Shown: positions 1-64,000, numbered from the stretch's first letter. The stretch is 64,000 bases of DNA from Hyaloraphidium curvatum (GCA_025558095.1 JAIVFI010000026.1:496001-560000); one strand, 5' to 3'. Translations and numbers: made by a program. The notes: generated by a model from the sequence alone, not told the origin.

Positions 1-746
1 TCCGCCCGGTCCCCTGGCCGTGGGCATCCCGGGCAAAGAGGTGAAATGAACCACCTCCCTTGCTCGTTTTCACAGATTGATTTGCCTCGCTGGATATTGC
101 TTCGTACCTTGTCCGGGCGGGCATCTTTGAACAGGCGGGGTGCGCCGGGCCTGGGCAGGCGGTGCTTACGCCCGGAGACCGTGGACGACGGCATCGAGTG
201 AACGAGATCTCCTAACCTAACCCTCTTTCTTTAGCAAATGATCGAGCACAAAGCAAGATCCAGGACATTATAGCGTTGGGCAGCTCATTCTCGCCCGACG
301 GGGGAAAGTGCGCCGTCACTGCCAGCCGCCGCGGCCGGCCAGCCGGCCGGGACGGACATGGGGGATTCGGCATCATATCATCGCAATAGAATCAATTTTC
401 TTTATTTCTCGTCAGTTCCAGGTGGAGCCCGCCTCATCTAGCTATACTAGCTCGGCTGCCGTGATCGAACGCGGTGGGGGTAAACAAACGACGCGCTGCC
501 GCGCGATCGGCCCGTCCTGCGTTCATCGGGGGGGACCCAGGCCCAGAAACCCGTCCTCCACGGTCGGGAGCCACCCATTGGTCGGTTGGGGGCGTGGCTT
601 GGGCAGACGCCGTCGTGCCGCGGAGAACGGGCCTCGACGCCGGACCACGGGCCCTGGACGCGTTCCTCCGGCCTCTTCCACCCTCCCCGCCCCGGACCAC
701 GCGTTTCCCCCCTTCCTCCCAACCCTCTCCCTCCCTTTTCAACCCC
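1..746. other. 5' flank, possible end of an upstream gene
   Basis: No convincing complete gene is visible. Around 211-234 there is a good intron 3' end: two overlapping CTAAC branch-like motifs, a pyrimidine run and an AG at 233-234. It is followed by a 12-codon open stretch ending in TAG at 271-273. This could be the last exon of a gene that begins outside the window, but the upstream exon cannot be recognised. The rest (about 274-746) is the leader region of the kinase gene that follows. Confidence 0.25.
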
Positions 747-1647
747 ATGCACGCCCCCACGACACCGATGGACCCCACCCCACCCCCGCAACCCGCCGCC
801 GACTTCCCCCACCAGGTCGCCGGCCACTCCGGCATCCTCCTCCTCCCCGACGGCACCCTCCTCAAGCCCTCCACCGGCACCGAGGCCGCGTTCTACGAGG
901 AATCGCGGTCCCACGGGGGGCTGGCGTCCTTGATGCCCGCGTACCACGGCACCGTCGTGCGGCCTTCCGACGGACCCGGGGGCGGGGACAAGGTGTACGT
1001 GAGGATGGACAACGCGCTGGCCCGCTTCAGGCGACCGTGCGTGCTGGATGTCAAGCTGGGGACGGTGCTGTACGACGCGTCGGCGGGGGAGGAGAAGAGG
1101 GAAAAGATGAGGAGGCAGGCGGCCGAGACGACTTCGCTCGCGACGGGGGTGAGGGTGTGCGGGATGAAGGTGGGCCCTGTTGGGGTGGAGATGCGCGACG
1201 GGGAGAGGCTGATTACCCCATCCCGGTCAGGTCTGGGACCCGGAGGCCGGGGAGGACGTGGCGGCCGAGCGGGACTGGTGCCGCAAGCTGACCCCCGAGC
1301 AGCTCCCGGGGGTGCTGCGGTCCTTCTTCTGCCTGCCGCGCTCGGGGGCCTTTGCCTACCGGCACCTGATCCCCGCCGTGGTTGCGCGGCTGAAAGAGGT
1401 CGAGAAGGCGTTCGAGGGGGACAGGGCGAGCCTGATCGCGAGCTCGGTGTTGGTCGCCTACGAGGGCGATCCCGGCGGGGCTGGGACACCCGGAGCCGCA
1501 CGGCCGGGAGAGGACGTCGAGGTGAAGTTGATCGACTTTGCGCACAGCAGGTTCCTGCGGCCGGACGAGGTGGCGGCGGACGAGGGGTACCTGTTCGGGC
1601 TGCGGACGCTGATCGGGATGCTGGAGGCGGCCTACGCCGGGCGTTGA
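747..1647 (+). CDS. inositol polyphosphate (multi)kinase, IPK family
   Basis: This is a member of the inositol polyphosphate kinase family, which phosphorylates soluble inositol phosphates with ATP. At 279 residues it is close to the small IPMK/Arg82 class rather than the large Kcs1 class. The CDS is exon 747-1169 and exon 1231-1647, split by a 61-bp GTGGGC...CAG intron. Family motifs are visible in order: PCVLDVKLGT (the PxxxDxKxG signature, about residues 94-103), a TS-x3-G-x-R-x2-GMKVW block across the splice site, SSVLVAYEGD (SSLL-type) and KLIDFAHS (the IDFA metal/ATP site). ATG 747 gives a short Pro-rich N terminus and is the first in-frame Met before the domain. Substrate class (IPMK versus IP6K) is inferred from size only. 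Confidence 0.9.
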
Positions 1648-1870
1648 TCCATTCATCTGATTATCTGCCTCGATTGCTTGGCGGCTGCCCGATTTCCCAT
1701 CTCCGTTCGGCGTGGGCCCGGTGTCCGTGTGCAGGCGCTCAGACTGGCGCGCGTGAGCGCCGCCCTTCCCCGCACACCCTGCCATCTTTCCCCCGCCGGC
1801 CCACCGGCCCATGCCGACCTAGCCCCGCCGCGCCACCGCGCTTAGCCTAGGCGGGCACGCCGCAGCCGCC

Positions 1871-3425
1871 ATGGGGCAGACGCTCTCGTGGGTGGCGGCG
1901 CGCGGGGAGCGGGCGCGGGCTGACCCCCCGCAGCGAGCCCGTGACGGAGAAGCACTCCGAGTCGGGCGGCGACAAGTTCCTCATGTTCGGCGCGTCGGCC
2001 ATGCAGGGCTGGCGGATCTCGATGGAGGACGCGCACACGGCCATCCTCGAGCTGGCGGAGGAGGGCGGCGGCACGCAGCCCGCAGAGTCCGAGGCCGCAA
2101 CGGCCGCCGCCGCCTTCCGCGGCGAGAGCGCCGCCACCGTCGGCGACCCCGAGCCGAAGCACCACTCGTTCTTTGCCGTGTACGACGGCCACGGCGGGCA
2201 GGCCGTCGCCATCGCCGCCGGCGCGAAGCTGCACCAGCGGATCGCCGCCACGGACGCGTTCAAGAAGGCCGACTACGCCGCGGCCATGCAGCAGGGCTTC
2301 CTGGCAATGGACGAGGAGCTCAAGCAAGGTGGGCGTTTTCTTGGCCCCTTTGCTGCCGGTTGCTGACCCCGAGCGACCCCGCCTGCGGTGCCAGACCCCG
2401 AGCTCATCCACGACCCCTCGGGCTGCACCGCCGTCGCCGCGCTCGTCGTCCACGAGACGCAGATGCTCTACGTCGCCAACGCAGGCGACTCGCGCGCCGT
2501 GCTCAGCGTGCAGGGCGAGGCCAAGCCCATGTCGTGGGACCACAAGCCCGGGAACCAGAGTACGTCCCCTTTGGCGGCGAGATCCGCCCCCGCAGACCTG
2601 ACCGTCCCCCGCCGCGCCGCCAGCCGAGGTCGCGCGGATCATCGCCGCCGGCGGCTTCGTCGAGTTCGGCCGCGTGAACGGCAACCTCGCCCTCTCGCGC
2701 GCCCTGGGCGACTTCGAGTTCAAGCAGAACCCCTCCATGCCGGCCGAGGAGCAGATCGTCACGGCCTTCCCGGACGTCGAGGTGCGCAAGATCGAGGCGG
2801 GCAAGGGGGGGCCGGTGGAGTTCCTGGTGCTCGCGTGCGACGGTGGGATGACCCGCCTGCGGGAGCGGCGGTCCCGAGGCTGACCCCGTTCCGCGTCCCG
2901 GGACCCGTCGGCGGCCAGGCATCTGGGACGTCATGTCGAACCAGGACGTGGTCAACTTCTGCAGGCGGCTGATCGCCGACGGCAAGGACCTCGACAAGAT
3001 CTGCGAGCTCCTCGTCCGTCCCCCCTCCCGCAGCCTCCTTACGTTCCCGCTGACCGCTCCCCGCGCCGCCGCAGATGGACCGCTGCCTCGCCCCCGACCG
3101 GAGAGCCTCGGAGCTGGGCGGCATCGGGTGCGACAACATGACCGTCGTCCTGGTTGCCTTCCTGGGCGGGCTGTCCCCCGAAGAATGGTGGCCCCCGCCG
3201 CGCACATCCCCGTTCGCTCCGATTGCTGACCACCGCGATGCAAACCCCGCTTTCAGGAGGAAGCAGATCAAGGAGCGCTACGACGCGGACCGCGCCGCCC
3301 GCGGCGCGGACGCGGACGCCACGGACGGCTCGGAGGACTACACGGACGACGACGGGGACGGCGAGGATGCGTCGGTTCCCGTGGGTCTCCCTGTTCCCCC
3401 CGGGATCCGCTGCCGGCGGTGCTGA
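1871..3425 (+). CDS. PP2C-type protein serine/threonine phosphatase
   Basis: This is a metal-dependent PP2C phosphatase of the fungal Ptc2/Ptc3 type, which removes phosphate from Ser/Thr in stress and checkpoint kinase pathways. The seven exons are 1871-1887, 1934-2328, 2395-2559, 2624-2842, 2919-3013, 3075-3187 and 3257-3425, giving 390 residues. Exon 1 encodes only MGQTLS, the conserved myristoylation-like start of this class. Motifs include SMEDAH, VYDGHGG, ANAGDSRAV, GRVNGNLALSRALGDFEFK, LACDGIWDVMS and GCDNMTV, so all metal-binding Asp motifs are present. Introns are 46-76 bp; the fifth donor is GTCCGT. The sixth intron (69 bp, 3188-3256) keeps the frame and could be retained. The acidic tail end is less certain because a later acceptor near 3490 could extend it by one or two codons. 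Confidence 0.93.
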
Positions 3426-3863
3426 CGATTTGCCCCCCCATTTCTTCCCTGCCCGCCTCGGCGGCGATGCGACGTGTGCGTGCGGCGAGGAGTAGAGGGC
3501 GCGCGGGACGGGGGAGGAGAACGACAGCTACGGGAGGCACGCGGAGTGAACCGGACCGTGTATCGGTATTGGCGGCGTAATGGAGATATCTTCGATGGGA
3601 CGTTGAGGTGGGGGGCGTGGCGGGCAAGGCGGGCGATACCGTGGGACGCCGGGGAAGCGCATCCGGCCCGCCCGTGCCGGCATCCGGTCCTGCATCCTCC
3701 GGATCCGTCGTTTGGCGGGCCTCGTCGGGCTATCCCTCTGTCCGCGGTCCCGAGGGTGATCGACGACTCGGGCGCGCGACAGTAGCTCCCCCAGCCTCCG
3801 CCTTTCGCCCGATTCGGCAAACGCCCTCCGATGCCCACCCCACCCCCCCGCCTCCCGGGCACG
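3426..3863. other. intergenic region
   Basis: This stretch holds the 3' flank of the PP2C gene and the promoter of the secreted-protein gene. A possible alternative PP2C 3' splice site lies near 3490. No other coding signal was supported. Confidence 0.5.
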
Positions 3864-4838
3864 ATGCCGCGACCACCACCTTCCCCCCTTCTTCATCTCC
3901 TCCCCCTCCTCCTCTTTGCGCTCGCCGCCCCCGCGCTCGCGCAGGGCGGCAACTCCACGGCGGCGGGCTTCGCGGCCGCGTGGCCGGGGGACGCCGCGGC
4001 GTGCGTCGCGGCGTGCAACGGGAGCCTGTACGTGCAGTGCGGCGGGCAGGATGTGGTGGGGGTGGGTTTTCCGCGCCGGGGGTGCCCGGTCCCGAAGTGG
4101 GGGAGAGATGGTGCTGACGCCCGCTCCCGCTGCATCGCACGCCCCGAACGGCGGCAAACAGTACTGCTACCAGCAGTGCACCGAGTGCGGCCGGCGGTGC
4201 GCGGCGTTCGGGGAGGAGCAGGCGTCGTGGGCGCGGAGGGGGGCGGGGGTGACGGCGGGCGACGTGAGGTGCAACTTCACGTGCGGCGCGGTGGTGGCCG
4301 TCGGTGGGGTGCCGCCGGATCCTTGTGGGTGTCCCGAAAGCGGGCCCGCGCGGGGCCGTTGGCTGACCTTTTGCCGTTCCTCGATGGTGTCGCCGTACCG
4401 CCCGTCGGGCTCGCTCCACCCGCCCGTGCAGACGGAGGATCGGGCTACGTGACCTACTCCCGCACCGCGTGGCACTCGTGCAATCTCGACACCCCGCGCC
4501 TGCGGGGCAACATCTGCGCCGCGCTGCTGCCCTACGCCTCGGGCCCGCCGCCGCCCTCGGAGGCGTGCCAGTACGTCGCCCGCTTCGCCAAGTTCCCCTT
4601 CCTCGACTACCGGAGGACGAGCAGCAGGGGGTGGTGCTGCGGGACCAAGCTGGGGAGCTGCGTGGCGGATTCGGGGGGGCCGAGGTGCGACACGGCGAGG
4701 GCGGAGGGGTACTGGGGGGAGAGCTGCTGCGACTCGGCGTACATGAAGAGGCTGGCGGCGGGGAGCGCGGCGGGACGGGCGGCGGGGGCTGTCGGGGGGA
4801 TGCTGGCGGCCGTGGTGGGGCTGGCCGTGCTCCTGTGA
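3864..4838 (+). CDS. cysteine-rich secreted, probably GPI-anchored protein
   Basis: Not assigned to a known family. The predicted 255-residue protein is encoded by exons 3864-4061, 4162-4324 and 4432-4838. It starts with a clear signal peptide (a Leu-rich core after MPRPPPSP, cleavage near ALAQ). The mature part has many paired cysteines, including YCYQQCTECGRRC, RGWCCGTKLGSC and GESCCDSAY. It ends in a Gly/Ala spacer and a hydrophobic tail (MLAAVVGLAVLL) with no basic residues after it, as in GPI-attachment signals. It is therefore probably at the cell wall or plasma membrane and disulfide-stabilised. The two introns (100 and 107 bp) are longer than usual here and their borders are inferred from frame and GTGGGT donors. 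A WSC-like or CFEM-like domain was considered, but the cysteine spacing does not clearly fit either. Confidence 0.65.
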   Translation: MPRPPPSPLLHLLPLLLFALAAPALAQGGNSTAAGFAAAWPGDAAACVAACNGSLYVQCGGQDVVGVGFPRRGCPVPKWGRDGADARSRCIARPERRQTVLLPAVHRVRPAVRGVRGGAGVVGAEGGGGDGGRREVQLHVRRGGGRRWGAAGSLWVSRKRARAGPLADLLPFLDGVAVPPVGLAPPARADGGSGYVTYSRTAWHSCNLDTPRLRGNICAALLPYASGPPPPSEACQYVARFAKFPFLDYRRTSSRGWCCGTKLGSCVADSGGPRCDTARAEGYWGESCCDSAYMKRLAAGSAAGRAAGAVGGMLAAVVGLAVLL

Positions 4839-5079
4839 GGGGGGGTGGCAAGGAGGTGATGACGAGGATGACGCGTCACCCGCCGGCGCCTGCGCTGCCG
4901 CGTGTAGATAGCCCATCTAGACGTATTTGCATTGCCGCGCCGAGCGATCCCGTCGTCCCCAGCCGCGGAGCAGGGCGTCCCTGGATCCCGCCCGACGCGC
5001 CACCAGGCACTCCCTGAACCCCGCGATCGGATCAGGGTCCCCGGTTCGCGCCCCAACCTCCGTCGACCGGCGGCGCGCG

Positions 5080-6402
5080 ATGGCCGAGTCGCCCCGGCGG
5101 CGGCACGCGCGGTCGTCCAGCGACCCGCCTGCGTACTACGCGCCGGTGTGGCCGTTCCTGTTCCGCGAGGGCGCGCCGAGCGCGAGCCCCGAGAGGAGCC
5201 CCGAGCGCGATGCGCCGGGCGAGGCGGGGGACGAGCCGCCCGGCGTGCGGTCGCCGGGGCGCACGGCGCGGATGGACGCGGTGTCGGGGCTGATGGACCT
5301 GGCGGGCGGGCGGTTCGCGGGGCCGGGGGGAGGCGCCCCCTCGTCGTCCCCGCCGTCGGGCTCGCCCGTCCCGCCGGCCGGCTACCTGGCGCACCACCGC
5401 AACTCGGCCGACTCGCTGTCGCCGCTGCAGTCGCTCGCCGCAGTCTCCGCGCAGCTCGCCCCGCGCGGCCGCGCCGGCCCCGCGCGCTCCTCGACCGGCG
5501 ACGCCCTCTTCTCAAACATCCGCTTCCCGACCGTCGCCACGCTGCCCGTCGCCATCGCGCCCCGCGGCACCGGCACCGGCACCGGCACCGGCAGGGGCAA
5601 GAAGGGCTCGTCGTCGCCCGCCGCCGGCTCGTCCCCGCTCGGCCAGGGCGACCCGGACGGCCGCGGCGTGCTGGCAAAGCGCATGCGCGAGGACGACGCG
5701 ATGCGGCCCAGGCGCACGCCCAGCGTGTCCTCCTTCGCCAGCTTCCAGTCGGGCGCGGACGACTTCGGCCCCGCCGCCGCCGTCGACCGCGTCGCCTCGG
5801 GCTCCTCCATCGCGCGCGAGGCCGTCCCCGCCCCCGGCGGGCTGGACGTCGCGTCCCTCGACATCTCGGGCCGGCAGTCGTTCCCATCGGGGACCGGCGG
5901 GAACGCCCGCCCGGCATCGTACCACTCGGGCTCCTCCCGCGGCGACGTGCCCCCCCCGGCCCCGCGCACGCCGTACGAGCTGCTGGACCGCGAGCTGGCC
6001 CAGCTGTCCCCGCTGCTGCCGCCCGGCCCGCGCGCGCGCCTCTTGTTTGGCTACGCGTTCGGCGCGGACCGGTCGGCGGCGGGGATGGCGGACCCCGGGT
6101 TGGATCCGAGGGAGGCGCGGTGGAGGGCCGAGCGGGCGTGGGACGCGCTGGGGTGGTGGTTCGGCCGTGCCGGTGGGGGCGGGGGAGGGGGAGGGGAGGG
6201 GATGGAGGTGGACGAGGACGAGGAGGACCTGGTGCAGGGGCTGCGGTGGATGGCGGCGCAGAGGCCCGATGTCTGGGGGAGGGGAGGCGAGGGGCCCCCG
6301 GGCGAGACGATGGGGGGCGGGCAGACGATGGGGGTCGGGCAGGAGGGAAGCCAGGGGACGGTGGGGACGCCGCCGGGGCAGGGGCTGCCGCCGAGGAGGT
6401 GA
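5080..6402 (+). CDS. hypothetical protein, largely disordered
   Basis: Unrecognised. This is a single-exon frame of 440 residues starting at ATG 5080 (MAESPRRRHARSS). Most of it is Ser/Pro/Ala/Gly-rich and looks disordered. It includes a TG dipeptide run around 5567-5594, a basic patch (LAKRMRED), and a likely folded helical segment near residues 305-370 (TPYELLDRELAQLSPLL ... ERAWDALGWWFG). The C terminus has a Gly run followed by an acidic stretch (MEVDEDEEDLVQ). The composition suggests a regulatory or nuclear protein, but no domain supports this. Frame consistency over 1.3 kb and codon use like the neighbours support it as coding. Confidence 0.6.
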   Translation: MAESPRRRHARSSSDPPAYYAPVWPFLFREGAPSASPERSPERDAPGEAGDEPPGVRSPGRTARMDAVSGLMDLAGGRFAGPGGGAPSSSPPSGSPVPPAGYLAHHRNSADSLSPLQSLAAVSAQLAPRGRAGPARSSTGDALFSNIRFPTVATLPVAIAPRGTGTGTGTGRGKKGSSSPAAGSSPLGQGDPDGRGVLAKRMREDDAMRPRRTPSVSSFASFQSGADDFGPAAAVDRVASGSSIAREAVPAPGGLDVASLDISGRQSFPSGTGGNARPASYHSGSSRGDVPPPAPRTPYELLDRELAQLSPLLPPGPRARLLFGYAFGADRSAAGMADPGLDPREARWRAERAWDALGWWFGRAGGGGGGGGEGMEVDEDEEDLVQGLRWMAAQRPDVWGRGGEGPPGETMGGGQTMGVGQEGSQGTVGTPPGQGLPPRR

Positions 6403-6603
6403 TGCCCGCGGGGTGGGTGGGGGGAGGACGAGCGGCGGGGGCAGGGGGAGCGGGTGGGGGAGAGCTTCGTCGGGCACGGTGGACGTTGAGGGAATCAATT
6501 GCATGCATGCGATCTTGGGCGGAGCGTCCTTGGGAGACGGGTTGAGGCGGGCACGCGTCGAAAGTTCCACCCCGGAACGCCGCCAACGCCCCCCGAGCGG
6601 ACG

Positions 6604-8119
6604 ATGGACGGGGTGCTCTCGCCGGCGGAGCGCCTGGCGCTGTTCCCGGCCCCGCTGCCCGAGCCGCGGCTGCTGCTCCCGGCCGCCCCCGAGGACGCGA
6701 AAGAGGAGCAGCCCGATTCCGCGCCCCTCGATTCGGCCGCCCTGCTCTCCTCGCTGCCCTCGCCTCTCCGACAACTTACGGCCGCCCAGCTGTTCATGGC
6801 GGCGCGTTACCTTGGCGGCTTCGACCGCGTGATGTCCACGACGTTCGCGCCGTCGACCGCCGTCGCGGCCGGGCTCGCGACGCTGGCGCAGCCGTCGCCG
6901 TTCTCGACAAAGACGCTGGCCGTCGGCATCGCCGGGTGCTGCCTGAGCGCCGCAGTGACCGTGGCGCTCTCCCTCTCGGGCGTCGTGCACCGCGGGCGCT
7001 TCTTCAGGCCCGCACGCGGGGCAGGCGACCTCTCGGGGCACCCGCTGGCCGTGTTTGCGCGGTGGAAGCAGCTGGAATGTTCCGGGAGCGCGGACGGCGA
7101 GGATGCCACGAAGCACCCCCAGACTATGCTAAGGCACGTGGAGCGCGACCCGGACTGCCCGTGCTCGCTCCCGTCGTGCGCGGGCGGGTTCCCGGCGCGC
7201 GCGGGCTGGCTCCGTCTGGCGGACCTCGCCATCCGCATCGGGCTGCTGTATGGCGGCATTGTCTTCATCTGGTTCACGCCCGCGTTCACCCTCGCGTGGT
7301 ACACGTGGTCGCACACCGGCCCCCGCGCTGTTCACGGCCCTGAGCGGTGGGTTCTCCGCGGCTTCGTGGCTCCGCGGCGCCTGGGGCTGACCACATCCGC
7401 CGGCAGTGGTCAGCGGTTTCGTCCTCGTCGTGTGCGTGTCGATCGCCTCGACTTCCTACAGCTTCCCGGCCCTGGAGCTCTCCCGGCGCCTGCAGACCCG
7501 CGCGCTCTCGGACGCCCTGTTGGAGTTCCTCGCACGGAGCGAGCGCGAGCTCGCTTCCTCCACCCAATCGGCAAATCCCCGCCTCCCGGAGCCCTACGAG
7601 CACCTATGCGCGCAGCTCCAGCTCCTCCGCGAATCGCGCTTCCCCAACTTCTCCACCTCCCGCGCCACCATCCTCCTCCATTTCGCCATCCCCTGCATCG
7701 TCATCGTCTCCAACATCGGCGCCGGCTCCTGCGTGCCCCTCTGGCCGGCGCTGATCCTGCTGTACGGCGGCGCGGTCGCGTTCCGCGACCTGCACGCGGT
7801 GGCGGCGAGCAACGGGCAGGCCGAGAGCGCCGCCGCGGTGCTCCGCCAGGGCGCGAGGGAGTCGCGTTCGCTCCTGGCGCGGTACCCTCCCGGCCCCGCG
7901 GCGTCGCGGCTGGCGCACCACGCCGCATTGATGGATTCCCTGGCGACCGCGGGGGGGAGGGCGAGGTGGCTTTGGTTCGAGCCCGGGGCGGGGGCGGCGC
8001 GGGGGGCGGGGGCGGCGCGGGCGGCGGGGCTGGCGGCGTTCACGGTCGCGGTGGGGTTGTGGAGCGTGTTGAGGGCGGGAGGGGTGTACCTGACGCCCGA
8101 GATTGCGTGCTGGGGGTGA
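6604..8119 (+). CDS. polytopic membrane protein, 7TM family member 1
   Basis: This is a predicted 482-residue membrane protein with about seven hydrophobic segments and one of four related loci in this window. Exons are 6604-7346 and about 7414-8119; the donor/acceptor choice (67-bp intron) is the least certain point. Shared family features are an N-terminal acidic/Pro-rich tail, a Cys motif after TM2 (HVERDPDCPCSLPSC), a long amphipathic stretch between TM6 and TM7 containing HHAALMDSL, and a final TM7 (AVGLWSVLRAGGVYLTPEIAC). The TM6-loop-TM7 arrangement resembles the 7TM ion-channel/gustatory-receptor-like superfamily, which is a structural inference only. Function is unknown. A tract rich in GAGAARGAGAAR precedes TM7. 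Confidence 0.7.
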
Positions 8120-8323
8120 CGAGCACGCGGCGCCTCTGACGGAGCTAGGCAAATCTACGGTGCGAGCAATGAACGGGGCCCAAGTGATCAACGGACAATC
8201 GGCAATGGACAGTTTCGGACAAAGAATAGAATCGCAAAGCAAGATAGTGCCGTTTCTACCGGCGACAGTGCTGGGCCTCTTCACCTCCGCTGCCCCCTAT
8301 CGCCAACCGCACCCCGCCCGTCT

Positions 8324-9475
8324 TCACTCCCCCCTGGCGACCCTGAAGCAGCTCCCGAGGAACTCCGCCGCGAACCCGAGCGCCTCCTCCGCGCGCTTCT
8401 TCACCAGCGGGTCGTCGAAGTTGCCGCGGGCCGTGGACCAGCCGTGCCGTACGCTGCACGCGGGGAACGTCAAATGGGCGGGGTCGCGGCCGGGCGTGGG
8501 AAGGCGAAGGACGCACTCGGTGAACACCTTGAGCGGGACGGGGTCGAACTCGAAGGTCTTGGCGCGCGGGATGTGCGCGTTCTTCTTCAGCGCGGCATGG
8601 AACTCGGTCTGTCCCCGGGGTCGGATGGTCAGCAAGGCAGCTTCCTCGCTTGGGATGGCGGACGCACGAAGTCGCCGTCGTCGATCGCGCTCGGCAGCGA
8701 GGCGAGCGGCGTGCGGACGAGCTCGGCTTCCGGGGTCGGCAGCAGGGCGGGGTGGACCCCGACGACGCCGCAGAGGAAGGGGGCAAAGTCCTGGGAGGCC
8801 TTGACGGTGATGTAGCCGCCTGGAGGGGAGTTGGTGGAGGTTTCGGTGATACAGGAGCGCTCGGCGCCCACATGGACTGACCGTAGCAGAAGCCGACTAT
8901 GCCCACGTGCTCGACGCCGCGCTTCTTGAGCCACGCAAACACGTTCTCGAGGTCTTTCTTAACCACGGTGTCGTAGTTCCCTCCGCCGCCAAAGATGTAC
9001 GCGACGAGCTCTGTCCGGGAAGCTGTCGGCCTCCGTTCGCCGTCCTCCCGCGGCGCTCCGACCCACCTGCCATGAGGCTGTTCTTGAGCCCCATCGCGTT
9101 TCTATCCGACGGATCCACCCCGTCCGGAACAGCCGGCTCGTGCGCCCCCGCGCCCCCGAAATCGAACCTCTCGGCCGGGAAGGGCACCCCCCTAAACACG
9201 TCGGGCATGACCGCCACCCTCCCCGACGCCTTCGCCAAAAAATCGCACGCCATCTTGTTCTGCGGCGCGCCGTGTCCCAGGATGTCGTAGATGGCCACGA
9301 TGGCCTCCTTGGTGTTCTCAGCCGAGGGTGGTTCCGCGACGTAGGTGTCCAGGTCGCCCAGGCGCTCCGTGCGGCCCGCGGGGGTGTAGGCGGTGACGGG
9401 GACCACGACGGGGTTTGGGGCCGTCTGGCCATCGCCGGAGCCGCAGCATGCGGCGGGGAGGACCGAGGCAGACAT
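8324..9475 (-). CDS. dienelactone hydrolase family protein
   Basis: This is an alpha/beta hydrolase of the dienelactone hydrolase class, cytosolic with no signal peptide, 303 residues. Five exons read right to left are 9475-9067, 9010-8882, 8819-8668, 8608-8517 and 8453-8324, with introns of 56, 62, 59 and 63 bp. Motifs visible are IYDILGHGAPQNK near the N terminus, the nucleophile elbow GFCYGG (Cys nucleophile, as in true DLH) spanning the second splice site, the GVHPALL segment, the acid region SAIDDGDF, and the catalytic His in VRHGWSTARGNFDDPLVKKRAEEAL. Splicing restores each motif exactly, which supports the model. DLH enzymes hydrolyse dienelactones in aromatic degradation; many fungal paralogs have unknown substrates. 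It is convergent with the 7TM gene. Confidence 0.9.
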
Positions 9476-10155
9476 GTCTCCCACGAGGTGGCGGCGGGCC
9501 GATCGCTGAGAGGTGCTGGAACGCGCATGCAGAGTCTGCCTAAAGGGTCTTGTCTGGTTCTTCTGTGTCATTTGTTTCGTCGAATTCCACCCCATCCACA
9601 CCGGATTCGGCGTTCTTCGCGACGGCATGGTCGGCTTCGTACGAGAGTTCGTACGCTTCGCTCGCGCAGGACCAGCCTAGGTCACAAATGCGTCGGCGGG
9701 CTTCAGGGTTGGGCCACGCAGAGGAACGACTCGTTGGTGGATGCAGGCCTGGCTCCTCAATCACCGCCATCAGCGCAAGCGCGCTGAGTTGCTGCTGCCG
9801 TCCCGCGCACGCACGCCTCGAATCCTGGCCATCCGGCCCAACAAACGATCAAATCCGAAGACCGGCAATACAGAACGCGAGTGGATCGGGAGTGAGCTTA
9901 GCCGCAAGGTCCCTTTGAATGTCTAGTGCAGGCTTACCGCAAGGCACAGGCCCCGTTGCCGATCGATTCGAGTCCCGAAGACGGCCACGGAGGGCTCGTC
10001 GCAGACCCGGATGGCCCATCACAACCACGTGGCATCATCGTACGCGCGGTTCGGAGCGAACAGATGCAAATTCGTTTGCGATCCGAGGTGGCGATTGGAT
10101 CGTGACTGACTTGACTGACTTGGGCTGGTGCCTCCCAACTCCCCCTCGTCCCGCG
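9476..10155. other. intergenic region (divergent promoters)
   Basis: This is the shared upstream region between the dienelactone hydrolase (minus) and the Sel1-SH3-RING gene (plus). Several 60-120-codon open frames exist on both strands, but none shows a motif. It is visibly less GC-rich than the flanking genes, as expected for a promoter region. Confidence 0.5.
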
Positions 10156-12557
10156 ATGGTCTTCGAGAGCGCGCAGCGGTGCTACGAGCTCGGCCTCCGC
10201 GCCGAATCCGGCGATGGCGGGGCCCGCGACCCCGGCCTGGCGCTCAAGTGGTACCGGAAGGCGGCGGACAAGGGCCACGCGCTCGGCCGGCTCGCGCTCG
10301 GGCGTTGCTTCGAACGCGGTGTCGGCACCAACGTGGACGCCGCTGCCGCAGTGGCGCAGTACCGCAGGGCGGCGGGGCAGGGCCTGGCGGAGGCCAAGAT
10401 CGCGCTGGGGCGGTGCCTGGCCGAGGGCACGGGAGTTGAGAGGGACCCCGCCGCGGCCTTTGCGCAGTACCTCGATGCGGCGCGCCAGGGCAGCGCCGAG
10501 GCGCAGGCGCTGGTAGGGATGTGCTATCGGCGCGGGAAGGGAGTGCAGGCCGACGCGGAGCAGGCGGCCAGCTGGTACCGGAGAGCTGAACACCATGGAA
10601 GCGTGATCGCGGCAAACGAGCTGAAGGACATGGAGGCCGAGGCAGCCAGGGAAGCCGAGGCTGCGGTGCAGAAGGCGAGGGACCTCGCCCGCATGGAGGA
10701 GCTCCGCAGGCGGGCCGAGGAGGCCGAGAACGTCGCCCGGGTCGTTGTGCGGCAGCTCAGCATGATCTCGCTTGGCGGGGCGTCCACCCGCAGTAGTATC
10801 CACTACGTGGCGCAGGTAAGTCATCGCGCACCGATTGCTGGTCCCTTGATTGAAGGAGCGCGTTCCAGGCTCGGCCGCCATCCAGCGTCACGCGCTCGGC
10901 CAGCCCCGTCGCGCCGGCTGCCGGCCCCAACGGATGGGAAACCAGCTCCATCTACGACGGCTCCGACGACGGCTACACCGACGAGTCCGGGACCCACTCC
11001 ATCCCACGCGCGGACACGCCGTCCGTTTTCGGGCCCTTCGATTCTCTGGATCGATACCGGTCGTACCGGACCGGCTCCCCCGACGCCCCGATCTCGGACC
11101 CTCGTCGGACGCCCTCCCCCGCCCCTCGACCCGCCTCCTTCACCCCAACCCACCGCGCCGCGTTTTCCTACCCCCCGGCGGACAGCACCGAGCTCGCGCT
11201 GGCGGAAGGCGAGCCGATCGAGGTCATCCGCGGGGGAGACGGCGGCGGCGAGGGGTGGCTGTACGGCCGGGACGCGCGCGGGGCCAGGGGGTGGTTTCCC
11301 GCGGCGTACGTGGAGGAGATCAATGATCCGCCGCCGCCGTCCGACGAGCGCAGCAGGCCCCGGCCGCGGACCGTGGACGAGGTGCTGCGGATCTACGACA
11401 ACAACGAGCTGCGCTTGTTCGGGGCGATCGGACGCGAGCAGAGGGAGCAGCTCCAGGGCATCCTCGATGCTGCGAACCTGCTCGATCTGGATTTGGATGA
11501 CTGCGTCCGGGCCGTGGGGGAGATGGTGCGGGCGGGGAGGTTCGACGGCGAGGCGGACGTCTCGGACGTGCTGGACTGGATGCAGTCTGGGGCAGCAGCC
11601 GCGGCAGCGAGCCACGGGCCCCCGCGCACCCTGTCGCCCCAGACCGTGGAGAACCCCCCTCCTCCTCCGCGGAGCCCGCCCATGCTGGTCCGGCGGGACA
11701 CCTTCGGATCGATCGACGGGCTGGACCACATTGCGCGGCACGCCGCGTGGGCCGGAGGCACCGAGCGCCCGCCTCCGCCGCCTCTCTTGGGCCAGCTTCT
11801 ACGACCTTTCGAGGACAAGGGGCTGCATTCCCCCCGGATCGGTCAGATCCGCCGTATTTTGCACGAGGCGCTCGCGTACGGGCACAACGCCTTCCACTGC
11901 GCCGAGGCCGTGGAGGCGATGCTTGGGAACGGGAGCTTCTCGGACCTGACCGGGCTGCAGCAGGTCCTGGAGTGGCTGCACACCGGGCAGGGATCCGTGG
12001 GCGGGGCCGGGCGGGGGCCCGCCGCGCCGGATCGTCCGGCTTCGCCCGCGCCTTCATCCGCAAGCTCCGTGCACTTGGCGATGCCGGAACCGTTTGAACG
12101 ATTCATCAATCGGAGCGACGAACTCGATGACTACCGGCTCCTCCGAATCGCTGACATTCTGGCGCGAGCGGAATCGCTGGACTTCGACGTGGCCGGCCTC
12201 GCGGACGCGATTGAAAGGATGCTGGACTGCGGCAGGTTCCGTGACGACACGACGCTGCAGGACGTCAGCATGTTCCAGCAGTTTGGCGAGGGAGCCGCCC
12301 GCGCGCCCGAGGCCTCGCTCCGGCCCCCGTCTCCTCCCATTCGCCCCTCGTCTGCGCAGTCCGCCGCCTCGCGGACGACGCAGGCCGAGCCCCGAACCTG
12401 CGTCATATGCATCTCCGAGGAGCCAGTGGCGGCGGCGCTGCCGTGTGGGCATCTGATCCTGTGCGAGGGGTGCAGGGAGGAGGGCGCGATAGGGTGCGGG
12501 GACAGTTGCCCGCTGTGCCGCAGGAGGGTGGACGGGGTGTTCAGGATATGGGTGTGA
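10156..12557 (+). CDS. Sel1-repeat / SH3 / RING-finger protein
   Basis: This is a 782-residue multidomain protein from two exons, 10156-10815 and 10869-12557, split by a clear GTAAGT...CAG intron. Order: four Sel1-like repeats (about residues 1-150, e.g. AVAQYRRAAGQGLAEAKIALG), a charged coiled coil (150-205), a Ser/Pro linker, an SH3 domain (about 320-375: LALAEGEPIEVI ... GWLYGRD ... GWFPAAYVEEI), three divergent copies of a roughly 70-residue helical module (about 387-460, 529-600, 624-700), and a C-terminal RING finger (CVIC ... LPCGHLILCEGC ... CPLCRRRV). The RING suggests E3 ubiquitin ligase activity. Sel1 and SH3 parts would bind partners, perhaps as in Chs4/Skt5-like or ERAD adaptors, but no substrate can be inferred. 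The cysteines needed for zinc binding are present. Confidence 0.88.
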
Positions 12558-12782
12558 CGATTGCGGGTGGTTCTTCCCCAGCTGGAGAGTGTACACTCTG
12601 GAGAGTCAATGACGTCAGTTCTAGGCACGAGGCATCAAGCGCCCCGATCGCAGTTTGATACTTTGTCGCAGCGGAGTGCCGAACAGAGCTCTTTCTTCAA
12701 CATCCTCGTAGGAAGGGCAGGAAAGTTCCTGAGAACCCTCGCCGGCTGCCGCCGCCTGCACCAGGTCTCTCGAATATTCTCC

Positions 12783-14345
12783 ATGGAGCTCCCCAAACCG
12801 GCACCGTTCTTCGCCGCGGAGACATGGCTCGCAGCGTTCCCTTCGCCGCCGCCGCCCTCCCGCGCGCTGTCGGGGGCCCCGCCTCCGCCCGACCCCGCGG
12901 CCGCGCTGCGGACCCCTCCGGATCCCACGGGGCGCGCAATCGCGGCGAATCTCGCTGATGTGCCTCTGCTGCGCGCCCAAGTGTCGTGGCGCTTCCTGCT
13001 GGGGCCTCTCATCGGGGCACAGATCATTCTGTGGACGGTGTACGGCGCTCTCGCTGGAGGGGCCGTTGCGACATCGTTGGGTTCGGATCGCGCCGCTTCC
13101 GGGCCGCCGGAGCTCGCGGGAGGGTTCGCGGCCGTGCTCATCATGCTGGTCTCGGCCCCCCTGGCTCACGTTGCCGGATACGTGTCCTTCTGGAGGGCGA
13201 ACGCGGGCGCGCTGGGGGTGGGTAACTGGCGACAGGCTCTCGTGGACCTTGTGTTCTTTCGACGGCCACATTGGATATCTAGCTCATACCGTGGATACCT
13301 TGCGACGTTCTTGGCATACACCGTGACGGTAAAGTTGAACACCGAGGCGCTCCGAAACCACGTCGAAGGGGAAAGGGGAGGATGCGCATGCCTTACCTGT
13401 TGTCCCGCGCGTTGGTCTCTTCGGACTCCGAGGAGGTCCCAGGATCGTCCTCAGAATCAGATGTCCGAGGTCCTCCGTGCCATGGGATATCATTGGCTCT
13501 TTGATGCCGTCTGGAGGGTGGTGTTCAGCCTTGCTTTGTTCCCCGCACTCGTTTGGACTCCTGCTGTGGTCCTCGGCTCCGTTTGGGCCACCTGGTACGG
13601 CATTCTGCTGTTTACCCTGGCGTCCGCGAGCTGGGCCCTCCTAGTCAGCCTGATTTTTGCTGCCTTTCCGGCGGACATGTTTGGCTCGCGGATCGTTGGC
13701 CGGGCCCGCCGGCGGCTCCTCCAGGAGGCGCTGAAATCCTTCCTGTCGCGCGTGCGGCGCGCGGTGAAGGACAAGGTGCCTTTCGAATCCCCCGAGGAGC
13801 TCTGGGACGCGGACGATGAACCGTACGTGGATGTGCAGGCGGCCGTGCAAGCCTCGTGGGCCGTCGACAGCATGTCCAGCGGCTTCATCCCCCTCGCGCT
13901 CCTCCTGATCCTCCTGAGTTACGCCGTTGCCGCCGCCGTCACCCTTGCCTCCGGTGCCTGCGTTCCCGCGTACGTCGTCCTCGGGGGCGCCTACCACTTC
14001 CTCATGCTCGTCCAGGACCTCTGGAGCGTGGCGGTGCGAAACGCCGAGGTCGCTGCGACCGCGGAGCTCTGCCTTGAGGCCCTTCAGGAGCTCCGCCAGC
14101 TTTGCGTGCTCGCGTCGCCCCCCAAAGCCCCCGCGGACCCGATCGCGGGGCATCTGGCGGCGCACGCGGCCGCGATAGAGGGGTTTGCCGCCGCGGCGGG
14201 GAGGAGGAGGGCCAGGTTCCTGGGGTTTGTCGTGGAGGCCGGGTCGGTGAGGGCGTTCCTCGTCACGGTAGCTACCGTTGCCTTCGCGTTTGCGGGATTC
14301 CTCCGGGGCTTCGGGGCGCGGGTGACGATGTCCACGTTCTGTTGA
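12783..14345 (+). CDS. polytopic membrane protein, 7TM family member 2
   Basis: This is a predicted 520-residue membrane protein related to the genes at 6604 and 52016. Seven hydrophobic segments can be read: LLGPLIGAQIILWTVYGALAG, the FAAVLIMLVSAPLAHVAGY region, two around VVFSLALFPALVW ... LLFTLASASWALLV, two around ALLLILLSYAVAAAV ... YVVLGGAYHFLMLV, and FLVTVATVAFAFAGFLRG. The family Cys motif appears as HVEGERGGCACLTCC. The TM6-TM7 loop holds HAAAIEGFAAAAG, then RFLGFVVEAGSVRAFL leads into TM7. The gene ends ...STFC, close to the ...C-terminal Cys of its relatives. It is modelled as a single exon from ATG 12783. About 37 extra residues before the Cys motif (13230-13340) could be an unspliced in-frame intron. 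Confidence 0.65.
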   Translation: MELPKPAPFFAAETWLAAFPSPPPPSRALSGAPPPPDPAAALRTPPDPTGRAIAANLADVPLLRAQVSWRFLLGPLIGAQIILWTVYGALAGGAVATSLGSDRAASGPPELAGGFAAVLIMLVSAPLAHVAGYVSFWRANAGALGVGNWRQALVDLVFFRRPHWISSSYRGYLATFLAYTVTVKLNTEALRNHVEGERGGCACLTCCPARWSLRTPRRSQDRPQNQMSEVLRAMGYHWLFDAVWRVVFSLALFPALVWTPAVVLGSVWATWYGILLFTLASASWALLVSLIFAAFPADMFGSRIVGRARRRLLQEALKSFLSRVRRAVKDKVPFESPEELWDADDEPYVDVQAAVQASWAVDSMSSGFIPLALLLILLSYAVAAAVTLASGACVPAYVVLGGAYHFLMLVQDLWSVAVRNAEVAATAELCLEALQELRQLCVLASPPKAPADPIAGHLAAHAAAIEGFAAAAGRRRARFLGFVVEAGSVRAFLVTVATVAFAFAGFLRGFGARVTMSTFC

Positions 14346-14553
14346 GTAAAGCGTTGCGGCCCGGGACGATGGCTAGGGCGGCGGCTCAGGCCTGGCTTTT
14401 GTCGAGGAGATGCTGATGCTGAGGAGACATTAGGGATGTAGTCCACTGAAGTGGTTTCAAGCTGCAGTCAGCAACCTGCTTCAAGCTGTGATCGCATTGC
14501 GTTCCGCAGGGTCGGCGTTCTGCCACGTTCGACAGCTCGCCGCCCTCTCCGCC

Positions 14554-17080
14554 ATGGACGGCCCGCCGCCGTACTCCCGCGCGCCGCCGACGTCCGCGGC
14601 GCGCACGCCTTCTCCGGGCCGCGCGGCCGCGGCGCGCCCCGCCGTGCACCCCGCGCGGGCGCGCGCAAAGACGGCGGTGCAGGACGCGATCAACGCGGAC
14701 TTCAACGGGGAATACGAGAGGGCGCAGCGGCTATACAAGGAGGCGCTGGACGGCTTCGCCGCCGAGGCAAACGGTGGATGCCCCGGGCGGCCCTCCGAGA
14801 CGCTCTAACCGCGACCCGTGCTCCCCCTCCCTCCTATCCGCCCATTCATTCGATTTAATCCGCCGCCTAATCTGGCCCGACGTTCAGCCCCCGAGACGCC
14901 CGGCAACGTGCGCGCCTATCTCCGCGGCAAGATCGACGAGTATTCGGCCCGCGCCGCGAAGCTCTCGCGCTTCCTCGACGCCGAACGGGCCGCGCAGGCA
15001 CAGGGCCCCGACGCGTCGTTCTCCGTGCCGCCGTTCGCGCCCGCCACTCCCGTGCCGGCCCCGGCCCCGGCGCCGGTGGTCGCGGGAGGATGGGGCGCCG
15101 AGGGGCTGCCGGACGCGAGCCTGCTGTCGCCAAAGAGGGAGACCAATGGCGGGATGGCGCCGCCCCCCGTGCCAGGGGTGGTCGTCACGGCCCCGCCGCC
15201 CATGGGATCGGCGGTACCGACGCCGCCGACCGCCCTGGCCCCGCCCATGGGACCGGCCCCCCCGACGGCGGGCCCGACGCCGCGGCGGACCCCGTTCCCT
15301 GCCGCGCCGGCGCCGGTCCCGGCGTTCGTGCCGGGGCCGCCGGCGCCGGTGCCGGAAAAAGCGGGCACGGCGTTCGCGCCTGAAATTGCTGCGGCGCCTC
15401 AGGTCGCGAGGAGGCGCAAGGGGTCGTGGATCGGGTTCTGCTGCAAGCTTGCCTTCCTGGTCGTGCTGCTTTGGGCGGTGAGCACTCCGTTGGCGGCGCG
15501 ATCGGCGGCGAGCTGACCCCCGCCGTTCCAGGCGCTACTGGGGGCGATGCTTTTGTGGCCGCACCAGCTGCAGCCGTACCTGGTGTTCCTCCACTGGGCC
15601 GACTTCCCGCCGCGGTTCATGCTCGACATGGAGAACCCCGAGGACTACCTCAAGCTCAGATGTGCGTTGTGGTCCCCTGCCCTGCTTCTTTCGCTCACGA
15701 CCCGTTCCCCGACCAGACGGCACCGTCCTCCCCGTCCGCATCCAATCCTCCGACCCTGATCCCCCCGTCGTCACATCGCAGTACCCGCCCCCGGGACCCC
15801 CCGTCTCCCTCCAAGCCTGGCACTTCCTCCCCCTCGCCTCGCCCCCCCTCCTGCGCCCCGACGGCCTCTCCCGCGACCCCGCCGCCTTCCGCGCAGCCCT
15901 CGGCCCCGCGTCCAGGGCGTTCCTCTACCTGCACGGCAATGCCGGCAACATCGGCTCTCCCAACCGCGCCGCGACCTACGCCCTCCTCCGCTCCGCGGAT
16001 CCCGGGGCGCATGTGCTGGCGCTCGAATACCGCGGCTTCGGCGCGTCGGACCGCGTGCAGCCCACGGAGGACGGCCTCGTGAGGGACGCAGCGGCGGGGT
16101 ACGGGTACCTCCTCTCCCTCGGCGTGCCCCCCTCGCAGATCGTCGTCGTCGGGCACTCCCTCGGCTCGGGGGTCGCCGCGCGGCTCTGCGCGGAGGAAGC
16201 GGTGCCGCCGCCCAGGGGGCTGGTCCTCCTCGCTCCCTACACTTCCGTCCCCGATGCCGCGCTAGACTACGGCACGCTGCCGCTGCTCAAGGCCATCAAA
16301 CCGCTGCTCTCGGAGCAGCAGAGGGAGTGGGTCAAAGAGAAGGTCGCGGTGCGGTTCGACACGCGGTCCATCATCGCCGGGGTGGCGGACAGGGTGCCCG
16401 TGCTCGCGGTGCACGGCGCCCGGGACGGGGACGTGCCCGCGTACCACTCCCTGGAGCTGTTCAACGCGACCTTCCTCCCGTCCCCCGGTTCCTCCCGCGA
16501 TCCCGAGTGGGAGGTGGATCATTTGCCGGGGGGCAGGGACAGGGTGCTCAAGACCTCGACGCGGCGGCCCGGCGGCGGGGGGATGTGGCTTCTCGAGGTC
16601 GGCGGCGCGCGGCACGGGGATCTGCAGGGGTGGGAAATCGTGAGGGAGGTGCTCGCCGGGTGGGTCGGCGGGCTGGAGAGGGGGGTGATGCCCGCGGGCG
16701 GGAGGGCGGCGGCGGCGCGGAGGGAGATGGAGGGGAGGAAGACGATCGAGGGGGGAGACGGGGCGACGGAGGTCGAGGCGCCGCCGCCGGAGCCGGAGCC
16801 GGAGGCGACCGTGGTGGCGGAGGAGACGCGGGCGCCCGAGGTGCCGGTGCCTGAGCAGCAGCAGGAGGAGGAGCATGCGGGGCAGGGGGAGGAGCCGAGC
16901 CCGCCTGAGGCGGAGGCGCCGGAGCCGGAACCGGAGCCCGCGCCCGCGGAGCCCGTGGAGACGGGGGTGCCCGAGGTGCCTGTTCCCGAGGGGGAGCAGG
17001 TGCCCGAAGGCGGGGAGGGGCAGGAGTGGGAGGGTGAGGAGATGATGGAGGAGTTCGTGCCCGCGAGGGAGGAGCTCTAG
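14554..17080 (+). CDS. MIT-domain / ABHD12-type alpha/beta hydrolase fusion
   Basis: This is a 767-residue protein from exons 14554-14773, 14888-15477, 15532-15661 and 15717-17080, all phases matching. Residues about 38-115 form a MIT domain (AVQDAINADFNGEYERAQRLY; then VRAYLRGKIDEYSARAAKL), which in Vps4 and spastin binds ESCRT-III tails. A Pro-rich linker follows, then a membrane segment across the second intron (FCCKLAFLVVLLWA). After that comes an ABHD12/ABHD13-like serine hydrolase: HGNAGNIG oxyanion region, nucleophile elbow GHSLGSG (Ser about 460), acid in HGARDGD (about 550), His in ARHGD (about 611). The tail is Pro/Glu-rich. ABHD12 enzymes are integral membrane lyso-phospholipid or monoacylglycerol lipases. 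The intron joining the halves has GTGAGC, GCTGACC and CCAG and continues the frame exactly, so I treat this as one gene. The alternative is two genes, the first ending at 15516. Confidence 0.8.
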
Positions 17081-17363
17081 GCGGCCCAGGGCCGGGAGGT
17101 GTACAACAGTCGCGGTATTTGACGGGATCTTGGTACTTTCGGTGCGATCTGGGGCTCCTGGAGGCGTGAAGGCGGGGGCGCGAGGTTCTGCCGATCGCTG
17201 ATCGCTGAGCGAGATCCTGGGACACGGGACGAAACGAGATAACGCCTAAGCTCAGAGGCTCTCGCGGCCTCTCCTCTTCACGATTCCCGCCTCTACTCTC
17301 CTCGTTCCGCGCGGAACCCTCCGCGCCCTCCCCCGCGCGCTCTCCCTCCCGCGCACGCGCGCC

Positions 17364-18534
17364 ATGTCCGCGCTGCCGTTCCTCCCCGCGGGCACCGTCC
17401 CCACGCGGGACACCCCCGTGACGCTCGCCGGGACACTGCCTGTGCCTCCTCTTGCGCTGGGAGTGTGGTCGTGGGGAGACACGGGGACGTGGAATAAGGA
17501 TGGCTGGACGGCGGAGAAGGAGAAGGAGGCCAAGGGGGCGTTCGACGCGTGCTGCAGCGTGGGTCCGCTCACCCGGTGTTGTGCGCTGCGTGCTGATCGT
17601 AAACAGACTGGCTATCCCTTCTTTGACACGGCGGAGATTTACGGTCGGGGAGAGTCCGAGAAGGTCTGCGGGAGGTTCCTCGCCTCACTGCCGGCCGAGG
17701 AGCGCAAGAAGACGGTCATAGCCACCAAGTTCCTCCCGTTGCCCTACAAGTTCTCCTACCCGTCGGCGCTGCTGGACGCGCTGCGCGCTTCGCTGGAGAA
17801 GCTTGGCATGGACTCGGTGGACCTCTATCAGGTGCACGGCCCCATCCACCTCCGCAGCGTCGAGACGGTCGCCGACGCGCTGGCCGAGGCCGTCAAGCTG
17901 GGCCTGACCAAGACCGTGGGGGTGTCGAACTACTCTGTTTCCGAGGTCACGAGGATGCACAAGCGCCTGAAGGAGCACGGGGTGCAGCTGGCGAGCAACC
18001 AGGTCGAGTTTTCGCTGCTGAGGAGGCTGCCCGAGACGAGCGGGCTGGTCAAGACCTGCCACGACTTGGGGTATGTTTATGGTTGCGGCGGTCAGCCCCG
18101 ATTCTGCTCCTGACAGCTTTCCGAACCAGCGTCGCCGTCCTCGCCTATTCGCCTATCGGCATGGGTCGACTCTCGGGCAAGTACAGCGCCGCCAACCCTC
18201 CACCCTCGGGCCGCCGCTTCAGCAACTACGACATGGCCCGGATCGACCCCCTGCTCGACGTCATGCGCCGCATCGCGGACCAGAAGAAGGTGCCCGTCTC
18301 GGCGGTCGCGCTCAACTGGGTCATCTGCAAGGGTGGGTTGCTACCCATCCATATCTGACGAAGCGAGCTAACTGCGGTGTTGCAGGCGCGATCCCGCTCG
18401 CGGGGGCTCGCAACGCCTCGCAGGCGGAGCAGAACGCAAAGGCGCTTGGGTGGAGGCTGTCGGACGCGGAGATCGCGGAGCTGGACAAGCTGTCGATCGA
18501 GGGGAGCACGGATTTCTTCTGGCAGCACGGGTGA
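17364..18534 (+). CDS. aldo/keto reductase
   Basis: This is an NADPH-dependent aldo/keto reductase of 336 residues, probably cytosolic. Exons are 17364-17558, 17607-18070, 18130-18332 and 18386-18534; introns are 48, 59 and 53 bp. Motifs are LALGVWSWGD at the N terminus, FFDTAEIYG (catalytic Asp and Tyr), TKFLPLP (Lys strand), DLYQVHG (catalytic His), VGVSNYS, ASNQVEFSLL, LAYSPIGMGRLSGKY and the cofactor-binding IPLAGARNASQAEQN. It looks like the plant/fungal AKR8/AKR13-type pyridoxal reductase-like group, but the substrate cannot be told. Splicing at 18070/18130 restores the AYSP strand. It lies 127 bp upstream of the Bax-inhibitor gene on the same strand. Confidence 0.93.
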
Positions 18535-18660
18535 TCGCGCGTTAGATCTTTCGGGCTCCGGGGCGGAGCCAGAGGAAGGCCGTCGAAACTCGCCACGTCT
18601 CAACCTCCGTCAACCCAACTCGCGACTGTTTGCAGTCCGAATCCCCGTCAAATACCGGCC

Positions 18661-19503
18661 ATGGACTCTATCTTTGACACCATCTCGTCGGCGGTGCCCT
18701 CGTCGGGCGACCTGCTGTCGTCCCTGAAGCAGTCGGCCGACCTGCCCCCGCGGGTCGTCTCGCACCTGCGCGATGTCTACGGCCTCCTCGCCGTTCTCTG
18801 CGGTGCCGCCGCCGCAGGCTGCTACCTCAGCCTCGCGGGCCTGCTCAACCTCGGCGGCTGGCTCCTCTTCTTCGGCACCCTCGGCGCGTCGCTCGCGTTC
18901 GCCGCCGTGAATGAGGAATGGCAGCGCCGCAACCTCGCCCTCGGCATCGCGTTCCTGCAGGGCAACGGGCTCGGGCCGCTCGTGCGGCTGGCGGGCATCG
19001 TCGGGGGGGAGGGGATGGTGTTTGCCGCTCTCGGTGCCACGGTACGTCGAGAGCCGTTGTCGGACGTCGAAAAAGTCCCGTCTGACCTTTCCGCCCGCCG
19101 TGTTCCCATCCTGCAGGCCTTGATCTTCATCAGCTTCACCGCCGCCACGCTTCTGTCCAACGACCGCACCGGCACTTCCCGCTGGAAGCTCTACGCCTTC
19201 GGCGTACTCGGTTCCCTGGGCCTGCTGCTTCCCTACCTCGCCCTCTTCAACATGTTCCTTGGCTGGCGACTTACCTACGACCTGGAGCTGTACCTCGGAC
19301 TGGCCATGTTTTCGTTGTACGTCGCCTGCGACACCCAGGTCATCGTCGCCAAGGCTTCGATGGGGCGCTTCGACGTGACCAAGGACGCACTGGAGCTGTT
19401 CATCGACCTCGCGGCGGTGTTTGCGAGGGTGCTGATTGTGCTGCTGAGGAAGGAGGAGGACAGGAAGCGGAGGGAGGAGGAGAAGAGGAGGCGCAGGAGG
19501 TGA
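18661..19503 (+). CDS. Bax inhibitor-1 (BI-1/TMBIM) family protein
   Basis: This is a 255-residue polytopic protein of the Bax inhibitor-1 family, normally an ER membrane calcium-leak and cell-death modulator. Exons are 18661-19041 and 19117-19503; the 75-bp intron has GTACGT, TCTGACC and GCAG and is in frame, so retention would add 25 residues. About six to seven hydrophobic segments are visible. Family features include HLRDVYGLLAVLCG near the first membrane segment, SFTAATLLSNDR, and the C-terminal block ELYLGLAMFSLYVACDTQ with DTQ followed by KDALELFIDLAAVF. The protein ends in a run of Lys/Arg/Glu (KEEDRKRREEEKRRRRR), a typical basic BI-1 tail. Confidence 0.93.
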   Translation: MDSIFDTISSAVPSSGDLLSSLKQSADLPPRVVSHLRDVYGLLAVLCGAAAAGCYLSLAGLLNLGGWLLFFGTLGASLAFAAVNEEWQRRNLALGIAFLQGNGLGPLVRLAGIVGGEGMVFAALGATVRREPLSDVEKVPSDLSARRVPILQALIFISFTAATLLSNDRTGTSRWKLYAFGVLGSLGLLLPYLALFNMFLGWRLTYDLELYLGLAMFSLYVACDTQVIVAKASMGRFDVTKDALELFIDLAAVFARVLIVLLRKEEDRKRREEEKRRRRR

Positions 19504-19605
19504 ATTGCAGGGTGGCAATCTATCGCATTGACGTGAACGTTTGAAGAATGAAACACAAGAATCTGATTGCGGATGCCGATTTGATTGCGGGTGCCGATGC
19601 GACGT

Positions 19606-20547
19606 TCAGACCGCGGTCCCGGCCATCTCCATCTCTTCGACGTTGCGCAGATCATGGATCTTGGGCGGCTCCCCTGTCACGTAGGCCTTGGCCATCTCCA
19701 CGAAGGTCGCCGCCGTCGACTTCGACTGCGCCGAGTAGGTTGCCGAGCTGGGGATGATCTCTGCGGATCCGTTTCAGTATGGCGAGATAAGAGAGAGGGA
19801 CGGGGACGTACTGATCAGGACGAGCCGCGGGTCGTCGGGTCCGCCGTCTCGCACTCCGTCGCCGACGTCGCCGAGCCACTGCGGAAGATAGCAACGCCGT
19901 CAGTGTAATGTCCCGCTCCAAGCAACGCGCACGGCCCAACGGACCATCCGCAGCGTCGACTTGTACTTTTCCTTGACGACTTCGCGGTCGTCCACGATGG
20001 CTGCGCGGCCGTAGATCGAGGCCCATTCCTTGTGCGTCGAGAGGTAGGTGACCGTCACGTGCGAATCCTGGGTGATTTGCTGGACCTTCGCAGAGTGGCG
20101 ATCGGTGGCCTGGCCGGAAGCCGTACCCATCCGAATCAGAAGGAAATCGGTGCCGCCCAACAAGACGATACGGACAAACCAGAGCGCACCCCGTCCTTCA
20201 CGATCGATGTCGAGGTTGCCCATCGCCCTGGCTGGCATCTTGTCCCCGTGCGCGTCCCGCGTGACCAGCATGCCGACGCCGACCCGGTCCACCAGGTCCC
20301 ACAACCCGGCCATCTTCTCGTCGGGGCTGGCGGCAAGGTCGAGGTTGGTCGCGGTGGCGCCGGTCTCCCCCGGGTCCGCGGGGCCCGAGTGATACGGGTT
20401 GGGGGCCACGTCGACCGGGTGCATCGTGCGCCACTCCTTCCAGGACTCGGTGGCGGCCGCGGGGTCGGTGCCGGCTGCGGAGGGGGTGATGTCCTTGGTT
20501 CCGAGGGGAGCGAGCGGTTGCTCAGCAGGCGGTTGGCTTTTCGACAT
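19606..20547 (-). CDS. BLI-3-like FMN-binding split-barrel protein
   Basis: This is a pyridoxamine 5'-phosphate oxidase-like split-barrel protein of the fungal BLI-3 (blue-light-induced) / general stress protein 26 group, 252 residues. Exons read right to left are 20547-20176, 20109-19945, 19878-19812 and 19760-19606; introns are 66, 66 and 51 bp, two with GTCCGT donors. Motifs are MAGLWDLVDRVGVGMLVTRD, MPARAMGNLD, ALWF joined by splicing to ATDRHSAKVQQI, TYLSTHKEWASIYGRA, DREVVKEKY, WLGDVGDGVRDGGPDDPR and a final EPPKIHDLRNVEEME. The last exon becomes family-like only after splicing, which supports the model. The reaction is unknown; light or stress regulation is known for relatives but is not shown here. 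Confidence 0.9.
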
Positions 20548-20956
20548 CGTTCTGGTTGGCGGAAGGAAGAACTGTAAACGATGACTGGACAGCACAAATG
20601 GTTAAAAGTAAAAGGCGTTTCGATAGCTACAAACAGGAGCAGCGACATCGTCCCCTTCCAATCAATAAGTGCGAGACTTTCGTGCGAGGCTTCTGATATC
20701 ATTGAAACGAACGTCCTAGTGAATCCGATGTTTCGCGACACGACAGAGTGGTTATTGCTTTGCTTCAATTGGGGCGGATTCTCCACTCGGGGAGGGCGAC
20801 ATGAGAGCCGAGAAGTAACACGAAAGGATCCAGAGACATACGAGATGTTTCTTTGGCATGAGATTTCTCGGCTAGCGCAGCGGAGCGAAGGCAAGGTCGG
20901 CGTTGGGGCCCGGTGCCGCCATAACACCGTCCCTCGACCTTGAGTTGTCCCCCGCG
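20548..20956. other. intergenic region (divergent promoters)
   Basis: This is an AT-richer stretch between the divergently transcribed BLI-3-like gene and HEM2. It probably holds both promoters. No coding sequence or structured RNA was recognised. Confidence 0.5.
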
Positions 20957-22122
20957 ATGAACGGCCACGCCTCCTCCTCCGAGTCCGCCTTGGGCGTCAC
21001 GCCGTGCGCCATCCCACACGTGCTCCACTCGGGGTACCACCACCCCGTGCTGCGGTCGTGGCAGGCGGAGCGGCGGATCGCAAAGTCGGCGCTCGTCTAC
21101 CCCGTCTTTGTCGGCGACGACGCCGACGCCGAGGAGGACATCCGCGGCTTCCCCGGCGTCAAGCGATGGGGCATTAGGAAGCTGGAGGGCCACCTCGGCC
21201 CGCTGGTGGCGCAGGGGCTCCGGGCGGTGCTCCTCTTCGGCGTCCCGACAAAGGCGCCCAAGGACCCCGAGGGCGGGCCGGCAGACGACCCCGAGGGCCC
21301 GGTGATCCTGGCAGTCAAGATGATCCGGGCAAAGTGGCCCGAGGTCGTCATTGCGTGCGACGTGTGCCTCTGCGAGTACACGAGCCACGGGCACTGCGGT
21401 GGGCCTCTTCGGCGTGTGCCACCTTCCATTGCGAGGCTCATCGCCTTTTTCCGAACAGGAATTCTCAACGCCGACGGCACCCTCGACAACACCCGCTCCA
21501 TCGAGCGCCTGGCGACCGTGGCGCTAGCCTACGCCGCCGCCGGCGCCCACGTCGTCGCCCCGAGCGACATGATGGACGGCCGCATCCTCGCCATCAAGCA
21601 GGCGCTCGCATCGCACAAGCCGTCCCTGCTCAACAAGGTGACGGTGATGAGCTACGCCGCCAAGTTTGCCAGCGCCCTGTACGGGCCCTTCCGCGAGGCC
21701 GCGGGCTCGGCGCCGGGGTTCGGGGACCGGAGGTGCTATCAGCTGCCCCCTGCGGCGCGCGGGTTGGCCATGAGGGCGGTCAAGAGGGACGTGGAGGAGG
21801 GCGCGGACATGGTGATGGTCAAGCCGGGCGGCCAGTACCTGGACATCGTGAGGGACGTCAAGAACGCGGTGAGCATCTTCACGTAACGTCACCGGTTGAG
21901 TGGCATTTCTAATTTCCGAACCGCCTTCGATAGTATCCGGACCTCCCGCTGGCAGTCTACCAAGTGTCGGGCGAGTACGCGGCCATCCACGCTGCTGCCG
22001 CCGCCGGCGTCTACGATCTCAAGGGAGCCGTTCTGGAAAGCATGGATGGGTTCGCACGCGCGGGAGCGGGGATCGTGATCACGTACTTTGCGCCGATGCT
22101 GCTGGGCTTGCTTGACGGGTAG
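20957..22122 (+). CDS. HEM2: delta-aminolevulinate dehydratase (porphobilinogen synthase)
   Basis: This enzyme joins two 5-aminolevulinate molecules to porphobilinogen, the second step of heme synthesis, in the cytosol. It is 346 residues from exons 20957-21398, 21459-21868 and 21934-22122. The zinc-binding type is shown by [14 protein letters not shown], whose last Gly is completed by the first splice junction. Active-site Lys residues lie in [15 protein letters not shown] and [20 protein letters not shown] and [10 protein letters not shown] are also intact. Exon 3 gives the conserved end [17 protein letters not shown] ... ITYFAP. ATG 20957 is the first in-frame Met. The donors are GTGGGC and GTGAGC. 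Confidence 0.96.
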
Positions 22123-22668
22123 CCATTTGGGCGATGCTGCGTCCGCGGCATCGAATTCTCTTGCAAAAACCACGATGGATAGGTTGTCAGTCGGATAGAG
22201 AGCATCTTGTACCAAAGTAGTCTGGCACTTCGAGCTGGCATCTTAGCAACCCTGAACTCTCGACGTAGGGATTAGAATCACGCGCTGGCCCGCCCTGAGT
22301 GTGCCGCCGGAGCGAGGGGCGACAAAGAAGAATCGATCGTGCTTCTCAAGCCATTCGCTGCTGCTTCGAACCATGTTCTGTTACGAGTCCCTACTGTGTG
22401 ATGACGCCGCGCACCCATTTGGTCACTCGTCTCCCAATACCGCAGGATCCTTCGACCCGGGTTCCCTGTGCCTTCCCGGCCGGGCCGCGGCCGAAATCGA
22501 GGTGCTAGGAGCCCTCGGGACGAAATCCGAACGCGTCTGGGGCCGTCTCTCGCGGCCAGAGATTGCGGTCGCCGGACCCTTGGCAGCGGCGGCCTTATCG
22601 CCGCCCGCAGGGGAGCGGCTGCGGGCGGTTTGCCGGGCGGGCGCTGCCCGTAAGGAGCGACCGAAGCA
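22123..22668. other. intergenic region
   Basis: This stretch separates HEM2 from the first of two tandem Zn2Cys6 genes. Open frames here show no motif; the frame that runs into exon 1 of the regulator on the plus strand is not conserved in the tandem copy. Confidence 0.45.
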
Positions 22669-25249
22669 ATGGAGGAGGCCCGCGTCCTGCGCACGGTGTC
22701 ATGGTGGGCCGCGACGGACACCCGTTCTAGCGGCCCCGGACTCATTCTTGGTGCCCTCATGCGACGCCGCCCTCCGCCGCGAAACCACAGCGAGGCATGC
22801 TCAATCGTGAAATCGGCAAGTGCCTCGGGATGCCGGCGATATGCGGGGAGACTGACGCCGGACCGCACTGCAGCGCTGCGTGAGGCCCTCGGAGGGCGAG
22901 CCGTGCGAGCGCTGCCAGAGGCTGCGCAAGGTCTGCCGGCTCCAGGACACGACCTTGACGCGGCGCAAGCGCGAGGAATTGCGCAAGGCGGAGCGGGCGC
23001 GGAATGAGGACGGCGAGAAGTCGCCGCCCGGCTCAAGGGCCAAGCGGCGTTCGTCGGGGACACCCGTCCGCTCCAGCTCGGAGGCGTCGGTAGACAACGC
23101 CTCCGCCTTGGCCGTCATGATGGACTACGAGTGCCCGTTCAAGGAAGGGCAAGGTGCCCCGGCCCTCACGGCGAGCCCCGGCTACAGCCCAACAGACTCG
23201 GCGGATGGCCGCGACAACTACTTCTTTTCCCTTCCGGCCCGGCGCCAATCGAGTGCGGCGACGCTGCTGCTTTCGCCGGGACTGCCCCAATTCTCCAACT
23301 CGATAACGCTGTCCAGTACTCTGTCCAGCGGGGATCAGATTGTTCCTTTTGGGGCATTGCCGGACGCCATCGTCGCTGCATCTTCGAACATCCTTCAACC
23401 GCCTTCTCCGCTGGACCTGTACCTCGGTGAGGCTTGTGACGTTGTGCGTGGTTGCTGAAGCTGAAGAAGGGTTGGCCTCCTTGTCCCAGACATGTTGCCG
23501 TCCTGCCTCGCAGCATAGTGGGTGCTCCCATTGGCCATTTCGGGCCGTCACTGATCTGCCCCCCCTTTAGCTTCGACTACTACAACAAGCGCAATCCCAT
23601 TGTGCACCGCGCCACCTTCCTCCGCGCCTTTGTCGACGCCGGCAGCCCCCGTATCTACGGCCCCAACGCTCCCCGCGCCCTGCTCTTCGCCCTCGCCGCC
23701 GCCGGCTCCATCAACGCCGAGTTCCCTGGGCTCCAGGACGCCCAGCGCGTCCGCGCCGGCCGCGAATTCGCCAACCGCGCGCGCGAGCTCGTCCTCGCCG
23801 GGTACTTTGACCGCCCCGCCTACGCGCGCTCCATCACGGGCCTCGAGGCCGTGCTGGTGCTCCTCGTGCTCTCCGGCTACTATGTCCCGCAGGGGCTGGC
23901 GGCGCGGATGTTCCCCATGCTGCAGCGGATGGTCGCGCTGCTGGCCGAGGTGTGCGTGGACGGGCCAGGGGCGACCGTCGGCGGAGCGGACGGGGATCCC
24001 CCCGCGGATGCGACGGAATGGGTGCTCCGGGAAATGAAGACGCGTGCTTTCGTGTTCGTTTCCACGACGGACTGCCTGCAGGCCCCGACGGCGGGAAGGC
24101 TCCCTCTATACCCTTACTTTCGACATCCCATCGTGTTCCCGGCGCACGATGGATTCTACGAGATGGACGACGAGGAAGAGGCATTTGCTCTTCTGCACAG
24201 CTCCCCGGACAGGCCCGCGCGGGCGCGGTTCGACGGCTTCAGGGAGCTGCAGCACGCCCACATCGCGGCGGCGCGGCGGGCGGAGCTGGTCCGCAGGCTC
24301 GTCTCCCCCGCGCTCGAGGGCCGCGCCTTCGTCGGGACGCTCTTTTTCTTCCAGGCCTTCATCGCCGGCATCAAGGCCCGGCAGCGGCTGCTGGCCGCCG
24401 AGAACAAGCTCCGCGTGCTGCAGCTCGCCCTGCAGGACCCTGCTCTGGACACGCCCCCCGAGGCGCTGTACCGCCGCCTCGAGTTGCAGATCACCGCGCT
24501 TTATGCGGATGCGTGGTCGGCCATACCTTCCGTGGGGATCAGCCTGGGGGCGGGCAACCCGTGGCCCTTCCTCCGAGCATGGCCGTCCTTCTTCTCCGCG
24601 CGGGGCCATGCGCACTCCTTCCTCGCCGTCGCCATCACCCTATCCAACTATCCCCTGGAGGGTTACCTCTCCGGGGACCCCTCCTCAGCCCCGGAAGCCT
24701 TCTTCGCCTCCCCGTACTTCCTCTCCGTTCTGCGCGCGGCGTCGGTCGCCGTCGGGCTCATGCGGGGGCAGCTCGCCGACGATCCGGGGCTGCGGTGGGC
24801 CCACGTGGTGGAGCTCGCGACGGCGCTGAGGACGGGGTACGTCCTGCTCGGGGCGGCGAGGGCGGTGGGCGTGCGGGGCGCGCACACGGACCCGCTCGGG
24901 TACGCGGAGGACATCAAGACGGTGGTGAGGGTGATGGACAGCCTGGGGAGGGCGTTCAAGCCGCTCGGTGGGTGCTTCCGCGCGGATGGATCGCCGGAGA
25001 TTTGGCTCATCCTTGGATTCGGCAGGGACGAGGTTCGCGCGCGACTTTCGGCGCGCGGTGCTGGCCGCCGGGATCGATCCCGATGCCCCACCGCCTGCGG
25101 AGGAGGAGGACGACGAGCAGGTGCTGCAGCCGATGCCGGAACCGGGGGCGGCGCAGCATCCCGTCGCTCCGGGTGACGTGACGGTGCCCGCGGCGTTCGC
25201 GAGGATGGCGATGAGCGGCAGCCAGGCGTTCAAGCCGTGGGTCAAGTAG
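22669..25249 (+). CDS. Zn2Cys6 transcription factor, tandem copy A
   Basis: This is a fungal binuclear-zinc-cluster regulator of 753 residues from six exons: 22669-22703, 22791-22815, 22874-23426, 23490-23517, 23571-24967 and 25026-25249. Splicing the first three exons gives C-x2-C-x6-C-x8-C-x2-C-x6-C (SCEACSIVKSRC, then EPCERCQRLRKVC). Neither early exon encodes a cluster alone: the first Cys codon is split by intron 1. Intron 2 starts GCAAGT, a GC-AG intron. A basic linker (TRRKREELRKAER) follows. Exon 5 holds the fungal transcription-factor (middle homology) domain, starting FDYYNKRNPIVHRATFLRAF and including REFANRARELVLAGYF. The short C-terminal exon is acidic and ends AFKPWVK. It is nuclear by inference; the target is unknown. 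The gene downstream is a tandem duplicate. Confidence 0.88.
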
Positions 25250-25950
25250 CGGGATGATGCGCTCTACGGCCCGGGTGTACGCTGCGGACTAAATTTGCGC
25301 GATCGCCTCGCCCGGAGTGTTTGGCTTTGGCGGCTCGTTTGAGTTTTTCCGGGGGGCCGTGTCCGCACTGTGTGCCTGCGCCAGCGGCCGCGATGCCGCG
25401 ATCGAGCGAGTAGAAGCCGGGTATCCCATTCGCGCGCATCGCGACGCGATCGGGTTGAACTCGGTCGGTGCCTTGGTGGGTGCCTTGGCGTCGTTCGATC
25501 GGCCGATTGAGTCAGGCATCATTGTTGGCCGCACGCGACCGACGCGGCCGCGGTGGCCAGGCCTCGGACAGCGGGAATTCGGTGGAGTCCGGGATCGAGC
25601 GGGCGTTTCTGAGCCCGATCCGGCATTTTTCGCCGTGTAGGAGCCAAAGGCCCGAAGCGGGCTGGCGGCTGGGTTGCGGAGGCCAGACTCACCTGCGGCG
25701 GGGCGGACGCTACGAACCCGCTTTCATCGCTCCTCCGGGGCGGGTGCCTCCGCGCGTGCCCGGCGCACCTGCGGCTTCCGACGCCCCGCCGACGCACGCG
25801 CCCGCCGTCTCAGCGGGGCCGGGCGCGCGGCTGCGGCGCGCACGCTGTCGCGGGTCCGGCGCGGCAAACGCCCGGGGCCGGCCGCGCCGAAAGCGGGCGG
25901 CCGGCACGCAGGCACGCCGCGCCGGCGGAGCTGAGAATTCGCGCAAAACA
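25250..25950. other. intergenic region between tandem regulators
   Basis: This stretch holds the 3' flank of copy A and the promoter of copy B. It is GC-rich with frequent open frames in all directions but no supported gene. Promoter similarity to the region upstream of copy A was not obvious by eye. Confidence 0.4.
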
Positions 25951-28619
25951 ATGGATCGAGCGCGGGTGGCGCGGACGGTCAGCTGGTAATGCCCGACCGG
26001 CGTGCCAACTTTGTCCCTGCTGACCGGCCCCGCGCCTCCCTGCGATGGACCTACAGCGAGGCGTGCTCAGTCGTGAAGGCGGTGCGTTTTGTCGCGCGGC
26101 TTCCGGGGTGCAGTTTCAGTCGGGTTGCTGACCCGGTGCCCCCACCCCCAGCGATGTGTGCGGGCATCCGAAGGGGAGCCCTGCGAGAGATGCACGCGAT
26201 TACGACGTGCTTGCCGCGTGCAGGATACAACATTGACGCGGCGGAAGCGCGAGGAGCTGCGGAGGGCCGAGCGGTCGCAGAAGGACCAGGGCGAGGAGGC
26301 CTCAAGCGGCGGCGGCCACGGCTCCAGCCTCGGATCGGGCTTCCGCCCGCGCTCGCAGTCGGCCTCTTCCCAATCTTCGGGCTCCGTCGATGGTATTGTG
26401 TCGGGATCACCTCCGGACGCGTCGCCCGCCTCGGGGCCGTCGCAGCGGGCCTCGCCTGAGGCCGCGGTGGCCTTGGCCAAACCCAGGAGTCGCAGCCCGC
26501 GGAGGCCGATCGTGAAGACCGAGCCTCCAGATGAGAAGCACACGTACTACTTCATCATGCCGGGCGCGCGCTCGGGACCTGCCGCTGCTGAGCTGCTAGT
26601 GCCGGCATACGCACCGCCGGCGGACGGCCCCGCCTCGTTGACTATTTCGATAGGGGATCGCTCCGGAACCTTTCTGAGCGAGGCTTCGCACGCATCGTCA
26701 AACACTCTATCCAGCGCGGGCTTCAGTGCGGACCTCTCGACGTTCCAGCTGGGCTCTCCTGCGCAGTTCATTTTGCCGGAGGTGTCCCCCGTGCCGCGGG
26801 CACTCAACTCCTTCGACAACACCTCTGGTATTGGCCTTATGCCCCTCTATGTATCCCAGGCACTGATAGTCCCCCATTCAGATGTCCTTCCAGCGTGCAT
26901 TGTCGCCTAGTGAGTGACCGATGACCGAGTCTTGGTCAAGTTCTGACCCTGCACCCAGCTTCGACTACTACAACAAGCGCAACCCCCTCATTCACCGCGG
27001 CACCTTCCTCCGCGCGTTCACACCCCCCGGTAGCCCCCGTATCTACGGCCCCAACCCTCCTCTCGCGCTCTTATTTGCCGTCGCCGCCGCTGGCTCCGGC
27101 CAGGCCGAAGTTCCCGGCCTTTCCGACACGCAGCGCATACGTGCCGGCCGGGAATTTGCCAACCGTGCGCGGGAGCTCGTCCTTTCCGGGTACTTTGACC
27201 GCCCGCCCGGGATGCGCGCCATGACGGACCTCGAAACCATGCTGGTGCTCCTCGTGCTCTCGGGCTACTTTGTCCCTGCGGGCCTGGCGGCGCATATGTT
27301 CCCCATGCAGCAGCGCATGGTCGCGTTGCTCGCCGAGGTGTGCGTGGACGGACCCGAGGCGACCGTCGCGGGGGCGGACGACGATCCGGCCGACGCGACG
27401 GAATGGGTGCTCAGGGAGATGAAGACGCGCGCGTTCGCCTTCATCTCCGTGATGGACTGCATGGCGGCGCCCACGGCCGGCAGGCAGCCGCTGTACCCGT
27501 ATTTCCGGCACCCCATACGGTTCCCGGCGCACGACGGGTACTACGAGATGGAAGACGAGGAGCTGGCTTTCCAGATGCTGCACCGCTCCCCGGACGGGCC
27601 CGCGCCGCCGCGGTTCGACTCGTACAGGGAGCTCTACTCATCGCGGACACCCCCCGCGCGGCGCGCCGAGCTCATCCGGACCTTCCTCGCGCCCTCGTTC
27701 GAGGGCCGCGCCTTCGTGGGCAACCTCCTGCTGATGCACGCCTTCATGTGCACCATCAAGGTCCGCCAGCGTGCGCTGATAAGGGACCACGGGATCGGGG
27801 TGATGCGGCTCGCGTTGCAAGACCGAAGCCTGGACACGCCGCCAGAGGCCGCGTACCGCAGGCTGGAGGAGCACGTGGCGGCACTGTACGGGGACATCTG
27901 GGCGGCGATACCGGGGTTCGGCGCCGCGCTGGGGGCCGGCGATCCCGGGCCGTTTCTGCGGACGTGGCCATCGGTGTTTTCGGCAAAGGGCCACGCGCAC
28001 TCCTTCCTCGCCACCTGCGTGGCGTTCACCGCCTTTCCGCTGGAGAGGTACGTGCTCGGGGACCCATCCGCCGCGCCGGACGCCTTTTTTGCCTCGGAGC
28101 ACTTCCTCGCCGTGCTGGGGGGCGCCTCCGTCGCCGTGGGGCTGCTGCGGGGGCAGCTCGCGGACGATCCAGGGATGAGGTGGGCCCCCGTGGCCGAGAT
28201 GGCGGCGGTGCTCAGGGCGGGGTACGTGCTGCTGGGAGCGGCCAGGGCGGCGGGGGTGAAGGGGGGTGGGGGGGACCCGCTGGGTTACGCCGAGGACCTC
28301 AAAGTCGTGGCGCGGGCGATGGACAGCCTGGGGAGGGCGTTCAGGCCGCTGGGTGGGTGTTCCATCGCCGCTGCCGACCCGGATCGCGCTAACCCTTCCA
28401 CGATCGGCAGGCACCCGCCTCGCGCGCGACTTCCGCCGCCTGGTTCTCGCTGTCGGGATCGACCCCGACGCGCCCGCGCCGCCCGAGGAGGACGACGAGC
28501 CGGTGCTGGAACCGATGCCGGTGCAGCAGCTCCCCGCGGTACCGGAGTCGAGCGCGCCGGCCGCGTTCGCGAGGATGGCGATGAGCGGGGGGGACACGTT
28601 CAAACCGTGGGTCAAGTAG
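25951..28619 (+). CDS. Zn2Cys6 transcription factor, tandem copy B
   Basis: This is a tandem paralog of the gene at 22669, with 788 residues and the same six-exon structure: 25951-25985, 26057-26081, 26152-26827, 26882-26909, 26959-28352 and 28411-28619. Exons 1, 2 and 4 have exactly the same lengths (35, 25 and 28 nt) as copy A, and the last intron is 58 bp in both. The spliced zinc cluster is SCEACSVVKARC then EPCERCTRLRRAC. Intron 2 begins GTGCGT where copy A has GCAAGT. The fungal TF domain starts FDYYNKRNPLIHRGTFLRAF. The linker after the zinc cluster is longer and more divergent than the TF domain. It probably binds DNA as a dimer, as relatives do. Function is unknown. Confidence 0.88.
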
Positions 28620-29480
28620 GGCACTTGGCTGTAGTTGGCAATGGACGACGACTCCGCCCTGGTTGGCTCTCGGCTTGATGGTAGCACAAGTCTCCTTGCA
28701 TTGTGACTTTGGGGCGAGCGTGCTGGGTGCGTGAAGTTGATTGCGGGCGCACGTCACCGATCGTTACTCCGCCGTCCCAGCAGGCGAAATGCCGAGGACG
28801 GGCTCTGTGTGCCGGGCTTCTGCGGTGTCAGGAATTCCCGTTGGGGGACACTTTTCGCGTCACCACTACGCCTGCGAGCGGGGTTCCGAAAGACGGAGCA
28901 GCTGCGCTGGAGCTGGCCGGCATTCGTTTCAGCCTGCCCTGACAGGCTTCCCTCGACATGCCGGCGATTTGCGGGCGGGCTCCGGCCAGGCCAGCCAGGC
29001 ACACTTCCCGGGGCCGCGGCGCGGTCGCCGCTCCGGCAAGGCGCCTGGCCGGCGGGCTGTGCGCTTCAGCCGGGCTCGGCCGGACCCCGACGGCCACCGA
29101 CCGGCAGTCGTGGGGCAAAGCACGAAGTCCTCCGTGCCCGTGCCGAGCCCTGCTTTGCCTGGACCGAACTTCGACGCCCCGTCCCGGCGCTCTCACCTGC
29201 CAGGATGCCGTCGCCGGCAATGCGGAGCCTGGCGGCTAAAGGTGGTGTGCCTTCGGCACAGCTGGCCGCTCTTTCGAAGGCCGCCTCGTTGGCCCAGGGT
29301 GCATCCCGCGGGACCACCGCCTTCAGACGTGTTGTTCGAACAATGGCCCGCCTGCTCGCGGGGCGTTGGTGTGTCTTGACCACAGTTGGGGGCGGCATCG
29401 GACGTCGGGCGGCCTGGATGCGTCCGGGATCGGAGAGTCGGTGGCCGATGAGCTCACCGCAAAACACCGCACCCAGCGGC
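28620..29480. other. intergenic region
   Basis: This is about 860 bp of GC-rich sequence before the double-zinc-cluster gene. The downstream coding frame is open through it, but it has no regulator-like content before ATG 29448/29481. I treat it as promoter or unassigned sequence. Confidence 0.4.
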
Positions 29481-30377
29481 ATGTCGCGCGCGAGCAGGCC
29501 CGGCGCGACCGCCGGGGCACGTCGCCCGCCTCGCGACCGCTCCGCGGCGTGCTGGCCTTGCCGCCTTCGCCGTCTTCGGTGCCCTCGGGACGGCGACGTC
29601 TGCGGGCGCTGCCGCTCCTACAAGTTCCCGTGCGTGTGGCCGAGATCGCACAGGGGCGCGTGCGGGCCGGCCGCGCTCACTGCTCCCACCGCGGCGGCCT
29701 ACCTCCGCTCCGCCGAGGCGCAGGGCATCTCGCTCTCGGTCGAGAAGACCGCCTGCGTCCGCTGCAGGGCCTCCCGCAGGGGCTGCGACGGGGACCGCCG
29801 GGGCTGCGGGCGCTGCACCGCTGCCGGGGTGCCCTGCGAGTACCCGCCCGACAAGAAACCGCGTGCCAAACGCGCCTCGGACGACGGCTCGGCCTCATCG
29901 GACCCTTGCGACGACACCCACCTCATCGGCGACTTTGACGACGAGCCATCCGCGCCATCGTTCAGCGGCGACGGCGACTGGGCCAGCGCAAGCGCGGGCG
30001 CCTACGGCCCCCCTTCCTTTGCCGGCCTCGCGCCCTCCAGCTTCCCCCGCGCCGTCCGCCTACCGTCGTCGATCAGCGCCCCCGCGAACCCTCTCGATGA
30101 CCAGTGCGACGACTCCTCGACCCTCATCCCGGACTTCTTCCCCCCCGCGACTACTCCGATCGACGGCAGCGGCGACCTCCTCGCCGGGCCCTGGGTGGAC
30201 GAGGACCCCGTGCTCCCCTGGATCCGCGCCCTGATGGGCCCGCCCGTGCCGCCCGCTTGCGAGCCATGGAACCTGGAAGTATACCCGGATCCGGACCCGG
30301 TGCAGGGGCTGGCGGAGGGGATCCTGTGGGACGTGCTGGGGGGGAGGCTGCATGAGGGCCCCTGCTCGACGCTCTAG
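29481..30377 (+). CDS. double Zn2Cys6-cluster putative regulator, copy 1
   Basis: This is a 298-residue single-exon protein with two complete zinc clusters. The first is CWPCRLRRLRC ... DVCGRCRSYKFPC. The second, about 50 residues on, is CVRCRASRRGC ... RGCGRCTAAGVPC. Both keep C-x2-C-x6-C-x6-C-x2-C-x6-C. The linker contains YLRSAEAQGISLSVEKTAC, conserved in the paralog at 39196-40122. The rest is acidic and Ser/Pro-rich with a short conserved-looking end (PWIRALMG ... EGILWDVLGG), suggesting an activation region. There is no fungal middle-homology domain. ATG 29481 was chosen because it places the first cluster near the N terminus as in the paralog; ATG 29448 is also possible. DNA binding is inferred, and the second cluster might bind RNA or protein instead. 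Confidence 0.78.
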   Translation: MSRASRPGATAGARRPPRDRSAACWPCRLRRLRCPRDGDVCGRCRSYKFPCVWPRSHRGACGPAALTAPTAAAYLRSAEAQGISLSVEKTACVRCRASRRGCDGDRRGCGRCTAAGVPCEYPPDKKPRAKRASDDGSASSDPCDDTHLIGDFDDEPSAPSFSGDGDWASASAGAYGPPSFAGLAPSSFPRAVRLPSSISAPANPLDDQCDDSSTLIPDFFPPATTPIDGSGDLLAGPWVDEDPVLPWIRALMGPPVPPACEPWNLEVYPDPDPVQGLAEGILWDVLGGRLHEGPCSTL

Positions 30378-30723
30378 ATCGAGGGCGGGCCGGGCGCGGG
30401 AATCAAAAGAGGGGCCACCGGCCGGGAGAACGGGGTCTTTGTTGAGCAGAGTAGCAAGAAGATATCAAATCATCTCCCCAGCTCGCCCGCGTCCCTTTTT
30501 CATCCCCATGTCGTGTCGTTGGAACGTGGACGAGCAGAACAAAGCGTAGGTCTGCGATCTGTGACGAGCATCCGCACAAACCGACCATTGGGGAGTATTT
30601 CCCGGTGTCATGCCCCAAAACATATTCTACTGCACTATTGATAGCTTGCATGGTGCGAATATATACATGCTCCAAGAGGCCATTCCACTCTAATGAATCG
30701 GTAGCCCGTTCCATTCGGGGCCA
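30378..30723. other. intergenic region (convergent 3' ends)
   Basis: This is AT-richer DNA between the 3' ends of the double-zinc-cluster gene and a minus-strand secreted-protein gene. It probably contains the terminators of both. No gene was seen. Confidence 0.5.
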
Positions 30724-31671
30724 TTAGCAAGCCTTCTGCGCCGAAATCGAGACGAACACGTAGTTCTGGGTGCCGCTGCCAGAGCCCGACCAGGACGTGC
30801 CGTCGCCCGACCTCCTTCCCGGAGGCGAGGGGCTCGTGTACTGCGAGCCGCCGACGGCCGCGCCAACTGCGGGGTCGTCATTTCCATCCACAGCAACGTG
30901 CCAGCTGAGCCCCTTCAAGTCGGATCCGCGCTTGACGACGATCCAGTAGGTGGTGCTAGCGGAAAGATCGACCGGGGATGCCGGGGTGTACGTGTACATG
31001 TCGGCGGTCGAACCCCCGGTGACGGGCCCGCCAGTCAGGACCGCGACCTCGGTAGTCGGGTTGCCGGCGCCTGAGTAGAGGGCTACCAAGGGGTCGGCTC
31101 CGCCGGCGCTGGAGAGGGACAGATCGACGCTGGTGAAACGGAGCGGGGAACCGGCGGGGCCGGTGATGAAGCCTGATGCTGCGCGGAGGGTGTTGTTGAT
31201 GAAGACGAAAGCGGTGCTCGAGATCGCGTCGGGGTGCTTGAAGACGGGGGCGGTGGGCTCGAAGCCGTAGCAGCGGTAGAGCAGCCTGCTGCTCCTCCCC
31301 TTCGGGTCGGAGTAGTCGACGCAGGCGACTTGGTTTCCGGGGGCATCGGCGAAGCCGTACTCGCTGCGGAGCGGTGGTCGACGGCAGGCGGGCGGGTGGG
31401 GCGGGCGGATGAGGGAAAGGGGTGGCGCAGGTCAGCACCGGATCGCAGGGGGGGGGGCGGCAACCGGGCGCACCAATAGAGCTCTCCGGGGCACTCTGCA
31501 CAAGTGCGGCGGAACAGGACCATCGGTTTGGGATCGGTGCTGCGCGCGTCGAGTCAGGCTGGGCCCGGTCGGCGGGCGCCGCGCGGCTCACGAGACGGGC
31601 GCGGCGGCGGCGAGAGGCAGCAGCGCGAGGAGCAGGGCGGCGGCCACCGCGAGGCGCGGAGCGGGCGCCAT
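30724..31671 (-). CDS. secreted beta-sandwich-like protein, inverted copy A
   Basis: This is a 261-residue secreted protein and one half of a head-to-head inverted duplication with 33213-34179. Exons read right to left are 31671-31592, 31539-31474 and 31363-30724, with introns of 52 and 110 bp. Exon 1 encodes a signal peptide (MAPAPRLAVAAALLLALL, cut near AAA-P). Exon 2 has TCAECPGELYC. The C-terminal 150 residues are Gly/Ser/Thr-rich with PLVALYSGAGNPT, VAVLTGGPVTGG and STTYWIVVKRGSD, reminiscent of bacterial choice-of-anchor R-type beta domains that carry a TTYWIV strand. There is no catalytic motif and no GPI tail. It is probably an extracellular binding or wall protein, possibly acquired from bacteria. 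The family name is inference. Confidence 0.75.
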
Positions 31672-33212
31672 CGTGAGATCTGCGGTTTCTGGGGACTGCC
31701 GGGAGGAGGGCAGTCGGTGTCCTTGTTGGTCCCCTAGTGTGTCTGAACCCCATCAAATGGACACCTCTTGGCTAGCCTCGCTTGCACCCCAAAAACCAAT
31801 TGGAAGCGCGGGCAGGGCAGATCTCACGGGACTGGACTTGTCGTGTTAGTGCCGCCTGGATCCCGCGTTCCCGGCGCTATCCGGCAGGTTTCGACGGCCC
31901 ACTCGGCGGCTTCTCCGGCGTCCCTCAAAGGACTAGGCGTCCCTCAAAGGACTACCCGTGCCCATCGCCCCTCCCACTGACCTCTGCCGCGGGGAAGAAT
32001 GGCATCCGAATGCACGTAACATGGTTATCTCACAATCTAGAAGTTCGAGCCACGATTTGCAGTGCATGTGCGAGTCTGGGCGCCGGTGTTAGTGATCCCA
32101 TGACGCCACGGGGCTGGGGACTTAGGGGTGGGGGGCATCCCCCTTCGCATCGAACAGCTCGAGGACCGCATAGCGACCCATGCAAAGGACTCCCAGCCAG
32201 TCGGACGGTCCACACGGTGCCCGGAAGAGTTCGGCGGGCTGCGGAAGTTAAATCTTCTGGTATCCCTGTCGGCCCCTCCCCGCCGACCAGTCCGGAGGCC
32301 GCAACACGGGATTCGTCCGCCCATCGCCCGCCCAGCCCGCCTGCCCGCGCGCTGCTGCAGCCTGCTGCACATCTTTTCTGTGGGATTTCCCTGGGTTCGG
32401 AGGACTGGCGAGGTGAGGGTAAGCAGGTCCTCGAAAAGACGGGCGCGTGGGCGATGGGATCCCCAAGCAGCGCCTGTGGGGCGCGACGGACCTTGCTGAG
32501 CGCGAGTAGCTGCGTGGGGAACATGTGCGATTGGTACCTCGTGCAGCAGGGCGTCTGCAAGAGGCCGCGGGTCCCACGCCCTCCCGAGATCAGTCTCGCG
32601 ACCCGCAGCCCCCAACGCGTGCGCTCCCGAGCCCCGGATGCAAGCCCCGGGATGGTGACTATCGAGGCAACAGAATACTGTCCCGAGTTCCGGACGGCCC
32701 GGTTGCACCTCCGCGATGCACTGCACCCTCCAACGGAAATCCCATCACCGGGTCGGCACAGCCCTGTCCGGATGACTAACGGACGAATATTACGGCTTTA
32801 GAGTTCCCCCTGTTGACGCCGGCGAGTCGTCTGCACTCCAATTGCCGGATCTGGTCGGCACAGCTTAGTGCAAACGCTCGATCCGCATTCGGGTGCCCTT
32901 TGGCTCGAAGGCCAAGGCATTTTTCAAGGATAGGGATAGTGGGGCGGGCGTCCCGCTTTTGGGGGATAGCACCATTGTCGGGCCCACAGAAGGCCCAAAC
33001 CAACTACCGTGCGTGATTATTCGCGATCTGTATTACGCGAGCTTATTCCGTGATTTTGGCACCGGTCCTGCAACGGTGTGTGCCACAAGGGCTTTGGTTG
33101 CGAAAAAATCGGGCCGAAAAAGTCGGGCGGGAGGGCCTGGATTTTCAAGGGACGGACAAGGACACCGCTGCCTCGAAATCGGCTTCCCCGACAGTGCCGC
33201 CGGATCCACAGA
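31672..33212. other. shared upstream region of the inverted pair
   Basis: This is about 1.5 kb between two divergent paralogs. The outer ends are similar in inverted orientation (for example ACAAGGACACCG occurs near both start codons), so the duplication included proximal promoter sequence. The middle is unrelated and has no supported gene. A 19-bp tandem repeat lies at 31917-31954. Confidence 0.5.
31917..31954. repeat. 19-bp tandem duplication
   Basis: The unit GGCGTCCCTCAAAGGACTA occurs twice back to back between the divergent secreted-protein genes. It may be a simple duplication or a repeated regulator site. Confidence 0.8.
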
Positions 33213-34179
33213 ATGACACCCCTCCCGCGCCTCGCGGTGGCCGCCGCCCTGCTCGTGGCGCTGCTGCCTCTCGCCGCCGCCGCGCCCGTCTCGTGAGCCG
33301 CGGAGCGCTTGCCGACCGTGCGGGCCCACGCTGACTCTGCCGCAGCACCGACGCCGAGCCCGCGACGAAAGCGACCGTCCTCTTCCGCCGAAACTGCGGG
33401 GACTGCCCCTCGGATCTCTATTGGTATGGGCCGTCGGCGACTCCCCCGCCTCCGGAAAGCTGACGAACTCCCCCGTGATCCGCCCGACCCACCCACCCGC
33501 CCCACCGCTGATCCCCTTCCCCTCCAACTCCCCCAGCGAGTACGGCTTCCCCGATGCCCCGGAAGACCACGTCGCTTGCGTCGATTACCTCGACCCGGAG
33601 CAGGAGCGCAACATCAGGCTGCTCTACCGGTGCTACGGCTTCGAGCCCACCGCCCCCGTCTTCAAGCACCCCGACGCCCTCTCGAACACCGCTTTCGTCT
33701 TCACCAACAACACCCTCCGCGCAGCATCGGGCTTCACCACCGGCCCGGCCGGTTCCCCGCTCCGTTTCACCAGCGCCGACCTGGCATTCTCCAGCGCGGG
33801 CGGAGCCAACCCCTTGGTCGCCCTCTACTCAGGCGCCGGCAACCCGACCACCCAGGTCGCGGTCCTGACTGGCGGGCCCGTCACCGGGGGTTCGACCGCC
33901 GACTTGTACACGTACGCCCCGGAATCCGCGGTCGATCTTTCCGCCAGCACCACCTACTGGATCGTCGCCAAGCGCGGATCCGACTTGTTGGGTTTCAGCT
34001 GGCACATTGCGCTGGATGGAAACGATGACCCCGCAGCCGGCGCGGCCGTTGGCGGCTCGCAGTACACGAGCCCCTCGCCGCCGGGAAGGAAATCGGGCGA
34101 CGGCACGGTCTGGTCGGGCTCTGCAAGCGGCACTCAGAACTACATGTTCATCTCGGTTTCGGCGCAGAAGGCGTGCTGA
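33213..34179 (+). CDS. secreted beta-sandwich-like protein, inverted copy B
   Basis: This is a 266-residue paralog of the gene at 30724-31671 on the opposite strand, with the same exon plan: 33213-33292 (80 nt in both copies), 33346-33423 and 33537-34179. Exon 1 is a signal peptide (MTPLPRLAVAAALLVALL). Exon 2 adds RRNCGDCPSDLYC. Exon 3 carries YGFPDAPEDHVACVDYLD, RLLYRCYGFEPTAPVFKH, LYSGAGNPTTQVAVLTGG, STTYWIVAKRGSD and the end ISVSAQKAC. Cysteines are conserved with copy A, consistent with disulfides in an extracellular domain. No enzyme motif is seen. Confidence 0.77.
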
Positions 34180-34716
34180 CGGGCCCCGCCAGACGAAGCG
34201 AACTCGTAGAGTTTAGAGGGGCCGGGCCTGGCAAGCGGAACCCGCTCATGTACGCACCATTGCAAGTTACTAGTAACCGGTAGAATCTTTGTCCTGCCGT
34301 AGTAACCGGTAGAATCTTTGTCCTGCCGTAGTAAAGACACCAAGCCACATCCCCAATTGGTCGGCCGGTGCGAATGTGAGTGTCCGAATCTGGCTCCAGG
34401 CTTTATGAGCCGACTTCTCCGCGACGGGAGGTGTGGCCTAGTGGTTCGACAGGCCCGGGCAAAGGCTTGGTCAAATGCGTTCTGCAGATGGTTCGCGGGC
34501 TCGGCTCGGTGATCGATGAGAAGAGACAGGGCAGACCGGGGAGTACCAGCACTGCTGAGCCGGCAAAAAGGGTGGGCTGCACTGTCGACACGGGGACGCA
34601 GCATCCGGAACTCGGATCCGTGCCTTCACCCAGGGCTCGCGAGCACAAGTGCAAAATGCATCCGGTTGTATGGTGAGGTACAACCGACTCACTCCCCCTC
34701 GACCATCGACCGCGTC
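34180..34716. other. intergenic region with tandem repeat
   Basis: This stretch lies between the 3' ends of copy B and the small minus-strand GPI gene. It contains a perfect 29-bp tandem duplication (34272-34329) and a tRNA A-box-like stretch near 34433 that does not fold into a full tRNA. Confidence 0.45.
34272..34329. repeat. 29-bp perfect tandem repeat
   Basis: Two exact consecutive copies of a 29-bp unit beginning AGTAACCGGTAGAATC and ending CTGCCGT. The first five bases start a third partial copy. It lies 93 bp after the stop of the secreted-protein gene. Confidence 0.9.
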
Positions 34717-34972
34717 TCACAGCGCCGCGACCGCGCCGGCGAGCAGGGCCCCCAGGATCAGACCCGGCTTGAGCGATTCCGCTCCGGCCGGCTTGCTACT
34801 GGTGCTCGCGGCCGGCGCGGCGGTAGTAGTGGTAGGACGGGCGGTCGTCTTGGAGGCGGCGGAAGTGGCGACGGCGTTCGTCTTGGGGCGCCACGGTGAC
34901 GGAGATCACGGCGCCGTGAACCCGCGAAGCAAGCAGGCCGAGCACAACGACGGCGACGCAGGCACGGGACAT
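34717..34972 (-). CDS. small Thr/Ser-rich probable GPI-anchored protein (model uncertain)
   Basis: The 3' part on the minus strand reads as a Ser/Thr/Ala-rich linker (TTARPTTTTAAPAASTSS) followed by ESLKPGLILGALLAGAVAAL and a stop, a typical omega-site plus hydrophobic GPI signal. The 5' part from ATG 34972 reads MSRACVAVVVLGLLASR, a good signal peptide, but in another frame. Joining them needs a very short intron (about 40 bp) with a weak GTTCAC donor, an unseen longer 5' structure, or a frameshift. The gene is divergent from the nitrilase. It is probably a small wall-surface protein; the exact exon structure is unresolved. Confidence 0.4.
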
Positions 34973-35080
34973 CGCGGTGTGTCCTCGCTGGGATATACGG
35001 GGATAGCAGGAGATGGTTTACGCGATGGCGTCCCCCGCATCCGACAGGCAGTCCTGTGGTTGATCCTGCCCGCCCTGCCG

Positions 35081-36268
35081 ATGGCGCCCATCCTCCGCGT
35101 CGCGGCGCTGCAGTGCGACTGCTCGGCACCCACGACCGCCGACAACCTGCGCCACATCGGCGCGCTGCTCGCTTCGGAGCTCTCGAAGCTCCCCTCGCCC
35201 CCTCACCTCGTCCTGCTGCCGGAACTGTTTGCGACGGGCTACAACCTCGATGCGGGCGACCCCACGAACTGGGCACGCGCAGAACGCGTGCCGGACTCCG
35301 CGGACGGCACGGCGGACCTCTCGGGATCGCCCACGCTGGCCGCCATGCGGGACTGGTCTTCGGCCCACCGCTGCGTAATCGGCGGTACCCTCCTCGAGGC
35401 CTCCCCGGACGGCCATCTGTACAACACCTTTGTCCTCTTCCTCCCCTCGGGCGGCGGTGCCGCGATGCACCCCCTCCGCGTGCGCAAATCCCGCCCCGCC
35501 TCCTTCGAGGCATTTGTCTTCAACGGCACCCCGCCCGGCGCGCAGCGGACCTTCGAATTCGCGCACCCCGAGACCGGGGAGCCGCTGAGGCTAGCCGCCG
35601 CGATATGCTACGAGACGGTGCTCCCCGACGTCGTCGCCTCCCTCTGTTCCTCGGGGAAGCTGGATCTCCTCCTCCTCCCCTTCTCCGCCCCGGACCCGAT
35701 CCCCTCCCCCGCCTTCCCCCCCGCGGACTGCTCCATGTTCCTTTCCTCCCTCGTCTCCGCCCCCCCGATGCTCGCACGCGCCCTCGGGTGCCACGTGCTG
35801 GCGTGCAACAAGGCCGGCGGGTTCGAGACGCTCACAAGCAGGCCGCTCCCGTTCCTGCCGAGGATATTCCCGGCGATGAAAGGGGTGGGGTGGATCCCGC
35901 TGACCATGTTCGTGGACGCGGAGGGCAAGGCGGTGTCGTCGGTGCCCAAGGACGAGGAGGGGATCGCATGGGGCGAGGTCGATCTCGCGGCGCCGCGCCC
36001 ACCTCCCGAGCCCCAACCCAAGGTCGACGGGCCATACGCGGTGCCGATGCCGTTTGCCGTCCGCAGCGGGTTCCCGCTCATGGAAACGATCGGGGCTTGG
36101 AGCTACGTTTGGGCCGCGGGGAGGCGTGAGCGCGTGGTCACGGGGATCGTCGAGGGCGCGGGCGGAAAAATGGCCGTTGCGGAAAACAACGTACTAAGAT
36201 TGGAATGGTACGTCTTGGCGGCGGGCGCCGTGGGCATCGGGATCTGGTGGACGCTGCGGGACCACTGA
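35081..36268 (+). CDS. carbon-nitrogen hydrolase (nitrilase superfamily), C-terminally anchored
   Basis: This is a single-exon, 395-residue member of the nitrilase/amidase superfamily, which hydrolyses non-peptide C-N bonds. Triad residues can be read: Glu in LLPELFATGY, Lys in VRKSRPASFEAFVFN, and Cys in AAAICYETVLPDV. RVAALQCD at the N terminus is the usual first strand. The region after the catalytic Cys is longer than in small members and includes SAPPMLARALGCHVLACNKAG. The last 25 residues form a hydrophobic segment (WYVLAAGAVGIGIWW) followed by TLRDH, suggesting a tail anchor, which is unusual for this family. ATG 35081 is immediately before the first strand. Substrate is unknown. Confidence 0.88.
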   Translation: MAPILRVAALQCDCSAPTTADNLRHIGALLASELSKLPSPPHLVLLPELFATGYNLDAGDPTNWARAERVPDSADGTADLSGSPTLAAMRDWSSAHRCVIGGTLLEASPDGHLYNTFVLFLPSGGGAAMHPLRVRKSRPASFEAFVFNGTPPGAQRTFEFAHPETGEPLRLAAAICYETVLPDVVASLCSSGKLDLLLLPFSAPDPIPSPAFPPADCSMFLSSLVSAPPMLARALGCHVLACNKAGGFETLTSRPLPFLPRIFPAMKGVGWIPLTMFVDAEGKAVSSVPKDEEGIAWGEVDLAAPRPPPEPQPKVDGPYAVPMPFAVRSGFPLMETIGAWSYVWAAGRRERVVTGIVEGAGGKMAVAENNVLRLEWYVLAAGAVGIGIWWTLRDH

Positions 36269-36442
36269 TCGGTAAAAGTGCATTTTCAAGCCCGTCTCTA
36301 GCGCATCGTCAGGGTCCCCCGTGCCCCCCTTCCCTGTCCTCCTCCCTTCTCCTGCCTCGGTCCGCCGCCGGCAACAGCCTCGGACTGCCGAGGCAGCCAG
36401 TGTAAGCCCCACATCAAACAACGGCAGCGAACGAGCGGGCAC

Positions 36443-38337
36443 TCACACCCTCAGCCCCCCCTCGGCCTCCACCAGCCGTCCCATCATCCCCACATCGGGC
36501 ATCACCCCCGGCGCCCGGGAGCGGACGAACGCGTAGGCGCTGCCGAGGTCGAGGGACAGCGTGCGCATGGCGTAGGCGATGGCCAGCGAGGCGGAGCGGG
36601 CGACGCCGAGCGAGCACGAGAGGAGCAGGGGCGCGTGGGATTGCCTGCGGCGGGAAGCGAGGGGGACAAACCGGATCAGTTCGGTGCAAAAAGCACGGAC
36701 GCGCAAGGGCGACGCACCTCGCGTGGTCGATGATCGCCATCGCGTACTCCATCTCGTCGCTCCACCCCAGCCGCTGGCACGGCCTGCCCCCCGGGCTCGG
36801 CGGCCTCCGTATGCACTGCGAATGCGTCCACGGGAGGTGCAGCGAGTGCAGGTGGAGCACGTGGGTCCTGCCTCCCTGCGCGGGCGGGAGGTGCGACAGC
36901 GCTCGGGCGGCGCGGGGGGAGTGCAGAGCGTGCGAGGCGCGGGGCTGGGCGGTGGGTGGGACGGAGGGGGAGCGCGGGGCGATGGTGGTGTCGGGGGAGC
37001 GGGGGGAGGGGATGTCGAAGGAGGGCATGCGGCGCGGGGCGGAGGGGGGGAGGGCGAGGTGCGGAGCCGGAGCGGGGTCGGAGTGCCGCGGGGCAAAGGG
37101 AGGGAAAAACTCGGAGGTGGCACGGGAGAGCTTGCCGGCCGAGGCGTCGAGCAGCGGGGGGAGGGCGGTGGCGGTAGGCGTAGGGGGGTCGACGACAGGG
37201 AGGTCCGCGCGGAGGGCGTCGGCGCGGTGCGGTGGGATGGAGGAGTACATGGTGCGCTGCAGGGGGGTGCGGGCGGGCGGGAGGGCGGAGGGGGCGGCGG
37301 TGGGAGCGGGGGGATGCGCGGGGTGCGCATCGCGGGGCCAGGTGTCGCGGCCAATCAGTCTTGAGGGGGGGAGAGTCAGCAAAGGTCTGATCCGGCCTTC
37401 CTCGCACGACAACTCACAGGCACTCCACCTGCGCCGGCTGGTTCCCGTACTTGGGGCCGAACGACGACGGCTGCCCCGGCGCGGCTGGCACCGTCACCCG
37501 GGCTACGACCTCCCTGCAAACGCCAAACTCGCCGACCACGAGCCCCTCTCCGCCGGCGTCGTCGCAGCACGCCTCGCGCCGCGTCGGATCGGCATCCGCG
37601 TCCCCGTCGCAGAAGGTGCGCACGAGGTCCGCCGCGGATCCCTCCCCCGCAAGCGGATTCCTAACCTCCTTGGCCACGTTGACGAGGTACCTTATCCCCA
37701 GCGAGGAGAGCACCTCGGCGTCGCGGGCGTTGTCCTTGCACCCCAGGTACAGGTAGGGCAGGATCTGCGCCGGGCCGTACTTGTACGGGTTCTCCTTCAG
37801 CGAGTCGGTGTCCTTTGCCGCGGCGTGGTGCGGCGGCTCGTGCGGCGCGGGGGCGTGGGCCGCCGGGGCGGACGACGACTGCTGCGGAGGGGCGGTGTGC
37901 ACCGAGAGGCGGGCGCCCTTCTTCTTGGAGAAGGAGCGCTTGGGGACGGCGATCGGGATGGGCGGCGAGAGGGGGTCGCCGGCGGGAGCGCCGACCGGCG
38001 GGGGGCCGAGCGCCGGCGGCTGCCACCCGCCCGGCAGCGGCTGCGACAGCGAGTACTGCGGCGGCGGCGGGGGCGCGGCGAGCAGCGGGGCGGGCGGCGG
38101 CGGCTCGAGGAGCGGCGCCTCCGAGTCCATCGGGCTGCCGGGCTCGTCGTCGTCGGCGGCGGCCGGGGGCGTCGGGGGCGCCCGCTCCCGGCCCGGCGAC
38201 GGCTTCGACAGGCTGCCGTAGCCGCTGTCCCGCTTCTGCAGGCCCGGCGAGGCCGGCGGCCGCAGTTCCTCGTCGCCGTCGCCGCAGGCCGCCGCGGGCC
38301 CGCCCGGCCCGGCCCCCGAGGCTGGAAGCACTTCCAT
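36443..38337 (-). CDS. dual-specificity protein phosphatase with internal insertion
   Basis: This is a 587-residue phosphatase related to MAP-kinase phosphatases (Msg5-like). Exons read right to left are 38337-37418, 37359-36718 and 36644-36443; introns are 58 and 73 bp. A long Pro/Ala-rich N terminus precedes the domain start GPAQILPYLYLGCKDNARDAEVLSSLGIRYLVNVAKEV. A roughly 200-residue low-complexity Pro/Ser-rich stretch interrupts the domain. It resumes at HLHSLHLPWTHSQ, DEMEYAMAIIDHAR and, after splicing, the signature SCSLGVARS (Cys about 531, Arg about 537), then LAIAYAMRTL and AYAFVRSRAPGVMP. CX5R is intact, but the usual His before Cys is Ser, so activity may be altered. It probably acts on phospho-Tyr/Thr of a MAP kinase. 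Confidence 0.85.
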
Positions 38338-39195
38338 CGTCCGTCGGACTAGGCACAGAGGGTCTGGGAGTTCCCCATTGTGGTGTCGAAACGTTCGAAA
38401 CTGTGTCGTGGGAGGGGATGCCGTTAGGAGAAATTCTCTAACACCTGGGTGGGCTGGTGATGCCGTCCGGGGCGGAGTCGCTGTGCCCCCCACCTCCGCC
38501 CAAACCTGGAATCCCGCCGTGCGACTTTCGGAAAAGCTTGGAAAGCGTTGATGGAGCTATTCGGAATCATGTTCCGTGGCGGAGGAAACCCCGCCGCTTC
38601 ACCGCGGCGGACCGCGGTCCTTGGACCCCATTCCAGGACCCCCACCTCCCAACCGGCCGGCATCCGCTTCCCGGGACGTTCCCACCAATTCTCCCACGCA
38701 GGCGGTGATATTCCGCCGCGATCCACTGCGGCGGCCGCCAGTGCTGACCCGTCAACGACACGATGCCGTGTCCTTGTGAGCGTACGCCGCAGCCCAGCCA
38801 GGCGCCGTTGCTCATCGCGGCCATCCCGGCCCATCGCGGTCCCGGCCGCCGTCCGTGGCCGTCATTGTGTCCGTACAGCCCGCCCGCGCCTTTCCCGCCC
38901 TCGCGGAGGCCAGCAGGCCCGCCGGCGTCGGCCCCGTCGGACGGTACGTCATCCCCAGCCGCCGTGCGTCGGGATCCCGGTGGGATGCGTCCCACGGGCC
39001 TGTCAACCGCTTGGGATGACGCGTGGATGGCGTTGGGACGGGATGCCGGCCATGGGAGATCTACGAAGGCGCAGGAATAGTTTGGCTGTTGATTTTTCGA
39101 CCTCGGCCGGCTCACTTGCGGCGCGATCACACCCCGCGCGAATGTTCAACGCTACCACCCTCCGACAAGTACACGTCACACAGCTCAACCATCTT
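38338..39195. other. intergenic region
   Basis: This is about 860 bp between the phosphatase start and the 3' end of the second double-zinc-cluster gene. Long open frames cross it on both strands, but they run antisense into neighbouring genes and show no domain. Confidence 0.4.
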
Positions 39196-40122
39196 TCAGC
39201 CCCTCCAACCATCCGCGACCCCCGCACCGAGGGTCCAAGCCTCCTGCTGCCCCCATCCCGAGGCCGGGTCCCACGCCTGATCGCCGAGCACAAGGCCGTC
39301 GACAAGCTCGTCGGCCAGGATCGCGCCGACCCAGTCCGGCAGCGCCTCGTCGTCGGTCGCGTACCACCCCTCGGCGCCGTCGGAGGGGTCGGCCGTCCAG
39401 GAAGGGGAGAGGAGGGAGGCGTCGGAGGAGGCGGGGCTCAGGGTGGGCAGGTGGGAGGAGGGAGAGCAGGAGGGAGGGGGGCTGGGTTCCTGGAGATGCT
39501 CCCTTGGAGGAATCGGGTCGATGAACAGGGGAGTTGTTGTGAAGAGGAGGGCGGGGAGGGAGACCCGCCGGGGGAAGCTGTCAGGTCCGATTTTGGGGCG
39601 GGGTGGCTCCGCGGGCGGCGAAACGGGGCTCCGCGGAGGCGAGGGACACGGCAGCGACGCCAGCCTGGGGAAACAGTCCGGGTCCAGCGCCCTGTGCGCC
39701 ACCCTCCTCGGCCGCGGCGGCTCGGGGTCGGGGTCCACCCTCCTGGGCGAGTCCGCGGCCACCTCCCCGGCCTCCCTCGCGGACCCCCGCCTCGCCTTGC
39801 CCGCGGCGCGATAGCCGCACGCCGCCTTCTGCCCCGCGGCCGCGCACCGGCCGCAGTGCGGCCTGCCGCCGTCGCACTGCCGCCTGGCCGCCCTGCACGG
39901 CTCGCACGCGATTTTCTCGACGGCGAGCGACACGCCGGCCTGTTCCGCGCGCCGCAAGTACTCCGCCTCGCTCCGGCAGCTCCGCCCGCCCGCGGGAGCG
40001 CGGCCCGGCCACGCGCACGGGAACCCGTGCGCCTCGCAGCGCGAACACGTCGCGCCGTCGCGGGGGCATTTGAGCCTCCTAAGGCGGCAAGCCCAGCATG
40101 CAGCCTCGCGCGGCTTGGGCAT
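39196..40122 (-). CDS. double Zn2Cys6-cluster putative regulator, copy 2
   Basis: This is a 308-residue single-exon paralog of the gene at 29481. The first cluster is CWACRLRRLKC ... ATCSRCEAHGFPC, ten residues after the start MPKPREAACW. The second is CEPCRAARRQC ... PHCGRCAAAGQKAAC, with the last spacing lengthened to eight residues. The linker YLRRAEQAGVSLAVEKIAC matches copy 1. The C-terminal two thirds are Pro/Ser-rich, ending with an acidic helical-looking part (DWVGAILADELVDGLVLGD) and a Trp-containing tail. There is no middle-homology domain. It is probably nuclear and DNA-binding. The start at 40122 is favoured because upstream codons are not conserved with copy 1. Confidence 0.8.
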   Translation of the reverse strand: MPKPREAACWACRLRRLKCPRDGATCSRCEAHGFPCAWPGRAPAGGRSCRSEAEYLRRAEQAGVSLAVEKIACEPCRAARRQCDGGRPHCGRCAAAGQKAACGYRAAGKARRGSAREAGEVAADSPRRVDPDPEPPRPRRVAHRALDPDCFPRLASLPCPSPPRSPVSPPAEPPRPKIGPDSFPRRVSLPALLFTTTPLFIDPIPPREHLQEPSPPPSCSPSSHLPTLSPASSDASLLSPSWTADPSDGAEGWYATDDEALPDWVGAILADELVDGLVLGDQAWDPASGWGQQEAWTLGAGVADGWRG

Positions 40123-40925
40123 CTTTTCGGCACCGGAACGGCGGGGGGGACGCTCCGGGGTGCGAATCAACGGGGGGGGAGATGAGGCAGCCAGGGCTCT
40201 GGACCCCGGTGCAGTTCCGATCTCGAGTCCCCCGGTGGCCGATGCCAAGGGTGTCGCATCGCAGTCCGTCGGTATATCGCCCGCAACATCCCAGGGTTTT
40301 CATAAACCCGGGATCTGCGTCAGGAAAGCGTCCGTCCGCGCGGTAGCCTCCGCCGCTGCCGCCGGCAGTCGGGGCTAGTGGTCACGGGTTTAGGCGCCTT
40401 TGGTCCCGAAGCTCCGCACGGCGGCGCCCATCGACCCCCGCTCCTTCTAGGAGTGCGCCTCCCGAGCATCCTTATCATGTGCAAGCGCTCCGGTGGCGCT
40501 GTGCTGCGTACGCTCGGGCGTGGCGGCGCAAAGGCAGGGCGGCCGGTCCGGCACAGCCGCCCCGCATCGCCGCCGATCCGAGGTCGCTCGGCCACTTTGA
40601 CGCGGGGTCGACACGCGATCGGCGCGGTCCGGGGGGCGGAAATGAGAGGGTAGGAGGCGGATGGTTTCCTGCGGGGACGGGGGACGGCACGGGGTCGGAG
40701 GAGGACGGTTGGGGAACGGACGGGGCTCTGGGCTTCAATCCTCGGACACTGCGATCGCGCACTTCCGGTCGCGCGATCGGCCATCGGCGACGATCCTGCT
40801 GACTTTGACGGGCCTGATCCGTCCACCGAGGTCCTCCGAATGCGGATGGCGCCGTGGTCCGAACGGTTCCTTAAAATGCAACCTCCATGCCGTCTGCGCT
40901 ACAAGCACTTTTATCCAGCTGGCAA
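40123..40925. other. intergenic region
   Basis: This is about 800 bp between the promoter of a double-zinc-cluster gene and the 3' end of a reductase gene. No gene, RNA or clear repeat was recognised. Confidence 0.45.
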
Positions 40926-42141
40926 TCAACCCATCTTGACCACCACCTTCCCCTTGCTCTTCCCCGAATGCAGGTACTCCACCGCATCCGCCACCTTCTC
41001 GACGCCCGCCAGCTCCCCGCCCTTGGTTTCCACCGGCACCTCGATCCGCCCGTCCCTCAGCAGGCCCTGCAGCACCGCGTACTGCGCGTCCGCAATATTC
41101 TTGCGGCCGCCGCGGAAGTACGAGACGACGTAGAAGCCGATCAGCGAGGCGCACTGCACGAAGAAGAAGGCGTCGAGGGGGGAGAGGAGGGAGGCGGCGG
41201 CTTCGAGCATGGGCTTGGCCTCCGTGTCCTGTTGACGGGCAAGCAGGGGGTCATTCGAGGCCGGCCTGCGAAAAGGCGGGGCATCCCACCTTGTAGCTCT
41301 CCACGGCGCCTAGAACGATCAGCCTGCCCCCAACGGCCATCTTCCTTCCGGCCGCCTGCACCATCTTGCCCCCCACTGACTCGTACGCGAGGTCGATCCC
41401 CTCGGGCGCCTCCTTCTTGAGCACCTCGGCCAGCTCCTCGGTCTTGTAGTCCACCACCACGTCGACGCCCCACTTCTTCAGCATCGCCGCCTTCTCGGCG
41501 CCCCCGCAGGTCGCAATCACCCTGTTCCCGGCGAGCTTGGCCAGCTGCGCCGCGAACATCCCCGTGCCCCCCGCCGCCGCGGTCACCAGCACCGTCTCGG
41601 GGGCGTCGTCGTCCGCCACCCTCTTGGGGGGCAGGTACCCCGCCAGGGGGCTCGATTTGCACACCTTCATGTGCCCGGTTTCGAGCAGGCCGATGGACGC
41701 CGTCAGGCCCGACATGCACGAGGCCAGCAGACGCGGGTCGGCGTCCTTGCTCTCCGGCTTGAACAGATAATCCCGGGAAGGGATGAGCACGATGAACTCG
41801 GCGTAGGCGGCGCCGTGGGTCGCGAACCACGAGATCGGGTCGCCGGCGGCGAAGCCCGACCCGGGGCCGGCGGCGAGCACCGTGCCCAGCCCCTCGAGCC
41901 CGGCGACGTGGGGAAGGTCCCGGCCGCGGTTGTAGAACACGCCGGCGGTGAACGCCACGTCGGACGCGTTGGCGCCCGCGTAGAGCACTTTTGCGAGGAC
42001 CGCGGTGGGGTCGGCGGCAAACGCCGCGAGGAGCTCAGCGGTGGGCGCGCGGACGGGGGAGGTGGAGGCGCGGAAGTCGCGGCCGTGGGAGACGAGGTCG
42101 ACGCGCGCGTAGGTTTCGGGAAGCTCGGGGAGGGAGGCCAT
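40926..42141 (-). CDS. quinone oxidoreductase-like MDR (PTGR3/ZADH2-like)
   Basis: This is a medium-chain dehydrogenase/reductase of 384 residues, exons 42141-41290 and 41228-40926 with a 61-bp intron. It resembles ZADH2/PTGR3-type NADPH-dependent enone or quinone reductases. Motifs are NASDVAFTAGVFYN, DLPHVAGLEGLGTVLAAG, MSGLTASIGLLE, the nucleotide-binding VTAAAGGTGMFAAQLAKLAGN, VVDYKTEELAE, DLAYESVGGKM and the end EYLHSGKSKGKVVVKM. The structural and catalytic zinc Cys residues of alcohol dehydrogenases are absent, as expected for the quinone reductase branch. Localisation (peroxisomal in animals) cannot be inferred. It lies 217 bp from the SDR gene on the same strand. Confidence 0.92.
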
Positions 42142-42358
42142 GCTTTTTCGTTTGAGGGAGACGGAGTTCGGGTTCTGGCCTTGGCGGTGGAGGCGGCGGC
42201 AAGTACGGAAACCACCCGTACCCGGCCGAGGCGGGTACGTATGCGTGCTCCGAATTCCACGTCGGCATCACATCTTCGAGCATCGTCTCTCTAGTCGTGG
42301 CAACTCCAGGCCAGGAGCACTTGGAACATCGACTGACCAGTGCCCACCATCACCCCCA

Positions 42359-43475
42359 TCACATTTTGGGCTTCTCGGCCATGTAGAGCGAGATGTCGAA
42401 AGCCGTCCCCGGCCCGACCAGCTCCGGCCGCGGGTACTCGATCATCTCGGCCTGCTCCCCGACCACGGCCCACATCTGCCCGCGGAGCGAGTCGTCCTCG
42501 ATGCAGCGGAGGTAGGCGGCGGCGAGCTTGGGGATGGGGATCCTGTGCGGTGAGGGGGAGAGCAGTCGTCAGGGATTGGCGCTGGAAGCAGGCAAGAGAG
42601 GGAGGGAGGCAGACCATCCGTTGAGCATCTGCACGGCGGAGACGCCCCCGCTGCGGGCGGTCATCTGGCTGTCGTACTGCTCCGGCGTCTTGGCCTGCCG
42701 AACGGCGATCTAGGCGTGAGTAGTTGGTTTGGAGGGCGACCCCGACGGACCCCACGACGGGCATCTTTGCCATTGTCGACGCCTGCTCCAGGATTGGCGT
42801 CCACACAAAGGCCGGCATGATCGCGTTGGCCCTGATCTTGCTAGCGGGCCCCTTCCCCTTCGTCAAAGAGATCATGTCCATCGCCCCCTGCAGCGACTTG
42901 ACGAAATGCAGGTTCGATCCTTTGACGGTGTTGTAGATTATCGCCGTGCTCCCCGGCCCTTTCGCCGCCGACCAGAACCCGGCCATCGAGGCGGTCACCA
43001 CGATCGCCCCCGCCATGTCGTTGCGCGTCCAATACGTGCACGCAATCCGCGACAGCCCCACGACGCCGGCGACCATCACCTCCACCGCGTCCCGCCACCC
43101 GTCCTCGCCCTTCTCCACGTCGTCGGCCCAGCTCGTCCCCGTGTGCCCGGCGTTGGCCACCACAGCGTCCACGCGTCCGAAGGCCGAGACGGCGCCGTCG
43201 AAGAGCGCCTGGTTGGATTTCTGGTCGCGAACGTCGGTTTCCCGGAACCGTGCCGCGGGGCCGAGTTCCGAGGCGGCCTGCACGCCGAGGGCGGCGTTGC
43301 GGTCGCCAATCATCACTTTTGCGCCGCGGGAGACGAGAAGACGTGCGATTCCGAGGCCGATGCCTGATAGTGCGGGGGGGAGACATTACCCAGAAGGAAA
43401 GAGGGGAGAAGGGGGGAGCAGCGCACCAGAAGCACCACCCGTGACGACAACGACTTGATCCTTGATGGGAGCCAT
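42359..43475 (-). CDS. short-chain dehydrogenase/reductase
   Basis: This is a classical SDR of 311 residues from exons 43475-43427, 43363-42741, 42694-42615 and 42542-42359. The intron-1 donor GTGCGC restores the cofactor motif TGGASGIGLGIA exactly. Others are VVANAGH (NAG), TASMAGFWS (catalytic Ser region) and YNTVK (Tyr-x3-Lys). A large part after the substrate-binding region (KTPEQYDSQMTARSGG ... GWIPIPKLAAAYLRCIEDD) and the end ISLYMAEKPKM appear only after splicing. Intron 2 is the least certain: donor GTCGCC at 42740, or six bases earlier. NAD(P)-dependent oxidation of an alcohol or sterol-like substrate is likely, but the substrate is unknown. Confidence 0.9.
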
Positions 43476-43652
43476 GATTCGGGTCCTATGACGACGGCCT
43501 GCGCTCTGAAAGCGGACGGATTCAGGCTCGCCACTCGCTCTCAATAGGATGGCCGCGCGCGCGTAGCGAGTTTACCCCACCCCGGAGACACGCATACGAC
43601 CGAGGCAACCGCTCCGTGTTGCAACGCATTCCTTGCCGCCCTCAAATCGACC

Positions 43653-44018
43653 ATGTCCCCGCCTTCCGCCCGCCCGCCCGTCTACGGCGTCGACGTCGAC
43701 CCCCAGACGCGGTGCGCGCACTACCACACTCCCGTCGACATCGTCGCCCTCCGCTTCGGCTGCTGCTCGAACTACTACCCGTGCCACCTGTGCCACGACG
43801 CCGTCGCCGCGCACCCGCCCGTGCCGTGGCCCAAGGCGCGGTTCGGCGAGCCGGCGGTGCTCTGCGGGGCGTGTGGCTTGGAGATGAAGGTGGAGGAGTA
43901 CCTGGGGAGCGGGTACAGGTGTCCGGGGTGCGGAGAGGGGTTCAATCCGGGGTGCGGCAAGCATGCGCACCTGTACTTTGAGATGGAGCCGCACGGCGGG
44001 GCGGAGGGGAAGATTTGA
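43653..44018 (+). CDS. CHY-type zinc finger protein (Hot13-like)
   Basis: This is a 121-residue single-exon protein consisting almost entirely of a CHY zinc finger. Cys/His pairs are visible in order: TRCAHYHTPVD, CCSNYYPCHLCHDA, VLCGACGLEM and YRCPGCGEGFNPGCGKHAHLYF. Its size and content match yeast Hot13 (helper of Tim), a mitochondrial intermembrane-space zinc-binding protein that assists Mia40 oxidation. No presequence is evident, as in Hot13. Function by analogy only. Confidence 0.88.
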   Translation: MSPPSARPPVYGVDVDPQTRCAHYHTPVDIVALRFGCCSNYYPCHLCHDAVAAHPPVPWPKARFGEPAVLCGACGLEMKVEEYLGSGYRCPGCGEGFNPGCGKHAHLYFEMEPHGGAEGKI

Positions 44019-44486
44019 GGGCTGCGGCGCCAGGCACGGCGCCTGGACGCGCTCGCCCGACGACAGTTCGGGGCGACATTTCGAGTCTTCTGCTTGGATG
44101 CGGACTGTGCTGCCGTCGGGCAGGTCGTGGTTGGGCGAAGTCACGGGGCCAGCAGGGCGGACTTGCACGACCTGCCGTTGGTTCCAGTCGCGGCCCATCC
44201 GCGGACTAGCACCATCCGCGGACTAGCAGCTTTCGGCGCCGAATCGCTCCGCGCGAACGCCGGGACAAGAGCCGCGGCAGATGGACGATTCTTGAGCTCG
44301 GTTGGCGATGTGATCTCTCTCCAACCAATGGACTACGCATTGTGCGCGTTGGCACGTGTACATCGCTTTCAAAACTACAAGCGGCAACTGCTGCTCTGCC
44401 ATCGACATTCGAAGCTCCCAACGTCCGGCTTCCAGCAGTCCAAGAGTCCAAGACGGCCCGGATCCCTTGCGCGTCCGATGACGTGT
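44019..44486. other. intergenic region (convergent 3' ends)
   Basis: This is an AT-richer stretch between the 3' ends of the CHY gene and the mitochondrial orphan. No gene was seen. An 18-bp imperfect duplication around GCGGACTAGCA... (44201-44230) is present. Confidence 0.45.
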
Positions 44487-45032
44487 TCACATCCCCGGTT
44501 CCCCCCTCTCCAGCTTGGCCTTGAGCCTCTCCTCGTTCCTCTTGTACCTCTCCCTGCACCCCGCCTCGGCCGGCCCCGCCTCCCCCGCCGTGTTCTTGCC
44601 CATGTCGTCCGTCCCCCTCCCCTCCCTGTCCCCGGCCGTGTGCTTGGCGGGCTTGTCCGACGCCCTCTCGAACGCCAGCTCGTCCTCCCCGTCCCTGTAC
44701 GCGCTCGGCCTGTGCTCTCCGTCCCCGTCCAGCTCCCCGCGCGCCGCGGCCTCCTCCAGCTCGTCCCAGTGCTCCATCACCGACTCTTCCATCGGGTCCT
44801 CTTCCTCGGGCGGGACGAAGGTCGGACCGCCCGGGCTCGACTCGGGGATGCGCGGGTCGCGCTCGTGGGGCGGAGTGGGGCGGAAGTCCTTCAGGTCCTT
44901 GCGCTGGCCCGAGGAGGGGGCGGGGTGGGCGTGGAAGGAGAAGGTCTGGAGGGGGATGCCGGCGGAGGGGTGGAGAACGGCACGGCGGGCCGTGCGCGCG
45001 ATGGAGGAGATGTAGGGCGTGGGGGAGGACAT
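44487..45032 (-). CDS. hypothetical small protein with possible mitochondrial presequence
   Basis: Unrecognised. This is a single-exon frame of 181 residues. The first 25 residues (MSSPTPYISSIARTARRAV) are Arg/Ser-rich and lack acidic residues, like a mitochondrial targeting sequence. The rest is highly charged and probably extended: a Pro-rich part, an acidic block (PPEEEDPMEESVMEHWDELEE) and a final basic/acidic helix (RERYKRNEERLKAKLERG). The composition recalls small fungal mitochondrial orphans such as those in respiratory assembly, but no domain supports this. Confidence 0.6.
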   Translation of the reverse strand: MSSPTPYISSIARTARRAVLHPSAGIPLQTFSFHAHPAPSSGQRKDLKDFRPTPPHERDPRIPESSPGGPTFVPPEEEDPMEESVMEHWDELEEAAARGELDGDGEHRPSAYRDGEDELAFERASDKPAKHTAGDREGRGTDDMGKNTAGEAGPAEAGCRERYKRNEERLKAKLERGEPGM

Positions 45033-45559
45033 TTCGGTGGGTGTGGCCGATGGTGGAGGGCGGGGAACAGGCGAGGGTGAGTGGTTGGTGCGGACGAAAG
45101 CCCGGGGCGTCTAGTCATCGCAAGCGGAGCCATGACATTCGGCATCCGGACGAACACAGACGGCCGGAAACAAGGACGAACGTGGAAATAGCAACAATGG
45201 AAAATGGAACGTTTAAGGTCATTCTCAATCGCTACTACCGTAGGAACCTCCGCTGCTCGGCGTCCTGCAGCCATTCCGTTCACTGTTCCGCGTTCCACTC
45301 CGGGTCCGCCTTCCGCACAAGCATCTTGCAAAGACCAGATGGCAGATCTTTGGACAGGAATTCGGCGATGTCCTCCAGGGGAAAAGGCACGGGCCGCCTC
45401 CGCTACTCCCACAGAAAGTTGTGCCGCAACGTTGGCCCGGCGCGGGCTTGAACGGCAGCCTCGCAAATCAACGATCCAGAAGTGCATTGTTTTCGACCGA
45501 ATGCAGGCGCATGAGGTGCACCGGAGGCAACCATCGCACAACTTTGGAAGCGAACTTAG
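45033..45559. other. intergenic region, possible further retroelement debris
   Basis: This stretch lies upstream of the small mitochondrial orphan. Translation shows no intact motif. It adjoins the retroelement remnant and may include its decayed 3' part. Confidence 0.35.
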
Positions 45560-46085
45560 GAGGGTCTCCGTCCATAGGAACGTTGTGCTGCCACGTCGCC
45601 AGACCTTGAACAAAAGTCCATGGCCCTGGCCCTCGTGGCCAACGATGTCCTCGACGGTGTACTCCTGCTTGTTCCCAAGCACGTTGTCGTCCTCGATCTC
45701 CTCCTCGAACTCGTTCACAGGTTCCGAGAGATCGAGCTCTTCACCGGGGGCGAGCTTCGGGGCGCGTGCGTTCCACGAGCGCGTGTTGAAAGTGGCCGAC
45801 TCTCAAGGTTGGTGGCGCGCCAGCCGATCTACATGCACGTTAGTAGCGTGGTCGGTCTCGTAGACGTGCCTGCACTTCCAGCGATGCGGTAGGGGCCAAG
45901 ATAGCCAGAGAGGGACTTGCTCGGCCCGCCCTTTGCGAGCGCTCTGGTCCCCAAATGAGCACGAGATCGCCGGGGCGGAAGGTAATCGGGAGCTGGGTTG
46001 CGTTGGCCTTGGCGTTCCGAGTCTCCACCGCTGCGGCCATCTTCTCGGCCACCAGACCATCATAGGCCGCCCGAAGTTGATCGCA
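45560..46085 (-). mobile_element. decayed Ty3/gypsy (chromovirus-type) polyprotein fragment
   Basis: On the minus strand the distal end of a retrotransposon polyprotein can be read across at least two frames. First is an integrase C-terminal strand, LPITFRPGDLVLIWGPE, preceded by an Ala/Lys-rich helix (AEKMAAAVETRNAKAN). Then, after a frame change, a linker leads to a chromodomain-like start, QEYTVEDIVGHEGQGHG followed by KVWRRGSTTFLWTE. Chromoviruses have this integrase-chromodomain order. No reverse transcriptase, LTR or intact frame is present here, so this is a relic. Confidence 0.5.
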
Positions 46086-46934
46086 CTCTCCGACTCCCCC
46101 CCGGGCGGTTGCCCGTCCTGGCCGTCGATTTCGAGCACTCGACCGCCAACGACTTCAGTAGCACCCGCACCTCCACCTCCCCCCTCTTCGTTGACCGCGG
46201 CCCCCGCCTCGCAACCACCGAACCCCGCCGTCGCCCTTCAGAAGCTCCGCATCGCACGCCATCGCCCTGCGCGACCCGGAGCGCGCCATCCTCTGGCTCC
46301 CCGCTGGCCGCTCCGCGATCCGCGGCTGTACGACGTGCGCGCGTGCCTCCGCGCCCTCGGGGAGCGCAGCAGGAGGGCCGCCGCGGTGTCGGCAATGACC
46401 ACTGATGCGCTGGCGGGGCAGCGCACCGTGACGGGGGACGGGGGATGCGTCGGCGAGGCACTTCATGATGTACAATGAGCCTGTCGGCGAGGTCGGCGTG
46501 GGAGAGGTCGACGACGGAGGAGTTCCCGCGACTACTACCCACGCAAGCCCGCAGGGAACAGAGTTGCCCGTGTGGCGCGTGGACACGTACGTCGGATGCG
46601 GTGGACCCGCTTTTGAAGCTAACTTTCATGGACCCATCGGCCAGGGATGCTGCGTTCGGCCGCGAATTGCAGGCACCCGGTCCCAAATCTGAGCGCGAGA
46701 ACAATACAGCTGATTGAATGTCGACCGAAGCGCCTACTGCTGCAGCGGGTGCTCCATCTCCGGGCGCGCAGCGATGCCGGGCCCATCGGGGGCTTTGCGT
46801 CTGGGTCGGCGGCCGGCCGGCCGGCCGGACCCGGCCGCACCCAGAGAAAACCCGGCAGGCGCGCCCCCTACCGCCTGCCGAATCCGCGCCTCCGACACCT
46901 GCCGTCCCGTTCCGCCCAAGAGAAGGAGCCCGCG
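46086..46934. other. intergenic region
   Basis: This is an upstream region of the ZIP transporter gene. Its distal part may hold more retroelement debris. No gene is supported. Confidence 0.35.
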
Positions 46935-48732
46935 ATGCCGGCCGCCGCTCCCCTCCCCCGCGCCGCGTGCGCCGAGGTCTGCTGCCCCGACACGGTGTGT
47001 TGCGACGACCCGAGCTGCGCCCCGAAGGATCCGCGCGGGCACCGCCGCGGCGATACCCGCGCCGGCCGCAAGGGTGCCGCGCGGGCGGCCAGACCCCGCA
47101 GGGCCGCCGTGCACAAGTCCCTCCTGGCCCTGTGCCTGTGCGTCGGCGTGGCCGCGTGCGCCCTGCGCGCCCTGCCCGGGGCGCACGCCCACGGCTCGCA
47201 CGGTGCCCTCAGGCCCGGTTTTGTGACATGCGACACCCGCGAGGACGGCACGGAGCACTGCGAGGAGGACAAGCAGGCCCTGGAGCTTCACTGCTCCGAA
47301 GTGACCGAGGACGAGTACAACCTCAACCTGCACATCGCCAACGTCTTCATCCAGGTAAATGCACCGCGTGGTGGTCTCCGGTCGTCCCGTGGCATTTGAG
47401 GCCACGTTTGCATTGCTCGTTCTAAAGGGACGTCCCAATCCTCGCCGACCAGATTGCGGTATCATTCTCTGGATGCCTCATCCCAATCCTTTCGAGGCGG
47501 TTTTCGTTCCTCAGGGTGTCCGAGTTTGTGTGGTCGATGTTCAAGCATTTCGGCGCGGGCATCATCTTGGCGACCGGGTTGGTGTTGGGACGGACCAGGG
47601 AGGACCTGTGGCTTACCGATTGCTTCCCTTCGCCCGCCCGCAGCTTCATCCACGTCTTTGCACCGGCCTACGGCAACCTCTCTAGTATCTGCCTCTCCGA
47701 CTTCTGGCTCGAATACGGCTCCTGGGCCGGTGCCTTTGCCATGATCGCCGTCCTCTTCACTCAGCTGATCCAGACCCTAGCCGTTTCGTACCTCAAGGCT
47801 TTCCACCAGCACCAGCACGGTCCTCTCTCAGCGACAGCCGCGGATATGTCCCGGCAGCAAGATGCTTCCATCGCGAAGGAGACCTCGCCCATCGGGGACA
47901 ACTCTAGTGTTATCTTGGAAGCCAACACCGACATGGGCAGGGACTTCACCTCGGGGTGTCACGCCGGTGCCAATCTCAACGCGCAGGGGCCAGACATTGG
48001 AAAGCTAGCAGGCGAACTGGTGGAACTGCAAGAGGCCACGCACACGCACCATCTGCTGCTGGCGCACAGACAGCGGCGCCAGATCACCGTGTACGTGCTC
48101 GAGATCGGGATCGCCACGCACTCGTTTATCATCGGCATGGCGGCGGGGGTTTCGTCGGGGCCGGAGCTAACTGCGCTGGTGATCGCGCTGGCGTTCCACC
48201 AGGTAAGTGTGTGAATGGGTGCCCCGCGTTCCTCGTTGCTCAACTATGTTCGTAGTTCATTGAAGGTATTGCGCTTTCTGCAACCGTGCTGGACGCCGGC
48301 TTCAAGACCAACTGTGCGCGAGTCCCTGTTGCCTCCCTTGCCGTATGCTGACGTTCTACGGCGATCACAGTCCAGCCGATTTTCATGGTCATGTTCTTCA
48401 CCTTGACGACCCCCCTGGGCATCGCCACCGGCATTGCCATCCACTCAGTCTTTGTTCCAAACTCCGAGACGACGCTGCTGACCCTCGGCATCATAGGTGA
48501 AATGCACTTTCCGTTGCTCTGTGTTCGGAAATGCTGGCTGACATGTTCTCGGGGCCATGCAGACGCGATCGCCGCCGGCATCCTAATCTACGACTCGTGC
48601 GTCAATCTTCTCGCGGCCAACATGACCAACTCGGCCTACTTCATGCGGCTGAGCTGGCAGCGCAAGGCGGTCTCATTCCTCGCACTGTGGTCGGCCGCTG
48701 CCATCATGTCGGTCATCGGCATCTGGGCCTGA
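46935..48732 (+). CDS. ZIP family zinc/iron transporter
   Basis: This is a 507-residue ZIP transporter (Zrt1/Zrt2-like), probably importing Zn2+ at the plasma membrane. Exons are 46935-47354, 47453-48202, 48256-48313, 48371-48496 and 48563-48732. Splicing exon 1 to 2 gives LHIANVFIQ-IAVSFSGCLIPIL, then KHFGAGIILATG. A variable loop with HQHQHG lies between the middle membrane segments. Metal-site helices are VYVLEIGIATHSFIIGMAAG and ALAFHQ-FIEGIALSATVLDAG (joined by the second intron), followed by MFFTLTTPLGIATG. The end DAIAAGILIYDS and a last hydrophobic helix are normal. The N terminus is odd: ten Cys residues in the first 85 (EVCCPDTVCCDDPSC) before a hydrophobic signal-like segment. Zinc regulation is plausible, but no site was identified. 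Confidence 0.92.
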
Positions 48733-49083
48733 GTGAGGCTCCGCGCAGCGGGGCAGAGCATGTGGGAAGAGGCGGGGGTAAGCCGGGTCGCGGTCCGAGG
48801 GATGCTGTGCGGGCGACCCTGCGCCTAATAGGAGCGATCGCTTAAGCATCCGAGGCGTTCAAGTCTCTGTCCGAGGCGACGTGTCGGATGGCCATCCAAG
48901 GCTGAGCAGGGGAACTTGCAAGTAAGATTGTCGAAGACCATGGTTAGCCGTCCAGACCGTCAGACCGCACTTGAGGGTCGAAATGGCTCGAGACGTTGGA
49001 GAGCAGCAAACTGGAAAGACCTTGCCCCGCACCTCCTTGCTGGGCAGCGAGTGGCCACCTCGTGCGCATCTCTAAGTGACCTA
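48733..49083. other. intergenic region
   Basis: This stretch lies downstream of the ZIP transporter. It has no gene-like content. Confidence 0.45.
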
Positions 49084-50978
49084 TTACATCAAAATGTAGA
49101 CCGCCAAGCTGGCCTTGAAGGCCCCGCCCTGGAACCGCGCCTCTGTGTCAAGCTCCTCCCACGTCCGGCCCGTCCGGACGAAGTCGCCGTTGTGCAAGAG
49201 CCCATCGTGCTGCACGACCTCCTCGACGCCGTCGATCAGGTCCCGGGGCGGGATGCCAACGGGCGTCTCGATGGAGGCCTCAATGTCGAAGCCGAGGATG
49301 TCGCGCTGGAAGGCCGGCTTACGAGGGCCTTGGAAAATATGTCGACGGGTCCGCCCTCGTAGCCGTTCGGGCAGGTGCTCTTGCGCAGCTCGGGAGGGCG
49401 AAGGCTCTGCATGGCGAGACTGACGAGGCCGATCGCACCGTCCGCCGTCCGCTCGGCAAAGGGAACGGCCGAGGCGAAACAGAGCATGGCCTCGGGGGCG
49501 GGGTCGTGGGGCGAGCAGCGGGGGAGGCGGCAATCAGAGCAGCGCTGCCGCATGATGACGTGGGTGATGAGGCTCGCCGACTTGAAGATTTGGAGGAAGC
49601 CGCAGATGAGGCTGGCGAACTTGCCCGCGCCAAAGTTCTTGTCGCCCGACTGGCCTCGTAGCCCGAGTCGAGGGCGTCCTGCGACTTGCGCACTAGACGC
49701 TAAAGCGCCCGACGCCCCGCCTCGGTGATGCAGTGCCAGTAGACGTTGTGGCCTCGACGCGTGAGACGGCGGAAGAGTGCGGGGATGGCGCAGACGACGG
49801 TGTCGGCCGGGCAGCTCAGGTTGACGTTGTTAATCCGCGCGACGGCACTGGAGAGCTCGGAACGGAGCTTGAGAGGGCTCGGCCCGACGTCGAGGGCACG
49901 GTGGGTCCGCGATCGCATGGCCTCGACGGCCTCCTCGAGCTCTGCGTCGTCGTCTGCTTCCGGTGAGGCCCGCCTCAAGCGCGAGGGGCCAGGAACGCTC
50001 TTGGAAGCGCGCAAGGGCGTCGATCTTGGGACCGAGCAGCGAAGGCCTCTCGACGGCCCGTGCCTCGCGGCGGATGGGCACCCGGGTCTGCTGCCTCTTG
50101 CGGGGCGGCGTCCGCGGGGCAGAGGCCGCCGTTGAGGGCGGTGTCGAAGGCGGCAGCGTCGGCGGGGACGGCGACTCATCCACCATAGACCGTCCATCTC
50201 CGTTGTGCAGCAAAAACGCGGCGGCGAGGCTATGGTGGCAGGGTTTGCCACGGCAGGTCCGCTTGAGGCACGCGCGGTCGATGACGAGCGAATCGTGCGG
50301 CTTCTTGTCGGTGCCAATCTCCCTGAAGACATAGAGGCCCTCGGGGGAGAGCTTGACGAGCCCGGCGTAGAAGGTGGCACACGCCTTGCGGAAGCGCTCC
50401 CGTTCGGCAGCAGTCGGTTGGCTACGGAAGGACGCGTGCTCAGCAAGCCACCAGAGGCAGTGATCGAGCCGAAAGAAGTCATGCACCACGCCCATAGTCC
50501 CGTCGCCGAGGATGTTCGCAATCGGGTCGATCTGGGCCTCGGCAAGGTTGTTAGTGTTCATGCCGAAGCGGTCGACGAGGCGCTGGGCAGGAGGCCCAGG
50601 GGGCTCGAGAGGAAGCCGTTCCGGGAGGAAGGTGATGGAGTAGCAGGCTTCCCAGATCCCTCGCAAGCAAGCGTTCGATCCTCGTCGCCCAGCGATGAGC
50701 AGCTCGAACGACAAGCCCGTTGGGGCCAAGTTCGACGGCCCCAACTGCCCTGGGCGCGCACGCTCGGGGCTACCCTCAAGGAGCGCGGCGTCGACGGCTT
50801 CAAGCTCCTGACGCCCCTTTCCCCCGCACACCCGTGCCGCGACCCCGGCGCCTACGTCTTGGACGACCCCGACTTCACGCTCGTGCCCAGCCGCCGGCGG
50901 GAGCAGCATCTCGAGGCCATCGGCCTGCTGCTCACCCCCGACGGAGGTGACCTCATGACGAGCGCTCAACTGATCCAA
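49084..50978 (-). pseudogene. unassigned, probably disrupted coding sequence
   Basis: Protein-like sequence occurs in several minus-strand blocks in different frames. About 50700-50130 gives VDRFGMNTNNLAEAQIDP, MGVVHDFFRLDHCLWWLAEH, LSPEGLYVFREIGTDKK and ACLKRTCRGKPCHHSLAAAF, with varied composition unlike the low-complexity shadows. After a long basic/Pro-rich stretch, about 49553-49330 gives MRQRCSDCRLPRCSPHD and ELRKSTCPNGYEGGPVDIF, and about 49320-49084 gives FQRDILGFDIEASIETPVGI to a stop. Cys pairs and charged clusters hint at a zinc-containing protein, perhaps transposon-derived, but I do not recognise a family. It may be a multi-intron gene I cannot splice or a decayed one. The opposite strand is open too (50205-51203), so strand is not certain. 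Confidence 0.35.
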
Positions 50979-51093
50979 GTCGCTAGGGCTGCGCCGGTGG
51001 TGCGGGCCGCGATGACCGAGATGGCCTTCTCAGTCCTGTTGAAAGAAGAGTTGTGCGAAGGTTCGGAAGAGCCGGCCACGCGTGCCACGGCAA

Positions 51094-51963
51094 TCAAGCC
51101 AACGGCTCGCGGAACACTTCTGCAAAGGGCAAGTAGTTGTTCGGTCCGTACCCGGCGTGGAAGACGGGAAACACGACGACGTCGAGGTGATCCGCTTTCG
51201 TGAGCTCCTCACGGTAGATTCGCGCCACCTCCTCGGCCGGGTTCATGAAGGCGCCGCAGCCGAACGCCCCCAGGCTGGCGTGGCGGATGCCCTTGGCGCG
51301 GAGCGTGGAGATCTGCGCCCGGATCCTGCGGCGGCACTCGTCCGGATCGAACGCCTTCCCTCCCCGCAGGTCGTCCGCCGCCGAACGGAGCTCGTAGAAC
51401 GAAAAGACGTCGTCGTCGGCGAGCCAAGTGTACCCCAAATCGGCCGCAGCCCTGTCCTCGGGCCCTCGCACGCAGATCCGCGGCTCTGTGTCGAGGTAAA
51501 CCTCCCCGTCCCCGCCGCTGATCAACCAAGTCATCTCCCCCGTGTAGAACCCATTGTCAACCATCTCGGACGCGTCGAGAGCCAAGTGGCAATCTGTGCG
51601 CCGGAAGATGTTCTCTTCTTGAGCAACCATTCCTTCAAGGTATCCCCCGCCTGGGTGGTACGCGTTTGCCATGTTCAGGACCGCGAAGCGCGCGCCGTGC
51701 TCCTTCGTGGCGCGGAGCGCAGCGACGCCCCAGTCTTCCTGCGTCACTTGTACGATGGGAGGGCCCGGCCGAGGAGGATCAGGGCCCCCGCGGGCTCGCG
51801 CCCAGCGCGCCAGGTTGGCCTCAGCAAGGGCGCGGAAGTGGTCGCGTCGGGCGGCCAGGGCGGCGACAGTCTCGCGGAGGACGGCCCGGCGGCGTGCAAA
51901 ATCGGGGCGCGAGTACGGGAAGAGGGAGGGGTCGCCTTCATCGGGGATGGGAGGGCCGGGCAT
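51094..51963 (-). CDS. microbial-type PARG (DUF2263/TIGR02452) protein
   Basis: This is a 289-residue single-exon protein of the microbial-type poly(ADP-ribose) glycohydrolase family with a macro-domain fold. Key motifs are VLNMANAYHPGGGYLEG followed directly by MVAQEENIFRRT (the PGGG and QEE catalytic region), then VYLDTEPRICVRG, the C-terminal LGAFGCGAFMNPAEEVARIY, and VVFPVFHAGYGPNNYLPF. The N-terminal helix region (RRRAVLRETVAALAARRDHF) is also typical. The predicted activity is removal of ADP-ribose from proteins or nucleic acids; the partner ADP-ribosyltransferase is not in the window. The start at 51963 leaves 52 bp to the start of the divergent 7TM gene, so the two probably share a promoter. 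Confidence 0.9.
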   Translation of the reverse strand: MPGPPIPDEGDPSLFPYSRPDFARRRAVLRETVAALAARRDHFRALAEANLARWARARGGPDPPRPGPPIVQVTQEDWGVAALRATKEHGARFAVLNMANAYHPGGGYLEGMVAQEENIFRRTDCHLALDASEMVDNGFYTGEMTWLISGGDGEVYLDTEPRICVRGPEDRAAADLGYTWLADDDVFSFYELRSAADDLRGGKAFDPDECRRRIRAQISTLRAKGIRHASLGAFGCGAFMNPAEEVARIYREELTKADHLDVVVFPVFHAGYGPNNYLPFAEVFREPLA

Positions 51964-52015
51964 TACAGGCGAGGTGGACGGGCAGCGCACTTCTTCCACA
52001 ACCGAAACCACTGCG

Positions 52016-53428
52016 ATGGACGCCGCCCCTCCCTTGCGCCTCTCTGTCCCGGAACAATGCTCCCTTTTTCCGGCCGAAGCGGACGGCCAGGGCGCGGTTG
52101 CGCCGAAGGACGACGGCGAAGGCGGCGGAAGAGACGCCAACCTCGACACGGCCGCCCTCATTGCGGGCCTCGAACAGGACCCGTTCCTGCGGTTCACCGC
52201 CCGGGTGCACCTTGCGCTGGCCGTCTACGCGCGGTGGAGTGGGGTGGTGCTGGCCACCTGCGGGGGGCTCGATACCATCTCCACCGTCGCAGTCTGGTCC
52301 TTCAACGGGATCACCTGCACGTTCAGCACCCGCCATATGGCCGCCTACACTGTCGCCGTCGCGCTGTGGGCTGCTAGCCTTATTGTGCAAGGTGCTTTGG
52401 CCAGACTGGCCACAATAAGCTCCTTCGTTGGGGAACCACAGGCCTCCGCCCACCCGTTGGCGGTGCTCGTGCGGTGGAGGCACCTGGTCGCGGACGGCTC
52501 AGCCCTCGTCGCGCATGTGCCCGGTGACAAAGGCTGCGCGTGTCCCCGGGCGGAGTGCGCTGGCTCCCTGCCGAAGCAGGCGGCGTTCTTGCGGGCACTG
52601 GCCCCGATTGTTCCCTTGGCATTGAACATCCTTGGGTCGCTGTTCCTTTTCTGGACTCTGGCAGTCACCTTTGCACCCCTCCTGTGGGGTAGCGCGGCGT
52701 GGACCGCCTACTTCGTGGCTTGCCTCTCCTTCATAATCATCATTCATAACGTCCCCATGCACATAATCTTGGTCTGCAACACCCCCAGCACGGCGCTGCT
52801 CCGACTTCAGGGTCGTCTCCGCCACAGGGCTGTCTCGCTCGCCCTCGGGGGCGCCATCTCCCGACTCGAGGGCTGCGTGGCGGACGGATCCACGCTGGTC
52901 GTTCCGGCCGACGAACCCTACGTCTCTCTGCATTTTGCGCTCGCCAAGGCCTGGCCCTCGGAGCTTGCACACATGTCGGCTGGCCGAGCAGGAGTGATCG
53001 CTCATCTTTGCGTCCTGGCCGTGGTTGGGGTGATCACGGCGTCCGCCTCGTCCTGCATTCCCCTCTGGATCTTGTTCGTGATGCTCCTCATCCTTGCAGT
53101 TTTCGTGCAGGAAATGTTCAGCATCGCGGCCGCCAACGCCGAGATCGACCGCATCGCCGCGCTGTACCGCTCCTCCCGCGCCCGCATCCTCGTCGCCATC
53201 GCGCGACACCCGCCTCCCGCCGTCGAACGCGCGCTTCGGAACCACGCAGCGCTGCTGGAAGTCTTCGAACGCACCGAGGAGATGCAGGGTGCCTTCCTGG
53301 GTTTCAGGGTGCGGTACTCGGTCGTCCGCGGCTTCCTCGCAACGATGCTGACGATCGCGGTGGGCTTGTGGTCGCTGCTGCGCGGCGCCGGAGTGAGCTT
53401 TACGGCGGAGACGGTGTGCCCTGGATAA
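52016..53428 (+). CDS. polytopic membrane protein, 7TM family member 3
   Basis: This is an intact single-exon, 470-residue member and the clearest of the family. N-terminal tail: acidic, then LAVYARWSGVVLATCGG (TM1). Next: MAAYTVAVALWAASLIVQGA (TM2), the Cys motif HVPGDKGCACPRAEC, ILGSLFLFWTLAVTF (TM3), AYFVACLSFIIIIHN (TM4), the TM5 region LAVVGVITASASSCIPLW, LFVMLLILAVFVQEMFS (TM6), a roughly 75-residue helical loop with NHAALLEVFERTEEM, then GAFLGFRVRYSVVRGFL into TM7 (ATMLTIAVGLWSLLRG) and the end TAETVCPG. Seven hydrophobic segments, an even distribution and a conserved TM6-loop-TM7 core are consistent with a channel or receptor fold, but function is unknown. The last 299 bp (53105-53403) occur inverted at 54819-55117. 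Confidence 0.78.
   Translation: MDAAPPLRLSVPEQCSLFPAEADGQGAVAPKDDGEGGGRDANLDTAALIAGLEQDPFLRFTARVHLALAVYARWSGVVLATCGGLDTISTVAVWSFNGITCTFSTRHMAAYTVAVALWAASLIVQGALARLATISSFVGEPQASAHPLAVLVRWRHLVADGSALVAHVPGDKGCACPRAECAGSLPKQAAFLRALAPIVPLALNILGSLFLFWTLAVTFAPLLWGSAAWTAYFVACLSFIIIIHNVPMHIILVCNTPSTALLRLQGRLRHRAVSLALGGAISRLEGCVADGSTLVVPADEPYVSLHFALAKAWPSELAHMSAGRAGVIAHLCVLAVVGVITASASSCIPLWILFVMLLILAVFVQEMFSIAAANAEIDRIAALYRSSRARILVAIARHPPPAVERALRNHAALLEVFERTEEMQGAFLGFRVRYSVVRGFLATMLTIAVGLWSLLRGAGVSFTAETVCPG
53105..53403. repeat. inverted repeat arm 1 (299 bp, inside 7TM member 3)
   Basis: This arm encodes VQEMFSIAAANAEIDRIAAL through GAGVSFT and reads identical by eye to the reverse complement of 54819-55117. 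The flanking coding sequence diverges sharply. Confidence 0.85.
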
Positions 53429-53545
53429 ACATTTAGTCGTAGTCGTGCAAGTATGTTGGCCGGTTCGAACGATTCGAGTGTTCGATGGGGCTTCAGAGTT
53501 TCGGGCCGAGGGCAGGGGACCGCCGACTCCATCCACCGCACCACC

Positions 53546-54272
53546 ATGGCCTCCCCGGCCGAACAAACCCTTTTCCTGCTGGCCGACGATATCAACAAAG
53601 GTGCCAAGCCCCTCTTGCGCGGCCCCGGTTGCGGGGCCTGACCTGCCGTGGCGCTGGCTGCCCGCCGCACCACGTCCCGGCGGCTGTGCCAGGCAACCTC
53701 CAGCAAGCCCTCTCCCGCTCCGTGGACGGCGACGGGATCAACGCCAAGGGGACGGGACTGAGCTCCATGTTCAGGCAAGAGGAGTACAGCGGTGCGGACT
53801 GCACGCGCGTTGGCCACGTCAGCGCGATGGCGCGTGCTGACAAGGCAATGCTGCGACGTGCACCGCACAGGGCGGACGGACGTCGAATCCTTCCTTCAAG
53901 GTCCATCTCTCCCATCTGTTTCGCCGTGCCGACCTCACGGAGCCCCCCGGCCCAGGCCTGATCAACCAGCAGGCTTCGATCGCCGCGGACCCCACCACCA
54001 TCCGCCGCGACGGCGACACCTTCCGCGCTCAGGTGACCGTGCAGCAGGACTTCACCCGCCGGTCCGATTCGTTGCTTCTGGACGGGCAGAGGGGGGCCCT
54101 GGAGGCGGGTGGACCGGCGCGGGGTGGTGATTGCTGTTGATTGAGCGGATTCCTTGACGTGCAGGTAAAGATGGAAGGGGATAAGATCAGGAGCATCGCA
54201 TACGTGCCGGACGAGGAGACCAAGCCGATGCTGCACGGTGGGTTGGGCCAGCCGATCGGTGGGAACGGTTGA
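53546..54272 (+). CDS. small protein, possible NTF2-like (SnoaL-like) fold
   Basis: Gene model is tentative. Exon 1 (53546-53600) starts MASPAEQTLFLLADDINK. Exon 2 (53693-53817) gives GNLQQALSRSVDGDGINAK and SSMFRQEEYS. Exon 3 (from 53871) gives NPSFKVHLSHLFRRADL, RRDGDTFRAQVTVQQDF and RRSDSLLLDGQ. The end (about 54165-54272) reads VKMEGDKIRSIAYVPDEE. Alternating beta-strand-like blocks ending in a DGKI-type strand recall NTF2/SnoaL-like proteins, but no signature proves it. I could not find a donor that joins exon 3 to the last block in frame. A first intron of 92 bp and a second of 53 bp are supported by splice motifs. Confidence 0.4.
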
Positions 54273-54793
54273 AGGCACCACTCACCTAATAGATGCGCAC
54301 ATCTTGACGCACAGTAATCAGGTCACGAATCCAGGAGACGAACAAGCAGCTTCGGCAGTCGATCGAGGATTTCGAAGCGGGGAAGAAGGGGGAGGTGCCT
54401 GGTTCTGGCTGAGGCGTGTCTAAGCGGAACAGGGATACTTCGTCTATTGAATGACAAGCCCACCAAGGACGTCATCCACGGCGTCCTTAGCTTCTGTTTC
54501 CACGTCCACGGCTGTCCAGTTTCTCCTTCGCCGCTGCTCGTCCGGGTCTCAACCAGCGGGGCGACACGTCTCAAAATCCTGCCCTCTGCCTGGCTGGTCG
54601 CCCGCCGGCTTCACGGTCTGACAGACTTTGGCTCTTGGCTCGGCATCCCGCGGCGGACTAGGGCGCAGAGATCCGGAGAACGGCATTCGAGTACCGGTGC
54701 CCCGCGCCGGCATTTTGCGGCTATCCGTGCCTAGACGATGGGATCTCCGTTATCGCACAGTCCATCAACGAGGCCAGAGACCACAGTGGACAT
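54273..54793. other. intergenic region
   Basis: This is a convergent region between the NTF2-like gene and the 3' end of the 7TM pseudogene. No gene was recognised, though additional 3' exons of the preceding gene cannot be excluded. Confidence 0.4.
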
Positions 54794-56096
54794 CTATTCT
54801 GGCTGCTGCGTCTCAGCAGTAAAGCTCACTCCGGCGCCGCGCAGCAGCGACCACAAGCCCACCGCGATCGTCAGCATCGTTGCGAGGAAGCCGCGGACGA
54901 CCGAGTACCGCACCCTGAAACCCAGGAAGGCACCCTGCATCTCCTCGGTGCGTTCGAAGACTTCCAGCAGCGCTGCGTGGTTCCGAAGCGCGCGTTCGAC
55001 GGCGGGAGGCGGGTGTCGCGCGATGGCGACGAGGATGCGGGCGCGGGAGGAGCGGTACAGCGCGGCGATGCGGTCGATCTCGGCGTTGGCGGCCGCGATG
55101 CTGAACATTTCCTGCACCAGGATGGCGAGGATGCACAGGCAGAGGAACACGATCCACAGGGGAACGCACGAGGAGGCGGAGGCAGCGATCACACTGTTCA
55201 GGACGAACACGCACAGGATGACGACCAGACTTGCGCGGCCGGCCGACATGTACGTCAGCTCTGAGGCCCATGCGCTGGCCAGGGAGAAATGCAGCGGGAC
55301 GTAGGACTCATCCGCGGGCAGGGCAGGGGCGGATCCGTCCGCCGCGCAGGCCTTGAGCCGCGAGATGGCACCGCCCAACATCAGATCAACGGCCCGGTAG
55401 CGGAGACGACCCTGCAGCCGGAGCAGCACCGTACTGAGAAGGGGAGCGAAAGTGACCGCCAGCGTCCAGAAAAGAAAGAGGAGTGCGAGGACCTCCAACG
55501 CAAAGGGCCCTATCGGAGCGAGTGCGCGCAAGACCCCGCCTGCTGAGGAAGAGACCCGGAGCAGGAGACGAGCGGCCAGGGGCAGAGTTTGTCGTCTGGC
55601 ACGTGTGGAACAAGGGCTGACGAATACGAAATCAGGCGCCGCCAACGCACGAGCACGGCCATTGGGTGGGCATCAGCCTTTGGTTCAGTGACGTTTGCGC
55701 CCATTGTGGCCAGCATGCCGTACAACCCCAAGGCGATGGCGGAGCAAGACCATAGAACGGCGGTGGTCCTTTACGCGGCCATGTGGCGGGTGCTGAAGGT
55801 GCCCATGATTCCGATACCAGACTGCGGCGGTGGGCACGGTCCCGAGCGCCGCGCTGACGGCGAGCCGCGCGCCGTTCCACCGCGCAAAGCCGGCCAGCGC
55901 AAGGTGGATCCGAGTGACGAACCGCAGGAAACCGTCCTGTTCCAGCCCGGCAAGCAGCGCCCGCGAGTCGAAGGGCGCGTCTCCCGCGGCCCCTTCCCCG
56001 TCGTCCTTGGCCGCCTCTGCCACCGTGCCGCTCTCGTCGCCGAGAAAAAGGGCATGCCTTTCGGCCGGAGTAGGCGGAATGGCGGGGAGGCCTCCA
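54794..56096 (-). pseudogene. 7TM family pseudogene (member 4)
   Basis: This is a degenerate copy of the gene at 52016, read right to left. It starts MEASPPFRLL (compare MDAAPPLRLS) but is shifted by one base within about 12 codons. After a second frame change the N-terminal half continues with LLAGLEQDGFLRFVTRIHL. The TM2 region FSTRHMAA is followed by TAA (complement at 55771-55773) where the intact gene has TAC. A third block carries AHPMAVLVRWRRL and the Cys-motif region HVPDDKLCPWPLVSC. A final 283-codon open block (to 54794) lacks about 38 residues around TM4 (TFAPLL joins directly to STVLLRLQGRL). Its last part is identical at nucleotide level to the intact copy, suggesting recent gene conversion or a late inverted duplication. 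Confidence 0.82.
54819..55117. repeat. inverted repeat arm 2 (299 bp, inside 7TM pseudogene)
   Basis: This arm is the reverse complement of 53105-53403 with no difference seen by eye. The spacer between arms is about 1.4 kb and contains the NTF2-like gene. Confidence 0.85.
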
Positions 56097-56269
56097 TTTT
56101 GCCGGGGAAACAGAACGAGGCGGAACTTTCCGCGTGGAAGGCCATGAACAAGATAGGCTCCCCAGAGCAAGGCTCCTCGATCCCATCCTGATAGACTAGC
56201 CGACTTCCTCGACTCCAACGTAATTGTTGAACCGATAGCATGTTCGATTGCCCCATCCAACTACATCAA

Positions 56270-59200
56270 TCACTGGATCCAGCGCCGGCCGACCCTTGGC
56301 CGCAGGCGTCGCTCCGCAGGCTCTTCTACCTCCGCCAGGCCCGAGTCCGATCCCGACGAAGCGTCCTCCCCGACGCCATCGTCGTCGCCCTTATTCCCGC
56401 CCGAGGTTGCGTCCAATGCTCCGTCCGCCGTCTTCTCATCAGCACTCCCGGCCCCAGCCTTCTCGTCCGCAGGCCCGTCCGCGGTCTTCTCGACCTGGCC
56501 CCCGGTCTCGGCCGCGAGCTCGGAAGCCGATGTTCCGCCGGCATTCTTCCCGTCCGTTTCCGCGTCGTCATCTGCATCCATTCCTGCGTCCTCATCATCG
56601 GCATCGGCAGCTTTGCCGCTGTCTTCCTTCACCTGCCCCTGCGTCTCGGCGGCAAACCCGGAATCCCCGGCCGTCCCCACCCCAGAAGGATCCGCATCAT
56701 CCGCATCCGCAGCAGGAGTCTCTGATGGGCTTGAATCCGTAACGGCGGGCGGTCCGGCATCGTTCTCGTTGTCCTCCTCGTCGTCATCCGCATCCTTCCC
56801 TGCGTCCTCCTTCACCTGCCCCTGCGTCTCGGCGGCGAAAGCGGGATCCACGGTCCCCTCGGCCTCGTTGTCCCCGGAAGCTCCTGCATCGACCGCCTCC
56901 GCGGCGGGGGTCACCGCCAGGCCGGATTCGGAGGCGGTAGGCGAGTCCACGTCCTCCTTGGGACGCACCCGGGAACTGGCGTCCGCCTCGTCCTCGTCGT
57001 CATCGTCCTCATCTTCGGGCGACATTGCCGACCCGTCCTCGTCCGGCGAATCCCCAGAACCCGCGCTCGCGTCTCCAGGCTCGCCGCCGCCTTCGGTCCC
57101 GGCGCCGCCCGTGGAGCCCAGGGCATCCTTGGCACCGTCGTCCGCGTGTCCTTCGTCCTCAGAGGCCGGTTGCTCGGAGGCGGGAGTCTCGGCGGTGCTG
57201 GTATCTGAGGCGGCGGGTTCCTCGGTGGGGCTCGGAATGGCGGGCTCCGTCGCGCCGTCGCCATCCTCCTCGTGCTCCTCGTCCTCCTCGTCCTCGCCAT
57301 CCTCCCCATCGTCGTCCTCCTCGGCATCATCCCCTTCTTCCCCGTCATCATCTCCCGACTCGGTCGCCTCCTTGAGCGCCTCCTGCAGGTCCTCCATGTC
57401 CACGGGCTCCCCGCTTCCCCCCCCCGTGCCCACGATGATCTTGCTCCACCACCTGCACGTCCCCTTGCACAGCGACTGGATCTGCATCATCGCGTCGCTG
57501 CCCAGGTACGAGGCGTCCCCGCTCGCGCGGTTGGCGATGGACTTGTCGACCAGCGCGGCGGCGCGGCGGAGGCGGTCCAGCAGGCGGCGGAGGGACCGGA
57601 TGGTGGCGATCACGTTCTTGTGGAGCTCGACCAGGCGGGCGTCGGGGGTGGTGGTGGTGGTGCGGAAGGGGGTGGTGGTGTAGACGGTCCTCGTGGTGGT
57701 GAGCGGCGTTGTGGTGGTCGGCTCAGCGGTGGTGGTCGGCTCAACGGTGGTCGGCTCGGGGGTCGGCTCGGAGGTCGGCTCGGAGGCCGGCTCGGTGGTC
57801 GCCGCGAGAGCCGTGGTCGTCTCCGCGTCCTCATCGTCGTCATCCTCCTCCTCGTCGTCATCCTCCACGTCCTTCGACGGCTCCGCGCCATCCTCGGCAC
57901 CCTCCTTGTCCTCCGCAGCCGCCGTCTTGGGCGGCGCCGCCGCGATCCGGACCGCCGCGAACGCATTGGTCGGCTGCGCCGCCGCCGTGGTGCCACTCGC
58001 TGCCTCCTTGACCTGGCCCGCAGTTTCGGCGGCAAATTCATCGTCATCCTCCTTGGAGGACGAGGTGCCGGCGGCGGATGCATCCTCGTCCCCAGCCTTG
58101 CCGCTGGCGGGCGCATCGTCGTCCTCAGCCTTGCTGCCAGCCGATGCATCGTCGTCCCCGCCCTTGCCGGCAGCGGACGCATCATCGTCCCCGGCATTGG
58201 CCGCGCCGACACCATCATCGTCATCCCCGTCGCCGTCGTCCCCGTCCGAGCCCGCCTTTCCCTTGGCCCCGCCCGCGGACGACTCTGCGGCGTCGTCGTC
58301 CGAATCCGCGTCCCCGTCCGATCCCGAGCCGGTGTCCGATCCCTCGCCAGCGCCCGAGCCGGAATCCGAGCCGGCATCCGATCCCGAGCCAACGTCCGAT
58401 CCCGAGCCAACGTCCGATCCCGAGCCAACGTCCGATCCCGAGCCAGTGTCCGAGCCCGAGCCAGCGTCCGATCCCGAGCCCGAGCCCGAATCCGTTCCCG
58501 ATCCCGCGTCCGACCCTTCGCCGGAGCCCGATCCCGAACCCGCATTGTCGTCGGCATCCACGCGGCCGGCGGTCTCGGCCCCGAATCCGTCGGCATCCTC
58601 GGATCCATCGCCGCCCACATCGCCGCCCGTCTTGGCGCCCTCGGAATCGTCGTCGGCCTCCTTTTCGTCCGGAGACTCGCCGGATGCATCTGCAGAAGAC
58701 GAGGTCAGCTCCCGCGCACCTTCCCGCCCGGAAGGGAAACGTACCGTCATCATCATCGTCCTCATCGTCCTGCCGCCGCACGAGCCTGGCCTCCTTCTCG
58801 CCGGAACCGTCGTCGTCGTCCCCGGCCGACCCAGTGGACTTGGCGCCCGCCGCGTCCCCGTCCTCCTGATCGTCGTCCTCCGCAGATGCATCCATCGAAC
58901 CGAGCTCCCCGTCCGCATCCTTCGACCCCTCTTCCCCATCCGCATTCTCCGACACCGCGTCCCCGTCCGCATCCGGTCCGGGCGTCGGCTCCACCGCCTC
59001 CGTCGCCGACGCCTCGTCCCCTCCGGAAGCACCGCCGACCCCGCCCTCCGACGACGCATCCGGCGTGGTCGCCGGCTCCGAGGCCTCGGTGGCGGACGGC
59101 GGCTCGTCGCCCGCGGCACCGCCCTCGGGAGCGGGAGAGTCTTCGGATGAAGAGTCCGCGTCGGCCGCCGGGGTCGGCTCCGCGGCCTCCGTCGTCGAAC

Positions 59201-61256
59201 CCTCCTCCGCGCCGACATCATCGTCGTCGTCCCCGGCTGCAGTTTTCGAGGATCCGCCGCCGTCGGCGTCAGCTGCGGGCGTCGGCTCTGCGGCCTCCGT
59301 CTTCAAAGCCTCCGCCGCATCCCCGCCATCGTCGTCATCGTCCTCCCCGGCTTCGGTCTTCGAGGATCCCTCCCCGTCGGCATCAGACGCGGGCGTCGGT
59401 TCCGCGGTCTCGGTGGTCGAAGCCCCGGCATCACCGTCCGACCCGTCCACGGATGCCTTTTCCCCGGAGCCGGCGTCCAGCTCGGGCTTTGGCTCCGCGG
59501 CCTCCTCGGCCTCCCCATCCTCATCGTCGTCGTCATCCCCGGATGCCTTCGACAACACGTCGCCGTCCGCGTCCGGCGCCGGAGTCGGCCCCGCAGCCCC
59601 GGTCTCCGACGCATCCGCATCATCGTCGTCGTCGTCCTCCCCGGATGCAGCCTTCGACGATCCCTCCTCTCCAGCATCTGGCACGGGCGTCGGCTCCGCA
59701 GCCCCGGCGGACGACGCCCCCTCCTCGTCGTCGTCCGCGGAACCGCCCGCGGGCGCACCATCGTCCGAGGACGCGGGGGTGGGGGTCGGCTCCGCCGCCG
59801 CGCTCGCCGACGCCTCCTCGCCGTCCCCATCTCCGGCGCCCTTCCCCTCCCCCTCCTCCTCGCCGTCCCCATTCTTCCCCTCTTCCGGCGGCGGCGGCAC
59901 CCCCGTCTCCTCCGCCGCCCTCCCCTCCTCCCACCACATCTCCTTGGCCTGCCTCCTCATCTCGTCCCAATCCACGCTCGTGGTCGTCGGCGTCCCCGTC
60001 CACGTCGTCGTCCGCGTCGTCGTCCTCGTCGTGCTGCTCCGCTCCGTCTCCAACCCGAGCAACACCGCGGCCTCGTGCCGTTCGCCGACGAGCTTGTCGA
60101 GGATCGCCTCCAGGCGGGAGATCTGGGCGCGGAAGCTGGCGGAGAGGGCGAGCAGGCGGTCCGGCGGGGGGGTGGGGGTCGGGGTCGGTTCGGGTTCGGT
60201 CGTAGGGGCGGTCGGATCCGCGGCGGCGTCCCCGGACTCCTTTTCTCCGTCCTCCTCCGTGCCCTCCTTCTCCTCATCGTCGTCGTCGTCCTCTGATGCG
60301 CCGCCCGACGAGGAGGGGGGGGAGGTCTCCTCGGGCGCGGCGGCCGGGTCGGTCGGGGGCGCGGCCTCGGTGGTCGCCTCCGCCGAGGGTTCAGACGCGT
60401 CTCCGTCCTCTTCATCATCCTCCTTCTTGCCCACACCGTCGTCGTCGTCGTCGTCGTCGGATGCGTCGCCCGACGTGGAAGGTGGGGAGGTTTCCTCGGG
60501 AGGGGGCGCAGAGTCCGTGCCGCGGTCGGCCGGGGCGGTTGCTTCTTCGGCGGAGGTTTCCGAGGCCGCTTCCTCCGCATCCCCCCCCTTTTCGGTCTTC
60601 ACGTCGCCACCCGCCGCATCCGCGCCGTCGTCGTCGTCGTCCTCGTCGGCGGAGGTGCTCTTGTCGGTCGGTGTCGGGGCCGGCGTCTCCTCCGCACCGG
60701 AAGTGCTCTCCGCTGCCTCCAGCCCCTCCGTCTCGCCCTTCCCCGCCGCATCCTCCTTCCCCTCCGCGTCGTCATCGTCCGCGCCTTTGCCCGATGCGCT
60801 GCCGGAATCCTCGGATGCCTCGTCCGCGGGGGGCAGCCCGCCGTCGCCCGGCTCGGGTGTCGGCTCCACGGTCGCGTCCGCCGCGGCCTCGGTGCCCGTC
60901 GGCGCGTCCCCGGCGGCGCCCCCGCCGCCGGCCTCATCGTCCGCATCGTCGTCGTCCGGATCGGCATCGGCACCGTCGTCGTCGGCGTCTTCTGCCCGCG
61001 AACCGGTGCCCTCTCCCGCGCCCCCCGCAACGCCGCCGCCCGCGTCCGCCCCGCTTCCCCCCACCTCGGCAATCTCCGCTTCACTCTCCGATATGGCATC
61101 GCGCCGCCACAGCCCGCGCCACGCGCCGCCCCGCGGGATCGCCGCCGCGACGACCACGCCGTCCGCGCCCGCCGCGCCGAGCACCGCGCAGCACACCGCG
61201 AGGAGCAGCAGCGCGAGCAGCGGGGGCGCAGGTCGCCGGCGTTTGCGGCGGGGCAT
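56270..61256 (-). CDS. giant acidic secreted repeat protein
   Basis: This is a 1643-residue protein from two exons, 61256-58745 and 58689-56270, joined by a 55-bp GTACGT ... GCTGACC ... GCAG intron. The N terminus is a signal peptide (MPRRKRRRPAPPLLALLLLAV, cut near GAAGA). Almost all the rest is Asp/Glu/Ser/Ala/Gly/Thr/Pro low complexity: roughly 25-residue repeats of the form AAEPTPxPDAxGxxSSK then a Gly and DDDDD; GSGSDVGSGSD runs near 58380-58470; and at least five repeats related to AAETxGQVKE. Two likely folded helical modules break this: RLLALSASFRAQISRLEAIL (about 60060-60165) and RLVELHKNVIATIRSLRRLL (about 57540-57640), each next to a Thr-rich tract and a Trp-pair segment. There is no C-terminal membrane segment. 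It is probably extracellular, with a polyanion, matrix or cation-binding role. The plus-strand open frames opposite are codon-composition shadows. Confidence 0.75.
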
Positions 61257-61628
61257 CGCGGCACGGGGTGCCGCACTCGAGGTTGCAGGGGCAGAGGGGT
61301 GGGGTGGTGGACGGGCGGCGGACGCATTCCGGGTCCAGGACCAGCCCGCGTTGGTGGCACCCGCGTTCGCCGCCCTCCGATGGGCCGGATGGCTTGGAGA
61401 GAGCCAGGCCGGGGGAAGCAGAGAAGAGAGAATGGAGAGTCGGGGGGCATGTTGATGCCGGGCGAGCAAGGGAGGGGTTGGGGATGAAGTCTGGCAGGGC
61501 GGCGACCAACGCTCCTGGTAGTGGATGGCCTTGTTTCGGAGCAACTTGACATCAGAATTGCCTCCTGAAAAATGAAACAAGCAAGGACCATCCGACAACC
61601 GCGGACTTTGCGCTCCCTTCGCTGCCAA
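61257..61628. other. intergenic region
   Basis: This is the promoter of the giant acidic protein and the 3' flank of the diphthine-ammonia ligase gene. No gene was found. Confidence 0.5.
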
Positions 61629-62312
61629 TTACACCTCCGCGGGCTCAATCGTCTGAAAGTAGTACACCACACCCCCGTACTCCTCCGGCGCCGTGTACTT
61701 CTCCTTCTTGCCCCTCCTCCACTCGACCGGCCTCGCAAATGCCGGCCCGTCGTAGACGAACGTGTGGAACTCCCCGTTCTCCCCCGCCGGATCCACGCCA
61801 TGCGGCAGGCTATCCACGAACTCGGCGTCGAACTCCCTCCCCACGAATTCCTCCGTCAGGTACCTCCCATCGACGACCACCACCACCGCGCGGTACCCCG
61901 CCCCCAAAAACTCGCGCACGAGCGCGCGCCTGTCGCCGCCCCAGAGCGGCAGCACCGCCTGCAGCCCCGCCGCCCCGCACACGCGCTCTTCCCACGCGCG
62001 GTGCTCGGGGATGTCGATGTCCCCGAACACGGCATGGGTGACGCCCTCCGCCTTCGCCTCCCTGAGCATCTCGACGAACAGCTCCTCGTACGTCGTCCAC
62101 GACGCGGAATAGAACCGCACCGGGACCCCCAGCGCCTCCGCCTGCGCTTCGTGCAATTCGGGGGGCACGCCGTGCGACCGCGAGCGCACGCCGGATTCGT
62201 CCAGGGCGGTGACCAGCAGCGCGGGTTGCAGGCCCGAGAGGCGGGCGCGGTGCAGCGCGAGGCACGAGTCCTTGCCGCCGGACCAGGAGACGAGGGCGCG
62301 GGGCGCGTCCAT
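61629..62312 (-). CDS. DPH6: diphthine-ammonia ligase (Dph6-like ATP pyrophosphatase)
   Basis: This is a 227-residue single-exon protein of the adenine-nucleotide alpha-hydrolase fold. Dph6 performs the last step of diphthamide formation on elongation factor 2, amidating diphthine with ATP and ammonium. The PP-loop SWSGGKDSCLAL is at the N terminus. Other Dph6 motifs are ALDESGVRSRSHGVP, TYEELFVEMLREAKAEGV, FGDIDIPEHRAWEERVC, LPLWGGDR, VDGRYLTEEFVG and DPAGENGEFHTFVYDGP. It lacks the C-terminal RidA-like extension of yeast Dph6, so it resembles the short archaeal/animal form. It is divergent from the thioesterase-like gene with 125 bp between starts. Confidence 0.93.
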   Translation of the reverse strand: MDAPRALVSWSGGKDSCLALHRARLSGLQPALLVTALDESGVRSRSHGVPPELHEAQAEALGVPVRFYSASWTTYEELFVEMLREAKAEGVTHAVFGDIDIPEHRAWEERVCGAAGLQAVLPLWGGDRRALVREFLGAGYRAVVVVVDGRYLTEEFVGREFDAEFVDSLPHGVDPAGENGEFHTFVYDGPAFARPVEWRRGKKEKYTAPEEYGGVVYYFQTIEPAEV

Positions 62313-62437
62313 CGCGGGAAAGGGAGCGCAAATGGGGAGATCTAGGAGCTGTGGACGGGGTGGAAGCAGGGCGAGCACGTTGCAAGGGCTTGGCGACGCG
62401 GCACGGGTAAACATCGGCCATCTCCATCTCCCTCGAG

Positions 62438-63538
62438 ATGACCTCCGAGACCGCATCGCAGCCCGCGACTGACGAGGCACCTGCTGTGCTTCCGCAGGCG
62501 GCCCCCGCGTGGCCCCCGCACCCCCTCGGCGGGTCCGGCCACCTGTTCGACCGCGCCTTCGTCATCCGCCCCGTGTCCCCGGGCCTCTACCGCGCCCGCA
62601 TCTCCACCGGCTTCTCCGGCGTGCCCAACAGGCCCATCGGCAGCTACGTGCTCGCCTTTGCGCTGCGGTGCATGCTGCACCACGCCGGCGCGGACTACCC
62701 CGACGCCGTGTCGATCCACGCGCACTTCTACAGCTCGCCGCCGCTCGGGAGCGAGGTCGAGATCGCGCTCAGGGAGCGGAGGAGGGGCCGGGCGCTGCTC
62801 TTTCTCGACGCGGAGATCACGCTGCCGCGGCAGGGCAAGGAACCCGAGCCCGTGATTTCGGCGCAGGGCATCCTGGGGCACCTACCCGCCGCCGACCTGC
62901 AGCTCCGCACCGCGCGGTTCACAGCCCCCGCGATGCCGCCTCCCCCCGATGACTGCAGGGACCTGTACGCCGCGCTGTTCGCGGACCCCACGCGTCCCCC
63001 GAAAGACCCGCAGGACGTCGACAGGGCGGAATCCGTGTCGGTCCTGGCCGACCCGTCGCGGCTCTCCTCCGCCTTGGCGCTGATCACCGCGCCGGATGCC
63101 ACGCCGCTGGACCTCGCCCGCGCGTCGCTCGGCCCCGTCTGGATGCTCCATCCCGACGGACGGCCACTGGACCAATCCTCGCTGTGCTTCTTCGCGGACC
63201 AGCCGCCCCCCGCCAACGCCGTGCTCACCATGCGGCGCCGCGCCCTCGACGGGCAAAAGGTGCTCATGCCGTCGACGGTCACCCTCTCGGTGCACTTCCA
63301 CTGCCGCCCCGCGCGCGACGCGCTGCGGTGCGTCAACGTCTCGGGGTGCGGGCTGATCGCGGCGGGGGAAACGGAGGGGAAGAACGACAACGAGATACTG
63401 CTGTTCGACGAGGGGGGGCATCTGCTGTGCAGTTCGAGGCAGGTGGTGCATACCGTCGCGATGGGGGGGAAGGAAGGGGGCGAGGGGAGGGAGCAGTTGT
63501 TTGGGAAGGAGAAGGGGGACGGCAGGGCGAGGATGTGA
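62438..63538 (+). CDS. thioesterase-like superfamily (double hotdog) protein
   Basis: This is a 366-residue single-exon protein of the fungal thioesterase-like (TesB/4HBT_3-type) superfamily. The first half shows GHLFDRAFVIRPVSPGLYRA, VPNRPIGSYVLAFALRCML and ISAQGILG, and the HFYSSPPLGSEVEIAL strand typical of hotdog folds. The second half repeats the fold with RASLGPVWMLHPDGRPLDQSS (the usual WM/Asp region), LTMRRRALDGQ and LSVHFHCRPARDAL. The last 40 residues are Gly/Lys/Glu-rich and may be unstructured. The predicted role is acyl-CoA (or other acyl-thioester) hydrolysis. Substrate and compartment are unknown, and there is no clear peroxisomal SKL-type end. Confidence 0.8.
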   Translation: MTSETASQPATDEAPAVLPQAAPAWPPHPLGGSGHLFDRAFVIRPVSPGLYRARISTGFSGVPNRPIGSYVLAFALRCMLHHAGADYPDAVSIHAHFYSSPPLGSEVEIALRERRRGRALLFLDAEITLPRQGKEPEPVISAQGILGHLPAADLQLRTARFTAPAMPPPPDDCRDLYAALFADPTRPPKDPQDVDRAESVSVLADPSRLSSALALITAPDATPLDLARASLGPVWMLHPDGRPLDQSSLCFFADQPPPANAVLTMRRRALDGQKVLMPSTVTLSVHFHCRPARDALRCVNVSGCGLIAAGETEGKNDNEILLFDEGGHLLCSSRQVVHTVAMGGKEGGEGREQLFGKEKGDGRARM

Positions 63539-64000
63539 GGCCGCATCCGACGGCGGCGGGCGGGATGCGGTCTTGCGGCGCGATGGCAGGACGACGTCTG
63601 CCGGACCGGGGCGGGGAACGTCAGGGGCGTTGCCGTGGACGAGGAGCTGGATTCGGCAGTGGATGCGGCGGGGAGGTGGCCCGCCGTCGGATGAGGATGA
63701 ATAGGCAGCAATTCCAGTGTTGCCTGGAGTGCGAAGGGGAGTGCGAAGGGGAATTCTCGTCGGATGCGAGCGTTTCGGGTTTGACGGCATACCATGGAGG
63801 CTTTCCCGGTCCATGACGCGAACCGGGTCCCCACCTCCCGAAGTCCGACGCACATCACACGCGCTTCTGGCCATCCAGAAACATGACTCTAATCCGTGCT
63901 CGTGGTTGACGTCGTTGCGGTTCTTGTGAATGAAGGTGTGCGGGTCACTGAGGCGTCGTTGCGCAGCCGCTTTTCGACTCGTTTCTCCAGGAGCGTGTTT
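63539..64000. other. 3' flank, no gene seen
   Basis: This is the downstream region of the thioesterase-like gene to the window edge. Short open frames only; nothing recognisable. Confidence 0.45.

What the first reader, a model, noticed from the sequence alone, without database searches (positions are those of the whole stretch)
6604..56096. Expanded 7TM membrane family resembling gustatory-receptor-like/7TM ion channels
Four loci (6604, 12783, 52016 and the pseudogene at 54794) encode related proteins with seven hydrophobic segments, a Cys-rich loop (H-V-x2-D/E-x2-x-C-x-C-x3/4-C) after TM2, a long helical TM6-TM7 loop with a conserved H-A-A-x segment, and a conserved GF-x-V-x3-S-VR-x-F entry into TM7. 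The acidic N-terminal tail, TM6-loop-TM7 core and family size recall the insect Or/Gr and GRL superfamily, relatives of which are reported outside animals. I cannot confirm homology. If real, this would be a chemosensory or channel family in a fungus; if not, it is an undescribed fungal membrane family.
Basis: partly seen in the sequence, partly recalled or inferred. Interest (0 to 1): 0.68.

Follow-up and report, generated by a model that had tools for sequence, protein, structure and literature searches.

The report
Huge insect-taste-receptor-like family in fungus
A fungal genome carries at least 223 copies of an undescribed membrane protein whose predicted shape most resembles insect smell and taste receptor channels, which suggests that a fungus may have evolved an insect-sized chemical-sensing repertoire.

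Summary
The window has two intact genes (12783-14345, 52016-53428) and two broken copies (6604-8119, plus strand; about 54810-56095, minus strand). Six protein searches found at least 223 related loci on 41 of 55 contigs of this 31.9-Mb genome. The genome is fungal and carries the ciliary gene PACRG. The proteins have seven membrane segments, a predicted intracellular N-terminus, long intracellular loops and very short extracellular ones. No sequence family in Pfam or the PDB matches. Two AlphaFold2 models, built from window sequences only and of modest confidence (pLDDT 58 and 54), both give insect Gr9 as best Foldseek match (probability 1.00). In both, insect Or/Gr channels are the only near-full-length matches (Z about 9-12). 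TM4-TM6 continue into long helices and TM7 is split in two, as in Or/Gr channels. [quoted passage not shown] The fold is fairly well supported. Channel activity and sensing are inferred. Absence of this expansion from the literature is not proven.

The parts
52016..53428 (+). Intact single-exon family member, 470 aa (P0001): 7 TM, H-x6-CxC-x4-C loop, invariant C347 and C468
   Evidence: ORF and translation; model m5e3afd99081a with Gr9 as best Foldseek match; nearest paralog 79% identical, 378 bp beyond the window end; dN/dS 0.28 to that paralog
12783..14345 (+). Intact single-exon family member, 520 aa (P0002), about 22-26% identical to 52016
   Evidence: ORF and translation; profile hit E 1e-114; second model m471ea55cb6fc with Gr9/Gr43a as top five Foldseek matches
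6604..8119 (+). Disrupted family member (probable pseudogene): frame 1 to about 7311, frame 2 from about 7358, with a stop and frameshift in the TM4 region and a degenerate segment before TM7
   Evidence: Frames; nearest paralog L027, 41% then 48-52%
54809..56096 (-). Pseudogene copy of the 52016 gene: TM4 deleted, two frameshifts and stops, second loop Cys changed to Trp
53113..53410 (+). Gene-conversion tract: 100% identical to the matching part of the minus-strand pseudogene, against about 55-75% just upstream
   Evidence: sliding identity
52514..52560 (+). Codons of H167, C174, C176, C181 of P0001: possible Zn-binding H-x6-CxC-x4-C motif in the intracellular TM2-TM3 loop
   Evidence: 99-100% conserved in 75 members; metal binding is inference

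Best explanation
The four loci belong to a very large, lineage-specific family (at least 223 loci) of seven-TM, N-in membrane proteins in a fungus that probably has a ciliated stage. The family most likely is a divergent branch of the 7TMIC superfamily (insect Or/Gr, animal GRL, plant DUF3537, PHTF). Proposed mechanism: four subunits assemble through the intracellular anchor made of the long TM4, TM5 and TM6 extensions and helix 7a. TM7b, the most conserved membrane segment, lines a central pore. The variable TM1-TM6 part of the bundle binds small molecules, and binding opens the pore to cations. Different paralogs would have different ligands, giving chemosensation, for example in zoospores finding substrate. 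The invariant Cys pair (C347 between TM5 and TM6, C468 at the C-terminus) probably forms an extracellular disulfide at the pore mouth. The H/CxC/C loop probably binds a metal inside the cell. Shown: family, size, topology pattern, conservation pattern, selection. Predicted: fold. Inferred: tetramer, channel, ligand gating, sensing, disulfide and metal. My estimates: 7TMIC fold and membership about 0.8; ion channel given membership about 0.75; chemosensory given channel about 0.7. The confidence below is for membership together with a channel-type mechanism.
For: Fold: the P0001 model's Foldseek rank 1 is BmGr9 8vc2_A (prob 1.00). In the VIA-align table, ranks 1-7 are all insect Or/Gr (Z 10.8-12.1, 289-302 aligned residues spanning model residues 47-458). 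The P0002 model's Foldseek ranks 1-5 are all Gr9/Gr43a (prob 0.94-1.00), and its only near-full-length VIA rows are Gr/Or (Z 8.9-11.3, 288-331 residues; Orco 6c70 Z 9.8). Published yardstick: known unicellular GRLs score Dali Z 9-25 against Orco, while rhodopsin, Frizzled, AdipoR and other membrane controls score 4.0 or less (PMC9998090). Architecture: TM4 (227-254) plus helix 256-290, TM5 301-343, TM6 350-396, separate helix 401-423 (7a), then 434-457 (7b); the same pattern in P0002. Topology: N-terminus and loops 2-3, 4-5, 6-7 have median lengths 79, 64, 71, 61 with about 30 K+R; loops 1-2, 3-4, 5-6 and the C-tail have 9, 5, 3, 14 with 1.6 K+R. TM7 is the most conserved TM (mean entropy 1.66) and TM1 the most variable (3.09); dN/dS 0.28-0.40 in the closest pairs. 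Size: at least 223 loci. No other homology. Fungal chitin-synthase domain and PACRG in the genome.
Against: Model confidence is low (mean pLDDT 57.6 and 53.6, pTM 0.49 and 0.47), especially in TM1-TM4. No Foldseek E-value is below 0.001, and Foldseek TM-scores are only 0.2-0.38. Z against Orco itself is 8.7 and 9.8, below the published cut of 10. Unrelated helical proteins (syntaxin/Sso, MukF, STAT) reach Z 10-12 on the C-terminal half alone. The insect TM7 motif TYhhhhhQF is absent, and no Pfam Or/Gr or DUF3537 match is seen. Nothing here shows conduction, ligand binding or expression.
Confidence: 0.62

Rival explanations
1. The proteins are 7TMIC-superfamily members but not chemoreceptors: an expanded set of channels, scramblases or scaffolds acting inside the cell or at the wall, as with plant DUF3537 and PHTF proteins of unknown function.
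For: Non-insect relatives have no shown chemosensory role (PMC9998090). The intracellular H/CxC/C loop is a family feature for which no Or/Gr counterpart was found here.
Against: The size (at least 223 loci), median identity of 28%, most variable TM1 and conserved TM7 look like a receptor repertoire rather than a housekeeping family.
Confidence: 0.25
2. Convergence: an unrelated fungal 7TM family with an N-in topology and long intracellular helices, which AlphaFold2 with a thin alignment pulled towards the Or/Gr fold.
For: Low pLDDT; no sequence-profile link to any Or/Gr chain in the PDB; covariation from 75 paralogs was too noisy to confirm contacts.
Against: Two models of proteins about 22-26% identical give the same family as top match. 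GPCRs and other 7TM folds appear only at probability 0.18 or less with TM-scores of 0.20 or less. Topology criteria are also met.
Confidence: 0.15
3. The copies are cargo of a mobile element, amplified as passengers rather than kept as a receptor repertoire.
For: At least 223 dispersed copies on 41 contigs, including broken ones.
Against: Flanks of paralogs share no repeat beyond same-locus or gene-continuation matches. Copies are old (median identity 28%) and close pairs are under purifying selection.
Confidence: 0.03

Closest known systems
Insect gustatory and odorant receptors (BmGr9 8vc2, Gr43a 8zdz/8x84, MhOR5 7lic, Orco 6c70)
   Same: Best structural matches of both models over about 290-330 residues; 7 TM, N-in, long TM4-TM6 intracellular helices, TM7 split in 7a/7b, conserved TM7, large divergent repertoire.
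   Different: No detectable sequence similarity; no TYhhhhhQF motif; invariant H/CxC/C intracellular loop and invariant EL3/C-tail Cys pair; found in a fungus.
Chytrid GRLs SpunGRL1 and SpalGRL1 of Spizellomyces (PMC7746228)
   Same: Fungal candidate 7TMICs with GRL-like topology and weak TM7 motif; flagellated fungi.
   Different: Single copy per species in that report, against at least 223 loci here. Their sequences could not be fetched, so direct homology is untested.
Plant DUF3537 and animal PHTF proteins
   Same: Members of the same proposed superfamily, recognised by structure rather than sequence, with long intracellular loops (PMC9998090, PMC7746228).
   Different: Small families; no Pfam DUF3537 match here.

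Membership tests
7TMIC / GRL superfamily | Seven predicted TM segments, about 350-500 aa | tested here: met
   Family-average hydropathy peaks and two models give 7 TM; 470 and 520 aa, members mostly 450-530
7TMIC / GRL superfamily | Intracellular N-terminus | tested here: met
   Prediction only: about 30 K+R on the N-terminal side against 1.6 on the other side
7TMIC / GRL superfamily | Intracellular loops longer than extracellular loops | tested here: met
   64/71/61 aa against 9/5/3 aa
7TMIC / GRL superfamily | No significant similarity to another protein family | tested here: met
   Pfam and PDB sequence searches with single members and with 67 members
7TMIC / GRL superfamily | Or/Gr channels are the best fold matches over the whole chain | tested here: met
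   Only near-full-length matches for both models
7TMIC / GRL superfamily | Dali Z above 10 to Orco 6C70 | tested here: inconclusive
   VIA-align Z 8.7 and 9.8 to 6c70_A, up to 12.1 to other Or/Gr; low-confidence models; Dali itself not run
7TMIC / GRL superfamily | Long TM4-TM6 intracellular projections and TM7 split into 7a/7b | tested here: met
   Helix boundaries in both models; packing could not be inspected
7TMIC / GRL superfamily | Tetrameric ligand-gated cation channel | not testable with these tools
   Needs electrophysiology or cryo-EM
Insect Or/Gr families proper (Pfam 7tm_6, 7tm_7) | Match to the family profile | tested here: not met
   0 of 67 members; the genome search with 7tm_7 was silent, but so were its controls
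Insect Or/Gr families proper (Pfam 7tm_6, 7tm_7) | TM7 motif TYhhhhhQF | tested here: not met
   TM7 consensus TxxTxAVGLWSxLRG keeps only Thr; outside insects the motif is only partly or not at all conserved (PMC9998090)
Plant DUF3537 (PF12056) | Match to the family profile | tested here: not met
   the genome search was silent, controls too
G protein-coupled receptors | Extracellular N-terminus, GPCR fold or profile | tested here: not met
   N-in by charge, no GPCR Pfam hit, GPCR Foldseek rows at probability 0.18 or less

The most novel reading that the evidence does not exclude
A fungus independently built an insect-sized repertoire (more than 200 loci) of ligand-gated 7TMIC chemoreceptor channels, with two features not seen in Or/Gr as far as I know: a metal-binding intracellular loop and a disulfide clamping the pore mouth. 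This would be ionotropic chemosensation at repertoire scale outside animals.
Probability: 0.4. Interest if true: 0.9.

Novelty: new variant of a known kind. Interest (0 to 1): 0.75.

Why it matters
Insect smell and taste rest on 7TMIC channels, and large repertoires of them are known to me only from animals. The fungal cases in the papers I could read are single-copy genes in two Spizellomyces species (PMC7746228). A fungal family of at least 223 loci with the same predicted fold would mean the superfamily was turned into a large receptor set more than once. It would also offer a direct molecular candidate for how fungi, perhaps zoospores, recognise chemicals, and give hundreds of natural variants of a minimal 7TMIC for structural and pore studies.

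Tried and rejected
Sequence routes to Or/Gr failed: Pfam with single proteins and 67 members, and the PDB by phmmer and by profile (best chance hit E 0.024, a bacterial regulator). Pfam DUF3537 and 7tm_7 against the whole genome gave nothing, but the control genomes were silent too, so this is uninformative. Genome paralogs were not handed to the structure predictor because its stated rule lists other sources, so both models rest on 5-7 window sequences. Mutual information on 75 paralogs (Neff 67) gave mostly implausible pairs. Radial_spoke_3 and IFT57 (below cut-off) were not informative. Relatives in viral and prokaryotic contigs: none confirmed with P0001; the alignment was too diverse to search with. 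GPCR and mobile-element readings were considered and set aside. Himmel et al. 2023 (Current Biology) was not found in the library, so I cannot say whether it lists this family.

Full report
OBSERVATION. The window is G000:C26:496001-560000 of a 31.9-Mb, 55-contig assembly. 52016-53428 and 12783-14345 are intact single-frame genes of 470 and 520 aa. A profile built from paralogs elsewhere in the genome recovers all four loci in the window and no convincing fifth. The 54794 locus is on the minus strand and is a pseudogene: TM4 is deleted and the frame is broken. The 6604 locus is also broken: its best paralog L027 aligns in frame 1 up to about 7311 and in frame 2 afterwards, with a stop between.

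SCALE. Searching the whole genome with six different members and merging places gives at least 223 distinct loci on 41 contigs (counts). Each search scored at most 90 of 570-724 candidates, and the last query still added six, so this is a lower bound; it includes broken copies. Median identity between 67 members is 28%. In one search, 27 neighbouring pairs lie within 5 kb, many in opposite orientation. Next to 52016, a tract of about 300 bp is 100% identical to the inverted pseudogene while the sequence upstream is about 55-75% identical; the sharp edge is best explained by recent gene conversion. Close intact pairs have dN/dS of 0.28-0.40, so many copies are maintained.

ORGANISM. The genome holds fungal chitin-synthase N-terminal domains and the window holds fungal transcription factor domains. 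A strong PACRG match suggests a ciliated stage, hence a zoosporic fungus. Radial_spoke_3 gave no match and its controls were silent. The species was not identified.

ANATOMY. Family-average hydropathy and both models give seven TM segments. The N-terminus (median 79 aa) and loops 2-3, 4-5 and 6-7 (64, 71, 61 aa) carry about 30 K+R. Loops 1-2, 3-4, 5-6 and the C-tail are 9, 5, 3 and 14 aa with 1.6 K+R. By the positive-inside rule the N-terminus is inside, the opposite of a GPCR. Invariant or nearly invariant residues are H167, C174, C176, C181 in loop 2-3; C347 in the three-residue TM5-TM6 turn; N374 after TM6; G429, R438 and T446 around TM7; and C468 in the C-tail. TM7 is the most conserved membrane segment and TM1 the most variable.

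FOLD. AlphaFold2 was run on P0001 (7 window sequences) and on P0002 (5 window sequences). Mean pLDDT is 57.6 and 53.6, with the C-terminal half at roughly 60-93. Both show TM4, TM5 and TM6 continuing into long intracellular helices, then a separate helix (401-423 in P0001), a short hairpin, and a final membrane helix (434-457). Foldseek against the PDB ranks BmGr9 first for both (prob 1.00), and for P0002 the top five are all Gr9 or Gr43a. VIA-align gives Z 10.8-12.1 over 289-302 residues for the top seven rows of P0001, all insect Or/Gr, and Z 8.9-11.3 over 288-331 residues for Or/Gr with P0002. Soluble helical proteins reach similar Z but only over the C-terminal half. Published Dali values for accepted unicellular GRLs are 9-25 against Orco, and 4.0 or less for rhodopsin, Frizzled, AdipoR and other controls (PMC9998090). 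Sequence comparison finds nothing, as expected for a superfamily reported to fall to 8% identity (PMC9998090).

MECHANISM (inferred). By analogy with Or/Gr structures: a tetramer held by the anchor of TM4-TM6 extensions and 7a, TM7b lining the pore, and ligand binding in the variable helical bundle. Family size and the contrast between conserved TM7 and variable TM1 fit a receptor repertoire. The paired invariant cysteines C347 and C468 fall on the same, extracellular, side in this topology and could form a disulfide at the pore mouth. The H-x6-CxC-x4-C loop falls inside and could bind zinc. None of this was tested.

COMPARISON. The family meets the topological and full-chain fold criteria for 7TMICs, is inconclusive on the Orco Z>10 cut, and fails the profile and TM7-motif tests for insect Or/Gr proper. 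It is therefore filed as a candidate divergent branch of the superfamily, not as insect Or/Gr. Fungal GRLs were known in the accessible literature only as single genes in two Spizellomyces species (PMC7746228), and structural screens of non-chytrid fungi found none (PMC9998090). Literature searches returned no report of a large fungal set, but Himmel et al. 2023 was not available, so prior description cannot be excluded.

VERDICT. Function remains a good but untested inference.

Noticed in passing
53113-53410 (+) and about 54820-55120 (-): About 300 bp are identical between the intact 52016 gene and its inverted broken copy, with a sharp drop to about 70% upstream: a recent gene-conversion tract.
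   Followed up: yes
10158-12557 (+): Gene with Sel1 repeats, an SH3 domain and a C-terminal RING finger, apparently joined across a short intron of about 55 nt near 10816 (domains; intron by eye).
   Followed up: partly
51097-52000 (-): Gene with a microbial-type PARG catalytic domain (PF10021, E 1.4e-15), divergently oriented from and directly upstream of the 52016 gene.
   Followed up: partly
14558-17080 (+): Alpha/beta hydrolase gene with a proline-rich N-terminus and an acidic, E/P-rich C-terminal tail.
   Followed up: partly
23440-25176 and 26918-28678 (+): Two neighbouring ORFs with fungal-specific transcription factor domains (PF04082; E 6.5e-5, just below cut-off, and 2.4e-5).
   Followed up: no
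56270-59302 (-): Very long open frame rich in acidic and low-complexity sequence.
   Followed up: no
G000:C40:55324-56899 (L042 region): Some family members are split into several adjacent frames, so not all members are single-exon and a subgroup may carry introns.
   Followed up: no
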